This document shows positions 1 to 64,000 of a stretch of DNA of 64,000 bases, piece after piece. Source of the DNA: Flammulina velutipes (Eukaryota > Basidiomycota > Agaricomycetes > Agaricales > Physalacriaceae); NCBI GenBank assembly GCA_011800155.1, contig JAALGH010000011.1, positions 992,001 through 1,056,000 on the forward strand, in the 5' to 3' direction. Position 1 is the first letter of the stretch, and the number at the start of each line of letters is the position of its first letter. The notes under the pieces are model-generated. The model did not search any database. It was not told the origin of the DNA and saw nothing but the letters and a program-made list of their open reading frames with translations. A program made the translations under genes and the position numbers.

Positions 1-1150
1 AACATGAAGTCGATCAAGCTATGTCTTTCACATGCTTTCTACGGTACGTCGTACGATAACGAGTCGCTCAGACTTGTACATTGTTTTTACCACTTATCGG
101 TCTATCAGGTTGTGGTGCGTTTATTGTGCCATTATCGATTATCCTTGACGCATTTCTCGCTTACGGAGCGATGGGCGTCGCACTCCGACAGCGTGCTTCG
201 CTCTTGTGTACGCTATCATTCTTTCTCTGTATGGTCTTCAGGTTTAGAAAGAAGCAAGTTTTGGCCAAATGTTCATCAATTCGCTTGTCGTGTCGCTTCA
301 TGTGTCAACAGACTTGCTGACGGAGGAAGGCGAAGGACCCGAAGAATCTGGAACTGGTGCGGTAGAAGGGAACATGTATAGTCAGATATTGGGAATGTCA
401 GGTGTGTCTTTTGACGCTGTTGCCATCCTATAGTACATTAGAATGGTGCCTATTGGGGGTTGTGTTCTTCTTTGAATATCAGAGGAGCATTTTTGCTTTA
501 CCAATATAGGTTGTATCGTGACATTCATTATTGAAGAGCGCGATGCCAGTGGCGGTCCGGCCTCAGGATATAATTCTTCTGGATTCTTTGGAGGTCCGTG
601 TTCTGTGTGGTGCAAGATTCATCTGATCATGGTGTGTAGGACTGGCTCTGGGTCGGCTCATTCTCATCTGGCTCAATAACAAGGTGTGTGTAACAAATAG
701 ATAGATGATATGTTGTTCACGTAACCTTTGACAGGTTGCAGAGTATCGTGTTATCTTTTTGTATGGAATCTTGGCTATCGCGTAAGTCATGCGTTTTAAC
801 CAGCAAACAAGTCTGAAGAGAATAAACAGACTGGAGGTAACGATATAGTATGGACGATACCGTCTCTCTTTCAGAACGCTATAGCAGTAAGCGGTCATTT
901 CTCCGCAGATGTCAATGTATTCGTATTCGACTCATGAATTATACTCAGGTTTCAATCGTCGGCCTCCTTCTTGGTCCCATGTGCCCCCTGCTGATCGGAC
1001 ACGCCTCTCGAATAATCCCTACGACGATATTGACGGGCTCTCTAAGCCTGATCACAGGTTTAAGATCAGCAGGCGCGACGGCGATTCGCTACTGGTGTCC
1101 TCGCGTCCTGCTACGGGATCCTCGCGTTGCAGCCCTTGCGTATGAGTGAG
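1..1150 (+). pseudogene. Decayed MFS transporter (BSC6-like), 5' end outside window
   Basis: Successive exon-like blocks match the intact MFS genes at 1654-3950 and 19081-21382 in order. They are the end of the alanine-tyrosine-glycine exon near 40, a GAF-type block after the acceptor near 110, a LLTEEGEGPEE block near 312, GCIVTFIIEERD near 513, LALGRLILIWL near 635, VAEYRVIFLYG near 735 and VSIVGLLLGPM near 950. The frame is broken by an in-frame TAG near 430, by a small shift around 845-855 and by another around 1085. Residues differ more from the two intact copies than those do from each other, so this is an older or different family member. No product is expected from it. Confidence 0.75.
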
Positions 1151-3960
1151 AATGTAATAATCTTTGCGTTAAGTTGATGATTCGGGAGGCTGGTCGCGAT
1201 GATGGCCGTCATGGTGGGAAGATGGGCGTTCGTGCCAAAGGACAGACGGATAGAATGAAGCGGGCGGTGGGATACACGAGTTTCTGTACGTACTGATTAA
1301 GACGTAGATAAGAGTGCGGGGTGAACTTTAAGACGTTCGCATTTTTCCGGGGTGATTCCGACCCGTGGGGAAAATCAAACTACGACTGGTTCCTAACCGC
1401 GGCTTTGTTTTATACTGCCATACAACGCCTTACAACCCCCTTCAAAAGCTCCGACCGATCTCCAGGGTAGAAGATATCTGGGGCAACTAATTATTGAAGA
1501 TAACGGCGCTCCGGGACCACCTGGTTCTCTCAATGACTAACAAGACTTTCGGAACTTCCAAAACTTTGGGAAATGAACAAACAAGCGATACCAGCTGGGC
1601 TCAGGGCTTTCGTGTCGTCTTAAAACGCGACAAATTCAAGAATTTTCCTTGACATGGCTTCATTCTCCACGGCAGTGAGACCAACGATAGAACGTCCTCA
1701 CGGTGTGTCTGTTATCCGAATCTCGTCGAAAGTGTTGCTTATTCATCTCATAGCAATCGACGAGGATGCAGTGGACCTTACCGAGACCATTGATTTGTCT
1801 GGACCAGCAAGACCACGAAAAAATACCAGCGCCGTCGAGAGGGACGGCAGCTATGAACTTCACTCCCTCCAGCCCTATGTCGGCGAACGAATTCGACGAC
1901 CTTCGGCTGTCCGCCTGGAATCCTCTGCCACCATGTCCTTCAAGGACGGGGCGTCGGAACCATCCACTCCAGCATTCGAGCGTTCGGACTCTCTCAAAAA
2001 TGCATATAACTCAACAGCCACGGCGCTTCCGGGATTGCAAGGAACCGGGATCGGAAATCTGACCGGTGCGATAAGTGTCCGGGCGCAGGCTGTAAATGCA
2101 GAGACATCGAAGAAGATGAGGCGGACTTCGAGATGGCAATTCTTCGCCCTGTGCTGGTGCTTTTTCTTGAACGGTTGGAATGATGGAACGACTGGACCTT
2201 TACTGCCTGTCATACAGGAGCACTACGGCGTTTGTGACATTTTACCACTAGGTTCTGCAGTATACCTGACGCCTTGGTTTAGATTGGCTTCACCTTCGTG
2301 TCTTTCCTATTTGTCTTTTCATGCATTGTAAGTTTCTTCGTCATCTGGCCGACAAACGTTCACCGTTCGTCCTATAGGGCTTCGTCTTGGGTGCCGCCGC
2401 GAATGTATTTCTCAACGATAGGATCGGCTTCGGGAAGGTAATGCTAACTTCTGGGGTTTCAATCTTATCATTCTTATACAATCTCCCTTATCTTTAGGTC
2501 CTTGTGATGGGATCGTTATTCCAGGTGGCAGCGTACGCAATTGACAGTCCAGCACCTCCGTTCCCAGTGATGGTTTTCGCCTACTTTCTCGCCGGTCTTG
2601 GAATTGCCCTCCAGGTATGTGCGATTGTTCGTTTGATTACCCGATTCGTTCAATCTTACTCCGTCTTCAGAACGCCCAATGTAACGGCTTTGTTGGAAGC
2701 TTGAGGGAGCATAAAACGACGAAACTAGGTGTCCTTCATGCTTCGTATGGTTCGTATCTCATATTCCTATTTCACCATCTTCTTGTTCTTATACTTTCTC
2801 AGGTGTTGGTGCATTCGTTGCACCTCTGGTCGCCACTAGATTCTCGGTCGAACCTCACTGGTCGTATCATTATATTATTTCCACTGGTATCGCCGTATCT
2901 AACACAGCCGTTCTATCACTCGTATTTCGGGGGAAACGACAAGACGGTGATTTCCATTTCATTCGGCTGGACGGGAATGAACACTGATCAACCTCTTAGA
3001 TCTTCTCGCCGAAGGTGGTCAAGAACCTCTCGAAGGCGAAGATACCGTCAGCGCTGGCCGAAACATGTATCGCGCTATCTTGGGAATCAGATCCGTGCAT
3101 TACATGGCTATCTTTGCTCTAATCTACATCGGAACGGAGGTCACCTTGGGAGGTATGGTGGTCACTTCCAACAGTAGATTTCGGAGTTCTGATTATCGTC
3201 AGGCTGGATCGTGACTTTCATCATCAACGAAAGAGGTGGAGGAAAGAGTGCAGGATATATCTCGTCTGGTTTCTTCGGTGGTCAGCCCTTTACCATCCGC
3301 TAGCCTTCCTCAATAATTAATGGTGTTCGAAATAGGTCTCACAGTTGGTCGACTCGCGTTGATCTGGGTCAGCAAGAAGGTCTCGTCACTGCATATTCTA
3401 ATGACCACCGAGCTAACTCACCATCTAGATCGGAGAGCATCGTGTCGTATTCTTGTACTCGTTCATCGCTATCGCGTAAGCTTCCATTTTCCATCTGATA
3501 TGCGGAAGTTGAGGCTTCCCTTCAGTCTGGAGCTTACCATCTGGTTTGTGCCCTCGATTATCGAAAATGCTGTTGCGGTTCGTCTTCGTCCTCGCCTTTC
3601 ATCGCTTGGTGTACTCAAACGATCGCAGGTATCCTTCATTGGTGTACTCCTTGGTCCTATGTTCCCCATCTTAGTGGGACACGCATCCCGCATCCTTCCT
3701 AACTGGTTGCTCACGGGGTGCGTTGGCTGGATTACCGGCATTGGTATGTCGGGATCTGCGGCTTTGCCATTTATCACTGGATTGCTTGCCTCCAAATATG
3801 GGATTCGCTCCCTACAACCACTGTAAGGCTTTCTTGTTATCCGAGCGGATTCTAGTAACTGACTAAGCACTGTTCAGCGTTGTGTCTATGATGTGTACCA
3901 TGGTCGGGTTTTGGGCTTTGATTCCTCGGGCACCACGCCGTGTAGAATGAGGATGCAAAA
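850..3960 (+). repeat. Left arm of large inverted duplication
   Basis: The arm carries the 3' end of one MFS fragment, about 500 bp of non-coding sequence and a complete MFS gene. The same order recurs on the other strand at about 19080-22140. The non-coding part between fragment and gene (1150-1653) is recognisably related to 21383-21860, including the segment around the shared GTGCCAAAGGACAGACGG. Confidence 0.8.
1654..3950 (+). CDS. MFS transporter, BSC6/FucP-like, copy 1
   Basis: Predicted plasma-membrane or organelle permease of the major facilitator superfamily, close to fungal proteins annotated as bypass of stop codon protein 6; substrate unknown. The first exon starts at ATG 1654 and runs into an intron near 1703. 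A hydrophilic N-terminus rich in Ser/Thr/Arg precedes the first membrane segment (WQFFALCWCFFLNGWNDGT, near 2134-2190). At least a dozen short introns can be placed by comparison with the inverted copy, and joining them gives a continuous frame ending in APRRVE and TGA at 3948-3950. Several introns use unusual GTTTG or GTTCG donors. Recognisable blocks in order: GSLFQVAAYAID, AQCNGFVGSLREHK, GAFVAPLVATRFS, GWIVTFIINERGGG, GRLALIWVSKK, GVLLGPMFPILVGHASRI. It appears intact. Confidence 0.8.
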
Positions 3961-4222
3961 GAAGGTGTTGTTGTACTTCAAGTTATTGTTACATCTGTTG
4001 AGTGATGACCTAGTAGTACCATTAGATATACTTAGAAGACTGATTATGATGATAGATTCGAAGACTAAGATTCAATGGGCTGTGAATGGCTGGCTATACC
4101 CGGGAATGTGCTGTGGGAATGTTCATCTCGTAGATAATCCATTCTGGCGGGAATGCATCACGGAATAGAGATCGCCTACAGCAGATAGGTCAGTCATTTT
4201 TCATGTGAGCGAGAAAGCTGAC

Positions 4223-4867
4223 TCACCGATACTCAGGGAGTTGTGGAGGAAATGATACAAATTCGCAGGAACAGTGCGCTAATTGCACTTCACTGGAAAA
4301 AGATCCATGATTTTGGGAATGTCCTGACGATACAGGGAGAATCTGAAGTATAGCATCAGGCGAGATATTCCATACGCGTAGAAAGTCACGTACCGTCGTA
4401 ACTGAAACCGTCTCGTCTCTGCGCATCAGGCTACTGAACACTGCCAGACAACCCAACGTCACGCATTGGCATACACTCAGAATCATTGATGCCACCTGTG
4501 CCCTCAACTCCTCATTCATTTCCTGCGCGTGGAGGAACTTTTGGCAGTTTATTGTGGCCACCGCCAGCACTGCAAGCGATGCCACAACCAGCAGGTACGC
4601 AAAGATTACCCCCGTCAGTGATAAATACACGACATTGGTGTCCCATACGGAGTCAGTGCGAAGCATCCTACCACCGAAGAACATCAAGAATACGATGAGG
4701 TGGTATAGAATGGTTGACGCAGCAACTCCCCCAGTTATCCACACCGCCCAGCGTACGCCAGCCTGAGTGGTATTCGCAATAAGCGTCAACGCCAGGATTG
4801 TCATTGCCAAGGACAATGAGATGACACTAAAGATGCGCAGGGGTACTGGGAATGCGCAGGGGCACAT
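4223..4867 (-). CDS. Small multi-pass membrane protein, unknown
   Basis: Not recognised. The reading frame has about four strongly hydrophobic stretches (ISLSLAMTILALTLIA, WITGGVAASTILYHLIVFL, VYLSLTGVIFAYLLVVASLAV and VASMILSVCQCVTLGCLAVF) followed by a polar tail. A GTACGT...TTCAG segment of 51 bp near 4345-4395 looks like an intron whose length is a multiple of three, so the ORF stays open whether or not it is removed. The 5' end is uncertain: an acceptor-like CTTTAG lies just inside the ORF near 4835, so an upstream exon may exist. It is the first gene inside the left arm of the inverted duplication. Confidence 0.5.
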   Translation of the reverse strand: MCPCAFPVPLRIFSVISLSLAMTILALTLIANTTQAGVRWAVWITGGVAASTILYHLIVFLMFFGGRMLRTDSVWDTNVVYLSLTGVIFAYLLVVASLAVLAVATINCQKFLHAQEMNEELRAQVASMILSVCQCVTLGCLAVFSSLMRRDETVSVTTVRDFLRVWNISPDAILQILPVSSGHSQNHGSFSSEVQLAHCSCEFVSFPPQLPEYR

Positions 4868-5519
4868 GCGGGGGTGAAAGGATCCAGCCTTGAAGTTCGC
4901 GCATAGAGATGTGGTTCACCGGTACCATGAGAGGTCAAAACAGATTTCCTTTATATGATCCTGCAAATGAGTTGATATGCGATATGGAACTGAAGGCAAG
5001 GCGACAATCGCTCTTTAATGTATCGACACCAACGAACGAGCGACCATCAGTTCAACTTCCGTGCTGTGCCAGTGGGTGCGCGTCTTGATCGGAGCTGAGA
5101 AGATGGATCGGGCGAAGATCAAAGGTGCGGTAACACTGTATTTGACATGTTGTTTGAGTCAATTCAATGGACCAACATTCGTCGTTTCTGAATCGACGAT
5201 CCAAGTGTGAGCTAATTCGCGACCATGTGATTGGTTTGACAAGTGGCGTTGCTAGTATTAATGCAGTAACACAACATGTAAGTTTCTGTCCATCTCCATT
5301 TAGTACTCTGAGATCCCTTCAAATTGAAATCGTTAGACCATGTCGCCACACGTGATGGCGGTTTTACATTATAACAGATTCCTCAAACAATGGGCGGGCC
5401 ACTTGTAATGATTCATTGTTCAACCTTACTTAAATTCCATTGGGCATATTACGGGGCGTCAGACAAATAAAGACAATTGCTTCTTTACTCTATCCCCAGC
5501 AACACCACTCGATCTCGAA
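4868..5519. other. Intergenic, nothing recognised
   Basis: No conserved coding block or repeat was seen in either strand. The last 100 bp are AT-rich and lead into the ORF starting at 5520. Confidence 0.5.
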
Positions 5520-6842
5520 ATGCTCAGCTCCATCCCAGAGAATCAGCCTCTTCCCGACACTATTCAAACAGACACCCGAAATCATATGACGGATACATTG
5601 GGGCATGAAGTCCTCCGATGCCTCTTGTTCTTTATGCTAGAGCATCAGTGTAGCACTGGACGGCCAAACATCGAAGTTTTCGTCACTGGCAGCCAACAGA
5701 AAACACTATTCGCTGTCCCACCACTTCCCAACCTGAATATAATGCCGAGCGAAGCGCGGCTGATATTCTGGCTGCATTACACTGGGATTTATCCAATGTC
5801 CATGTTGTTCCAGGTGATGGATAAGAAGAAAACACTACTACCCAGCCTTTGCACCGAAGGAAGGAAAGGAATTCGACCGCTCGTAGCGCGCATTTCAAGT
5901 CTTCCAATCCCCCTCCTGCGAGGTGTAAAGGAGGTGCGCCAACGTCCCGAAACGAAAGGCTGCATCGTGGTTACGCCCAAGGTGATGCAGCAGCTCGGGG
6001 AAACCATAGGTCGAATACGCATGATAGACAGACTGAGGCAAGAAAACGAGGAGAAGATACGCAAGAAAAAGATGCCCGATGAGAGAGCCAAGTTGTCTCG
6101 GGAGAGGTTCGAGGCGTGGAAAGACAGGCCGGAGCGATTTCAGCGCCCAAAAGATACTCCGAGGCAAAGGCAGAATGACAAGGTGTCGCGGAACAGTCTT
6201 CACACGAACCAGATCTCCGAGCAAAGACTGAGGCATGTTGGCGCGCCCGGGCCCTCCTCCAAGACGTCCTCCCGGAGGCTATCTCAGCCTCCAACCAAGT
6301 CACATGGCAAGCGTAAACGCGACAGATGTGACGATGCCGGCGCCGTTGCAAACAAGAAGAAACACGTTCCCGCTGACTTGAAGGTCCACGTCCAAAAGGC
6401 TGAGGCCTCAAGTTCTACTGTAGCGGTTACGAACAATCAGTCCCAAGTCCCCCAGAAGAAGTACAAGACAGCGGGTGCAGGAAACGACAGGGCGTTGAAA
6501 AAGAACCGAACGTCTTTGCCTCTGAATCCAAGAGTGTTGCCACACAAGGTTCATGAGCAATGTCATCTCGACCAGCTTGGGTCTATCAAGTGTCGATGGC
6601 CGCGAGGCCTCCAAGAGTTTGACAGTGCCAAAGCTCGTCAGTTCAAACGCAACGTGACAGCCCAAAGCAAAGCAATGTTCCAATCTTTGGGGTATGTTGA
6701 GGGGGGAATTCTTGGGTTACAGTTGCCACCGGTGTGGATGATGTCGCATCAACAGAGATGGTGGAAATGGCACTGTACACTTGCTCGAATTCCCGAGGTC
6801 AAGGCGAGCAGGCGAGGTTCTTTGTTGAGGTTTGAAGTCTAA
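5520..6842 (+). CDS. Hypothetical Lys/Arg-rich protein, 440 aa
   Basis: Not recognised. A single uninterrupted ORF opens at ATG 5520, the first Met of the frame. Residues 1-110 look globular, with a hydrophobic LFFMLE and an aromatic FWLHYTG stretch. Residues 145-330 are very polar and basic, with a predicted coiled or helical Glu/Lys/Arg run (RQENEEKIRKKK) and several potential nuclear-localisation clusters (GKRKRD, NKKKH, ALKKNRT). The C-terminus is rich in Trp (WWKWH). The composition fits a nuclear or nucleic-acid-binding protein, but no domain supports that. Unlike its neighbours it has no evident introns, so it could be a lineage-specific gene or a domesticated or relic element ORF. Confidence 0.45.
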   Translation: MLSSIPENQPLPDTIQTDTRNHMTDTLGHEVLRCLLFFMLEHQCSTGRPNIEVFVTGSQQKTLFAVPPLPNLNIMPSEARLIFWLHYTGIYPMSMLFQVMDKKKTLLPSLCTEGRKGIRPLVARISSLPIPLLRGVKEVRQRPETKGCIVVTPKVMQQLGETIGRIRMIDRLRQENEEKIRKKKMPDERAKLSRERFEAWKDRPERFQRPKDTPRQRQNDKVSRNSLHTNQISEQRLRHVGAPGPSSKTSSRRLSQPPTKSHGKRKRDRCDDAGAVANKKKHVPADLKVHVQKAEASSSTVAVTNNQSQVPQKKYKTAGAGNDRALKKNRTSLPLNPRVLPHKVHEQCHLDQLGSIKCRWPRGLQEFDSAKARQFKRNVTAQSKAMFQSLGYVEGGILGLQLPPVWMMSHQQRWWKWHCTLARIPEVKASRRGSLLRFEV

Positions 6843-7402
6843 AGCATGTCAAAAGAGAAAGTGGTTGTAGAACATAAATTCCTTATGGTCAGTATATAAA
6901 CGCCCTATTCTTAATCAGCTTACCGTTCTTTCAACGTTTGAACCAAGTTTCAACGTTAAAACCCTTGTTACTGTAAGGAACGGGTATCGGTCCGATTTGT
7001 TGACTCCTCCAGCTCCTACTTACCACCACATCACTTGAATGTCGAACGTTGAAGCTCGCTCACATCTTTAGATAGGCTGTGACTGCCGACGGACGGACAT
7101 ATATAACCGCATGGTTCTTACGGAAATAATGCTCAGTATCACTCTCATGAAAACGGATTTGCGGAAGAACTTGGTAGTCTGTGCCGCCAACTTCAAACCA
7201 ATGTTTGTCGACCTCGGAAGCTCATAACCGCTCGGAAATTCTCACTCTGGCCTCTGGTTGTACCCCATCATCCTTTTCTCTTCCGATTCGTGCTGGCTTC
7301 TCGTTGTTTTGATGCCCAGGAATTCTACTACGAGTTAAATATCTGGGACATCGCTCCCAGTCCTCCCAGCGAACAAGCTACTACTTTTCTCTCCGTAACG
7401 CA
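6843..7402. other. Intergenic, 5' region of monooxygenase
   Basis: There is no coding block. A TATATAAAC at 6893-6901 follows the upstream ORF, and a TATATAACC lies near 7100. Pyrimidine-rich sequence precedes the monooxygenase ATG. No repeat was seen. Confidence 0.45.
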
Positions 7403-9545
7403 ATGATCTTAGAAACTGTCAACAACGATTTTCTCCTCGACCAATTCCCGTCTCAGACTCAACCAACCAAGGCTGCAGTCGCTGCGGAATGGCTCGCAGG
7501 CTTCTCTAAAGCCGTCTCGGACAAGGACATCGAAGCCATTACGGCGCTGTTTGCCCCCAGCGGATTCCTACGCGATATGCTTGTTTTCACATGGGACAAG
7601 CGCGTAATCCGCGGACGCGAGAAGATCTCAGCGTACTTGAAGCCCACCCTCAACGAAGCAGGTGTGTCGAACGTTGCTATGGACAATCGCCCTCGCATGG
7701 CTCCGCGAGCCGGACTTGCTGGAGAGGGGATATCCTTCGGTATTGTTTTTCGGACTTCTATTGGCTTGGGGAGAGGATTCGTCAATATCGATGATCATGG
7801 CCTCGCTGCAACAGCCCTCCTAACTTTGGAAGAAATCGAAGGACATCCTGAAGCGGGCCCCGATTTTGGAGGTCATCAGAAGGGCCCGGTGAACTGGAGG
7901 CAAGTCAAACAGCAACGACAGGCCGAAGTCGAGAAAGACCCGTACGTCTTGATTGGTAGGCACAACATTTTCGACTAAAGTCGATGTCATCTAACGTGAT
8001 TTGTAGTCGGCGCTGGGCAAGCCGGCTTAGTCGTTGCAGCCCGATTCAGACAAATGGGTCTGAAGACGCTTCTTATTGACAAAGAGCCCCGTGTGGGTAA
8101 CGTGTGGCGTAACCGATATCCAACGCTTACGCTGCACACCCCGCGATCTCACCATCAGTGTACGGTTCTAAACCTCATATAAGAAATTACTGACATTCTT
8201 GAAGTGCTTTATCATCCATTCCCTTCGAACTGGCCGCTTTTCACCCCCGGCGCCAAATTCGCTGACTGGATGGAACAATATGCTGTCAATCAGGAACTCG
8301 TCGTCTGGACAAGCTCAATCCTTGCCCAACCTCCTGTGTACGACACATCTTTGAAGACGTGGACTGTCCATATTGACCACGATGGAGCGCCTGCGACTGT
8401 TCATCCCTCTCACATCCTCTGCGCAACTGGCATTTCTGGTACCGTCCCCAAGATCCCCGAGGTCCTGAGCGCCAACGTCTTCGAAGGGCAAACGTTGCCA
8501 GCTAGCAGATATCCCGGCGGCGAGAACTTTAGTGGCAAGGACGTGGTCGTCGTCGGTGCTGGCAACACCAGTTCGGAAATCTGCCAGGATCTCGTCTTAC
8601 ACGGTGCCAAATCTGTCACTATGATCCAGCGTTCCGTCACTTGTGTTGTCAGCATTCATTCGCAAGTCAATCTCAACCTCGGGACGTTCCTTGAAGGGGC
8701 CCCTTGCGATGCATCTGATTTGGAGTTTTGCGCGACACCTCCTCATCGACTCCTGGATTTGTTGGCGGCGCAGTCACAAGTCATGGAAAAAGAACACAAA
8801 GAAATGCATGAAGGCCTTCGGAAAGCCGGGTTTTGCGTTAATCTTGGTGAGCGCTCGACGGGAATTCTCCCTCTTTCATTCGAGAAACTCGGAGGTGAGT
8901 TGTTTTCGCTGTAGCTATGATGGGAGTGTCGCTAATAGTAATATCTTCTCAGGTTACTGTGCGTTCTAATAAGTATTTCCATCTGACTTTCAATGATGTC
9001 CATATTGCAGGGGTCGACACCGGATGCGCGAACCTCATCATCTCTGGGAAAGTCAAGGTCAAGCATGGAGTTGAACTCAAAGAATACCAGACCAAGGGGA
9101 TCATACTTAGCGATGGTTCCACGATCCCAGCCGATAGTGTCATCTATGCGTGAGTCTCTTTCATATCTGCATCCTGCGATGGCTCTGACCGGACTAGAAC
9201 CGGATATCGCAACATTCGGGACGCTCTTGACGGAATGTTCGGCCAAGATATCATTCAACGAACAGGTGACGTTTGGGGATTGAACGAGGAAGGAGATTTG
9301 AGGGGCGTCTTTCGAAAGTCTGGATATCCTGGGGTACGTCTGACCTTATTCTCTTTAGCCTCCGAGTATACTGACTTATTTATGTAGTTCCGTTTTATTG
9401 GCGGGGACTTGTGCACTGTTCGATTCATGTCGAAGATATTGGTATGGTGTTTATAACGGCGTCTTGAGATCTATAACTGACGATCTTGTAGGCGCTGGAA
9501 TTGAAGGCCATTCAGCTGGGAATGAGATCCGAAGAGGCAGAATAA
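7403..9545 (+). CDS. Flavin-containing monooxygenase (FAD/NADPH), 594 aa
   Basis: Predicted FAD- and NADPH-dependent monooxygenase of the class B/FMO-like type; substrate unknown. The N-terminal ~180 residues resemble an NTF2/SnoaL-type fold region often found ahead of the flavin domain in fungal members. The FAD Rossmann motif VGAGQAGL follows the first intron (near residue 186), then HTPRSHHQLLYHPFPSNWP, and the NADPH motif VVVVGAGNTSSE lies near residue 350. Exons are 7403-7955, 8007-8159, 8205-8894, 8953-8958, 9011-9149, 9198-9333, 9388-9441 and 9492-9545. They sum to 1785 nt, or 595 codons with TAA. The fourth exon is only 6 nt; skipping it keeps the frame but removes the YW of the family's GYY-like motif. 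Partial copies lie at 18660-19040 and 25540-25770. Confidence 0.88.
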
Positions 9546-9685
9546 TGTGGATAACGATTAAATGTGCGCCTGTACTACTAGAATTGTGACTACAAACAAA
9601 CTTTTCATCTGAAAAGAAAGGTTCGACGCGAACGTTGAGCGTTGAACCATGGCCTCATAGTCCCCGGACCAAAAATTTGAACGCT

Positions 9686-11431
9686 CTAATATCGATTCCG
9701 TTCATCTGCATCCCTTACTACACTCTCCTCGTAAAGTGAATTCATCATGGCCAATGCATCAAAATCGTAGGAACGCTGTGGACGATCATCACCCGAATTA
9801 GTCGTACTCTGCGAGTCTGGCTTCTTGGGACGAGTCTGTTTGTGTACTTCTGCTTTGACGATAGACAGGAGGGCGGTTATCATCGTATTTGAGTCATCTC
9901 CAACAGGGCACCGCCATCTCGCCATCTCGCCGTGCGTACCATGTGTGCGAAAACGCGAACCAGAAGCTGTAAAGTATTCATCACAGAGACGACAAGAAAG
10001 CTTTGAGACTCCAACGTAGTCGAAAGCACGGGGTTGGTCCTGTAGATGCTTCAGGACGACGCATTCGCAATGCACGCCAAAATCAGCGGTGACGGTGAAC
10101 ATGGTGGCTGGCTTTTGTGTTGAAGAGTCTTGGAAGGGCGATTCAACCACTGTGATTGGTTGATAATAAGGATGAGAAGATACAGAAATCTAGAGACAGG
10201 CGAACCATTGATCTTGTCGTCTCCCTCCTGTTCCAACGACGAAGACGCTTGGGTGACTGATTCTAAGAATGAGAAGATACAGAGAACTAAAAACGGGCGA
10301 ACCTTTGATTTTGACGTCTTCTTTCCGTTCCAACCTAAGCAATTGAACGACGAGAGCTTCATACAAACGAATGGTCATCTCCTCCTTGGTTAATGCCTTG
10401 GCAGCCGCATCTGGTGTATATTCCCATCCTGCGGCATCCAAGACCGATGCGAAGGAGTCATAAGAGATAGTAAATGAGAAGGCGTGGGGAGGGTTGGGTA
10501 AAGCTCGAACAATGACTCGCTTAAGGAAAAACTGTTTGAGTCGGACTGATTCGACAGTGTTCAAAGCTGATAAGAAATGGCCGCGAATGCTGACCACCTT
10601 TTTAAGCCAATGTACAACATCCATCTGGCAATTGGCTGGGAGTAGATCAGTACAAGCATTGGGGTCACGGTAGGACTTACCCTGAAACCAGAGCCCCAAG
10701 CTGGTGATTAGGCTCTCGGACGTCACGAAAACATTATGAAGACATGACAAACTCATGCGCACGCTTTCCAAGGAATCGTCAGAGTCATCATCCAGGCAAA
10801 ACTGCGCCAACCTGACGCAGGAAGCCATCGTCTTCAGCTTCTTGATATTCTTTGGCGTGCTGAGGTATGCAATATGGCTGAAGTCGGCGTCGCTAGGGAG
10901 TGTACCCAGAAGCGCGCTCATTCCATCGGCGAACTTCGAGTATTGCTTATTCTTGTTGATGCGCTGATACACCTTAGGGCGTGAATGGCGGAGAACGTCC
11001 AGCTCGAGTTGGCGCATACTAGCTGCGATAGGGTTCACATCCCCGGATTCGATAAACTTGGAGTTGAAGGGGGAAGGGGAAGAGTTGGTCCGGGCCAAGC
11101 CAGTTAACTCGCGTATGCGGAATAAAGCGTCAACGATATACTGTAGATGCTTCGTGACTTTCTCGTCGACGTCTCCGTTTTCAGAAACAGAAATCTCGAC
11201 GGCGCCCGTGGCTCCTACTGCTGCACCAATGGCAACCACTTGGTCTGACTGGCGGCAGATGGCCAGATGGGCGAGGGCATCAAAGAATTTGTCCTTTCGT
11301 ACGACGTTGTGGTCGGAATGGGCTTGTCTGGAATTGCGGTTACTATTAGGTTCGATCTGGTGTAAAACGAATGCGAGGAAGGCAAGGTGGTCCAAATTAA
11401 CAGGACTGAGAGAAGGAATTGCAGAATCCAT
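9686..11431 (-). CDS. OTT_1508-like deaminase-domain protein, paralogue 1 (534 aa)
   Basis: Large fungal protein with a C-terminal domain of the OTT_1508-like deaminase family, a branch of the zinc-dependent cytidine deaminase superfamily; its natural substrate is not established. The putative zinc motifs are HCEC (H-x-E), then SKLSCRLCDEY (C-x-x-C), followed by the RTHGTHGEMARW block. The N-terminal ~400 residues are helical and unrecognised. Start is ATG at 11431 (MDSAIPS), stop TAG at 9686-9688. Introns are 10636-10680 (45 bp), 10263-10302 (40 bp) and 10150-10205 (56 bp). Removing them gives 535 codons in one frame. The last two introns are near-duplicates of each other. It converges with the monooxygenase. 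The second paralogue is at 25829-27584, also next to a monooxygenase fragment. Confidence 0.8.
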
Positions 11432-11872
11432 GATACTTACTGAGATTATATGGTAAGTATATTGTACCAGCATCTATGTAGTTCCAAGGAAACTCACCGA
11501 AGAGCGAGGACCCCAGGGCAAGAAAAGACAAGCTGTAGGACGAAACACGCAAGACTTAGAGAGCGATGGACTGCAAGAAGTAGAGATGAAGTCACGAGAG
11601 TCACTCTCAAAACGCGACCAATAATGTGGCGGTGCTGCGAGAAGTCCCAGCCGTTTGTTATCTTCTAAGTAGTGCTACCATCCACGGTTCCAGGTTTCAA
11701 TTTTAGCCTGTAACTAGGTCGTCTGTCTCCACAAGCATATCGTAGAACTATGGGAGGGGGCCTTTCCAATATAATCCATACACTAGCCCTCTCAATGTCA
11801 TTGAAGATGAATCTCTATCACTCCGCCTATCAAGACATACGTGCGTATAAGCATGAGCAGCAAGTCACATCA
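11432..11872. other. Intergenic between two minus-strand genes
   Basis: This is the 5' flank of the deaminase gene and the 3' flank of the ELYS-like gene. Short ORFs are present but none resembles a protein family, and no repeat was seen. Confidence 0.5.
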
Positions 11873-14020
11873 CTACCGCTTTTTCTTCCCCTTAGTCGTA
11901 CTAGCCGACTTCTTCTTCACCGCCGGTTCAGCAGGAGCAGCACTCAACCGCGAAGACCGCCGCCTCACTTCCACCGTCGTCTCGGAAACTCTCCCTTTCT
12001 TCGTTCTTCTCACCGGCTCAGGCGAACGTAGGGGAGCCACATCTTCATTCTCCTCGTCGTCCTCATCGTCCATCAACGCCCCAGGAACTCTCTGCCCTCC
12101 CCGCCTCGCCTGTTTCGTTGCTGGCATCGGCAAGTCTTCTTCCTGCTCCTCATCGTGGTGGCTCTCATCGATGAAAGCACCTGGCGGCATTTTGGTACTC
12201 GCCTTCCGCTTCGTCCCGTTCGTGCCATTGACGTACGAAACTTGAGTTGACGGCCGACTAGGTTTCGTGGGTCGACCGTTCGTAGCAGGCTCCGTAGGTA
12301 GGTTGTCAAAGACAGATTTCGAAAAGGACATTTCCGCGGGAGGAGGTAGTGCGTGCGTGTCATCTTCGTCATGGGGATGTGAACCCGACACATTCATATC
12401 CTGGTCACCATCCATATCCATCTCGATATCTTCGCGGCGAGAGAGACTCCCATTTAGGTTGGCAAACGTAAACGGGCTGTTTGCGCTCTGCCTGCGCGAT
12501 GACTCCTTCGGGGGTTGGAAGAAGGCGTTTTGGCGCCTACTTGCTGATTCGAAGAGGGCTGTCGGGGGTTTTGAAGGGGGTGGTTGATTATTCAACGAAG
12601 AAGAAGAAGCGAGCGGCTGAGCTGGTATTTGGGAGGATATACCTATCGAGGTCCTAGGCTTGAAAGAGTTCATGGATGCCGTCAGTGACGCCCCTAAACT
12701 CTTGCGCGCGGCGTTTTGAGGTTTACGGAAACCTTGCGCGGCTGGAGGGGTGACAATAGCGGATGCGGCGTTCCCACTGGAGCCATTCGTCATGCGCACG
12801 TCGCCACCGTTTGACGACGTAGCCTTGTCCTGCGCCTCCACTTCCAGATCCAACACGGTACGTTCGACATGGGGTAATGCAAGGTATACGTCGCGTACCG
12901 TCTCCGATCGACTCTGTGTGAGATGGTTTTGCCCTTTGAGCGGGGAGATGGATGAAAATTGTCGGTCGAGTTTTACGGCGTCGGAGTATTGTCCATTCTC
13001 AATGAGGCGAACACAGACGAGCTCTTGGAGGACTGCAATGGACTTTGAGGGGAGTGTAGTGGGTGGATGGAGGGCGTAGGCGTGGAATATGGATTGTTCG
13101 AACGGAGAGAGTGGCAGGCCGACTAGCTGTCGTAGTGGAGTCTCTCGAGGGGCAGCTAAATAGAGCGATGAGTGTACCGCACGGGAGCTGGACTGGTTAC
13201 TTACGCGTTACACACCACTCGAAGAGTCTTTTAATCAACCGTGGACGTGTCTCATCGAGTTCATTGAACGTGCGTTGGAATTGCCACGCTTCGAAAAAGC
13301 TCTTATCTGCGAGGGCGATGGTATACAGTTTGATGTCCTCTTGTTCGACGAGAGGTGGTTTCGCGGTGCGGACGTATTTGATGATGAGGGTGGATGGGTC
13401 GTCAGAATATGAGATTGCTTGGAGAATTTTAGAGGCGTAGTCGCGATTTAGACGGTGGTCTGCGAGTATCGATACAGCTTTCTATAAAGGCCGGTAAGAA
13501 CAAGTATAAGAGAGAGAACATTGACACGCACTGATACTTCGATGCCAGCGTCTAAATACCAGTACGCGTCCGACAGCGCACAGAACTGGGGTGGTATTGA
13601 CTGGACCGTTTGGAATTTGACCTCTCGCCTGTCCCCGTACCACTTGAGAAGAAAGTACACGAGACAATCTCGTTTGAGCTGGTCGTACTGGGAGTTGATG
13701 ATCGCGTCGAGAAGTAGCTGCAACGACTCTGCGTCTCGTGGCGGGTACAGCGTGTCTGGCTCGCGGATACCTCCTAGCAAAAGTAGGGTGTCAAACAAGA
13801 GCTGGTCGTTGAGCATCCCGCGCCGCCGCTCTATTTGTTGACATATTTCGTCGTGCCAGGGAAAAGGACCATCGAAGAGCGCCAAGTAACCAGACTGTGT
13901 TTCCTAAGACGATGGTTGAGCAAATAGAAGGAATATTATAGAGGAAAGCAAGCTTACCACGTCCATAACGAATGCGACGTCGTGGTCGTTGTTCAAGAAG
14001 TTGAAGAAATGTTCGACTTG
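11873..14020 (-). CDS. ELYS-like nuclear pore assembly protein
   Basis: Predicted nucleoporin-associated protein of the ELYS-like family, which helps assemble the nuclear pore and binds the Y-complex. The N-terminal part carries the conserved alpha-helical domain (LLFDTLLLLGGI, TLYPPRDAESLQLLLDAI, YDQLKRDCLVYFLLKWY), continued in exons near 13210-13440 (ADKSFFEAWQFQRTFNELDE) and 12840-13090. The C-terminal ~320 residues are disordered, acidic and basic in turn, with QARRGGQR, RRTKKGRVS and a terminal KGKKKR tail resembling AT-hook or nuclear-localisation sequence. Stop TAG is at 11873-11875. An intron at about 13901-13957 is clear. The first exon is not resolved: a 20-nt exon from ATG 14126 with a GTGAGT donor gives the wrong phase, so the true start lies near 14.0-14.1 kb. 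It is divergent from the Asi-like gene. Confidence 0.75.
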
Positions 14021-14260
14021 ACAAAGTGGCGAAAATGATGATTACGTCAGATGTCCCAATGAGGTTCAAACGCAGATCTGGATCTTCGTTTGTTCAAACC
14101 ACTCACCTTTTAACTTGAACGTTCATGGCCACTACGACTTGGAGACTGTGCACAAGGTGAGAATGAGCTCACACAACGACGACGACGACGGACAATGACT
14201 AATCGCCACCATTATTGTAGCTGAACACATTTCCCTTTAGCACCACTCACTTGTCGCCAC

Positions 14261-16700
14261 ATGTCGACAGCCACAGAGGCTTTACCCACATTTACGCCTG
14301 CTACGTACAACATATCGCTGAACCTCAGCGCGATTGGATCACTCTTCTCATTTCCCACCCGTTTCCTGGCAAAGATGCGAAAGACGGACGGTATGCTCAT
14401 GGAGGATAGCGCTGTCGACATTCCCGCGTGGACCGCGACGACAGAGCAAGCGGCACAGAGTACACCTATGCCTGGGCCAGCAGTGCATGCGACAACGTTC
14501 CCAGGACCTTGGGCATTCTTCACCTCGTCGTACATGGTTGGCCTATTCGTAATGGTGAGTGGCACTGGGCGCTCTCGATGCATTATTTCCTGAATATCAT
14601 CAGGCCATCCTCATGCATCGCATCCAAAACATTGTTGTGCCCATCCGACCGCAGACTGTTCACCACTTTGGACCGCGGCGGCAGCGTACAAGACCGTTCT
14701 TCCGCACACTGTATGCCCTTATTCTGCCTTTGGACGTCTCGAAGACGAGTACCCGCCTTGCGCTGCACATCCCATCTCTGTATTTTATGTGCAAGATGCT
14801 CTTGACGTGGTCACTTCTGCTGCTCCAAGTGTCCGGCCATTACCCGCAACACGACTCTGGAGTTCTGCATGACCTCAGCAAATGGATAGACGAGAGAGAG
14901 ATGAGCCAGATCAGCTGGTCCACATTCTGTGCAGTGTGCGCCGCTTTTTGTGTAGAAGGTTTCGTCAAGGGACTGGATGGTGTCGGCGTTGGGATAGGCG
15001 CGCATATGCAGGCAAACACGTCGCCCTTCAATCTGGTAAGTTACTTCCGTGCATCGCTTCCTTCGTTACTGATGCGCCATTAGGTCGGCTACGCGTTTCT
15101 TCTACACATCTACGCCTCCCCGCTGACACATGTTCACAAACCCGAAGGGATGCCCTCACGACCGGACAAACATGTCATATTTACCATCGCCATTCCGCTT
15201 CTCCAGCTCACCATCTTCCATATCCTCTCCATCCGGAAACAATGGTCTACCCATCGTCTTATACCCACTGCACTATCGTCCATCCTATCCCTTTCCCACT
15301 TTCATCTCACTCTTCTCGCACATTCCTCACGCTTCAGGTCCTCGGAAGCATACTCTACGCCGTCCGGGACGGCAACATATCCATTACTCAACTATATCCC
15401 CAACATCTTCGAGACCGTTCTCATCCTCACAACACTGCTTACGATCTTCCTCAATTGCATCACTCAGCTACTTCTCTCAGGAAGTGTTACGCGACCTTTG
15501 CTTGGATTAGGAACGGGATCGCCATGGGGGCTCAACTGGGATGAAGACTTTGGTGTTCTTCTCCTGCGGATTGGCACTGCCAGTTTGGAAGCCACAGGCC
15601 TACGGGGCTGGGGGAACGAGGTTGGCAGCATCGTCGCGGCCCCCATTGCTCCAGTCCGGGAACTCGAATACGGCCGTCTAGAGATGTCGCGGTCTGGTGT
15701 TGCCAAAGTCATGCCCGGCGCTGTCACCACTGTGGTCTCTTCTGGGAGGCGGAAACGGCGGGTCATGAAGGGATGGCGGAACGAGATACGCGATATTGGC
15801 GTCAACCCAGCGGACAATGGGAATGGGAGTGGGACTGTTGGTGTCCCAGGGGTTTTGGGATTCAGTCGGGCGTGGGTTAGACAGGTGTTTATCTTCGTGA
15901 AGGGGTTGGGCGATGTCTTTATTGGGTTATGTGGGGTGGTTTGGGATTTGGTGAGAGGCAAGAAGGTTCGGGGTGCTCGCCGAGTTGACGTGCTTGGACC
16001 GTCGGCGGCTGTTGCGCCTCCAATTCCTCAGGAGCGCGATGATGACGGGGACGGAATCCTATATGAAAGGTTCTTGAATGGAGAAGATGTTAGTGACGAT
16101 GATGACGATTGGGAGGAGTACTCTGAGGAAGCGTCTCGGCCAACATCTGATAACGAGGAAGAGGAGACGGATGGCTCGGAGGATGGAGATCGGGAGACAC
16201 TTGGCTTGTTCTCCGATCTGCGGTCAATGGACTCAACTGCGGGGGCATCTTCTTCGACGTTGCTAGCTCACATGACTCATTCCGGTGGAACACCTCTGAC
16301 TCGACGGCGCTACTCAAGCCTATTGGATGGTCGAGCGAGCGAGGGCGAAGAACCTGCATCTACTGTTGCCTTCAGATTAGGCAAGTTTTGATTCGTTTTC
16401 ATTATCGATATACGTGCTGAACCTTCTGTCCAGCACCCACTCCTTCATCCCCTGAAGATGAGAGTCGACGGAACTGTGTGATATGCACATCTGAGGCACG
16501 GCAAATAATATGCTGGCCATGTCGATGTTTGTCCATGTGCGACGAATGTCGGGAGAATATGGCGGCGAGGTCATCGGCGTCGAAGCATCGATGTCCTTGT
16601 TGCCGACGACCGTGAGTTTATGATTATTATGATTTCGTCTAGTCTTTGCGCTGACTTCATTCTTAGGGTGGAGGGGTATTCAAGGATTTTTATTCCGTAG
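14261..16700 (+). CDS. Asi1/Asi3-like RING membrane protein
   Basis: Predicted integral inner-nuclear-membrane or ER E3 ubiquitin ligase related to yeast Asi1/Asi3. Several hydrophobic segments lie in the first ~400 residues (SYMVGLFVM, LYFMCKMLLTWSLLLLQV, VIFTIAIPLLQLTIFHIL, IFETVLILTTLLTIFLN), followed by an acidic Asp/Glu/Ser linker (16020-16200) and a C-terminal RING of the C3HC4/C4C4 kind: CVICTSEARQIICWPCRCLSMCDEC...CPCC. The protein ends in VEGYSRIFIP, typical of this family. Introns are 14555-14603, 15036-15083, 16381-16433 and 16612-16666. The third is a GC-AG intron (donor AG|GCAAGT). Stop TAG is at 16698-16700. The start at 14261 is the first Met of the frame and lies about 130 bp from the divergent ELYS gene's candidate start. 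Confidence 0.82.
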
Positions 16701-16976
16701 TGTTGTGTATAAACATGTTTGTATTGCAGTAGAATGGTCCGATTGACGAGCGGGAGACCCAGTAACTCTCAAGGCTCAGTCCTGCTCCAAAGGATATAAT
16801 GATAATTTCATTTATTATATTCACGTGTTGACATAAGGCAGAACTAGGAGTCAATAAAAGTTGAAGTTGAAGTTGTGCTTGGACCACGCAGGTCCACAAT
16901 GCAAATCCACACAGAAGGCATTCGACCAGACCGTCCGTGAGTCTCTGTTACCTCCATAACTTCTCTCTCTTACTAG

Positions 16977-17348
16977 ATGACGCGCAGCCCAGTCCCTGCC
17001 ATGCCGGACGAAATGCGAGGTCGTCCATGCGTCTTTGGCCACATCATTAACTCGAAGAACATCGACTTCTTTCGCAAACAGCACCCTGACATGGAGGAAT
17101 GGAGTTATGATGAGCCAAAAATGCTGATCATAGCGGCCTCTCATGGACCATACACGCCCTTCAGCGCTACTGTTTACGACGAGGATGGCAATGAGGCAAT
17201 ATGCCTCAATTACGTCGACTATCGTCGGAAGATCCCTGGCGTTAGGCCAGATAGAAGGCTGCCCACTGATATAATGAGGCAGATTGAGAAGAATTTGGGG
17301 ATTGGGCCAGAGGTGCAGCCCAAGTGGCATCCGTGCTACAGGACCTAA
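16977..17348 (+). CDS. Small hypothetical protein, 123 aa
   Basis: Not recognised. The ORF opens with ATG at 16977 and is soluble and mixed in charge, with no signal peptide or membrane segment. It contains a CVFGHIINSKNIDFF block and a Pro/Arg-rich middle (KIPGVRPDRRLP). An unrelated membrane protein gene follows on the same strand. A poly-T/A-rich stretch with GGATATAAT precedes and follows the gene (16790-16820, 17475-17500). Confidence 0.4.
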   Translation: MTRSPVPAMPDEMRGRPCVFGHIINSKNIDFFRKQHPDMEEWSYDEPKMLIIAASHGPYTPFSATVYDEDGNEAICLNYVDYRRKIPGVRPDRRLPTDIMRQIEKNLGIGPEVQPKWHPCYRT

Positions 17349-17537
17349 TTATAAAGTGCCTTTCCTCCTAAACGCGGTAGAATGGATCTGTCGACACCCG
17401 TGTATCTCACTGCTCGCCGCTCCGAAGCGCTCAGTCCAAGCTCAGTACTCAGATGCAGTACTTCAGTCTTGAGGATATAATATAATACATTTTATTTTTA
17501 GACTTAGACTCAGCCACATCACTCGTTCTCAACCATC

Positions 17538-18171
17538 ATGGGCCTGACTTTCAACGAGCACCCAGTGATCTACGTTATCATCCTATGTAACGCTATTCGC
17601 TGAATTCTCTACAACGGCTCTGTTCTGTTTCACGCTGGCCTACATCGCTGATCCTATCGACACTGCGGACATGCAGGCAGTATATTACGCCGCATCTACT
17701 AGTTCACTTACAATCCTTCATATCTTGTTCATGGTCGCCAATACTCGATTCTACCGCCATATGGCCGACGTCCGAACGGATAGGGATCTAAAGACCCACA
17801 CGGAGATCTTCCTGATCGCAATCTTCTACCAGGGAATGGCTTCTCCGTGGATGATTCTCCTCGTCTTAAGTTCTATCGGTGAGCATCATTATGATCGCTA
17901 TAGCAGCGTTGTGAATATCATCATAGGATTCCCGCTCCCACTCATTCCTGCCGCCGTTCTTGCCAATGCATGTCTCTTCTCCTACCAGCCATCGACGTTG
18001 GGACATCATGGGAATATGTGGTCGAATATGACAACACTGACCCGTTTTCCCGCACCTCCCAGCTCGTTCAAGAAGGATTCGCCTCTCCCACGGTTGACAT
18101 TCTGGCAGTTCATCAGGAAGGATGCGAAGAATACCTATGATCGCCTGTTTCCTGGAGACGACCAAGTTTGA
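17538..18171 (+). CDS. Small multi-pass membrane protein, unknown
   Basis: Not recognised. ATG 17538 opens MGLTFNEHPVIYVII. The long downstream frame is offset by one base, but a 94-bp intron (GTAACG at 17587 to GGCAG at 17680) joins them in frame, giving about 180 residues. Hydrophobic segments are SSLTILHILFMVAN, IFLIAIFYQGMASPWMILLVL and VVNIIIGFPLPLIPAAVLANACL. The C-terminal tail is basic and polar and ends in PGDDQV. Alternatively translation could start at ATG 17671. The spliced model is preferred because it uses consensus-like sites and restores the frame. It is the last gene before the right arm of the inverted duplication. Confidence 0.5.
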
Positions 18172-18659
18172 ATCTATCGTTGTGATCTCGCGTCAGAATA
18201 GAGGCTTTTTGCACCGATATATATCAAGCTTTTTCGACATTAAGGAAAGGCTAGTACATATCATATGCCTTGATGAAACCCAGAGCTCATCTACTCAATG
18301 AGGTGAGTATGCAGAGGAAGTAGTCCATTTTCACCCATTCAAGGGATCTCAAGTAAACCTCGGTGCTTCACTGTCCCGTCGAGCTCATTTCACGCCCTCC
18401 GCTTGCCGCTTTTTGGCCTCAAAGGCACTGGACAGTTAGATGATGTGTTGACATTTTGCATTTAACTTCGCGTAGTATGTTTTATCGGTTTCCAATATAT
18501 ATTCCTGCAAAAAGCCTCTAATGCCGAATGTTAAACGTTGATTATACCATACCCTACGTCAAGGCGACGCTCCGCTTATCGAAACCGTCGTCTTTCTTAA
18601 TCTAGTTATTTACATGTTCGGATTATTCTATATCACGACTCTTAATTTCTGGATGGCCA
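18172..18659. other. Intergenic, nothing recognised
   Basis: Between the membrane-protein gene and the monooxygenase fragment. AT-rich patches occur but no coding block or clear repeat. Confidence 0.45.
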
Positions 18660-19040
18660 TTGATTCCATAGAACGTACAGTAAAATATATTACTATTAGC
18701 GAGTCCCAGAGTCGTAGCTGCAGCGAAGAAACTCATCTCCGAGTCTCTCGAATGAAAGAGGGGTAATTCCGGTCGAGCGCTCACCAAGATTAACGGAAAA
18801 CCCGGCTTTTCGTAGCCCTTCACGCATCTCTTCGCCTTTTCCATGATTTGTGATCGAATGGAAGCGTTTGGGAAGCGTCGCAAAAAACTCCAAATCAGAC
18901 GCGCAAGGGGCCCCTCAAGGAATGTCCCGTGTTTGAGATTGACTTGCGAATAAATGGTGACGATACAAGTGACAGAACGCTGGTCATAAATTTGGCACCG
19001 TGTAAGACGAGATCCTGGCAGATTTCCGAACTGGTCACTC
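18660..19040 (-). pseudogene. Flavin monooxygenase fragment joined to MFS 3' end
   Basis: Reading the minus strand from about 19040, the sequence CAGTTCGGAAATCTGCCAGG begins a segment matching 8566-8950 of the intact monooxygenase: TVTC(V/I)V(S/T)I(H/Y)SQVNL, GTFLEG and LGERSTGI. It contains a deletion after the NADPH motif and several frame changes (for example a shift around 18890). The 5' boundary abuts the 3' flank of the adjacent MFS gene, so the breakpoint is about 40 bp past that gene's stop. It is a non-functional transplanted piece. Confidence 0.8.
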
Positions 19041-19079
19041 AACAGACGTAACAATAAGTACAACAACTTCATTCGCATC

Positions 19080-22000
19080 CTCATTCTACACGGCGTGGTG
19101 CCCGAGGAATCAAAGCCCAAAACCCGACCATAGTACACATCATAGACACAACACTGAGCAATGCTTAGTCAGTGACTAGAATCCGCTCCGATAACAAGAA
19201 AGCCTTACAGTGGTTGTAGGGAGCGAATCCCATATTTGGAGGCAAGCAATCCAGTGATAAAAGGCAAAGCCGCAGATCCCGACATACCAATGCCAGTAAT
19301 CCAGCCAACGCACCCCGTGAGCAACCAGTTAGGAAGGATGCGGGATGCGTGTCCCACTAAGATGGGGAACATAGGTCCGAGGAGCACGCCAATGAAGGAT
19401 ACCTACGATCATTTGAGTAAAACAAGGGACAAAAGACGAAGACGAAGACGAACCGCAACAGCATTTTCGATAATCGAGGGCACAAACCAAATGGTAAGCT
19501 CCAGACTGAAGGGAAGCGTCAACTTTCGCATATCAGATGGAAAACGGAAACTTACGCGATAGCGATGAACGAGTACAAGAATACGACACGATGTTCTCCG
19601 ACCTGGACAGCAAGCAACATAGTGAGTTTAGTGATTATTAGAATATCAAGCGACGATACCTTCTTGCTGACCCAGATCAACGCGAGTCGACCAACTGTGA
19701 GACCTATCCGAACACCATTAGTTATTGAGGAAGACCAGCGGATGGTAAAGGGCTGACCACCGAAGAAACCAGAAGAGATGTATCCCGCACTCTTTCCTCC
19801 ACCTCTTTCGTTGATGATGAAAGTCACGATCCAGCCTGACGATAATCAGCGACCAGGAAATATTCTGATCGACGTGAACACCATACCTCCCAAGGTAACC
19901 TCCGTTCCAATGTAAATACAGGTAAAGATTGCCATGTAATGCACGGATCTGATTCCCATGATAGCCCGATACATATTTCGGCCGGCGCTGACAGAATCTT
20001 CGCCTTCGAGAGGTTCTTGGCCAGCGTCGGCGAGAAGATCTAAGACGTCGATTAGTTCGTTCATTGCCGCGAGATGAAATAGCAATCACCTTCTTGACGT
20101 TTTCCCCGAAAGACCAGTGCAAGTACGACTGTGTTAGATACGGCGATCCCAGTGGAAATGAGATAATGATACGACCAGTGAGGTTCGACCGAGAATCTAG
20201 TGGCGACCAGAGGTGCAACGAACGCACCGATACCTGAAAAGCTGTAAACACGACGACGCAGTAGAGTAGTAAACCGAGATACGAACCATATGAGGCATGC
20301 AGCACGCCTAGTTTGGTAGTTTTGTGCTCCCTCAAGCTTCCGACAAAGCCATTACATTGGGCGGTCTACGAAAGGCACATAATCAAGCAAACCAAGTAAT
20401 CAAATGGACAGCTGCACATACCTGGAGGGCAATGCCAAAACCGGCGAGGAAGTATGCAAAGACCATCACTGGGAACGGAGGTGCCGGGCTATCGATTGCG
20501 TATGCTACCACTTGAAATAATGACCCTACGACGACGACCTAATGATAAAGGGAGTGAATAAAAATGACAAGATTAAAACCCTAGAAAGTGCATACCTTTC
20601 CGAAGCCGATCTTATCGCTGATATACACATTCGCGCCAGCACCCAAGACGTAGCCCTATAGTAGAAATTGTGCGTTGGTCAAGTGTCTGTTGAATGGTGA
20701 AGAACTTACAATGCACGTAAACACAAATAAAAAGGACACAAAAGTGAAACCGACCTAGATCATGGCAGTGTCAGCTACACTACAGAAATATTTTGCGAAA
20801 AGTCACGAACGCCATAGTGCTCCTGCATAACAGGCAGTAACGGTCCAGTCGTACCATCGTTCCATCCGTCCAAGAAAAAACACCAGCATACAGCAAAGAA
20901 CTGCCACATCGAAGTCCGCCTCATCTTCTTCGATGTCTCTGCGCTTACAGCCTGCGCCCGGGCATTTATCGCACGGGTCAGATTTCCCATCCCGGTTCCT
21001 TGCGATCCCGGAAGCGCAGTGGCATAGGCATTTTTGAGTGAATCTGAACGTTCTAAGGCTGGTGTGGGTGGCTCTGACATTCCGTCCTTGAAGGACATGG
21101 TGGCAGAGGATTCTAGGCGGACAGCCGAAGGTCGTCGGATTCGTTCACCGACATGGGGCTGGAGGGAGTGAAGTTCATAGCTGCCGTCCCTCTCTACGGC
21201 GCTGGTATTCTTTCGCGGTCTTGCTGGTCCTGACACGTCAATAGCCTCGGTTAGGTCCACCGCATCCTCGTCGATTGCTAGAAGATTAATCAGTCTCTTT
21301 CGACAAGATTCCGGATAACAGACGCACCGTGAGCCTGAGGACGTTCTATCGTTGGTCTCACTGCCGTGGAGAATGAAGCCATATCAAGGAAAATCCTTGG
21401 ATTTGTCGCATTTTAAGACGACAGGAAAGCCCTGGACCCAGCTGGTATCGCTTGTTTGTTCATTTCCCATAGTGTTGGTTTTGGAAGTTCCGAGAGTGTT
21501 GTTAGTCATTGAGAACCAGGTGGTCCCGGGGCGCCGTTATCTTCAATAATTAGCTGCCCCAGATATCTTCTACCCTGGAGATCGGTCGGAGCTTTTGAAC
21601 AAAGTGTTCAGTGGGAGCATAAAGGCCGTAATTCGGAACCAGTCGTTTGAATTTTCCCCACGGGGCGGAATTACCCCGGAAAAATGCCAACGTTCCCCCA
21701 AAGTCTTATCTGCGTCTCAATCAGTACGTACAGAGACTCGTGCATCACAACGCCCGCTCTTAATCAACCCGTCTGTCCTTTGGCACGAATGCACATATCC
21801 CCACTATGGCATCCATCATCGTGACCATTCTCCCGATTCATCAACTTATGAGCCAGGACAGAAAGATTATCACATTTTCACTCCCAAGGGTTGTAACGCG
21901 AGGATCCCGTAACGGAACGCGAGGACACCAGTAGCGAATGGGAACGCCGTCGCGCCTGCTGATTCTAAACGTGTGATCAGGTCTACGGAGCCTGTCAATA

Positions 22001-22140
22001 TCGTCGCTGGGGTTATTCGAGAGCCATGTCCGATCAGCGGGGGGAACATGGGACCAAGAAGCAGGCCGACTATTGATACGTACCAAACAACGAGTGAGTC
22101 AAATGTGAGCGCATCTGCGGAGAAGTGACCGCTCACCCTC
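19080..22140 (-). repeat. Right arm of large inverted duplication
   Basis: Mirror image of 850-3960: intact MFS gene, shared upstream non-coding sequence, then an MFS 3' fragment. The unique centre between the arms is about 15 kb. Confidence 0.8.
19081..21382 (-). CDS. MFS transporter, BSC6/FucP-like, copy 2
   Basis: Inverted paralogue of 1654-3950, with the same exon order and nearly the same protein. Start ATG is at 21382 (MASFSTAVRPTIERPQ), stop TGA at 19081-19083 after APRRVE. The N-terminal exons read AIDEDAVDLTEAIDVSGPARP and RTSMWQFFAVCWCFFLDGW. Later blocks are GYVLGAGANVYISDKIGFGK, GSLFQVVAYAIDSPAPP, LLADAGQEPLEGEDSVSAG, IYIGTEVTLGG, GWIVTFIINERGGG and GVLLGPMFPILVGHASRI. The first large exon ends at TACGGC before a GTTCGT donor; that choice alone keeps the frame into VGFTFVSFLFVF. 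The conserved frame in both copies despite many substitutions and intron differences argues that both are functional. The transported substrate is unknown. Confidence 0.8.
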
Positions 22141-22260
22141 TATCATGAGTGTTCTGAATGACTCGGAGAGTCGGTACCGTCCGCATTGTTACCCTCAATC
22201 TGTTCGCTCTGGTGAGATCAGTTCGTTTGCCGGTCATGTTCCTCTATCCCACCATTAGCT
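21860..22260 (-). pseudogene. MFS transporter 3' fragment
   Basis: Minus-strand reading gives VSIVGLLLGPMFPPLIGHGS, then TILTGSVDLITRLESAGATA and FPFATGVLAFRYGILALQPL, with an upstream block resembling the LELTIWFVPSI exon (LRVTMRTVPTL) near 22160-22210. No earlier exons were found, so this is only the last part of a transporter. It mirrors the fragment at 850-1150. Confidence 0.75.
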
Positions 22261-22724
22261 TCTTATTAGGGTACTTCACCTTCCCCCGTCACTAAATCTC
22301 AGGAGGAGCCAAGATATATATCCCCAGTGCATAAGCCTTAGGTTGTTAATGTACTTGAACTCTGACAGTTCTATATCCACCCCAAATTTTATGTCGAGAA
22401 AGCCTCTCCGCAACCTTGAAGCGCCACAGTGTAAACCAATATCCGTTCCATTCACATAAACGCCTGTTCAGCGAGTTTTCCATGGATTCGTATCATCGGG
22501 ACAATTTAAATGTGAATCAACCCTCATTCTCCGCGCGAACGAATGTTGCACTTTCTCGATTTTATGCGTCATCGATGATTCCGGCTACACGGCAGTACCC
22601 GCCGTGCTTATCAACACCTCTGCTTATAGATCCGCATCGCTAATTCGAGCACACGATTGCGTGTTCATACATTCCGCCACTATATAAAGCACAGCTGATC
22701 TCATCATCTTTCCTTCTCACCACC
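22261..22724. promoter_or_regulatory. GST promoter region with TATA box
   Basis: No gene was seen. TATATAAAG at 22681-22689 lies about 40 bp before the GST start codon at 22725 and is the likely TATA box. Confidence 0.55.
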
Positions 22725-23657
22725 ATGTCCGAACAGATCACCCTTTACACCGCGAAGGTCAGTATAGCCCTCGCGACATGGCAATTGGACTAACAAACAC
22801 TCTATAGGTCTGCCCATACGCTCATAGGGTATAACATTTACCTCTCTATCCCCCTTTCAAGTTCCTGATCCTTGCCTTCTAGGCCGAGATAGCTCTAGCT
22901 GAAGTCGGCGTCCCCTTTACTCGCTTCGAAATCGACCTCTCGAACAAACCAGAATGGTACGCACCGAAGGTCAACCCCGCTAGCAAGGTACGTCCGGGCC
23001 CAGCTATCCATGATAACAGATCTAAGTATTGTGGACCCTTGTAGGTCCCCGCGATCGCATACGGCGGTCCACTCGTTCCTGCAGACCAGCCCTCCCCGGA
23101 ATCGACGAAAATCGCAGAGTCCCTCGTCCTCCTCGAGTTGATTCCTGACCTTTTCCCCGATAAATCAACCCTTGTTCCCAAAGACCCCATCACCCGTGCC
23201 AAAGCGCGGTTCTTTATCGAGGCTTTCAGCAGCAAATTCGGGGCTCCATACTTTGCGTTCCTTCACAAGGGCGAAGAGGGTGCTGAGGAAAAGGTATTCG
23301 AAGCACTTGAGGCGGTTCAAAACTTGAAGCTGCAGGAGGGCAAGAAGTACGCCGTTAGTGATGACTTCACCATTGCGGACGCTGCGGTGCTGCCGTTCTT
23401 CGCTCGGTTGGAGGTGGTGCTGGGTAACGATCTAGGAAACTACGAGGCTGGCAGGGGAAAGAAATTTGTCGAAACGCTGAAGACGGACGAGAAGTACAAG
23501 GCCTTCTGGGAGTACTTCACACTCTTGAAGGAACGGGAAAGTTTCAAGAAGACGTTCTGGCCGGTGAGTGACTTGCTCCTTATTCGCGACAACTTTGCTA
23601 ATGGAGGTGTAGGAGGCTATAGTGGAGCTGTACAAGACTAGGTTCGCCAAGAAATAG
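22725..23657 (+). CDS. Omega-type glutathione S-transferase, 240 aa
   Basis: Predicted cytosolic glutathione transferase with glutathione-dependent reductase (deglutathionylation/thioltransferase) activity. The active-site motif CPYAHR near residue 13 has the catalytic Cys of the omega class rather than Tyr or Ser. The thioredoxin-fold N-domain continues through [31 protein letters not shown] (cis-Pro VPA) and the GSH-contacting ES pair in [14 protein letters not shown]. An all-helical C-domain follows, including [16 protein letters not shown]. Exons are 22725-22757, 22808-22828 (21 nt, encoding VCPYAHR), 22883-22987, 23045-23563 and 23613-23657, all in frame to TAG. Confidence 0.9.
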
Positions 23658-23817
23658 TTGTATTATAGTATTTTTGTATGATTATCGCAATATGGAAATG
23701 GTATCACGTCAAACCAGAAATACGCTTCGGGGAGTCGCGCAAGAATTGTACAATGAATTTGCGCCACAATCAGTGTGGCTGTGCAGCTGCTTTGCCTTGA
23801 TACCATCACCAACGAAT

Positions 23818-25006
23818 ATGCCATTATACAATCCCGACAAATGGATAGAACAGCTCAAAGACTGCCAACATCTCCAGGAAGCAGAAATGCGAGCGCTTTG
23901 CGAGCGAGTGCGGGCGATCCTCATGGAAGAATCCAACATTCAGCCTGTCTCCAGCCCAGTGACCATCTGCGGTGATATCCACGGACAATTCTGGGATCTT
24001 TTGGAATTGCTGCGCAAAGGCGGCGACGTGCCAGAGACGAGCTACATATTCATGGCACGTATGTCTTGCCTTTGCTGTGGATAGCCAACTCAGACTTAAT
24101 CGTTTGTTGTAGGGTGACTTTGTGGACCGCGGCCATTACAGCTTGGAGACAGTGACACTGCTACTGGCCCTAAAGGCGAGGTAGGCCAAGCGTTGCCCTC
24201 GTCAGCGAAAGTAAACCCTGCCCTTCAGATACCCCGACAAAGTCACTTTGCTGAGAGGAAACCACGAGAGTCGACAGATAACGCAGGTGTATGGATTCTA
24301 TGGTGCGTCCTTGTGAAGTCTACAGAGTTTTAGCTCTAACCTATAGATAGACGAGTGTCAGCAAAAGTACGGTAGCGCTACTGTCTGGAAAGCGTGTTGC
24401 AGTGTATTCGACTACCTCAATCTCGCCGCCGTCAGTCCCAGTCTCCTTCCTACCAGCTCAACTCTCTTATGCGCCTTTCACAGATAATCGATGGCGAAAC
24501 TCTCTGTGTCCACGGAGGCCTCTCCCCCGACATCCGAACTCTTGACCAAATACGCCTGCTCTCCCGTGCACAAGAAATACCACACGAAGGAGCCTTCTGC
24601 GACCTTATGTGGTCAGATCCCGACGATGTAGACAACTGGGCCGTCAGTCCCCGCGGCGCAGGATGGCTTTTCGGTGGTCTTGTAGCCCAAGAGTTCAACC
24701 ATGTCAACGACCTCAAACTCATCGCACGCGCCCACCAACTCGTCCAAGAAGGGTACAAGTACATGTTCGACGAGCAGCTGGTGACGGTGTGGTCTGCGCC
24801 CAATTATTGCTATAGATGCGGTAACTTGGCCTCCATCATGACTGTACATGAAAATGGTGAGAGGACGTTTACGGTGTATGGGCCGGCGGAGGAGAATGCA
24901 AGAGATAAGGGCATGACGACGAGACGAATGGTAAGTGTCTGTTCTACGTCCTCCTTCAAAGCTGAGTTTGGTCTTGCAGAACACGAATGTGCAGTATTTT
25001 GTATGA
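23818..25006 (+). CDS. PP2A-like Ser/Thr phosphatase catalytic subunit (Ppg1/PP6-like)
   Basis: Metal-dependent protein phosphatase of the PPP family. All signature motifs are present: GDIHGQF (metal ligands), [50 protein letters not shown] and [12 protein letters not shown]. The sequence is closest in feel to fungal Ppg1, with PP6 or PP4 as alternatives. The start at ATG 23818 ([13 protein letters not shown]) fits the short N-terminus of this group. Exons are 23818-24054, 24113-24180, 24229-24302, 24351-24430, 24484-24930 and 24980-25006. The first intron needs a GC donor (ATG|GCACGT) to keep the invariant MGDFVDRG. The C-terminus reads VQYFV rather than the usual YFL that is carboxymethylated in PP2A-type enzymes. 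Confidence 0.85.
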
Positions 25007-25420
25007 TGTTTGCTAGACCGTTGTGTGTTCAATGATTGTTTATTTTATTGCTTTCCGTCATGACATCCCTTCACTGGGAAAAGGGCACAATATTTCAACA
25101 TCAAAAAGTACTGGAAGTATGTAAAGCTTCTTTACCATATTTTTAACGCCAGAAAGTGGCTCAGAACATGTAGAGATATGCTTAAAGTGTAAAAATATGC
25201 ATTAAATATTGAAAATTCAACATATCTTTTTTAATTTATTGGTCCTTTGAGGTCACTTTTGGCATTTAAAATATCCTCAAAATACTTTACATTCTTTTAC
25301 TAAATTTTATGGTCAGAATATCTTGTATTTCCCCCAGTGCCTTTACGATCTTTCAGACTGTTGACAAATGTAACTCTGGCGATTCAAGTTATAATGCCCA
25401 ACCACTTATCCACTAGGCAC
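25007..25420. other. AT-rich gap
   Basis: From about 25080 to 25350 the sequence is markedly AT-rich compared with its surroundings, with runs such as TTTTTTAATTTATT. No ORF or terminal repeat was identified. It may be a decayed element. Confidence 0.5.
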
Positions 25421-25770
25421 CGTTTGACGACGTAGCCTTGTCCTGCGACTCCATTACAGATTCAACACGGTACATTCAATTTGGAGTAATGCTTATGCAA
25501 GGTATACGCCGCGTACCGTCCAACCCTCCTCGTTCTACGGAAATCGGAGGGCATCCTGAATTTGGGAGGTCTTTAGCTGGAGGCACGGAAGTTGAGGAAT
25601 ACCCATACATCTTCATCGGTGAGTGGAACGCTTTTGAATCTCGTTCGGCGTGCTCTCACGTTTTGTAGTCAGTACAGAGCAAATTGGCTCGGTTGTTGCA
25701 GCACGTTGTATCTCGGAACCGACAAATGGGTCTAAAAATTCTCAATGACCAAGAACTTAATCTGTAGCTA
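25421..25770 (+). pseudogene. Mosaic of ELYS-like and monooxygenase fragments
   Basis: Bases 25417-25525 match 12808-12910 of the ELYS-like gene (CACCGTTTGACGACGTAGCC followed by the CAAGGTATACG segment). Directly after, 25540-25620 resembles the end of monooxygenase exon 1 (EIGGHPEFG...VEEYPYIFIG against EIEGHPEAG...VEKDPYVLIG). From 25670 there is a decayed FAD-motif exon (STEQIGSVVAARC against GAGQAGLVVAARF), with its intron retained. Stops and missing sequence rule out a product. Confidence 0.75.
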
Positions 25771-25828
25771 TGTAAGCGCTAAGTAACCAGACACTCCCGC
25801 GCAATCCCTGGACCAAATTCTAAACGCT

Positions 25829-27584
25829 CTACTTTTGTTTACCTGCAAGCCTTACGCTCCGGGAAAAAGGCTTTGATGTGGCGCTTTCCGGCGCATAATC
25901 ATATGAACGTTGTGGATGATCGTCACCCGAGTCAGTCGTACTTTGCGAGCCTGACTTCTGGTGACGAGTCTGTTTATCTACTTCTGCCTTGATGATAGAC
26001 AGGAGGGGGTTGATCATCGAGTTCTGTGTCTTTTCATCTCCACCAGGGCACCGCCACCTCGCCACCTCGCCGTGCGTACCACGCGTGCGAAAACGCGAAC
26101 CAGCAACCTTGAAGTATTCATCACAGAGACGACAAGAAAGCTTTGAGACTCCAACGTAGTCGAATGCACGGGGTTGATCCTTTAGATGGTTCAGGACGAC
26201 GCACTCGCAATGCGCGCCAAAAGCAGCAGTGACGGTGAACACGGTGGCTGGCTTTTGTGTTGGAGAGTCTTGGACGGGCGATCCAACCACTGTGATTGGT
26301 TGATAATAAGGATGAAAAGATACAGAAAAGTCGAGACAAGCGAACCTTTAATTTTGTCGTCTCCCTCCTGTTCCAACGACGAAGACTCTGGGATGACTGA
26401 TTCTATCACTGTAATTCTAAGAATGAGAAGATACAGAGAACTCAAAACGGCGAACCTTTGATTTTAACGTCTTTGCAATCCAACCTAAGCAATTGAACGA
26501 CGAGAGCTTCATATAAACGAATGGTCATCTCCTCCTTGGTTAGTGCTTTTAAGGCAGTCGCATTTGCTGTATATTCCCATCCTGCGGCATCCAAGACCGA
26601 TGCGAAGGAGTCATAAGAGATAGTAAATGAAAAGGCGTGGGGAGGGTTGGGTAAAGCTCGAACTTTAACTCGCTCAAGGAAGAACTGTTTGAGTCGGACT
26701 GATTCGACAGTGTTCAAAGCTGATAAGAAATGGCCGCGAATGCTGACCACCTTTTTGAGCCAATGTACAACATCCATCTGGCAATTGGCTGGGAGTAGAT
26801 CAGTACAAGCATTGGGGTCACGGTGGGACTTACCCTGAAACCAGAGCCCCAAGTTGGTGACTAGGCTCGTGCACGTCTCAAGAATGTTATGAAGATATGA
26901 CAAACTCTCGCGCACGTTCTCCAAGGAATCGTCAGAGTCGTTCCCCAATGAAACATGCGCCATCGCGACGTAGGTATCCAAACGCTCCAGTATCCGGATA
27001 TTATCGGGCGCGCTTAGATACGTAAGACATTGAAACTCGGAGCTGGGGAGCGTATCCAGAAGCACGCCCATCCCATCGGCGAATATCTCGTATTGCTTGT
27101 TCTTATTGATGCGCTGAAACACCTTGGGGCGTGAATGGCGGAGAACGTCCAGCTCGAGTTGGCGCATACTAGCTGCGATAGGCCCGACATCCGTGGCTTC
27201 GATGAACCCATCGGTCACGTATTGAGGAGAGGGGGAAGCAACCTGAACTAAGGCGTGGATGGCGAACAGAGCATCGACGATTTGCTGCAAGTGTTTGATG
27301 ACTTTTTCATCGACGTCTCCCTGATCAGCGACGAGAATCTCGACAGCGCCTGTGGTTCCTATCGTTGCACCGACGGCAACCACTTGGTTTGATTGGCGAT
27401 AGATAGCAAGGTGAGCAAGGCCGTCGAAGAATTGGGCTCGTCGCGAGATAGTATCTTTGTCGATGGGGTCCTGTCTGGCTTTGCGACGATGATCAGGTAG
27501 AACACGGTGAAGAGCAAAAGCAACGAAGGCGAGATGGTCCGGGTTACTAGCACTGAGAGGAGCAATTTCAGGCATAAGATCCAT
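25829..27584 (-). CDS. OTT_1508-like deaminase-domain protein, paralogue 2 (533 aa)
   Basis: Paralogue of 9686-11431 with the same architecture: unrecognised helical N-terminal ~400 residues and a C-terminal deaminase-superfamily domain with HCEC, SKLSCRLCDEYF and RTRGTHGEVARW. Start is ATG 27584 (MDLMPEIAPLS), stop at 25829-25831. Three introns at the equivalent places (45 bp, 53 bp with a 14-bp extension before the acceptor, and 56 bp) leave 534 codons in one frame. The N-terminal half differs widely from paralogue 1 whereas the block GLWFQG...SYDSFASVLDAAGWEYT and even the 45-bp intron are almost identical. It lies beside a monooxygenase fragment, as paralogue 1 lies beside the intact monooxygenase, so the two genes were probably duplicated together. 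Confidence 0.8.
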
Positions 27585-27832
27585 AGAATATTCGCGTATC
27601 GTGGCCAGTGGAAGGAATGAGTTGTCAGTCGCGAGGACAAATTTTCTGGAATGGTGGTATGAGAGAGCTCGGTTGTCGATCATTATGCTCCAATTTCTAG
27701 TCAAGTGACAATTCAGTATGCTACATACAGTAAGGCCCGCAATAAAGATACTTATTGGAATAATAAGGCGACAGAGGAACATAATTCGCAAGAAAGCTCA
27801 TCACCAGAGTCTGGTAATGAAATCAATGTAGC

Positions 27833-29452
27833 TCACCACAATGACGTCTGGACGCCACGGCATCGTAGTGCCTTCATCGCGTCTAAAATTCGCGGCTGTA
27901 CCTCCTCTCCTCGTGTCAACCCAATTACAACGGAGGATAGATTTACCAAACCGCTCGTCTTCTCCATACCCGTTCGAGATTCCAAAAGTTGAATGAGTTC
28001 ATCCACCGGGAGTAAGCCTGGGTTATTCCAAACAAGTCCAAGAGAGGTGAGCTTAGGAAGATGTTTCTGGGAGATTATGGACGAAAAGAGTGGCGCAGCG
28101 AGATGAGTGTTTCTTCCGTTCTCAACAATGAAGAGACACGTGAGAGCTGGTGTAAGCGCCAAACACGCGAGGAGTTCTTCCCACAGACCCTCGCCGCCAC
28201 CACTATTAACACCTAAACCGATGATCTTCAGAACACGGAGCGAACACTTCGACTCCGTCAACAGTTGAAGGATACCCCTGGGGGTAGCAGTCTGTTCTCT
28301 CGTATGGTAATAGCCACAACAGTGAGGTGGGTGTTGATTGTGCAATTCCAGCTCCTCGAGGACAGGAAGCGAAATAGAGGAGAGATGCGAAATAAGCCTG
28401 GTGTCGTCCAGGTGTGGCAGCTGAAGAACCAAGCGAGTCAGCCATTGTGTGGAAGGCCCGGGGGTCACCAGCGGGAGATCCCCGTTGACAATCAACGTCT
28501 TTCTGTTACCCTCCACGAATCCATAATCCAAAAGAAACGGCCCCGTGTTAGGTGGATCCCATGCATCAAGAGTGAGGGTTTCAATCTGCGGCCACGGTAT
28601 ATGTCGAGTGGACCAAAACGGAAACTCTGGCGTATGCAGAGAGAGAGTCCTGAGTTTGGGTGCGCGAAGGAACAGAGGAAGTCTTGTCCGTGAGGGACTC
28701 CCATTGACCCGTAAGCTGGCGTGCTCTAGAAGAGAGATGTCGGAAACGATACTAACCAAACTTGCGTAGGCTTCAAACATATCGATCTCGTCCAGGATGA
28801 ACTCAATATTCTTCCAGGATTCGTATGTTGACATGACTGCGTCAATAATGCTGTTATGCTCGTCGTCGTCGTCATCATCATCATCCCCGTCGGACCATTC
28901 GCCTCTATCGGTTATCCACTTGAGCGAGATGGGGAGACCTTTAGCGCGGCTCATGTACAATGATAGTCGCTCAGCGCCCTCCGCACCGTTGTAGGTCCCC
29001 ACCGGACCAACGAATATGTTGGTCCACAGCACGGGGGTCGAGATGGCAATGCTTCGCCATCTGAAGCACGTCACCGAAATTGACAGCGGGGTAAGGTAAA
29101 GCTTGTGCTCGAAGGATTGACATGCATGCGAGAAAATGAGGGAAAGAATCTCAGGAGGGAGGCGCCGAATGGGAGATGAGTGGCCGTATGTCTTTTGCTT
29201 ATTGACGTGAATTTGAAGACGTCCACGATGTTCCTGGAGTTGCTTCACGGCTATCTGGAGCAAGTCGAGCACCTGCGTGAGGGAAGACAGCGAAGTCTCG
29301 GTCCTTTCAATCCATTTGGCAGATTCAGAGTCCTCTGACAGAACAGGGACGCTGAAGGCGCGTCCAAAGTCATCTGAGGGATAGAGCGCGTCGTACGCTG
29401 GGATAGATAACGAATGGTGACATTCAAGGTTGAATGCAGGTACAGCGGCCAT
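27833..29452 (-). CDS. F-box protein with LRR-like C-terminus, copy 1 (539 aa)
   Basis: Predicted substrate-recognition subunit of an SCF ubiquitin ligase. Single exon from ATG 29452 (MAAVPAFNLECHHSLSIP). A short coiled-coil-like region (LLQIAVKQLQEHRGRLQIHV) precedes the F-box IRRLPPEILSLIFSHACQSF at about residues 93-112, followed by CFRWRSIAISTPVLWTNIFV, the usual second half. The remaining ~380 residues alternate hydrophobic strands and helices in the manner of degenerate leucine-rich repeats (LRTLSLHTPEFPFW, LEELELHNQHPP, LTSLGLVWNNPGLLPVDELI). An acidic DDDDDDDE run lies near residue 193. Tandem paralogue of 29786-31456. Confidence 0.75.
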   Translation of the reverse strand: MAAVPAFNLECHHSLSIPAYDALYPSDDFGRAFSVPVLSEDSESAKWIERTETSLSSLTQVLDLLQIAVKQLQEHRGRLQIHVNKQKTYGHSSPIRRLPPEILSLIFSHACQSFEHKLYLTPLSISVTCFRWRSIAISTPVLWTNIFVGPVGTYNGAEGAERLSLYMSRAKGLPISLKWITDRGEWSDGDDDDDDDDEHNSIIDAVMSTYESWKNIEFILDEIDMFEAYASLVSIVSDISLLEHASLRVNGSPSRTRLPLFLRAPKLRTLSLHTPEFPFWSTRHIPWPQIETLTLDAWDPPNTGPFLLDYGFVEGNRKTLIVNGDLPLVTPGPSTQWLTRLVLQLPHLDDTRLISHLSSISLPVLEELELHNQHPPHCCGYYHTREQTATPRGILQLLTESKCSLRVLKIIGLGVNSGGGEGLWEELLACLALTPALTCLFIVENGRNTHLAAPLFSSIISQKHLPKLTSLGLVWNNPGLLPVDELIQLLESRTGMEKTSGLVNLSSVVIGLTRGEEVQPRILDAMKALRCRGVQTSLW

Positions 29453-29565
29453 AAGAGAGTGGGTGCTAAATAAAATTCAATATACGAGTATTCAGTGCGC
29501 CTATTTTACTTACCAGTGGACGGAAGACTATGTGGTTGGTTTTAAATTTTGAGTAGGTGTGGTCC

Positions 29566-29620
29566 AGATATTTTGATGATCCGAATGATGGCCGTCGGTC
29601 CGGCTTCTCGTGGCGCAATT
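29566..29620 (+). repeat. MITE end remnant upstream of F-box copy 1
   Basis: The sequence TATTTTGATGATCCGAATGATGGCC... followed by CGGTCCGG and GTGGCGCAA matches the inner end of the inverted repeat of the element at 35815-36273. Only one end is present. Confidence 0.65.
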
Positions 29621-29785
29621 ACTTCCGCTTCAATGATTAAGCGACAATTCAACAAGATACAAGGGGTATGACACCAAGAAAACACTATAGATAAGAATAG
29701 TAAGGCAAATGAGTAGAGTATTTCGCAAGAAAGGTCGTCATCGATATGTAACGAACGTCAAGATTCTAGTAATGAACAGTATAGC

Positions 29786-31456
29786 TCACCACAACGTTGC
29801 CTGCACGCCACGGGCTCGCAGTACCTTCATCGCGTCCAAAACCCGCGCCTGTACCTCCCCTCCTCGCGCCAATCCAATCACAACGGAGGATAGATTTACC
29901 AAACCACCCGTCTTTTCCTCTGTTCCCGCTCGAGAGTCCAAAAGCTCGACGAGTTCGTCCACCGGGAGTAAGCCTGGGTCACTCCAAACGAGTCCCAAAG
30001 AGGTGAGCTTTGGTAGTAGATGGTTCTGGGAAATTATGGCCGAAACAAGGGACGCAGTGAGGTGGGTGTATTTTGAGCTCCCGTTCTCCACAACGAGGAG
30101 ACTGGTGAGGGATGGGGTAAGGACCAAACACGCGAGGAGTTCTTCCCACAACTTGTTCTCGATATTATCGCTATCGTCCAACCGATCCACACCCAGACCG
30201 ATAATCTTCAGAACACGGAGCGAACAGGCCGACCTCGTCAATAGCTGAAGGACACCTTCGAGGATAGGAGTATAGCCTCTGGTATGGTAGTAGCCACAAC
30301 AATGCGGCGGCATTTTAGCCTGCAATGTCAGCTCCTCGAGAAACGGAAGGCGGATGGAGCACAGGATCGAAATAAGCGTAATATCGCCCAAGTGCTTCGG
30401 CTGGAGTACCAAACGAGTCAGCCACTGTGCAGTTGGGGAGGTTATACTCCGAAATTCTCCTTTGACAACCAAGGTCTTTTGGTTACCCTCCCCGAATCCG
30501 TAATCCAAGAGACACTGTTCCATGTTAGATGGATCCCATACATCGACAGTGAGGGCTTCAATCTGCGGCCACGGTATGTGTTGGTTGGTCCAGAACGGAA
30601 GCTCGGGTGTATGTAGAGCGAGACTCCTGAGTTTGGGCGCACGACTAAACGGAGGAAGTCTTGTCTGCGAGGCACTCCCATTGACCCGTAAGCTGATGTT
30701 CTCTAGAAAGGGGAAGTCATATCCGATGAGAAGGTTGTCCAAAATCGTGTAGGTGTAAAACATATCCATCTCGTCAAGGATAAACTCGATGTTCCTCCAG
30801 AGATTGCATGTATCTAAGACTTCCTCGATAAGTCTGTCATGCTTGCCGTCTAGTTCAGTGAAAGCGTCGTCATCGTCAGACAGTATGTCTCCATCTTCGT
30901 CGAGCCATTGGTTTTTATCGGTCACCCACTTGAGCGAGATAGGAAGACCTTTAACGCGGTCCATATACATGGATAGTCTCTCTCCGCCGTCACGTCCATC
31001 ATCGGTTCCCACTGGACCTACGAAGACATGGGTCCACATTTCAGGAGTCGAAATGGCAATATTTCGCCATCTGAAGCACGTCACCGAAATTGATAGTGGG
31101 GTAAGGTAATCCTCACGTTCGAAAGATTGACATGCTTCGGTGAAAATGAGGGCGAGAACCTCAGGTGGAAGGCGCCGGATGGGGGATGGGCAGGTATATG
31201 TCTTTTCGTCGTCGAAGTGGACTTGTAGACGTTCGTGATGTTGCTCTAGTTGCTTCACAGCTGCCCTGAGCGAGGCGAGCACATCCGTGAGAGCAAATAG
31301 TGAAGCCTGGGTCCTTTCGATACGTTCGGCAGAGTCGTCTGAGAGAGTAGGAGCGCTGAAGGCGCGTGCAAAGTCATCTGAGGGATAGAGCGCGTCAAAC
31401 GCTGGGATGGATAAAGAATGGTGACATTCAAAGCAGAAAGCGGGTACAACGGCCAT
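29786..31456 (-). CDS. F-box protein with LRR-like C-terminus, copy 2 (556 aa)
   Basis: Tandem paralogue of 27833-29452. ATG 31456 (MAVVPAFCFECHHSLSIP) and a single exon. The F-box reads IRRLPPEVLALIFTEACQSF near residue 93, followed by CFRWRNIAISTPEMWTHVFV. The acidic insert near residues 185-200 is longer than in copy 1. LRR-like strands continue (LRSLALHTPELPFW, LTSLGLVWSDPGLLPVDELV) to the same C-terminal ARVLDAMKVLRARGVQATLW. Good conservation at the F-box and the repeats, with many differences in loops, suggests both copies are maintained. Target unknown. Confidence 0.75.
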   Translation of the reverse strand: MAVVPAFCFECHHSLSIPAFDALYPSDDFARAFSAPTLSDDSAERIERTQASLFALTDVLASLRAAVKQLEQHHERLQVHFDDEKTYTCPSPIRRLPPEVLALIFTEACQSFEREDYLTPLSISVTCFRWRNIAISTPEMWTHVFVGPVGTDDGRDGGERLSMYMDRVKGLPISLKWVTDKNQWLDEDGDILSDDDDAFTELDGKHDRLIEEVLDTCNLWRNIEFILDEMDMFYTYTILDNLLIGYDFPFLENISLRVNGSASQTRLPPFSRAPKLRSLALHTPELPFWTNQHIPWPQIEALTVDVWDPSNMEQCLLDYGFGEGNQKTLVVKGEFRSITSPTAQWLTRLVLQPKHLGDITLISILCSIRLPFLEELTLQAKMPPHCCGYYHTRGYTPILEGVLQLLTRSACSLRVLKIIGLGVDRLDDSDNIENKLWEELLACLVLTPSLTSLLVVENGSSKYTHLTASLVSAIISQNHLLPKLTSLGLVWSDPGLLPVDELVELLDSRAGTEEKTGGLVNLSSVVIGLARGGEVQARVLDAMKVLRARGVQATLW

Positions 31457-31570
31457 TAGGTTGCCCGTTCTAAATGGAAATCAGTATACGAATGTTCAGC
31501 GCGCCTGCTTTGCCTACCGGTGGACAGAAGATGATGTGGTTGAAATTTTGAAATGGGCGTTGGTGGGTCC

Positions 31571-31630
31571 AGTTATCAAAGAATTTTTGACCCGACTGAT
31601 GGCCGTCGGTCCAGCCCGTAGTGGCGCAAG
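31571..31630 (+). repeat. MITE end remnant upstream of F-box copy 2
   Basis: ATCAAAGAATTTTTGACCCG then ACTGATGGCCGTCGGTCC and GTGGCGCAAG are a diverged version of the repeat at 29566-29620 and of the MITE end at 36180-36240. The position relative to the F-box start is like that of copy 1, so it was probably duplicated with the gene. Confidence 0.6.
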
Positions 31631-31812
31631 GATGCCAATATCACTAACATTTAATTTTCACGGCCTCCAGTAATCAAAAGTCCTGTAATATCATCGCAGC
31701 TTAACTTGAGCCATAACAATTGGCGCTCTCATTTTCAACAAAGTTCTCGGAAATGTGTTGGACGCCACATTCACATGTCGGGCCGGCAACCGCATCTTGA
31801 CCTGTAACCACG

Positions 31813-32637
31813 ATGGACGATAACTCTGTGGCTGCATCTTTGACTGGCGACGCTACCAACGTTTACGGAGTAATAGACAAAGACAAGTGAGGGAACTGAT
31901 CAGCTCGTCTATTGTTTGTGCCATCCGAACGAGACTTAGCCTACAGTGTGCATGGCCTCAATCTCACTGTGCCTGAGGACGCAAAGGCCGTTATCAAGCC
32001 CTGGGATCAGAGAGACGAAACGGACGTATGGGCAGAGTCTGGTGTAGATGACCAAGTATGTTCATTTCCTGGCGACAAAATGATACTTATTGAATCCAGA
32101 TGATAATTCACATCCCGTTCACCCAGAGTGTCAAGATCAAGTCTGTCTTGCTCAAGTTGGGTGGGGAATGCTTTTTTGTATCAAGAAACGAAAAGCTTAC
32201 AGCGCGTTGCGCACAGGTAGAGGCGAGACAACGCCTCGTCACCTCCGAATATACGCCAACTACCCCCACATCGTCGATTTCGAAGACGCAGAGAACACGA
32301 AACCTCATGTCAACATCAGTCTTTTGGAAGGCGAGACGGCGGTTATGGAGTATCCCTTGCGAGTCGCTGCTTTCACCAGCATATCATCGCTAAGCTTATT
32401 CTTTGTGCGTACCAACTCCCTCGTTGTCAGGATCGTTCAGACTTAATCGTGGTGCAGAGCGAAAGCGTAGGCGGAGATACATCCCAGATTTTCTACATTG
32501 GTTTCAAAGGCGAGATTAGATCCCCGCAGAAAGATGCTAATACAAAGCTCGACATCCCTGCTGCCAATGCGGCAGACGCTAGCCTCTTCGATCGACTGCA
32601 GGAGAAGTCGGGAGGACAATCAACGACTGCGAGATAG
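31813..32637 (+). CDS. PITH-domain protein
   Basis: Predicted cytosolic protein consisting essentially of a PITH domain, the proteasome-interacting jelly-roll domain found at the C-terminus of thioredoxin-like TXNL1 and in PITHD1. ATG 31813 (MDDNSVAASLTGDATN). Introns near 31888-31949, 32056-32099, about 32161-32216 and 32405-32457 are removed to give VHGLNLTVPEDAKAVIKPWD, IIHIPFTQSVKIKSVLLKLG, RHLRIYANYPHIVDFEDAEN, ISLLEGETAVMEYPLRVAAF and SLSLFFSESVGGDTSQIFYI. These are the conserved blocks of the family in order. The C-terminal tail is Ala/Asp-rich and disordered. It converges with the DHA1 transporter. Confidence 0.85.
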
Positions 32638-32733
32638 AAAAATACACTCTAATTAGACCCGTAGACTGTACTACTTGTGTTGTAAACCTGAGAGAATGGA
32701 AATCTCGCTGTATACGATACGTGCAAAGGGCGT

Positions 32734-35007
32734 CTACTTTCTACTATATTTGCTGCTCGCACGAAGTGCTTCACCTCGACGGTATATCCACACAGGGAAA
32801 GGTATTCCTAGGACAATAGCAAGACCTAGAGAACACCATATTGAGGGGAGGAATACAGCGTTCAGTGTTGACTTACCAGCCAGCAAAGAATTACCGCCAC
32901 CTAATCCGAGTGCATCAAACATTTGACGACCGAACAAAGGAAAAGCGAACCCGAGAAGGGAACGAAAGACCTGAGAATGTGGTGAAACCTGAGTACTGGA
33001 GGTAGCGATATGGATGGAAACGAGGTACTGACAGAAGCTGCAGCAACGGCACTAGCCGCGTAGGCGTAGGTGTCTATCAGGTAGAGCTGTATAGGAATAC
33101 TGATGCACGGTTGAAAACCACGTTATAGGTATCTCAGTCAATGGATACATACTACGTGGTCATCATTCCTAGGGCATAGTCAGCGTCGAATAGACAAACC
33201 CCACAACAGATTGTGCGAAGCGTACCAAAGCCAAAAATACCGGATCCAATGATAGGCATGATCCAATGAATCTCGGCCTGTGCAGACCATCCATACCAGC
33301 TACGAAGCATCGTAAACTTCCCACCTTTGACTGAGAGATTGGTGACTTACAAAAGACCGATGGGAACAAAGAATGATCCAACGAACAGGGCAGGGATTCG
33401 CATTTCCGGTTTACCAACGCCACCATTCTTTCTTGCTAGCTGACATATTGTGAGCATGCGAAGAGCGAGAGTATCTATTTGACCGACATGATGGTAAATT
33501 TGATCAGCAGTTTGTGCACCGAATATCGTGGCCAGGAGAAAGCCCAATCCAAGACCGATATATACGAGCCCTCCGACGCCGATCGAGAAGCCGTAGATTT
33601 CTTGGAACACAGCTGGGAAAGCAAAGTTGGGTAGATGGAACACGTCAAAAGCAAAAGACCTCACTCGGGAATGTCGTGAACATGAGGTAGTAAATACCTA
33701 GTGAGGAAGAAATCAATAAATTATTCCCTTCGCAGCCCAAGGAGTTTTGAACTTACCATACATACTGTGAGCCACAAAATAAGCAAATGTGTATGAAGAA
33801 AGGTCGGAGAAACTCACAAAGCCATGTAAAGACTCAGAATGAAGCAGATAAAGCTCCGAGTGAGAAGAATGGCAGGTCGTGAAAGATTTAGCCACAAGTA
33901 TTCCCACTTGCCCATGTCAGCTATGGGATTATGGAAAAGTGCAGCTTTCTCGTGATCTCCGGCTTTTCTGGCCGCCCGCTCTCGAATAACTGGCGCATAA
34001 GTCTCCTGCAGGAAAGGAATACCAATCGCTGAAGAGATAAGACACAGTCCTTGATGGACGTTAGGGGAGATAGGATAGGGAAAGTCGCCACGAACCCGAT
34101 ATGATCACGAAGACATACTTCGGCCCGATGCTGTTAGCAATAAATCCACCAGCAACGGGACCGACGGCGGGGCCTATAAGCGGTCCGAGAGTGTAGAGAG
34201 CCATAGCAGATGCCCTATCCCGCTCAGAAAATAGATCACTGACAGTGCCGGCACCGCATGCTATCGGAGCAGATCCAGAGAGCCCAGCTAGAGCCCAGTA
34301 ATCAATCTCTACCCTCCCACGATTCGAAGAAGCGTAGATAGTACTCACCGAGAAGACGAAACCCTATTAATGAACCAGTGTTGGGAGCGTAGGCACAGCC
34401 CATGTTGAATGCTAGAGATAGCAGGTTGCCTATATGGAGGATCTGAAGCGCCGAGGGTACTAAAGTAAAGATCGAGGGAAAGATTGATTAGTATTAACTT
34501 ACCCAAGTCCTTCCATACATTTCCGATCCAGGAGCGAGGAATAGAGGCTAGATGGGAATTTGGTCTGAGAGCGAGCCAGGGCGTCTGGCGACGACTTACT
34601 CCAATACCAAATGAGAGTAAGTATATACTGAGCGTTAACGCAAGGACAGTTTGGCTTTTGATGTCATAATTGACGGCCAGAATGGGCAGTCCTGGCGCCA
34701 TCATCGAGCTAGCTAGCGGCGACACAAAGGTGTACATTGATACCTGATATGAATCATGAACAACGCGTTCGCAGAGCATATGGAGACATACGATTGACAC
34801 TGTGATCCATTTCCTACTCGACGTCCAATTCCGCGGGTTTATCGGGTCGTCCTCCCACCCGTCCTCTTGTCGTTCAATTTCCTCCTGTTTTTGGTCTACT
34901 GGTATCGCAGATTCACTGTGTCCGTTTGGTATATCCTGGTTAGGAATAGCATCAACTGTGAGGGATGAATGCAATGATCCTGCTGGTTCTTTAGTGGAAG
35001 ACGACAT
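32734..35007 (-). CDS. DHA1-family MFS transporter (drug/polyamine type)
   Basis: Predicted plasma-membrane proton antiporter of the DHA1 type (12-TM). ATG 35007; a hydrophilic N-terminus ends in the family motif DDPINPRNWTSSRKW. After splicing of short introns the blocks run in order: LALTLSIYLLSFGIGPLFLA, PGSEMYGRTW, NMGCAYAPNTGSLIGFRLLA, GLSGSAPIACGAGTVSDLFS, ERDRASAMALYTLGPLIGPA, VGPVAGGFIANSIG (motif C region) and the end GRQMFDALGLGGGNSLLAG, LAIVLGIPFPVWIYRRGEAL. Stop is at 32734-32736. No broken exon was found. DHA1 transporters export drugs, polyamines or metabolites, but the substrate here cannot be told. Confidence 0.8.
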
Positions 35008-35189
35008 CAGGAGAGAGACGGAAAGAACGTTTTCACTTAGGTTCGATCTATGTGCTTACCTTTATATATTGGCGTTGTCCGACCTCTAACGTCTCTTGAC
35101 GTTATGAGTTATTGGTCAAGTTAAGGTGTGGGAAAGATGACCAGACACGTGGAATGCGGAACCGGCGCTATGCTGCTGTTCCCTGCTGT

Positions 35190-35375
35190 TCCTATTGCTA
35201 CTTGCCGCCTATGTACCCCTGGAGCAAGATCATTGAGATGCCTGGCATATCCGGCAATCTCATAGATGAGAGAACTTTCGTAGAACTGGTCGACTCGCGA
35301 GGGACCGACGGTGAGCCGCTGATGCTGCGGTCTCCTTTCGTAGGAGAAGTAGTGTGGCGTAGGTTCGCGCACAAA
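35190..35375 (+). pseudogene. Remnant of small partner gene (DUF6924-like)
   Basis: The reading WSKIIEMPGISGN...TDGEPLMLR followed by VWRRFA matches WSKIPETAGISGD...NTPLMLR and GVWRSF of the small gene at 38104-38580. The start and the LDEQTL region are lost. No nuclease copy is visible next to it. Confidence 0.65.
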
Positions 35376-35814
35376 AGAGAGCGTCCCATAGAGAATTTTG
35401 AGATGTTCGGGCGGAAGGATCGAGTTTTAAACTTTAATTGAGCGCAGACTGAGCAATGATTAGCAGTGAAAACGTCGTAACTTGTATACAAGTTATCCTG
35501 GAGTGTTGCCGGTACGGAGAGAAGGTTCAATCAGAGACGGAGACGATATCGGTAGAGTTGACAAGTAGCATGTAGACCAATAGACCAAAGATCACCATGG
35601 TGGAATCATGTTGGAATTGTCGTCACGCATGGGACGAACCTTTGTTAGCACGGCCACTCCCTCAACTCTCAGTTCAAGTCCCACCAAGCCCAAGAAGATG
35701 ACAATGATCTACGTCTTTCGTGGTTCACATGACTTCCTGTATTTGAACCATGGTCATTCCTGGAGATCCCTGCTCGAAAACGTTCGTCGGAACTCTCTTA
35801 TATAGAGCCTGGTT
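35376..35814. other. Intergenic before MITE
   Basis: No recognised gene. A short ORF at 35608-35805 has no family resemblance. Confidence 0.4.
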
Positions 35815-36273
35815 CAGAGGGAGGGGGTAGGAGGCGTAGGTCCCTCTATCAAAATATTTTGATGATCCGAGTGATGGCCTCGTTCCGGCATATCACGGGA
35901 GATTACAACCTGTGGCGTTCTCGTCAATTCTCGGCTCTCTGTATCCACTAGAAACCTTAGTGTTGTAGCATACCCCCAAGTTAGGTTAGTGAAAAACTCT
36001 AGCGGTCTTCAGAGTGCTTTATCATCCCGTTTCTTACAATGATGGTTGTAAGCCCTTAGATTTGTTCCAAAGGCTAACTTGTAGTGTATTTAACTGCTTC
36101 CTGAGTAATACTTGGTTGATAATATCAGCCAAGAGTTATTGTTCTGAGCTCACAAATATTTAAATTATTTTAGTGAACGTTGCGCCACGACGCAATGACC
36201 GGACCGATGGCCATCACTCGGATCATCAAAATATTTTGATAGAGGGACCTACGCCAACGGACCCCTCCCTCTG
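35815..36273. mobile_element. MITE-like inverted-repeat element, 459 bp
   Basis: Terminal inverted repeats of about 65 bp begin CAGAGGGAGGGG and run through CGTAGGTCCCTCT, the 16-bp perfect palindrome ATCAAAATATTTTGAT (35848-35863 and 36225-36240) and GATCCGAGTGATGGCC. The AT-rich interior has no ORF, so the element is non-autonomous. No clear target-site duplication was found (left flank GCCTGGTT, right flank CGCCAGTC), so superfamily assignment is open. Confidence 0.8.
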
Positions 36274-36357
36274 CGCCAGTCTACATGGTCATTGGAAATA
36301 TCCGTAAATTGATAGAAGGAGTGAAGTGGCTATTTATGAGACGCCTTTGAAAGAAAT

Positions 36358-37665
36358 TTACTCTTCGTCAGAGACAGAAACAATCTTCTCCTCAATTCCA
36401 GTTCCATTTGCTCCAAGCATCCAAACGGACGCGCCTACCTCGAGCTTAGGCCCGAAGAGAAGTCGAATGTCCCTACCACCATCCGTAGTAGCCAGCTTGT
36501 GTGCCTTCGTCCTCTTCTGAGGTGGCTTGTTAGTCTGAATTTCTGCAAGCTGGCGGCGGAAGATGCCACGAGGAGGGCAGTAGGACTGAGAACGAAATTA
36601 GCTAAGTTAAAGGTTTCATGGACTGGTTCCAACATACCTCAGCAGCTGGTGTGCTACGGAACCTGTAAGGGCCCGTGGACTCGTCCGGGCATGCCGCATC
36701 TCCTCTGTTGAAAATATCGGCACATAGCGGGGCGTTCATAATGCTTGCATCGTTTCCTACTTCTGAAGAATAGTCAGTTTTGGTTTGGGTCTCCGACAAT
36801 GAGGATAGAATACAGACGGCTGTCGAAATGCATCGCCGTTAGAGTCAGCGACGTATAAAATATGAGTCCTTACAATCGATCCCCGTCGCCCAAGCCTTGG
36901 GCGGCGTAGAAGTTTCCCAACGCAGCGCCGTGTCTGCCTGGATGAAATGAGTGAATACGTGGTTCGGAACTCATGATATATCTTACCGTTTTCTCCGGGA
37001 TCAGCACAGCGCGTCGTACCGCTCTGAGCAATGGGGTCTCCTCCAGTGTAACGAGCAACGATGCACTGCAGATGAACAGAAGACTGTTAGAACGCAATAA
37101 GGTGACAAGTATATAAGACGTACACCCAGGCCACCGTCATAGCTTGCAGAAAAAGAACGATGAGCTAGAACCAGAACATGTAGCGAAGAATACAAACGTG
37201 CTAGCATAAGGGACTTCGTCACAGTCGGTACCCGAAGGGCAGTAGTTGCGGCTTCCGCATCCGATGGCCTGAAAGTTCTTGTCAGAAATGTGAGGGTCCT
37301 ACAGTCAGTGCGTAAACAGACCTGGCGCCTCAGTGTGGCGGCCGTCTGTTGAGTATTGGGGTTGGGCCGGTCACTGCTTGAATTTGGATCGTAGTGCAAG
37401 ACTTAGCCCATCGTAAGAGAAATATAGATACACATTTAGGGCTAATTGATGACTTACACGCGTCAGGATTATTGAAGCCATGACAGAACGCCGCGTTGCA
37501 ATGGTTGTCGCACCTATAACAATGAGGGTCAATAATGCTACAGAGGTAACTTGGAGGATGGGCATACACATCGGGGTACGAGTTGCAGTCCAGAATCATG
37601 GTCGGCACCTGTGCACTGATCATAACAGCAAGTGTGGCGGCGACGACAAGGGCAGAGAAAAACAT
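36358..37665 (-). CDS. Secreted NucA/NucB-like nuclease, pair 1
   Basis: Predicted secreted DNase-like protein. ATG 37665 starts a signal peptide (MFFSALVVAATLAVMISAQ). A Cys-rich region follows (DCNSYPDV, CDNHCNAAFCHGF), then HYDPNSSSDRPNPNTQQTAA and the nuclease-like core: GCGSRNYCPSGTDCDEVPYAS, YDGGLGC, RHGAALGNFYAAQGLGDGDR. The CDE-P-[YF]-A and GG features recall the NucA/NucB family. The C-terminal basic Arg/Lys stretch and GRDIRLLFGPKLEVGASVW lead to SDEE and stop at 36358-36360. Ten exons are needed, including one of 19 nt and one of 2 nt (36818-36819). All exons read through without stops. The gene is head-to-head with the small gene at 38104. Confidence 0.7.
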
Positions 37666-38103
37666 GTTGTTGAATAGAGGCGAGCTGTAGCTATAGAAGG
37701 TCTGGATGTCCCAAATCTGCTTCAACCACCCATCCTACGACGTCTTTTATATGATAGAATATGCATTGCAGGAGGCTTAGGACAACAGTCTCGCCGACTT
37801 CTACGATGAGACCGACTTCGGCGGCAGGCTGGACGTTAGACGCGCAGTTTAGCTGGCCGCGTACATGGAGATGGACCAATATCCACTCGCTATAAATAAA
37901 AAAATCGACTCAGATGACCAAGTGAAACTGCAGCAGGAAGAAAATACTGACTAGTAGCTCCAGTCCCGTACTTCTCGGAATCAAGTTCGACGAACTCCCA
38001 TGTCCACATGTCATGAACGCCATTGAAAATTTTTATAGACTGTAGTTGACGCCCAGCGCCCAGCGCTCACCATCAGTCGTTTCGCAGTTTACCTTTTACC
38101 ACC
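37666..38103. promoter_or_regulatory. Shared divergent promoter, pair 1
   Basis: A 438-bp region between the two start codons. A TATA box for the nuclease lies on the minus strand at 37745-37751 (TATAAAA), about 80 bp from its ATG. Confidence 0.65.
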
Positions 38104-38580
38104 ATGCTCCACAAAGTTCTCCTCTATTGCACCTACCCCATCCCAGAGGCCAAACTCTCTTCCCTCCTCGGTACATTCAACGCCTCCCCGTACTGTCCCC
38201 AGCCAGACAACATCACTCCGTCTGCCCCAGCAGATGCGACACATGGGATGACGCCAGCAGAGATATACACACACCACTGGAGCAAGATCCCGGAGACGGC
38301 TGGCATCTCCGGAGATCCCGTCGTCGTTCTAGACGAACAGACCCTCAACGACGACACCGTCGTCGTCGTCTCGCAGGTCGAAGATAATACGCCGCTGATG
38401 CTGCGTTTCGTGCCAGACCAAGCGCCTCTTGCGGTTTCCAACTTGCAGATTGGGAATCAGGACTTGACGACGGTACGTACCATTTCATGCAGTCAATGAG
38501 TGTTATTGATTCCTTGATAGTATATCAATTCGAAGGACGACGACGGAGTGTGGCGTAGTTTTCCTCCCAAGAAGACGTAG
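38104..38580 (+). CDS. Small cytosolic partner protein (DUF6924-like), pair 1, 142 aa
   Basis: Two exons, 38104-38472 and 38521-38580, end in DDDGVWRSFPPKKT and TAG. There is no signal peptide or membrane segment, so the protein should be cytosolic. The C-terminal half follows the pattern of DUF6924: VVVLDEQTL, then LMLRFVPDQAPLAVSNLQIG and DGVWRSF, compared with the bacterial pattern of a FVVD-x-x-TL strand, an RVVP strand, NLSIANMDF and DGVFRGF. This resemblance is from memory and needs a profile search. The reading past the donor (TVRTISCSQ) is intron sequence. Copies are at 48522-48998 and 56154-56617, with broken copies at 35190, 51180 and 53534. Always next to a nuclease gene, it may bind or neutralise that nuclease; this is inference. 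Confidence 0.65.
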
Positions 38581-38908
38581 AGTCGCAGCAAAATTGTGCA
38601 TCCCAATGCTACGTGAAATACGCAGTTACGTCCAATTGTCTCCCAGCTGCACATGTGGATCTATGGAGGGTGTAAGAACAAATTGTAGTTTTAGATCAAC
38701 GTTCTGCAAGCCTTGTTTGCCCTTGTTATGTATGAAAGCTGCTGTGAACGATAGCTGTAATAAACTTACGGGCTCGTTCGGCTCGAGGTCATGTAGAGAA
38801 GTTCTCAGCGTTATAGCCCGATTTTCAAGTAGTGTTACAATGTGCTACATTCCACATAAACAGAGATACAGTGCCAACAAATCATAATAAAATAAGGGAC
38901 GACGTCCT
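38581..38908. other. Intergenic, 3' flanks of partner gene and H2A
   Basis: No gene or repeat recognised between the two converging genes. Confidence 0.5.
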
Positions 38909-39573
38909 CTACTCTTCGTCGCCTTTGCCTCCTTTACTATAGGAGGATGAGCGAGTGTGAGGCAGAAGAAAACAAACAACGTACGCAGATTTGGAGGGCA
39001 AGAGCTGAGACTCGATGTGGGGAACAACACCACCTTGCGAAATGACGACGTCGCCCAAGAGCTTGTTTAATCTAGAGAGAGATGAGCGGAAAGCAAAGGT
39101 AACAGCGATATCGACGTACTCTTCATCGTTACGGATGGCAAGTTGCAAGTGACGGGGGACGATACGCTGCTTCTTGTTATCACGAGCAGCATTACCAGCT
39201 AGCTCCAAGATTTCAGCAGCGAGGTACTCGAGGACGGCGGCGAGATAGACTATATAACAAGATTAGAAGACATCAAGGGGCTGGAAGCAAGAACGTACCA
39301 GGAGCGCCAGCACCAACACGCTGGGCGTAGTTGCCCTTCTTCAACAGACGGTGGACACGACCAACGGGGAACTGGAGACCCGCCTTGGACGAACGCGACA
39401 TCGACTTGCCAGCTTCACCGCCAGCTTTGCCCCCTGAGGCGGCCTTTCCGGATTTTCCTGTACAAGAGTTGAGTCGTCGGAAATGGGGCGGATGCTTGCC
39501 CAAGTACCTTTGCCAGACTACACAAGCATTGTCAATACTTTGCAAAGCAAAATGTTGAGTGAAAACTCACCAT
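38909..39573 (-). CDS. Histone H2A (variant tail)
   Basis: Core nucleosome histone. The fold is complete: [92 protein letters not shown]. Exon 1 is just the ATG (39571-39573), followed by a 53-bp intron, a 10-nt exon 39508-39517 (SGK plus one base), a 50-bp intron and exon 39299-39457. Two or more further exons end at TAG 38909-38911. After [10 protein letters not shown] the tail is KGGKGDEE, so the C-terminal SQ-E-hydrophobic phosphorylation motif normal for fungal H2A is absent. DEELNKLL and the lack of H2A.Z signatures place it with canonical H2A rather than H2A.Z. Confidence 0.88.
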
Positions 39574-40141
39574 AATAATACAACGGCGACGAGGATGAGT
39601 GAGCTGGTGGTGGTTGAGAGCGAAGGCGTTGATGTCAACAAAACAAAGCACGCGGATGCCTTATATAGGTGTATTTTCCGTCACGTGCTGATGGCGATCG
39701 CGTTGTGGCGCATTGTGTGCAGTTGACATGCGAAATAATGGACATCCGATACATCTTCGGCTCTGGAGACATGGAACGAAAAGGATTGGAAGTATATCCA
39801 ACTCTGCGGAAGAAAGGAAGCTCTCGTATCGGCCGGATCGGCCCAGAGTTTCATGAAAACGATTCTCGGGAACTGCCGAATAGGGTTTCTCTCAACAACT
39901 ATCAGCGTCAACTACAGTTCGTGATACTGTTTTACTACCACTCACCAGGAGGGAATCTGCCTCTGCTAGAGCTGTGATAGTCATTATCGAATGCGAGTTG
40001 ACGGTCACTCCAAGAGCACATGAACTGCCCAGAAAGTCTTCTGACCTTCTATCCTTTCTCGCGCGCATGGATTACCCTCGGCGGATAATCACTTATATAA
40101 TGAGTTCCATACCCCAAGAGTGCTCGCTTCCCTCTGAAATG
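39574..40141. promoter_or_regulatory. Divergent H2A / carboxylesterase promoter region
   Basis: TATATAA at 40094-40100 lies 42 bp before the esterase start. The segment from about 39965 to 40141 is nearly identical to 45740-45915 upstream of the second esterase, so this promoter was duplicated with the gene. No other coding block. Confidence 0.6.
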
Positions 40142-42200
40142 ATGCTTTGGGTCTTAACTCTTTTCTCATTCTTTTCCGCGAGTCTAGGCGACAAAACCTT
40201 CATCGTCGACACGGGCTATGCAAAATATCGTGGAAACCACACATATCCGAACAATGTTGCCTACCTGGGCATTCCGTACGCTGAACCACCGTTGGGGGAT
40301 CTAAGGTACAGGGCTCCGGTTCCCTTGAACGTCACTCGCGTCTCGGAGGAGGCTTCGGATGTGGTGGATGCTACGTCATACGCAGATTTTTGCATCCAAG
40401 GATCCCCTTCATGTTTGTTTAACATTCCCTCACTCACCAATGGAGCAGTCCTCTAACTTCAGTGACAGCTGGAATAGCAGGAGCTGGATCCGAGGACTGT
40501 TTGAAGGTGGATATCTATGCTCCTACCAAAGGAAAGAATTGTACGTCCTCTGTGAAGATATTAGATCTCAGCTAAATTACGTCTCAGTACCTGTCCTAGT
40601 TTACTTCCACGGCGGCGGTTATGTCTATGGAAATCCTGCGAGTTGGCCGTTCGATCATTGGGTAGACCAAAGCCCCAACGTAGTCATCGTCTCCGTGTAT
40701 TACCGTCTCTCCTCGTTTGGCTTCCTAGCACTTCCGGCGCTTCGGGATCCCACTTATGGCGACCTCAACGCCGGCTTTCTTGATCAGATAGAGTCTCTCC
40801 GATGGGTCAAAAAGAACATCGCAGCATTTCGCGGGAATCCGGGGAGGATAACAATTAATGGACAGAGCGCAGGTGGTGGCTCAGTGCAATTGCACCTTGT
40901 CGCTGATCTTGGTGGGGAGACGCTATTCCATGGTGCAATTGCGCAGAGTGTGTATAGGGCACCGGTCCCCTCATTAGATGACCAAAAGGTCGGTATGCAT
41001 TGTAATTTCGAATTATTGCAGTTGGTTTGTCTGACACCATGTCTTACAGCCGCTGCACGATTTCTTCCTAAAGGAAGCGGGCTGCACCGTAGGTGACGCG
41101 GCATCTGTGCTGGCGTGTCTTCGTGCTGCAAATATCAGCACTCTCGCGCGCGCTCAAGACTTGCCGCGTGGCGATAGATCCCTGTAGGTAGGCATGTTAC
41201 TACCATTGCATCTAACTCATCCTCTCGTACAGAACCGGGCCGTATAACTCTTTCCATCCTGTTATCGATGATATTATTCTCAAGGAGTACCCAACCAAAT
41301 CAATCTTAGCCGGCGACTTCGCGCAAGTTCCTCTCATCGTCGGGTACAGTCGACACCATGGCTAAATAGTGAAGATGTGTCCTGACGCTCACCATAGAGC
41401 GACATCAAACGAGACGAGTGTTGCTTCGAACGACATTAGGACTGCAATCCAACTCGCCTTCCCTAAAATGACAGAATCGGATGTCACGAAACTTATTGAG
41501 GTCAGCTAACGCGTCGACACATTCTTCTTCAAACAATTGATATGCCATTTCAGCAATATCCCGTGTCTGATTTTGACTCTGCTGATCAGCAATTACGTGT
41601 TCTTACCGGCCATTCTGTGTTTATCTGTGCAGTGAGTTCTACCAATACACTTCATACCGTGTAAGTCCTGATGAGTCTCTTAGCAAACCATACTAGGAGA
41701 AGCGTATGCTGATGCTCGTCTCCCTGTTTGGGCGTATCGTTACAACCAACGCAATCCAACGTCCTCCAGCCTGACTGTTGATCACGCAGCTGAGAACTGG
41801 ATGATGTTCAGAGGGAGTAACACCGGGTGATTGGGCTTCTCATTCCACTCGTTCTCACTACTGACAATGTCTGAACAGTGTCAACGGGACATTCACTCTA
41901 AGCGATATGACGCCAACGGAGACTGCATTCGCTGAAGAACTTATTGCGTACTGGCTGTCGTTCGTGCGCTCTGGAGATCCAAATAGGTTCAAACTCAAGA
42001 ATGCACCTACGTGGGCACAGTTCGATAGTAAAGGGCTAGAGCGGATTGTGTTACAGCAAAAGAATACGACTGGTACGACGAGGTTTGACGCTGTTGGACT
42101 CGGACATGGTGGCAGCGGCAGCTACATGGAGCCCGAGCCTAAAAAAGAGGCCGGACGCTGTAGATATGTTGCTGGAGTCGCAGAGAGGCAACAGAATTGA
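40142..42200 (+). CDS. Secreted type-B carboxylesterase/lipase, copy 1
   Basis: Predicted secreted ester hydrolase of the carboxylesterase/lipase alpha-beta hydrolase family. The signal peptide is MLWVLTLFSFFSASLG. Start 40142 is chosen because copy 2 conserves only this Met and a TATA box lies just upstream; the Met at 40139 is also possible. Family blocks are VAYLGIPYAEPPLGDLRYRA, the disulphide-region GSEDCLKVDIYAP, oxyanion hole HGGGYVYG, nucleophile NGQSAGGGS, and C-terminal DHAAENW with the probable catalytic His. Around eight introns join in frame to TGA at 42198-42200. Potential N-glycosylation sites are many (NHT, NVT, NGT). Paralogue at 45916-47975. Confidence 0.82.
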
Positions 42201-42449
42201 AACAAACGTTAACGTTGTACTCGCATAACCAAAGAGAGGACCTCACTCCTATAAGAAAGAAAGGTTTATGACTTATAGTTCGCTACACTTGTAAAAACTG
42301 GTCAAAATGGCCTTGCGCTTTACGGCACAAGAAAGGCTGCCCGCCGCATCATAATTTGCCCAAAAAGGAACTTTAGTTTTGCCGCCTCCGGAAGCGCCTA
42401 CTGCATTTCTCTTTCCTTCCATTCGTTTGCACCTGGTGGTTTGCACTTT

Positions 42450-44116
42450 ATGTCCTTTCGCAGCTGGCTGGCTCTGCCAGACCGCAGAGAACTAACACTG
42501 CTCATCTTTTCACTGACAGTCTTCACGCTCGCTTTCAACTTTAGCAGTTCTATTCGACACGCCGCCACACCAAGTGTCCTCCTAAATCACCTCGGTTTTG
42601 GTACATCCAGGCTTGTTGGCACCGATGGCAGACGACTTCTACGGTACCGGGATACCCTAGAAAACTTCATTTACGGCGAGTTTGAATGGGAGCGACATCA
42701 TATCGCCGGCCATGGTTTCGAACGAACTCAGCAGCTCGGCGTCGGCGACCACAATGCGACATGGGCCTCGTCAGACGACTATGGCATCCTCACGCACAAT
42801 GCTGAAAAGCGGGCGGCTGGTGGCCAGGGATTCTGGACATGGGGAAACGACATTCCAACGTCGACGATGGTAAAACATACTCCAGGTGCGTCCCCAAGCA
42901 ATACACGCTCTTTCTGTACTCACGGTTTACTAGGCTACTCTATCTTCGACAATGTCGTTCTCTTCAAGGGTACCGTCTCCATTGTTACCGACACTCCTGA
43001 AGACTATCCCGCACTCAACTCGATCGTTTCTGCACGCGGTCCAGGACGGAACAACTGGGAAGTTATATCGACCGTCGATGCTCGAGGCAAGTTCGGGACA
43101 TACGGTAGCGTGTGAGTGCAGTCATTCTACGTTCTACCCCTCTGGACTAATTGCATTGTTAGGCTGAATGGTGTCAGTTGGCTAGTCGCGGATCCAGTCT
43201 CGGATAATGCCACTCTTCCTGCACTCTGGCGGACATATAGCTCCTTGGACCCAAACATAGACAGCGACGGGCGAACGATTCTCCCCGCACCTCAGCGCAT
43301 CTTCTTTCCGCATATCAACGCACTCGCAGACGAAACTCGACGGTCCGACGTCGGCTTCCATCCACTTACCTTCAAGGTTGCCTTCCCCCACATGAACCTC
43401 ATGTTCCGCGAGGACTGGGAGGACTACCACTCCCTCGATTTTCCCTTCGTTCTCGAACGCGTCGTAGTCGCAGACCGGACCGCCGCATCTCATCTAGAAC
43501 CCTTGCCTACGGCACACGCATCTGCTTTTGACCACCCAGCCTCTGCTCATTGGTGGGAGCCTATAAAAAAGAACGTGCATGCATACTTTTCAGACGTCAA
43601 GAGGAAGCGGAAGAAGATCATCACCTACATCGAGCGGCAGCTGGCGAGGTCTGGTCCCAAGTTGAAGGATGATGACCACGCTAAATTATTGAGAGCTCTG
43701 GCGAAGATGGCGTCGAGCTATGGGTATGAAGTTCACGTCGTCTCGGCGTTGGACGAGGAGACGGAGTGGAGTGATCGGTTGCAATCCATCGTGCAGTCTA
43801 CGGTAGTGGTGGGCATACACGGTGTGGATCTGATGGACGCTATCTGGATGAACCCGACAGAGCAGACGACTTTGGTCGAGCTATTTCCTGCAGATTCGTT
43901 TGTGAGGGACAGAGAGGTTGTCCTGCATGGACTTGGCATGAATTATGTTGCTGTGGACAATGCACAGTGCGTATTCATTCATCCTTTCCTTCTCGCTGCT
44001 GATGTTTCTTTAGTAAATACACTATAGATGATAAAGTCTCTCTTCCTGGTGATAGCGAGATATCGGTTAACGCGGACCTTGTTGTGCAAGTCATACGGGA
44101 GGCCTTGTCGAGATGA
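42450..44116 (+). CDS. GT61-family glycosyltransferase, type II membrane protein
   Basis: Predicted Golgi glycosyltransferase of the GT61/DUF563 type (the family including EOGT and plant xylosyltransferases); acceptor unknown. ATG 42450 gives a short cytosolic tail and a signal anchor (LTLLIFSLTVFTLAFNF). Blocks are NVVLFKGTVSIVTD, RIFFPHINA, VLERVVVADRTAAS, then KIITYIERQL, EVHVVSALDEETEWSDRLQS, the donor-binding-like VVGIHGVDLMDAIWMNP, TTLVELFPADSFVRD and LGMNYVAVDN. Exons are 42450-42885, 42934-43111, 43163-43966 and 44014-44116. It sits between the duplicated esterases and on the same strand. Confidence 0.72.
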
Positions 44117-44919
44117 GCTAGACGACAGTGTGTACATGTATTCTTATAGCGCAATTAATACGGACTTTTAGGACAAAATGAGGATCAATGGAGGCAATCG
44201 ATTCTTGGGGTGAGGGGAGGGCTGCAAGCTTTGGACGTGATGTAGAGGGGTTCAGGCCTCGTTTCGGTGAACTCTCCATTTTTATTTTCAAAATTTCCAT
44301 ATAGTTCCTGAACTTGTATGCACACTGATACCAGTGTAGGAACTCTCTTACCCAGTTCAAGCTGTTCAGGCGCATGTGCCCTACATAGCACGGTCTGCGT
44401 TCATCAAGTTGCCTCTTTCGCTCACATAGACCACACAGGTGGAGGGTTCTAAGACGACCGTATGTCTAGCACGACGCAGGGATCGAGCCGAAAGTGATTC
44501 TCGCGAATTGCCGAAGACGGTTCTCTCCAGACTCCAACCCCAGTGAAAAGTCGGGGGTCAGAAATCGGATCAGAGCTGTTGTGGTCGGTGCACTGGATAT
44601 TTCGGCTGCTTCTCATCTGCTGAGAGCGGATGGAAACGACAGAACCCTGTAATTTGCACAGGGTTTCCATTCCTTTTCTTGGAAGCTCTTATAAATCATT
44701 TTCGTTGTCCTTTCTCTACGTGTTTGCACTGTTCGTATCGTACCGTAGCGGAGCTGTCCCTTGTAAAGTTGTAATTCCATTCCTTCTGGTGTTTCTCCTT
44801 CCTCTCCAAACGTGAGAAAGATTGCGGACTTTGAATTTGAGTTCGTTTCGTTTCTTTGTTCCAGAGTTCTTTCCTTTACTTCGACCTTGTCGTCTGCATC
44901 CACTGGCAAGTGTTGCCAT
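44117..44919. other. Intergenic, weakly duplicated segment
   Basis: Around 44468-44525 the sequence (GATTCTCGCGAATTGCCGAA) resembles 39835-39900 upstream of esterase 1 (GATTCTCGGGAACTGCCGAA), so a piece of esterase upstream sequence was also copied here. No gene was recognised. Confidence 0.4.
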
Positions 44920-45380
44920 GCTCACTCTACCCCCCACTGGCCTCCAAGCTGGCTTCGCAGCTTCATGGCAAGGAGTCATACTATTTCGATGCAGTGGGAT
45001 TGCTCTGCTCCCCGTTGACCGGCAAGGTACGCTCGTGTGTCTCATTTCAGCGTCGCTGGCTGACATGTTCTTTGTAGCGGGTCGTTCTTGAAACATACAG
45101 GGCGACGTTGACACGTTGATGGGCGGACTCGGGCTGGTCAAGGTATGTGAACCGTAGGTATGTGAACCGTTAAGCTTGCGTATGTGTCAACACTGACGGC
45201 CTCTAGATGCTTCGCCAGCCTGTTATGTATCCCTGTCCGCTATCCCTGTACTCCTGGCGAAACTCCCAAGATACCATCGTGGACCTCAAGCCCTCGTCTT
45301 CCGACATCGTTACACTGGATATTCCGTACGGCAAGTCAGCAGGCATGGCTTGTCTATGTCCTTAGTATTAGTGCTTTCAT
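44920..45380 (+). pseudogene. Relic of an unrecognised spliced gene
   Basis: Three exon-like blocks are separated by plausible introns: SLYPPLASKLASQLHGKESY (ends near 45028 before GTACGC), RVVLETYR then GDVDTLMGGLGLVK (45079-45143), and QPVMYPCPLSLYSWRNSQDT (from 45208). A one-base deficit between ETYR and GDVD breaks the frame. The start and end are not evident and the family was not recognised. Confidence 0.35.
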
Positions 45381-45915
45381 ACCCTATGTACTTCGCCGTG
45401 TCGTACATATGTAGTATTCCAAACCAATGACATTGTTGATTTATACAATTTTTCAATATTCCGATGCTGTGAATGTAATCCCTGGAATGGGTGGATAATG
45501 GAATCCGGACCAACCAGACGTGACCATTTTGAATGTACGAAGCCTGTTCAGAGAGTATCCTGTTGACACGTCCGATCAGCGACAACACAGTCCGACCTGA
45601 GCGTCTGATCTAGTGCAGATTTACTCTTTCTCTCGTCCGATTTTTGACTTCTGACTTTTCACTGGGCTCCAACAACCATAGGCATCAATTACAGCTCATA
45701 TCGTTTCCTCACCAATCACTTGCAGAGACCATGCCTCTGCTAATGCTGTGATACTCACTATCGAGTGCGAGTTGACGGTCACTGCAAGAGCACATGAACT
45801 GCCCAGAAAGTCTTCTGACCTTCTATCCTTTCTCGCGCGTATGGATTACCCTCGGTGGATAATCACTTATATAACGAGTTCCACACCCCAAGAGTCTTTG
45901 CTCCCCTCTGAAATC
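45381..45915. promoter_or_regulatory. Esterase copy 2 upstream region
   Basis: From about 45740 the sequence repeats 39965-40141. TATATAA at 45868-45874 is 42 bp before the start codon. The part before 45740 holds nothing recognised. Confidence 0.55.
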
Positions 45916-47975
45916 ATGCTTTGGGTCGTGACTCTTTTCTCGTTCTTTCCCGCGAGTCTAGGCGACAAAACCTTTATCGTCGACACGGGCTATGCAAAAT
46001 ATCGTGGAAACCACACATATCCGAACAATGTTGCCTACCTGGGCATTCCGTACGCTGAACCACCGTTGGGGGATCTAAGGTACAGGGCTCCGGTTCCCTT
46101 GAACGTCACTCGCGTCTCGGAGGAGGCTTCGGATGTGGTGGATGCTACGTCATACGCAGATTTTTGCATCCAAGGATCCCCTTCATGTTTGTTTAACATT
46201 CCCTCACTCACCAATGGAGCAGTCCTCTAACTTCAGTGACAGCTGGAATAGCAGGAGCTGGATCCGAGGACTGCTTGAAGGTAGATATCTACGCTCCTAC
46301 CAGAGGAAAGAATTGTACGTCCTCAGTGAAGTTATTAGATCAGAGCTAAATTACGTCTCAGTACCTGTCCTGGTTTACTTCCACGGCGGCGGTTATGTCT
46401 ATGGAAATCCTGCGAGTTGGCCATTCGATCATTGGGTAGACCAAAGCCCAAACGTAGTCATCGTCTCCGTGTATTACCGTCTCTCCTCGTTCGGCTTCCT
46501 TGCGCTTCCTGCACTCCAGGATCCCACTTATGGAGACCTCAACGCCGGCTTTCTTGACCAGATAGAGTCTCTACGATGGGTAAAGAAGAACGTCGCCGCA
46601 TTTGGTGGGAATCCGGGGAGGATAACGATCAACGGACAGAGCGCAGGTGGTGGTTCGGTACAATTACACCTTGTCGCTGATCTTGGTGGGGAGACGCTAT
46701 TCCATGGTGCAATTGCGCAAAGCGTCTACAGGGGACCAGTCCCTTTGGTAGATGACCTAAAGGTCAGTATCCTTGCAGATTATTTGGTTTCTCCTATTTT
46801 AAAATTCCGTCTTGTAGCCCCTGCATGATTTCTTCGTAGAGGAAGCAGGATGTGCCTTGGGTGACGCGGCATCTGTGCTGGTGTGTCTTCGTACTGCCAA
46901 TATCAGCACACTTGCGCGCGCTCAAGACTTGCCGCGTGGCAATAGATCTCTGTATGCATGAGGCTTACCATTGTCGAGCGACATTTTACTCATCTCCGCA
47001 TACAGCACCGGGCCGTATAACTCTTTTAATCCTGTTATTGATAACACCATTATCAAGGAATATCCAACCAAGTCGATCCTAGCCGACAACTTTGCGAAAG
47101 TTCCTCTGATCGTAGGGTACGGTCTGTAACACAGCTGAATAGCAAATCTGTTCTGACTATCGACATAGAGCAACGTCAAACGAGACAAATTTTGCCTCGA
47201 ACGACCTGAGGGCCGCAATCCAACTGGCCTTCCCTAAAATGACAGAATCGGATGTCACGCAACTCATAGAGGTCAGTCGACGCGTTGACACGTCCTTCTT
47301 CAAACAATTGACGTACCATTTCAGCAATATCCCCTGTCTGATTTTGACTCTGCTGATCAGCAACTGCGTGTTCTTACTGGTCAATCTGTGTTTATATGTC
47401 CGGTGCGTAGGATCAGTAACTCGCTTTACCGCCCTACTCTTAACTAGCCTCTAAGCAAACTATCTTGGGGGAGGCATATGCTAACGCTGATCTTCCTGTT
47501 TGGGCATATCGCTATAACCAACGCAACCCAACGACTTCGGACCCGACTGTCGGTCACGCAGCCGAGAACTGGATGATGTTCAGAGGCAGTAACACAGGGT
47601 AATTTAGCTTCTCGTTCCACTTGTTCTCACCACTGACAATGTTGGAACAGTATCAACGGGACATTCACTCTCAGTGATATGACGCCTGTGGAAAATGCCT
47701 TCGCTGAAGAACTTATTGCATATTGGCTGTCGTTCGTGCGCTCTGGAGATCCCAATACGTTCAAATTGAAGACTTCACCTACATGGGCAGAGTTCGATAG
47801 CGAAGGGCTGCAACGGATTGTTCTACAGCACAGTAATACGACTGATAGGACAAGCTTCGAGCCTTTTGGACTCGAACAGGGCGGCAGCGGTGGCAGCTAC
47901 ATGGAGACCGAGCCCGAGAAAGAGGTCCAGCGCTGTAGATATCTTACTGGTATCACAGAGAAGCAACAGAGTTAA
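45916..47975 (+). CDS. Secreted type-B carboxylesterase/lipase, copy 2
   Basis: Tandem paralogue of 40142-42200, nearly identical in the first 800 bp and more diverged after that. Signal peptide MLWVVTLFSFFPASLG. It has the same motif series: VAYLGIPYAEPPLGDLRYRA, GSEDCLKVDIYAP, HGGGYVYG, NGQSAGGGS, PLHDFFVEEAGC, TGPYNSFNPVID and HAAENWMMFRGSNTG. Introns are at equivalent positions, including GTCAGTCGA at about 47272 ahead of QYPLSDFDSADQQLRVLTGQ. Stop is at 47973-47975. Its exon 1 and promoter match copy 1 better than the 3' part, which suggests gene conversion or a recent exchange at the 5' end. Confidence 0.82.
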
Positions 47976-48521
47976 GTGGAGCATTTGTGTACCACGTATG
48001 GACTTTGTAAGACTTTATATTCATTATTGATTTTGAGGTGGCCCGCAGGCTTCGTTGTCGTGAACTACTAGTATTCAAGTTGATTTCGAACAGCTTCTAT
48101 ACTTGCTGAAAGTGTATACATATTTTTATCGCGCAAGTTCTTGGTTCCAACTTTCAAAATCTTAATCAAGCGCGTTGCGCCCACCTTGCTTGGACACATA
48201 AGTCAATCCAAAGGTTGGGTACGACGACTTATTGCGCTCGGCATTCAACTGTCAGAGAAATCAACAATAATGGGGAAATTGCTATTTTTCAAGTGTGGCG
48301 CATGCCGCCTATTTGTACTTATTTGCGATGTCAGACCCGATGAATGTTGATCGAACGTTGAACGTTGTACTGGCGACCCACATAGACCCACAGCTCGGGA
48401 GACGACGGAGCGCTCAACTGCGAATCATACGTAGCATTGAGATGCACTGTATAATTTTTCAACATCACTGGGCTGCGGGGTTGACTGGAATAACGGACAA
48501 ACAAGCCCGATGGCTGTGACT
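47976..48521. other. Intergenic, nothing recognised
   Basis: 3' flanks of esterase 2 and of the pair 2 partner gene, which converge. No element ends were seen. Confidence 0.45.
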
Positions 48522-48998
48522 CTACGTCCTCTTGGGTGGAAAACTACGCCACACTCCATCCTCGTCTTTCGAATTGATATACTATCAAGGAATCAATAAC
48601 ACTCATTGACTGCATGAAATGGTACGTACCGTCGTCAAGTCCTGATTCCCAATCTGCAAGTTGGAGACTGCGAGAGGCGCCTGGTCTGGCACGAATCGCA
48701 GCGTCAGCGGCGTATTATCTTCGACCTGCGAGACGACGACGACTGTGTCGTCGTTGAGGGTCTGTTCGTCTAGCACGACGACGGGATCTCCAGATATGCT
48801 AGGCGTCTCTGGGATCTTGCTCCAGTGGTGTGTGTATATCTCTGCTGGCGTCATCCCATGTGTCGCATCTGCTGGGGCAGACGGAATGATGTTGTCTGAC
48901 TGGGGACAGTACGGGGAGGCGTTGAATGTAGCGAGGAGGGACGAGAGCTTGGCCTCTGGGATGGGATGGGTGCAGTAGAGGAGAACTTTGTGGAGCAT
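48522..48998 (-). CDS. Small cytosolic partner protein (DUF6924-like), pair 2, 142 aa
   Basis: Exon 1 is 48998-48630 (123 codons) and exon 2 is 48581-48522, ending in DEDGVWRSFPPKRT. The protein is nearly identical to the pair 1 copy, with changes such as LLATFNASPYCPQSDNIIPS and PETPSISGDP. No signal peptide. The in-frame Met five codons upstream (49013) is not used in the other copies, so 48998 is preferred. Head-to-head with the nuclease at 49484. Confidence 0.65.
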
Positions 48999-49483
48999 GG
49001 TGGTGGAAGGCAAACTGCGAAATGCAGTGACGCTGATAGATCAGTGTTGGGCGCTGGGCCCCAATCACGGTAAAGTTGGTTCTGTAAAAATTCTTATTGG
49101 CGTGCAGGACATGTGGACATAGGGTCGAGCTTCTTTGCCTGCCAGCTTCTCTCCAGTTTGAATGACGAGGAGAGTGGAACAAGAGTTTTGGCGGAACTAC
49201 TAGTCAGTATTTTTCTCCGCTTGGACTTTTCCTGGTCATCTGAGCCTGTTTATCGTTTGTAGCGGGTGAATATGGCTCCATATTCATTTGCGCGCGCAGC
49301 CAAATTGTGCGCCAAACGTCAAGCATGTCGTCGAAGTCGGTCTTAATGGTGGACATCGGCGAGGCCGCTATCCGAGACCTCCTACCATGCAGATTCAAGC
49401 GTATAAAAGAGGCTTTAGGATGAGTGGTTCAAGCAGATTTGGGATATCCAGACCTTCTACAGCTCACCTCTGTATCCAACATC
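48999..49483. promoter_or_regulatory. Shared divergent promoter, pair 2
   Basis: 485 bp between start codons. TATAAAA at 49402-49408 serves the nuclease, 82 bp before its ATG. The segment next to the partner gene (GGTAAAGTTGGTTCTGTAAAA) recurs in pairs 3 and 4. Confidence 0.65.
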
Positions 49484-50792
49484 ATGTCTTTTTCTGCTCT
49501 TGTCATCGCCGCCACACTTGCCACTATGATCAGTGGGCAAGCAACCTTTGTCCTCGACTGCGCCTCGTACCCCGACGTGTATGCACATTCTTCTTGTTGC
49601 CTCTGTAATATTGTTGACACTCAGTGCTGTAGCTGCGACAACCATTGCAACGCGGCGTACTGTCACGGCTTCGATAATCCCAACGGATGTAAGTCATCAA
49701 TATCCACTCGTGTATCTTCTTATTCTTATTCTTATGATTCTCTAAGACTTCCACTACGATCCAAACTCAAACAGTGACCGGCCCAACCCCAATACTCAAC
49801 AGACAGCCGCCACACTAAGGCGTCAGGTTTGTACCCGTTCAAGTTTAATACCTCGGAAATTGTTGACCATCTCTTCCCAGGCTATCGGATGTGGCAGTGG
49901 CAATTACTGCCCTTCGGGTACCGACTGTGACGAGGTCCCTTATGCTAGCACGTTTGTACCTGCTGCTGCTTGTTCTGAATCTGAGCTTATCATTCTCTTT
50001 TTTGCAGTTATGATGGTGGCCTGGGTGTACGTCCAATTTACTCGTCTACTCAATGTGTTCTAATGACGTTTTGCTGACAGTGCATCGTCGCTCGTTACAA
50101 TGGTGGAGACCCTATCGCTCAGAGTGGTACGACACGCTGTGCTGATCCCGGACAAAACGGTAAGGTCATGAGTGTCCTGCCGAACAATATATGTACCTAC
50201 TACCCTCAGGCAGACACGGATCCGCGTTAGGCAGCTTCTACGCCGCCCAAGGCTTGGGCGACGGCGCTCGATTGTAAGCCATACACGTTAAATCATATTT
50301 CATCTGTTGCTGACTGGAACGGCAATACCTTTGTAACAATAGCCGTCAGTGTTCTATTATGAGACAAGACTCAAACCAAATCTAACAATTCTTTAGAGAT
50401 ATCAATTCCCATAAGCAGCCCGCTATGTGTCGATCTTGCCAACAGAGGCGATGCGGCTTGCCCAGACGAGTCGACGGGACCCTACAGGTTCCGTAGCACA
50501 CCGGCTACTCAGGTGTGTTGAAGCTAGTCAAAGCGTACTTCCAAACCGCTGACTCTGATCCCAGTCTTACTGTCCTCCTCGTACCATCTTTCGCCGCCAG
50601 CTTGCTGAAGTTCAGGTGAACAAGCCACCTCAGAAGAGGACAAAGGCACGCAAGATCGCTACAACGGATAGTGGTAGAGACATTCGTCTTCTCTTCGGGC
50701 CTAAGTTTGAGGTAGGCGCGTCGGTTTGGTTGCTCGGAGCGAATGGAACTGGGATTGAGGAGAAGATTGTTTCTGTCTCTGATGAAGAGTAA
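49484..50792 (+). CDS. Secreted NucA/NucB-like nuclease, pair 2
   Basis: Signal peptide MSFSALVIAATLATMISGQ, then DCASYPDV|CDNHCNAAYCHGFDNPNG, FHYDPNSNSDRPNPNTQQTA, GCGSGNYCPSGTDCDEVPYA, YDGGLGCIVARYNGGDPIAQ, HGSALGSFYAAQGLGDGARF, GDAACPDESTGPYRFRSTPA and the C-terminal RDIRLLFGPKFEVGASVWLL. Stop TAA is at 50790-50792. The 2-nt exon is at 50343-50344, between introns 50274-50342 and 50345-50396. It is complete and probably functional. Disulphide-rich and basic; the reaction (endonucleolytic DNA cleavage) is inferred from the family resemblance only. Confidence 0.7.
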
Positions 50793-51179
50793 CTTTCTTT
50801 CAAAGGCGTCTCATAAATAGCTACTTAACTCCTTCTATCAATTTGCGGATATTCCAAATGACTATGGCTCAAGTCACAGTAGGAAGTGAGTATAGGTGAG
50901 GACTGAGTACTGAGTACTGAGTACTGAGGCCTGAGGAAATGAGACTGAGTACTTATGTGGCTGTGCCGCCCACGTGTAACTACAGCTCCTTGTTGCCATT
51001 CTACTTGTCCGCTACTCTCGATATCGTCCAAGGCCGTCATTAAACCTGCCGCTAGTCATTGTGCATATCCTAAAGCGTCGACGCACACAACCTCCGTCTT
51101 CGCTCAATGAACTCTGCAAATTCTATCCTAAACAAAGAACGCCTGTCTGGAATATTTTCCTCCTGGACCTCCCGTCGTC
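50793..51179. other. Intergenic spacer of the tandem array
   Basis: Contains a segment (GTGGCTGTGCCGCCCACGTG and following) that recurs in altered form near 53275 and 55848 after the other nuclease genes, marking it as part of the duplicated unit. An ACTGAGT direct repeat (GTACTGAGTACTGAGTACTGAG, at about 50908) is present. Confidence 0.5.
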
Positions 51180-51391
51180 CTACGCAAACCTACGCCACAC
51201 TCCATCTTCATCCTTCGAGTGGGTGTACTATGGTAGTATTAATATGAATCACGACCAAGTAAAATGGTACGTACCGTCATGTCCTGGTTCCCAATCTGCA
51301 GGGGTTGTTCGTGTACATCTCTGCTTGAGTCCTCCCATATGTCGGTAGATGGACTGACGTTGTCTCGCTGGAGGCAGTATGGGTGGAGCAT
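51180..51391 (-). pseudogene. Partner gene with large internal deletions, pair 3
   Basis: ATG 51391 reads MLH, then jumps to PYCLQRDNVSPSTD, then to LQIGNQDMT and an exon DEDGVWRRFA ending at 51180. About two-thirds of the 142-aa protein is missing, including the VVVLDEQTL strand and RFVPDQ, although the remaining frame stays open. It is unlikely to fold like the intact copies. Both splice sites remain. Confidence 0.7.
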
Positions 51392-51876
51392 GGTGGTGGA
51401 AGGCAAACTGCGAGACGCGGTGACGCTGATGGATGAGCGTTGGGCGCTGGACCCCAATCACGGTAAGGTTGGTTCTGTAAAACTTTCACTAGCGTTCGTG
51501 ACATGTGAACATAGGGTCGAGCTTCTTTGCCTGCTAGCTTGTTCCTAGTTTGAATGGCGAAGAGAACGGGACCAGAGATTTGGTGGAGCTGCTGGTCAGT
51601 ATTTTTCTGCCTGCTTGAATTTTGTTTCGTCATCTGAGTGGATTTCTTATTTATAGCGAGTGGATACGACTCCATTTCTATTCGTTTGGCCCGCTAAATT
51701 ACGCGTCGAACCGTCTATCCTGCCGCCGAAGTCGATCTCATCGTAGAAATCGGCGAGACTGCTGTCCGAGGCTCCTACAATGCAAATTTTAGCGTATAAA
51801 AGAGGATTTAGGACGAGTGCTGGAGGCAGATTTGGGACATCCAGACTTTCTACAGCTCACCTCTTCACTGAACAAC
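51392..51876. promoter_or_regulatory. Shared divergent promoter, pair 3
   Basis: 485 bp. TATAAAA at 51795-51801, 82 bp from the nuclease ATG, the same spacing as pair 2. Confidence 0.65.
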
Positions 51877-53179
51877 ATGTTTTTCTCTGCCGTTGTCGTC
51901 GCCGCCACACTTTCCACGATGATCAATGCGCAGGCGCCAGTTTTTACTCTCGACTGCAACTCGTACCCCGACGTGTACGTACCGTCTTCTCAGTACCTCT
52001 GTAATATCATTAACGCTCAACGCTGTAGGTGCGACAATCATTGCAACGCGGCGTACTGCCACGGCTTTAACGATCCCAATGCATGTGGGTCCTCCACTTT
52101 CCTTTGCAAGCATTCCTCTGAGTATACTGTAAGACTTCCACTATGACCCGAACTCGAACACCGACCAGCCCAACCCCAATACTCAGCAGACGGCAGCCAC
52201 ACTCAGGCGTCAGGTTTGTTTATGCCTTCAAACCTGAAAATTTATTGATTAAGCTTCTTTCAGGCTATTGGATGCGGGAGCGGCAATTACTGCTCTTCTG
52301 GCACCGATTGTGACGAGGTCCCGTATGCTAGCACGTTTGTGGCTTTCTCTGCTTGTTGATTCGAACTCATCTATTTTTTTTGGCAGCTATGATGGTGGCT
52401 TGGGTGTAAGTCCAATCCTACTTGTCATCTTCATGCGTTGTAATAGTGTTCTCTTTGTCTCAGTGCATCGTTGCTCGTTACACTGGACCAGACCCCATTG
52501 CTCAGAGCGGTACGACGCGTTGTGCTGATCCCGGACAGAACGGTAAGATAAATCATGGAGTTGCGAACCACATATCTACCCATTACATCCAGGCAGACAC
52601 GGAGCCGCGTTGGGCAACTTCTACGCCGCCCAAGGCTTGGGCGACGGGGATCGATTGTAAGTCGCTCACCAAAGCATCTTTCGTATGCTGCTGATGTTAA
52701 CGGCGATGTTTTTGTTACAATAGCCGTCAGTATTATATTTCAATCTGATACTTGAACAAAATCTGACAATTCTTTAGAGGTAGCACTCGACGCCACCGCT
52801 GCGAACGCTCCGCTATGCGCCGACCTCGCAAACAGAGGCGATGCGGCTTGCCCCGACGAGTCGTCGGGTGCATACAGGTTCCGTAGCACACCCGCTGCTC
52901 AGGTATGTTGTTAGTCAAAGTGTACTTCTAAACCGCTAACTTTGATCCCAGTCTTATTGCCCTCCCCGTGGCATCTTTCGCCGCCAGCTTGCTGAAATTC
53001 AAGCTAACAAGCCGCTTCAGAAGAGGACGAAGGCACGCAAGCTCGCCAAAACGGACAGTGGTAGGGATATTCGTCTTCTCTTCGGGCCTAAGCTCGAGGC
53101 AGGCGCGTCCGTCTGGATGCTTGGAGCAAATGGAACTGGAATCGAGGAGAAGATTGTTTCCGTCTCTGACGAAGAGTAA
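51877..53179 (+). CDS. Secreted NucA/NucB-like nuclease, pair 3, 273 aa
   Basis: Best-resolved copy. Exons are 51877-51974, 52029-52084, 52134-52213, 52264-52334, 52387-52405 (19 nt, YDGGLG), 52464-52542, 52593-52656, 52724-52725 (2 nt), 52778-52902 and 52952-53179. They total 822 nt; without the 2-nt exon the frame fails. Signal peptide MFFSAVVVAATLSTMINAQ, Cys-rich segment, core CSSGTDCDEVPYAST and CIVARYTGPDPIAQSGTTRC, HGAALGNFYAAQGLGDGDRF, then VALDATAANAPLCADLANRG and a C-terminal basic plus beta-rich tail ending VSVSDEE. Its partner gene is deleted internally, yet this gene has no lesion. Confidence 0.72.
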
Positions 53180-53533
53180 ACATCCTTCAAAGACGTCTCA
53201 TTCATAGCCAAACTTCACTCCTTCTGTTAGTATTAATTCCTACTAATACACGTATGTGATTTTCATTGAAGGGAGTGGCTGTGTCCCAAGCCCACGTGCG
53301 ACTACAACTTCTTGTCCAATGTCATCGATCTAAGGCTCTCTTATTCAACCTGCTCTCCCTACTAGTACCGCCTGAGAATAATCTGCACACAAGTTACGAC
53401 GGTCTCACTGCTACATATCCAAGTTGTCTCGCGTCGACTCTGTCTGGCTCAGTCTTCGCCCAATAAAAATCTGCAAGTCCAATCCTAAACACCGAACACT
53501 TTGAAACCTTCCCTTCTCCCCCGTCCCCTTCTA
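53180..53533. other. Intergenic spacer of the tandem array
   Basis: Spacer with the GTGGCTGTGTCCCAAGCCCA segment shared with 50950 and 55848. No gene. Confidence 0.5.
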
Positions 53534-53958
53534 CTACGCGAACCCGCACCACACTCCATCTTCATCCTTCCAGTGGGTGTACTACGGGAGTATCGATATG
53601 AATCATGACCAAGCAAAATAGTACGTACCGTTCAGCTCCTGGTGTCCAATCTGCAGGTTGGAGACCGCGGGAGGGCGCGGGTATGAATCGCAGCATCAGT
53701 GGCTCACCGCCGTGTCGTCTACGATGGTATCTTCGTCTAGTACGACGACGGGATCTCCGGAGATGTCAGGCGTCTCTGGGATCTTGCGCCAGTGGTGTGT
53801 GTATATCTCTGCTGATGTGTCGCACCTGCCGGGGCAGATGGAGTGATATTGTCTGGCTAGGGACAGGATGGGGGGCGTTCAGAGTAGCGAGCTCAGATGT
53901 ACAAGAGCTTGGCTTCTGGGATGGGGTGGGTGCAGTAGAGGAGAGCTTCGTGGAGCAT
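53534..53958 (-). pseudogene. Partner gene with stop and frameshifts, pair 4
   Basis: ATG 53958 reads MLHEALLYCTHPIPEAKLLY and then TGA. Further on, HHWRKIPETPDISGDPVVVL and LMLRFIP are recognisable in other frames, and the exon with DEDGVW-like sequence ends near 53534. Multiple indels (for example in the QAPLAVSNLQ region) confirm loss of function. Confidence 0.75.
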
Positions 53959-54404
53959 GGTGGTAGGGGGCGGACTGCGAAATGCGGTGACGCTGATAGA
54001 TGGGCGCTGGGCTTCGATTACGGCAAAGTTGGTTCTGTGAAATATTCACTAGCGTGCGGGGCATGTGGACATAGAGTCGAGCTCCTTTGCCATGATCTCA
54101 AGTTTGAATGGCGAGGAGAACGAGACGAGAGATTTGGTGGACCTCTCCGGTCAGTATTTCCTACCTGCTTGAAAGCTTCATCATCTGAGTCGATTTCTTA
54201 TTTATAGGGAGTGGATATAGCACCGTATCTAATCGCGTGGCCAGCTGAATTACGCGCCAGACTTCTAGCCTACCGTCGAATTCATCGTAGAAATTGGCTG
54301 TCCGAGGCTCCGAGGCTCCTACAATGCGAATTCAGCATATAAAAGAGGTTTTAGGACGAGTCCTCCAAGTAGATTTGGGACATCCAGACCCTTCCCTCAT
54401 CAAA
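53959..54404. promoter_or_regulatory. Shared divergent promoter, pair 4
   Basis: 446 bp. TATAAAA at 54338-54344, about 67 bp from the nuclease ATG. Confidence 0.6.
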
Positions 54405-55720
54405 ATGTTTTCCCTTGCCTTTGTCGTTGTCGCCACACTTGCCACTATGATCAGTGCACAGGCGCCGATTTTTACTCTCAACTGCAACTCGTACCCCGAC
54501 GTGTATATACCACTCCCAATCTCATCTGCATATCATTGACGCTCAATACCATAGGTGCGATAACCAGTGCAACGCGGCGTACTGTCACGGCTTTGACAAC
54601 CCCAACACATGTAAGCCCTCAATGTCCATTTTTCTTTGCATGTATCAACTATACTATAAGACTTCCACTACGACCCGGGCTCGAACACCGATCGGCCCAA
54701 CCCCAAAACTCAGCAGACGGCCGCCACACTCAGGCGTCAGGTTTGTTTACGCCTCCAAATGCCAACATTTTCTGACGACCTTCTTTCAGGCCATCGGATG
54801 CGGGAGCGGCAATTATTGCCCTTCCGGCACTGATTGTGACGAGGTCCCATACGCTAGCACGTTGGTACCCGTCACTGCTTGTTCTGAATTTGAGCTCATC
54901 ATTCTCTTTCTCGCAGCTTTGACGGTGGCCTGGGTGTACGTCTGATCAATTTGTCTCCTTATTGTGTTCTTACATTGTTCTGTTCATCTGTAGTGCATCG
55001 TTGCTCGTTACACTGGAACAGACCCCATTGCTCAGAGCGGTACGACGCGCTGTGCTGATCCCGCACAGAACGGTAAGATAAACCACGGAGTTTCGAACCA
55101 CATATTTACCCATTACATCCAGGCAGACACGGAGCCGCGTTGGGCAACTTTTACGCCGCCCAACGCTTGGGCAACGGCGCTCGATTGTAAGACAGGTCTT
55201 GTTAAATCCTATCTGTTGCTGACTGGAATGGCGATGCCTTCATTACAATAGCCGTCAGTACTCTATTTCGATTTGATATTTACACAACGTCTGACGATTC
55301 TCCAGGGGTAGCACTCGACGCCACTGCTGCGAACGCCCCGCTATGTGCCGCTCTTGCAAACAGAGGTGATGCAGCCTGCCCAAACGAGTCGTCGGGCCCC
55401 TATAGGTTCCGTAGCACACCGGCTGCTCAGGTATGTTTAAACTTTAAATTACTAGTCAAAAAGTACTTCTGAATCGCTGACTTTGATCCCAGTCTTACTG
55501 CCCTCCCCGTGGCATCTTTCGCCGCCAGCTTGCTGAAAGTCAAGCTAATAAGCCACCTCAGAAGAGGACGAAGGCACGCAAGCTCGCTAAAACGGACAGT
55601 GGTAGGGATATTCGGCTTCTCTTTGGGCCCGAGCTCGAGGTAGGCGCGTCGGTTTGGATGCTCGGAGCGAATGGAACTGGGATCGAGGAGAAGATTGTTT
55701 CTGTCTCTGACGAGGAGTAA
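54405..55720 (+). CDS. Secreted NucA/NucB-like nuclease, pair 4
   Basis: Signal peptide MFSLAFVVVATLATMISAQ. Blocks in order: NCNSYPDV|CDNQCNAAYCHGFDNPNT, FHYDPGSNTDRPNPKTQQTA, GCGSGNYCPSGTDCDEVPYA, FDGGLGCIVARYTGTDPIAQ, HGAALGNFYAAQRLGNGARF, VALDATAANAPLCAALANRG and RDIRLLFGPELEVGASVWML. Stop TAA is at 55718-55720. The 2-nt exon is at 55252-55253, and here the following exon starts GG so the joined codon is Arg rather than Gln. Intact although its partner is a pseudogene. Confidence 0.7.
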
Positions 55721-56153
55721 ATCTCTTTCAAAGGCGTCTCTTAAATAGCCACCATTCACTCCTTCGATCAATATATGGATACTTTCAATGACTCTGGATC
55801 AGGTTACAGTACTACAGGAAGACGTACACAAAATTACTGGGGAGTGGCTGTGTCAGTGGTTCGTTGCCGACGGCCGCTCACGTGCACCACCTTGCACCAC
55901 CATCTCGATTCTCCACTGGTTGCCATTCTTAGTCTTAGTCTATGTCCGCTACCGTCGATATCGTGCAAGGCCGTCATTAAACCTGCTCTCCGTAACAGTA
56001 CCGCTCGAGGATAACTCGCACGCAAGCTAAGACGTTTTCACTGCTACATATGCAGGTTGTCACGCTCAGTCTTCGCGTCAACTTGCAGATTTGTATTGAA
56101 AATCCAATCCTAGTAAACTCCGAACACTTTGGGCTCTACCCCGTCCCCTTCTA
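55721..56153. other. Intergenic spacer of the tandem array
   Basis: Spacer like those at 50793 and 53180, containing GAGTGGCTGTGTCAGTGG. No gene. Confidence 0.5.
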
Positions 56154-56617
56154 CTACGCGAAGCCACGCCACACTCCATCTTCGTCCTTCGAATGGATGT
56201 ACTACGAAACTTTCAATATGGAACATAGGCAAGTATAGTGGAATGTACCGTCGTCAACTCCTGGTTCCCAATCTGCAGGTTGGAGACCGCAAGAGGCGCC
56301 TGCTCGGGTATGAACCGCAACATTAGTGGCTCGTCGTCCTCCCCTTGCGAGACGACGAGCACCGTATCGTCTACGATGGTCTGTTCATCCAATACGACAA
56401 TGGGATCTCCAGATATGCCAGCCGTCTCTGGGATCTTGCTCCAGTGGTGGGCGTAGATTTCGGCGGGAGACATTGCATGTGTCGCATCCGCTGGAGTAGA
56501 TGGAGCGATGTTGTCCGGCTGGGGACAGTATTGGGAGGCGTTGAACGTAGCGAGGAGGGCTGATAGTTTGATGTCTGGGATGGGGCAGGTGCTGTAGAGG
56601 AGGACTTTGTGCAACAT
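56154..56617 (-). CDS. Small cytosolic partner protein (DUF6924-like), pair 5
   Basis: Exon 1 is 56617-56249 (123 codons) and exon 2 from about 56202 to 56154 ends early in HSKDEDGVWRGFA. It is the most diverged intact copy: LLYSTCPIPDIKLSALLATF, HHWSKIPETAGISGDPIVVL, DEQTIVDDTVLVVSQGEDDE, LMLRFIPEQAPLAVSNLQIG. The frame is open throughout, and the conserved strand pattern matches the other copies. Here the partner is intact while the adjacent nuclease carries a stop. Confidence 0.62.
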
Positions 56618-57169
56618 GATGGCAAGAGACAGAGCTTGGAGTAGTAGTCATCATGATTTCCGGGCATCGATTGGGGTAAGTGGGTCGCGAAGTCTATTCA
56701 TTACTACTTATGACCTCATAGGAAGAGAATCACTGGTTTAGATGGGCGGATGAATCATGAGTTTAGTTGAAGCTAAGTCACTCGTCTGTAATTTCCTTCA
56801 GCTTCAGAGATATGTGACTGACTATTCGAGCTTAGTTGCGATGACTTGAGATGGCAAGGTCAACAGACCGTTCCGTCTGATCACCCCAAAACGGCGCCAC
56901 ATCCGTGCCAATACGTCTTCGAATCGTCGAAGTAGGTCTTAACGTGGAAATGAGCCAGAGAATTGCCAGAGCCATCCACAAGACCTTCACTTGCAACTTG
57001 AAGGACTTCATTGTATCCAAGATCCGCGGCTATAGCTCTCTTCAAGAACGACCGGTAATATAGTCGGTGATTCCGTGGAAATTGAGACCACCGTCCAATC
57101 ATTAACGTCTATAAAGCTAGGATAACTTGTACGGGATAATTAGCTCTTCGTGCTACTCTCAATTCTGAA
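56618..57169. promoter_or_regulatory. Shared divergent promoter, pair 5
   Basis: 552 bp, the longest of the five. A TATAAAG near 57109 is the likely TATA box of the nuclease copy. Confidence 0.55.
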
Positions 57170-58466
57170 ATGATTCTCAGCTTTGTTGCCTTTGCCGCCG
57201 GCACTGCCGTCACCCTTGCTGCTCGGGTCGGTACGCAGGCGCCGCCCACCTTTGTTCTGAACTGCACTCTCTACCCCGACGTGTAAGTCTTGTCCTCGTC
57301 TCGTCTTTGATCAAATTCTCAATATTCGATACCTTAGCTGCGACAACCATTGCAACGCAAAGTACTGTCACCATATCATCAACGCAAATTCGTGTAAGAA
57401 AGCTCCAGACACCAGACTCACAGTCTCTGAACGCTCTCAGACTTCCATTACGATCCGAAATCAGCAAGCGACCAGCCCAATCCTAAGACGAAGCAGACTG
57501 CTGCCCAACTGAGGCGCCAGGTCCGTTGTGCGCACTGACTAATTCAAGTTTATTTTGACGAACACTTATTACTAGGCTATCGGCTGCGGGGGTACCAATT
57601 ACTGTCCCAAGGGCACTGACTGTGACGAAGTTCCATATGCTAGCACGTTCGTAATCTCTAGTAGTTCACCTTCCTCTTCTTCGGTTGAATCCATATGTTC
57701 TGTAGCTACGACGGTGGCCTAGGCGTAAGTTCAATTCACTTTCACACTGTTTACGGCTGACGAGAGCGATGAATTCTTCACAGTGCATTGTCGCTCGCTA
57801 AAAAGGAACAGATCGTATCGCTCAGAGTGGTACAACGCGCTGCGCCGATCCTCAACAAAACAGTAGGGCTCAGTAATTCACGAAAGACATTTTCTCATCC
57901 TATTCAGGTCAGCACGGAGGCGCATTGACTGCCTTCTATGCTGCGAAGAAGCTGGGAGATGGAGATAGATTGTACGTTATAAGCTTTTAAATTTCACACA
58001 TTACTAACTTCGTTTTTGACAGCCGTTAGTAGCCGCTAATTGCTATTCTATACTGAAGTGAGCCCTAAATAATCTTTCAGAGGTCGCAGTTGATACAGTC
58101 TCCAAACTCTGTCTCGCTCTCTCTACCCGTGGAGATGCTGCTTGCCCCGACGAATCCACTGGTCCTTACAGGTATCGTAGCACGCCGGCTACCCAGGTAT
58201 GTCAGAAAGCGCTGTTATGGTCAGACACCATTCCTGATACAAACAACCAGTCCTTCTGCCCTACCCGCAACCCCAAAGTTTTTGAGTCTGAAGCGAGCAG
58301 GCCCAATGAGAATACCAAGACAAGCAAACGCGCCACTACGGACAGTGGTAGAGAGATCCATTTGCTATTTGGTCCTCAGTTTGAGATGGGTGCATCAGTT
58401 TGGATCCTTGGGAGCAACGGGACTGGGATCGAGGAGAAGATAGTTTCAGTCGTGGACGAAGAATAA
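57170..58466 (+). pseudogene. NucA/NucB-like nuclease with premature stop, pair 5
   Basis: All exons of the family can be found, with signal peptide MILSFVAFAAGTAVTLAARV, CDNHCNAKYCHH, CGGTNYCPKGTDCDEVPYAS and YDGGLGCIVAR. Directly after CIVAR the codon that is TAC in the other copies is TAA (57799-57801), cutting the protein in the nuclease core. Downstream exons (HGGALTAFYAAKKLGDGDRF, GDAACPDESTGPYRYRSTPA, GASVWILGSNGTGIEEKIVS) are still well preserved up to TAA 58464-58466, so the stop is recent or is a sequencing error. The 2-nt exon is at 58023-58024. Confidence 0.7.
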
Positions 58467-58763
58467 CCGACAGACTGATACATGAACTGGACATTGAATA
58501 TCGAGTATTAGTGTTTTCCTTGGTAGTTGTTCTTGCGCTTGCATAACACGAATGGACTTTACAATGGACATTTGTATAATGAAGTTCTCACGCGTGTCCA
58601 AGGCTGTCCAACTTTCCCTCCCCATGGAGTTGTTTCTAGATTCATTTCCCCAAGTACTATGAGTGTGTGGCGCACGCAAGAAAGCAGTATAGATAGTGTC
58701 CAGGTAGTTTAGTTGTACATGTTATTATACGATGTAAATTACAAGCAAAAAAGCAAGCATGTT

Positions 58764-60900
58764 CTAATCTATCAAAGAAGTCCTTGGGTCAGCCCCGCGT
58801 ACCGCCCTCAAATTCATTACGCCACCCGGTAAAGAACTCATTGCGTGTCCGTAGAAGAACGCGCTTTTTGATAGGATCACCTGCTCGATTACCGCCCTCA
58901 CGTCCGTGATCATTAGCGCCCACGAAAGGCCTGAGCTTGCGCCAAATTTACGTCGATCGTCGATAGTTAGCAGGTCATCCATGAAGACCGCGCCCTCTTG
59001 TCTGAAGTAGTCCAGAACCTGAGGGTCTCGTTCGTCGGTAGCGACGAAGAAACTGTCATGAACATGAGCGTCATCCACGAAGATTCACCAACAGACTTAC
59101 CGGCCGTCTGGTATAGGAGGTTCGCGGTTTACAATGTCCACGTCCGGTCCACGTATCCCAGGTATGTCAAACGTCTCCAACTCCTGCGTCTTCAACGATG
59201 TCACAATCTCACGTCCCTCCTTCAGGTGACGCTTCACTCTAGACATGTGCTTTTCTGGGGTCGATTCCATGGCCCAGCCATACCGTACAACTATCACAAT
59301 CAGTCAGCAGTCAACGAACGTGAAAGGGAACGGCTTACAATCCCCGCGACGCATGTGCGCAGCCATCCACTGATGCCCGTTCGTCAGGTTATACATCCGT
59401 TCAACAAGTGTATCGGCAAGCCTGAGGGCCTCGTCGATTCGACTCATATCGTAGAGGACTATGTTGGAAAAAGCATCCTGTGCATCTCGGGAAGTGAATA
59501 GCATCGAGCCCTGTGCCTGAATGAGCCGCAAACTCTTGCAATGACCGAGAGACGTACCGGTTTCCTCCCGTAATGAATACCTCCAACGACGAAAAGCACA
59601 TCTTCTGCGCGTCCAAAGTATTCATTCTTGAAACCCTGCATGGCGGTCAATGGCGCGGCTTGAAGGATAGGTTCAACGACCGCTTTGTTGTAGTCTAGGC
59701 CGACACTGGGTCACATTCAGCAATTGACTCCTAGACCAAAGTAAAAATACTTACACGGCGGCATAGGTATGAAGGACCTCCCATCCTGCACCGGTGAGTG
59801 TGCGTCTTATCTCTGCATCATCGGTACTATTCAACGCCAACTGGACCGCATCCCATTCCAAGATGACCTTGTCTTCCTCCAAAGCTTCTCGTAGGACGGC
59901 ATCGACGGTGGAGTTGAACTGGCTGGTATTGCTCGCACGAGCCTGCCACTGTGGCGATAGTTCATTGACACGAACTGTACGCTTGGGCTCATAATCGTGG
60001 TTTTCGACGGTGAATAGAGACGGTGTTTGGCCGGTGAAGACGTTTTGGGAAGCATGGTATTGTTTACGTTGCCAGTAGCCATTAGTGGATTCATCGAGAG
60101 GGTCCAGGCCGTGTAGACGTAGGTAGTCTGTGGTCGTGATGACTGGCTGGGCGTCGCGTAGACGGGTGATATTCAAAAGGACTCCAATGGGGATTCTCCA
60201 TCCCATTTGCTGTTCGATGGGTAAATCGCGCCATTCGTCGTTCCCCACTGCATCGCTTTGCGGATATCAGCTAACGCTGGGCAGGTGAGAGAGTGTACTG
60301 ACCCTCTATTGACCATGGGGACATAATCTGCACATACATTACTAGGAAGATGAGACAAGGAATCGACAACGGGTGGATCGACCTACATTTCATATTGACA
60401 CCCGCGGGCGTAGACAAAGGACGGTAAAACGAGTGTTCGGTGTAATAGTTTGGCCTGGTGTAGTGCTGTCTCGATAATGTAACGCATCTGTGTATCTGTT
60501 AGCAAGGCCAGGTGGAGAGGATTAAAGCACACACATTATTCCATCCTAATCCAAGATCCCAATCCCTGGCAAGGAATCCATCCGTCGACGCCACAAGGAT
60601 GCGGATGTCGTCGAGCGTGAGCTCTTCGCTGTTCACAAAGACGGAAGGCGACGGGGGCGGTGCCGTTGTCAGCGTCGGAGCGACTTCATCGGGTGCAAAG
60701 TGGGGATGGCCGGGATGGCAGTCGTAGCACGGCGGTGGCGGCGGGGATTCGAAAGAAGCGGAAGAGTAGATGTGGCCGATGTACGGAAGAGAAAGAGCAC
60801 CCAGGACGATGCTGGCAACGGCGCCAACTATGAGCTTGGTTGGCGTTGAATGCTGCCCACGCCGGGACGTCGTAGAAAAGAGAGGAATGGCCGAGAACAT
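58764..60900 (-). CDS. O-fucosyltransferase-like membrane protein
   Basis: Predicted Golgi/ER type II glycosyltransferase resembling the GDP-fucose O-fucosyltransferase fold. ATG 60900 (MFSAIPLFSTTSRRGQ), signal anchor IVGAVASIVLGALSLPYIGH, then a Pro-rich stem (SPPPPPCYDCHPGHPHF). Catalytic-domain blocks are GFLARDWDLGLGWNN, RYIIETALHQAKLLHRTLVL, NVCADYVPMVNR, EWRDLPIEQQMGWRIPIGVL, the donor-binding-like HMRRGD near 59345, FFVATDERDPQVLDYF and a C-terminal AFFYGHAMSSLPGGVMNLRA. Introns are short; the one at about 60350-60398 ends at CCTAG. Stop TAG is at 58764-58766. The acceptor substrate is unknown. Confidence 0.72.
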
Positions 60901-61595
60901 GAGTTTGAAAATGCGTTTAGGATATTTATACTCCCAACACCTGTCGCAAAGCTCCAAGTATGGACGCTTCCGCTCCGCTGTGCCTCGTTGTGCTGTGCTC
61001 CAAGCGCTACTCGAAGGACGCTGCTTGTTGTACGAGGTCGAGGTAGCTGTCTACTTGCAAAAAAAAACAGTTGACCAGGCGAGGACTGGGCCGAAAGTCC
61101 ACAACATGGCAGCACGAATGTGATCGGATGGATCCCAGTTAGGAACGGTATTATTATTACGCCATATTCTACGGCTCTTCGTAACCAGGGGGTCCGTGCA
61201 CACTATAAAACGAACAGATTATGCAGGCGAATCAAATGTGGCGCATCATGGGAGTATCTATCACGGAGAGCTCTAGCACAGCCACGCTGATCGAACCTTG
61301 ATCGATCGTGTTGGTCAGATCTAGTTAGATCTTCGTCTTCTTCCACTCCATTTTGCTCCTCTCGAGCTGCTCAACTTTCCTTGTGTTCTGACAGGAGGTA
61401 GCCAGTTGACCTCATGGCCAGTCTTTGCGGAATATTACATCATCATCAACGCCACTCAGTCTATTTTTGAACTTATGGAAGACCCCGTGCGGCGTGGAGG
61501 CGTACAATTTGATTCAGGTATACATACAGAGCACCAAAAGATATTAATGGACTTGGACCATCTCCATCCCTACGACACAGCTCGTTAGAAAATGG
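60901..61595. other. Intergenic, nothing recognised
   Basis: Between the fucosyltransferase-like start and the oxidase stop. A GATCGA-rich stretch with TTGATCGATCGTG (61300) and GATCTAGTTAGATC is seen. A short ORF at 61406-61588 has no family resemblance. Confidence 0.45.
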
Positions 61596-64000
61596 TCATT
61601 GCATCCAATATCGACAGTGTGATTCAAGATCCACCGGGATGGATGTGTCGTCAAGGAAGGATGTCTGGACTGCTACCTGGAAAAGCGCACCAGCCGCCAT
61701 ATGCCCTATTGGATCGTCATCAGAGTATATGGACGGATACTAGGAGAGGCTTACATGCGACGTGACAGTGAACTGTGCAAGTAGCAGCGATGAGCTAATC
61801 GAGATGTTGGACAATGGAAGGTTGGTTACTCACAGGCCCAGTATCCAGGTGTATCGGTAACAATTCGTACGACCATCCAGTGGAAGGCAGGTACGAGAAA
61901 GGTGTCTCTCCTGCTAACAATCAACATTGGATAGATATCCGTGGTATAACCAGACTGCTTGCCTCATAGGATTGGTGGTATTTAGATACGTCCCGAGGTA
62001 GCGGCCTCGTCCACTCCCCATTATCCAGGGCTTTCCGACGAACCCAGTCAATAATGATTGAATGGACTGACTGGAAGCTTGAGCATACCTTGTATCCATG
62101 TCTAGCGCTCATGTTAGCCTCATAACAAGGTGCAGGATGCGAGCAACTCACAAATGGAAGGGATGATCTATATGTCGACATTAGTCCATCACTATGAAGG
62201 TCGAATAATATACCTACCACCGTCGTCGAGGTTGTTGATTACAAAATCAACCACTGCTATGTCGTCGATACTGACAATGAGTTGATCTCTGCAGGTGATT
62301 TTAGTGACAGAATCGGCGGAAAGAAGGCACATATGTAATACTCAGGCCACACTCTCGTTCCTTCTTCCGTCGCTATCTTTGACAGGAGTGTAGACTGTCC
62401 AGATGGCAAAGGCTCCCAGCTTGTCCCGTTGATGAAGGAGCGCCAATTTAACGATGATGTTCGTTGGATGGAGAACGTCCAGGGAATTATCAAATCTACC
62501 TCCAAGGGGGCGGCCACAGGCTCAGCAGGAATGAGCTGATCGGCGTTCAGGTCATGGCCTAGTATTGGAAGGGAAGGTTGAATCGCGGGAGTCAACTCCG
62601 GCGAGTGTTCGTAACGCAGTACGCCTAACGTTTCCGGGCTCATATGAGGACTAAATTGGATTGAGAATGAGCGATTTGCCTATGAGAATGATGAGTGGCT
62701 TACTTCTCGTAGGCGAACATCTGTTCGTTCATTCTAGTGCGTATCCAGTAGACTTTCGGCTCATTACCGGTCTTGAGGAGAACACTGTACCGCTGGGCGA
62801 CATGAAGTGTGACGCCGTCTACTTCAGTCGGGATGACGGGTGTACCATCGGCTTCGATGACTGTAAGGGTATGAGAATCGACGGAGAATCGTATGGAAGC
62901 GAAAGATCCGGTATTGATGATGCGCAAACGGTAACTAAATAACTGCGAACATTAGCACTGGTTCACGAACGTGCCTGTACTCACGTCTTATTCATTGAAA
63001 CGTTTAGATTCATGAAGGCGCCACTATTGCATGTCTGCAGTAGAAACGCCTGACAATCCGAAAACTGACCAACCCCGTTGACGGCGACAGCGTCTGGGAC
63101 GGGCTCTGCGATAGTTTCGGTGGGGTTAGTCTGGAGCACGATTAACATCTGTGTGTTGAGATACGCATAACATCCACTTACGTTCAGATAATCTTCCAAG
63201 AGTACGGCTGCTGGTGTATTATACACGTCCGAAAGCATCAGCACTCGCTCCTCATCATACAGAGGAACTGTCTCGCGTGAGTTGTGTACAACGATGGCAC
63301 CAAATAGTCCGTCACTATGACTTCGTTAGGCCACAGTCCAACGTATCATTCAATAATGCGCACGTATTCTGCATGTCCAAATGTCCACTGCACGAAAGGT
63401 TGAGGATGAGCAAATGATAGACGAAGTAAAACTTACTGCCACCAGGTTGTGCCATAATATCCATCCAATGTAAAGTTGTATACCAATGTTTCTCCAGGCG
63501 GAATCCCGCATTGCGTGATACCGGGCGAACCGTCGTAGTGGTTTGTACCGTTCTGATGCAAGCCGTGCCTTTGAGAAAGTTAGAACGAATCCGGCTGGGG
63601 CGTGCTTCAATACGTGCCAGTGAATTGACCTGGCAGAAAAATTAGTATAAGGAATCGAGAATTGTCTGTATATTGACTTACGTGGCGGCCTCCTCTAGCT
63701 CATTCTTGACGAAGACCTACAGTAATTAACGTTATTTTAACCTTCCATAGAGTGAAATCTGCGTACAATAATTCTGTCATGCAAATTTGCCTCGATGGTA
63801 GGACCTGGAGACACTCCATTGACAACGACCATAGGTTTTTCGACGCCGACTGGTGCATTGATGACCTCGGAAACAGTCCAATGAAATACACGAGTCCTAG
63901 GCGTATCTTCCACTACAAAGTCGCTCAGAGTCGAGTCGTCCTCTCCATTATATCTCCAAAGATGTAAAGGCAGCACAGTTAGATAGACTACCAGCACGAG
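61596..64000 (-). CDS. Multicopper oxidase (laccase-like), 5' end cut by window
   Basis: Predicted secreted or membrane-anchored blue-copper oxidase. The N-terminal hydrophobic segment ([13 protein letters not shown]) runs off the right edge. Copper motifs after splicing are HWHG with [20 protein letters not shown], then GTTWWH, HPFHLHGYK near 62080-62180 and FHCHVAWHMAAGAL near 61660-61780, ending at TGA 61596-61598. Other blocks: [57 protein letters not shown]. The second copper motif joins as WWHHSDGLFG rather than the usual HSH-x-x-x-Q-x-x-DG, so an exon may be missed or residues deleted. The position that is usually the axial Leu/Met/Phe after the last His appears to be Ala. At least ten short introns. 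Confidence 0.78.

Follow-up and report, generated by a model that had tools for sequence, protein, structure and literature searches.

Five loci in a 64,000-nucleotide stretch of Flammulina velutipes DNA (the window) each carry a gene for a protein with a hydrophobic N-terminus, placed head to head with a gene, or the remnant of a gene, for a small protein. The question raised by this arrangement is whether the small protein restrains its neighbor, as was proposed in a sequence-only reading of the window, or has been carried along with it by duplication.

Organization of the gene pairs

The sequence-only reading had placed five divergent nuclease/partner loci in the window, and all five (A to E) were recovered where it had put them (Table 1). 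In a self-comparison of the window, duplicated blocks were identified between A and B (2391 columns, 79%) and between C and D (1872 columns, 80%). The pair has been copied as a whole unit, with B to E in tandem, as had been claimed. The two genes adjoin each other at 5/5 loci, all derived from one founding arrangement, and the linkage in this genome therefore amounts to a single observation. Other duplications are abundant in the window, among them a carboxylesterase gene pair at 85%.

Table 1. Features of the nuclease/partner array, in window coordinates.
Feature	Coordinates	Strand	Start	Details
Nuclease A	36358..37665	-	37665	273 aa, 10 exons, intact; spliced model and active-site positions
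Divergent intergenic region A	37666..38103	.		438 bp; TATA box 86 bp from nuclease start
Partner A (DUF6924)	38104..38580	+	38104	142 aa; exons 38104-38472 and 38521-38580; intact
Partner B (DUF6924)	48522..48998	-	48998	142 aa; exons 48998-48630 and 48581-48522; intact; Pfam DUF6924 5.3e-10
Divergent intergenic region B	48999..49483	.		485 bp; TATA box 82 bp from nuclease start
Nuclease B	49484..50792	+	49484	269 aa, 10 exons, intact
Partner C remnant	51180..51391	-	51391	Large internal deletions, most of DUF6924 region gone; lower end taken from the sequence-only reading, coincides with end of repeat match
Nuclease C	51877..53179	+	51877	273 aa, 10 exons, intact; Pfam NucA/NucB 2.3e-12, residues 64-158
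Partner D remnant	53534..53958	-	53958	4-nt insertion, TGA at codon 22, several deletions; lower end likewise taken over
Nuclease D	54405..55720	+	54405	273 aa, 10 exons, intact
Partner E (DUF6924)	56154..56617	-	56617	138 aa; exons 56617-56249 and 56201-56154; intact
Nuclease E	57170..58466	+	57170	10-exon structure as in the others; in-frame TAA at codon 119 (window 57799); apparent pseudogene

The secreted nuclease

With its introns resolved, the secreted gene is, by profile match, a NucA/NucB nuclease (PF14040; spliced nuclease C, 47.7 bits against a curated cut-off of 23.8). The motif DCDEVPYAS is present in 5/5 nucleases and YDGGLG in A, B, C and E, with FDGGLG in D; of the two motifs attributed to every copy, only the first is thus universal. 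A hydrophobic N-terminus (putative leader) was found in 5/5 nucleases and was absent from partners A, B and E, in agreement with the signal peptide assignment. The DE dyad (in DCDE) and the Asn (in QNGRHG or ENGRHG) are retained in nucleases A to D by sequence alignment; in nuclease E, DCDE lies upstream of the stop and the Asn downstream of it. The three residues of nuclease C (D95, E96 and N134) correspond to NucB residues essential for activity, mutation of the dyad or of the metal-binding Asn having been reported to abolish NucB activity (PMC5758888). The loss of catalytic residues that had been named as evidence against the proposed system was not seen for the dyad and Asn when checked on sequence. 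For the counterpart of BlNucB His53, the sequence upstream of DCDE aligns poorly in the fungal nucleases.

The DUF6924 partner

Spliced partner B was matched to PF21962 (DUF6924) at 40.1 bits (curated cut-off 24.4; best stretch, profile positions 60-129 of 129), and partners A and E, searched as unspliced frames, scored 21.7 and 19.4 bits, both below that cut-off. On these profile scores the partner is a DUF6924 protein, and both family assignments of the sequence-only reading were upheld by the Pfam HMM search. The partner gene has a single intron of 47-48 nt; the length of 142 aa given for the partner applies to A and B, and does not apply to E or to the remnants C and D.

Partner B was scanned against Pfam with E values allowed as high as 5, although most very weak matches are removed by the HMMER filters; the families listed were DUF6924 and, below its cut-off, DUF5994, with no ComJ (PF11033) and no PF03129. 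Searches of PDB sequences, of PADLOC and of NCBIfam gave no match, and an IMG/VR scan gave 17 pattern matches, none of them a relative. Among the papers searched, none was found for DUF6924, by name or Pfam accession, or for DUF6461.

Proposed function of the pair

The explanation ranked first, at a probability of roughly 0.45, is that of a secreted DNase and its cytosolic inhibitor. Each unit would encode a secreted, metal-dependent DNase of the NucA/NucB type and, on the far side of the divergent intergenic region that the two genes share, a small DUF6924 protein of the cytosol that would bind the DNase and inhibit it. The inhibitor would protect the DNA of the producer from DNase that fails to leave the cell or that gets back into hyphae of the same individual, and the DNase would act outside, on competitors, neighbors or extracellular DNA. 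The two profile scores above their cut-offs and the conserved NucB-essential dyad and Asn are consistent with this mechanism, and so is the acidity of partners A, B and E (pI 4.4-4.7). Nucleases A, B and C are mildly acidic and only D is basic, so a simple charge attraction to an acidic partner is not indicated, which weighs against inhibition, as does descent from one founding arrangement.

A serious rival, and a quite possible one, is that the DNase is an ordinary extracellular enzyme (for DNA scavenging or for attack on extracellular DNA) and that DUF6924 has an unrelated role, having been co-copied across the shared intergenic region. As the unit was duplicated whole, its linkage needs no functional reason, and the window is itself rich in other duplications. 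Co-copying is opposed by the distribution of the two genes, which favors a DNase with its inhibitor. A six-frame partner search of the 38-Mb genome found DUF6924 at this array alone, with 5 matches (one each at A, B and E, two at D); it missed remnant C, so that decayed remnants may exist elsewhere. This nuclease subfamily was found only beside DUF6924 or its remnant. A PF14040 search missed the window's own intron-split nucleases and could therefore have let other intron-split relatives escape.

The state of the genes points the same way. Pair E keeps its head-to-head order though its nuclease has diverged from the others beyond a dS of 1.4 (1.46-1.76). Pairwise dN/dS was 0.13-0.21 for the nucleases and 0.13-0.15 for the intact partners (A, B and E); both genes are under purifying selection, the three partners still included. 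Toxin-immunity pairs are often expected to change fast, and the slow evolution of both genes, unlike that expectation, tells against a DNase-inhibitor pair.

Loss of single components

The nuclease is intact at 4/5 loci, the partner at 3/5 and both genes at 2/5 (pairs A and B). The claim that the two always co-occur did not hold for working genes, partners C and D being wrecked and nuclease E interrupted by a stop. Most of the coding sequence of partner C is gone, through deletions of 55, 20, 11, 163 and 3 nt, and the insertion in partner D is accompanied by deletions of 1, 10, 25, 5 and 2 nt. In alignment the two partners have no coding lesion in common, and they were lost independently. Nucleases C and D thus stand intact beside wrecked partners of their own (2/5 nucleases), which is evidence for co-copying and against inhibition by the partner; the independent loss of two partners with three kept would be tolerable to a DNase-inhibitor system if the inhibitor acts in trans.

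Tandem amplification with decay of single components would also suit a selfish poison-antidote element, a killer or drive directed at cells or spores without the partner, with the array as the trace of its amplification and decay. This is judged very improbable: selection is purifying rather than diversifying, and spore killers do not usually take the form of secreted toxins, even though one intact partner would guard against all copies if cross-protecting. NucA/NucB domains do serve as bacterial toxins (PMC3482391), which is a further point in favor of such an element.

Predicted fold of the partner

The anticodon-binding domain of class II aminoacyl-tRNA synthetases (PF03129) is matched in fold by predicted models of DUF6924 from bacteria and from the fungus alike, the fungal model covering exon 1 only (123/142 aa) and being built from an alignment that included bacterial members (five models, pLDDT 49 to 77). 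Anticodon-binding domains were ranked first in the fold search, and a BFVD structure search gave no match at E 0.001 or below, its top three rows being aminoacyl-tRNA synthetases. From these models DUF6924 probably has an anticodon-binding-domain-like alpha/beta fold. This predicted fold is new here, and is unlike that of the mostly-beta ComJ/Nin, the known inhibitor of NucA; the ComJ structure (PDB 4MQD) was absent among the fold matches listed, which excludes nothing. Homology by sequence to anticodon-binding domains was rejected (hhalign probability 0.1%, from small alignments of 26 DUF6924 rows and 27 PF03129 stretches), and the fold match lacks sequence support. A relationship of the partner to ComJ/Nin was also rejected, there being no Pfam match and anticodon-binding domains ranking first in the fold search.

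Such a fold raises the alternative that DUF6924 acts on nucleic acid and not on the nuclease, as an orphan anticodon-binding-like domain that would bind cytosolic RNA or DNA (for example to shield or sense a substrate) and be co-regulated with the nuclease. This is considered improbable.

Occurrence in bacteria

Bacterial DUF6924 proteins (Actinomycetota and others) belong to the same Pfam family and share the motifs NL-IGN and D-DGV-R-F with the fungal partner, but occur stand-alone or as a domain in longer proteins (266 to 1188 aa, some of these lengths being those of the longest open frame). NucB was found beside bacterial DUF6924 at 0/45 loci, in flanks of as much as 6 kb on either side, contig ends permitting (profile E at most 0.01), using a profile that re-finds 27/30 NucB loci and may have taken in window pieces. 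DUF6924 was found beside bacterial NucB at 0/30 loci (those retrieved out of 33 places; flanks of about 1.5 kb on either side, profile E at most 0.1), using an iterated profile that re-finds 44/45 DUF6924 loci. Of the matches in that iterated profile, 16/64 are window-derived, so that its fungal scores of 63-66 bits, unlike the Pfam scores, lack independence. The sequence-only reading had held that finding the two families mostly apart in other genomes would speak against it, and apart is how they stand in the sampled bacteria, which favors co-copying over inhibition. DUF6924 as an inherited immunity gene of bacterial NucB toxins was rejected on the same counts.

PF14040 was present somewhere in 16 of 44 DUF6924-bearing bacterial genomes (that of locus L050 left out), and 24/33 PF14040 places in the bacterial sample lie within open frames of 400 to 2562 aa. 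ComJ was found in 0/16 of the NucB-bearing bacterial genomes examined. No recurrent toxin family was seen near bacterial DUF6924 among the 25 listed of 107 neighbor families (75 ORFs from 37/45 loci by heuristic gene call, 9 of them DUF6924-bearing), which also counts against inhibition. Plasmid matches numbered 7, of which 4 were inspected.

Comparison with known systems

In Bacillus, Nin is encoded by the gene adjoining nucA, and in mixed lysates it inhibited both NucA and NucB (PMC5758888, PMC3482391). The likeness of the Flammulina pair to NucA/NucB and Nin (ComI/ComJ) lies in the nuclease family; the fungal genes differ in being divergent and spliced, inhibition by the partner is only putative, and ComJ is listed as mostly beta (PMC3482391) whereas the partner is predicted to be alpha/beta. 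The lack of a ComJ match to the partner counts against inhibition. Polymorphic toxin systems pairing Tox-ComI with Imm-ComJ or Imm-SUKH have the NucA/NucB toxin domain in common with the array. The fungal nuclease, in contrast, is short and has its own leader, its partner family is not named in the part of that account available here (PMC3482391), and DUF6924 and NucB were never adjacent in the sampled bacteria. The NucA/NucB (ComI) toxin domain has already been listed for basidiomycetes, and a role in intra-specific conflict is suggested in the same paper for some of the toxin domains that were transferred to fungi (PMC3482391); a literature search on NucA NucB with fungi gave no match.

The statement that no fungal system of this kind had been described was too strong, as secreted nuclease toxins come with an immunity protein in the yeast killers PaT and zymocin (PMC4431711). 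PaOrf4, the PaT immunity protein and the sole encoded protein without a signal peptide, is reported to form a complex with its nuclease and to inhibit it (PMC4431711). The linear-plasmid killers PaT, zymocin and DrT (immunity proteins PaOrf4, KlOrf3 and DrOrf5) resemble the array in a secreted nuclease and an intracellular immunity protein, but they are encoded on cytoplasmic elements, include a chitin-binding subunit and act as tRNA anticodon nucleases, whereas the Flammulina nuclease is NucA/NucB-like, chromosomal and tandemly repeated. A secreted nuclease with a signal-less immunity protein is thus a known design, also in yeasts, and by analogy NucA/Nin and PaT/PaOrf4 are precedents for a DNase held in check by DUF6924.

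Implications

It is doubtful, though conceivable, that DUF6924 is a new class of nuclease inhibitor, here in a chromosomal, tandemly amplified DNase-immunity system, perhaps for allorecognition or killing, built from two families that also occur in bacteria, unpaired in the sample. If the partner does not inhibit the DNase, the array would be a clean caution against reading co-duplicated neighbors as toxin and antidote without a binding test. If it does, a function would be gained for DUF6924, a bacterial and fungal family whose predicted fold differs from that listed for ComJ/Nin, and the killer-immunity pairs of yeasts would have a chromosomal equivalent in filamentous fungi.

Gene structure and family assignment

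Each of the five divergent loci (A to E, with B to E in tandem) holds a nuclease gene and a small partner gene across a shared intergenic region. Alignment of the five copies with intron resolution gave one structure for all nucleases, of ten exons with introns of 45–69 nt and conserved phases. All five are also predicted to carry an exon of just 2 nt (CC), flanked on both sides by full-length introns; dropping it loses the conserved C-terminal reading frame. Nucleases A–D (269–273 aa) are predicted to be secreted on the basis of a hydrophobic leader (maximum 12-residue Kyte-Doolittle mean 2.3–2.8, first 30 residues) and their cysteines (12, in matching order). Nuclease E reaches a mean of 2.0 over the same residues and carries TAA at codon 119, possibly an assembly error, with 8 of the 12 cysteines before the stop. 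PMC5758888 reports that activity is lost on mutating, in the B. subtilis enzyme, the residues that correspond to BlNucB Asp93, Glu94, Asn117 and His53; by sequence position, the dyad and the Asn are kept in A–D, and in E the dyad lies upstream of the stop and the Asn downstream, with no residue matched to His53 in any copy.

Partners A, B and E have two exons (142, 142 and 138 aa, respectively) and lack a hydrophobic leader (maximum 12-residue mean 0.8–1.3). Spliced nuclease C scored 47.7 bits against NucA/NucB (PF14040, cut-off 23.8) and spliced partner B 40.1 bits against DUF6924 (PF21962, cut-off 24.4), which bears out the families proposed in the sequence-only reading; unspliced or roughly joined forms fell below the cut-offs. 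The coding sequence of partner C is shortened by deletions of 55, 20, 11, 163 and 3 nt; in partner D, an insertion of 4 nt and a TGA at codon 22 are accompanied by deletions of 1, 10, 25, 5 and 2 nt. Since no coding lesion is common to both in the alignment, they were most likely lost independently. This bears out the first description in part: the five loci are copies of a unit duplicated whole, of which A and B alone retain two intact genes.

Occurrence in the genome

The genome (38.1 Mb, 23 contigs; window on contig C12) was searched with both families. The partner protein gave five matches at E up to 1, every one of them within the window, at four places (one match each at A, B and E, two at D), and overlooked remnant C; the DUF6924 profile matched A, B and E, and nothing in 14 control genomes. 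All 38 nuclease exon matches fell inside the window. The PF14040 profile, which matched none of the window nucleases' own split exons, found three places outside the array (L040–L042, on contigs C3, C3 and C9); the two that were read, L040 and L042, carry CDEFPFN within a different type of protein. Neither partner search matched near these three. At all five places known in this genome the partner adjoins a nuclease, yet these places arose by copying of a single unit.

Divergence of the copies

Pairwise dN/dS (Nei-Gojobori) was 0.13–0.21 for nucleases (ten pairs) and 0.13–0.15 for partners A, B and E (three pairs). At synonymous sites a partner has diverged about half as much as its nuclease (A–B, 0.19 vs 0.42; E against the others, 0.78–0.81 with partners A and B vs 1.46–1.76, about 1.5, for nucleases), a hint that the partner has undergone gene conversion. 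Conflict between the two gene trees has no strong support: nucleases C+D group at 99%, partners split A+B from C+D+E at 100% (D+E, 54%), and the nuclease B+E grouping that disagrees with this split has 77%. A TATA-like box lies 60–86 bp upstream of each nuclease. Intergenic identity compared with intron identity (0.71–0.79 vs 0.67–0.74 among A–D; 0.44–0.56 vs 0.53–0.56 with E) gives little indication of promoter constraint outside this box.

The window is duplication-rich: a carboxylesterase gene is duplicated between A and B (85% over 2326 columns), and an inverted duplication of about 3.2 kb (84%) and further repeats are present.

Coordinates of features (window positions)
Feature	Position	Remarks
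Locus A starts	37665 (-), 38104 (+)	nuclease, partner
Locus B starts	49484, 48998 (-)	nuclease, partner
Locus C starts	51877, 51391 (-)	nuclease, partner
Locus D starts	54405, 53958 (-)	nuclease, partner
Locus E starts	57170, 56617 (-)	nuclease, partner
2-nt exon CC	36818-36819, 50343-50344, 52724-52725, 55252-55253, 58023-58024	five nuclease copies
Histone H2A gene	38909-39566	between pair A and first carboxylesterase; C-terminal part by Pfam, rest by eye
Carboxylesterase duplicates	39893-42198, 45670-47973	
Inverted duplication	852-4005, 19035-22182	
Repeat	9760-11424, 25894-27571	
Repeat	27806-29618, 29761-31629	
F-box-like match	27836-29476	within repeat 27806-29618/29761-31629

Bacterial DUF6924 and NucB

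Genome contigs scanned with a mixed alignment yielded 45 bacterial DUF6924 loci (by record title, 40 Actinomycetota, 3 planctomycetes, 2 Bacteroidota), none with NucB. PF14040 occurred in 16 of 44 bacterial genomes searched (33 places, 24 within open frames at least 400 aa long), and DUF6924 at none of the 30 places fetched. Neighbours of DUF6924 were heterogeneous: besides DUF6924 itself, no family among the 25 of 107 listed occurred in more than two of 75 ORFs (37 loci). Single cases of a DUF6461, a barstar-family and an eccE gene near plasmid copies, in four regions opened, are suggestive, no more. DUF6924 also lies inside long frames (604 to 1188 aa) at L068, L073, L078 and L085 (Rhodococcus), L080 (Streptomyces) and L044 (Gordonia plasmid); long frames P0002, L073 and L080 had no further Pfam match at E 0.01. 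Some Streptomyces plasmid matches fall within genes annotated as curculin-type lectin.

Proposed function

Our best guess, at a probability of roughly 0.45, is that the partner would inhibit the nuclease, because the yeast killer toxin PaT and its immunity protein PaOrf4 have the same design and Bacillus NucA/Nin offers a precedent within the nuclease family. PaT/PaOrf4 likewise joins a secreted nuclease and a signal-less partner at one locus, PaOrf4 being reported to complex with its nuclease, leading to inhibition (PMC4431711), and Nin is an inhibitor of a nuclease of the same family (PMC5758888; PMC3482391). PMC13392607 describes a DNase toxin from bacteria and its two immunity proteins. 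That the partner is a co-duplicated neighbour is a serious alternative ranking close behind, because the linkage goes back to a single event and partners C and D have been lost. The toxin-antidote interpretation is supported in part. DUF6924 or PF21962 had no mention in the literature searched, and no title listed on fungal immunity or DNase toxin systems described such a pair. DUF6924 is a new candidate inhibitor family.
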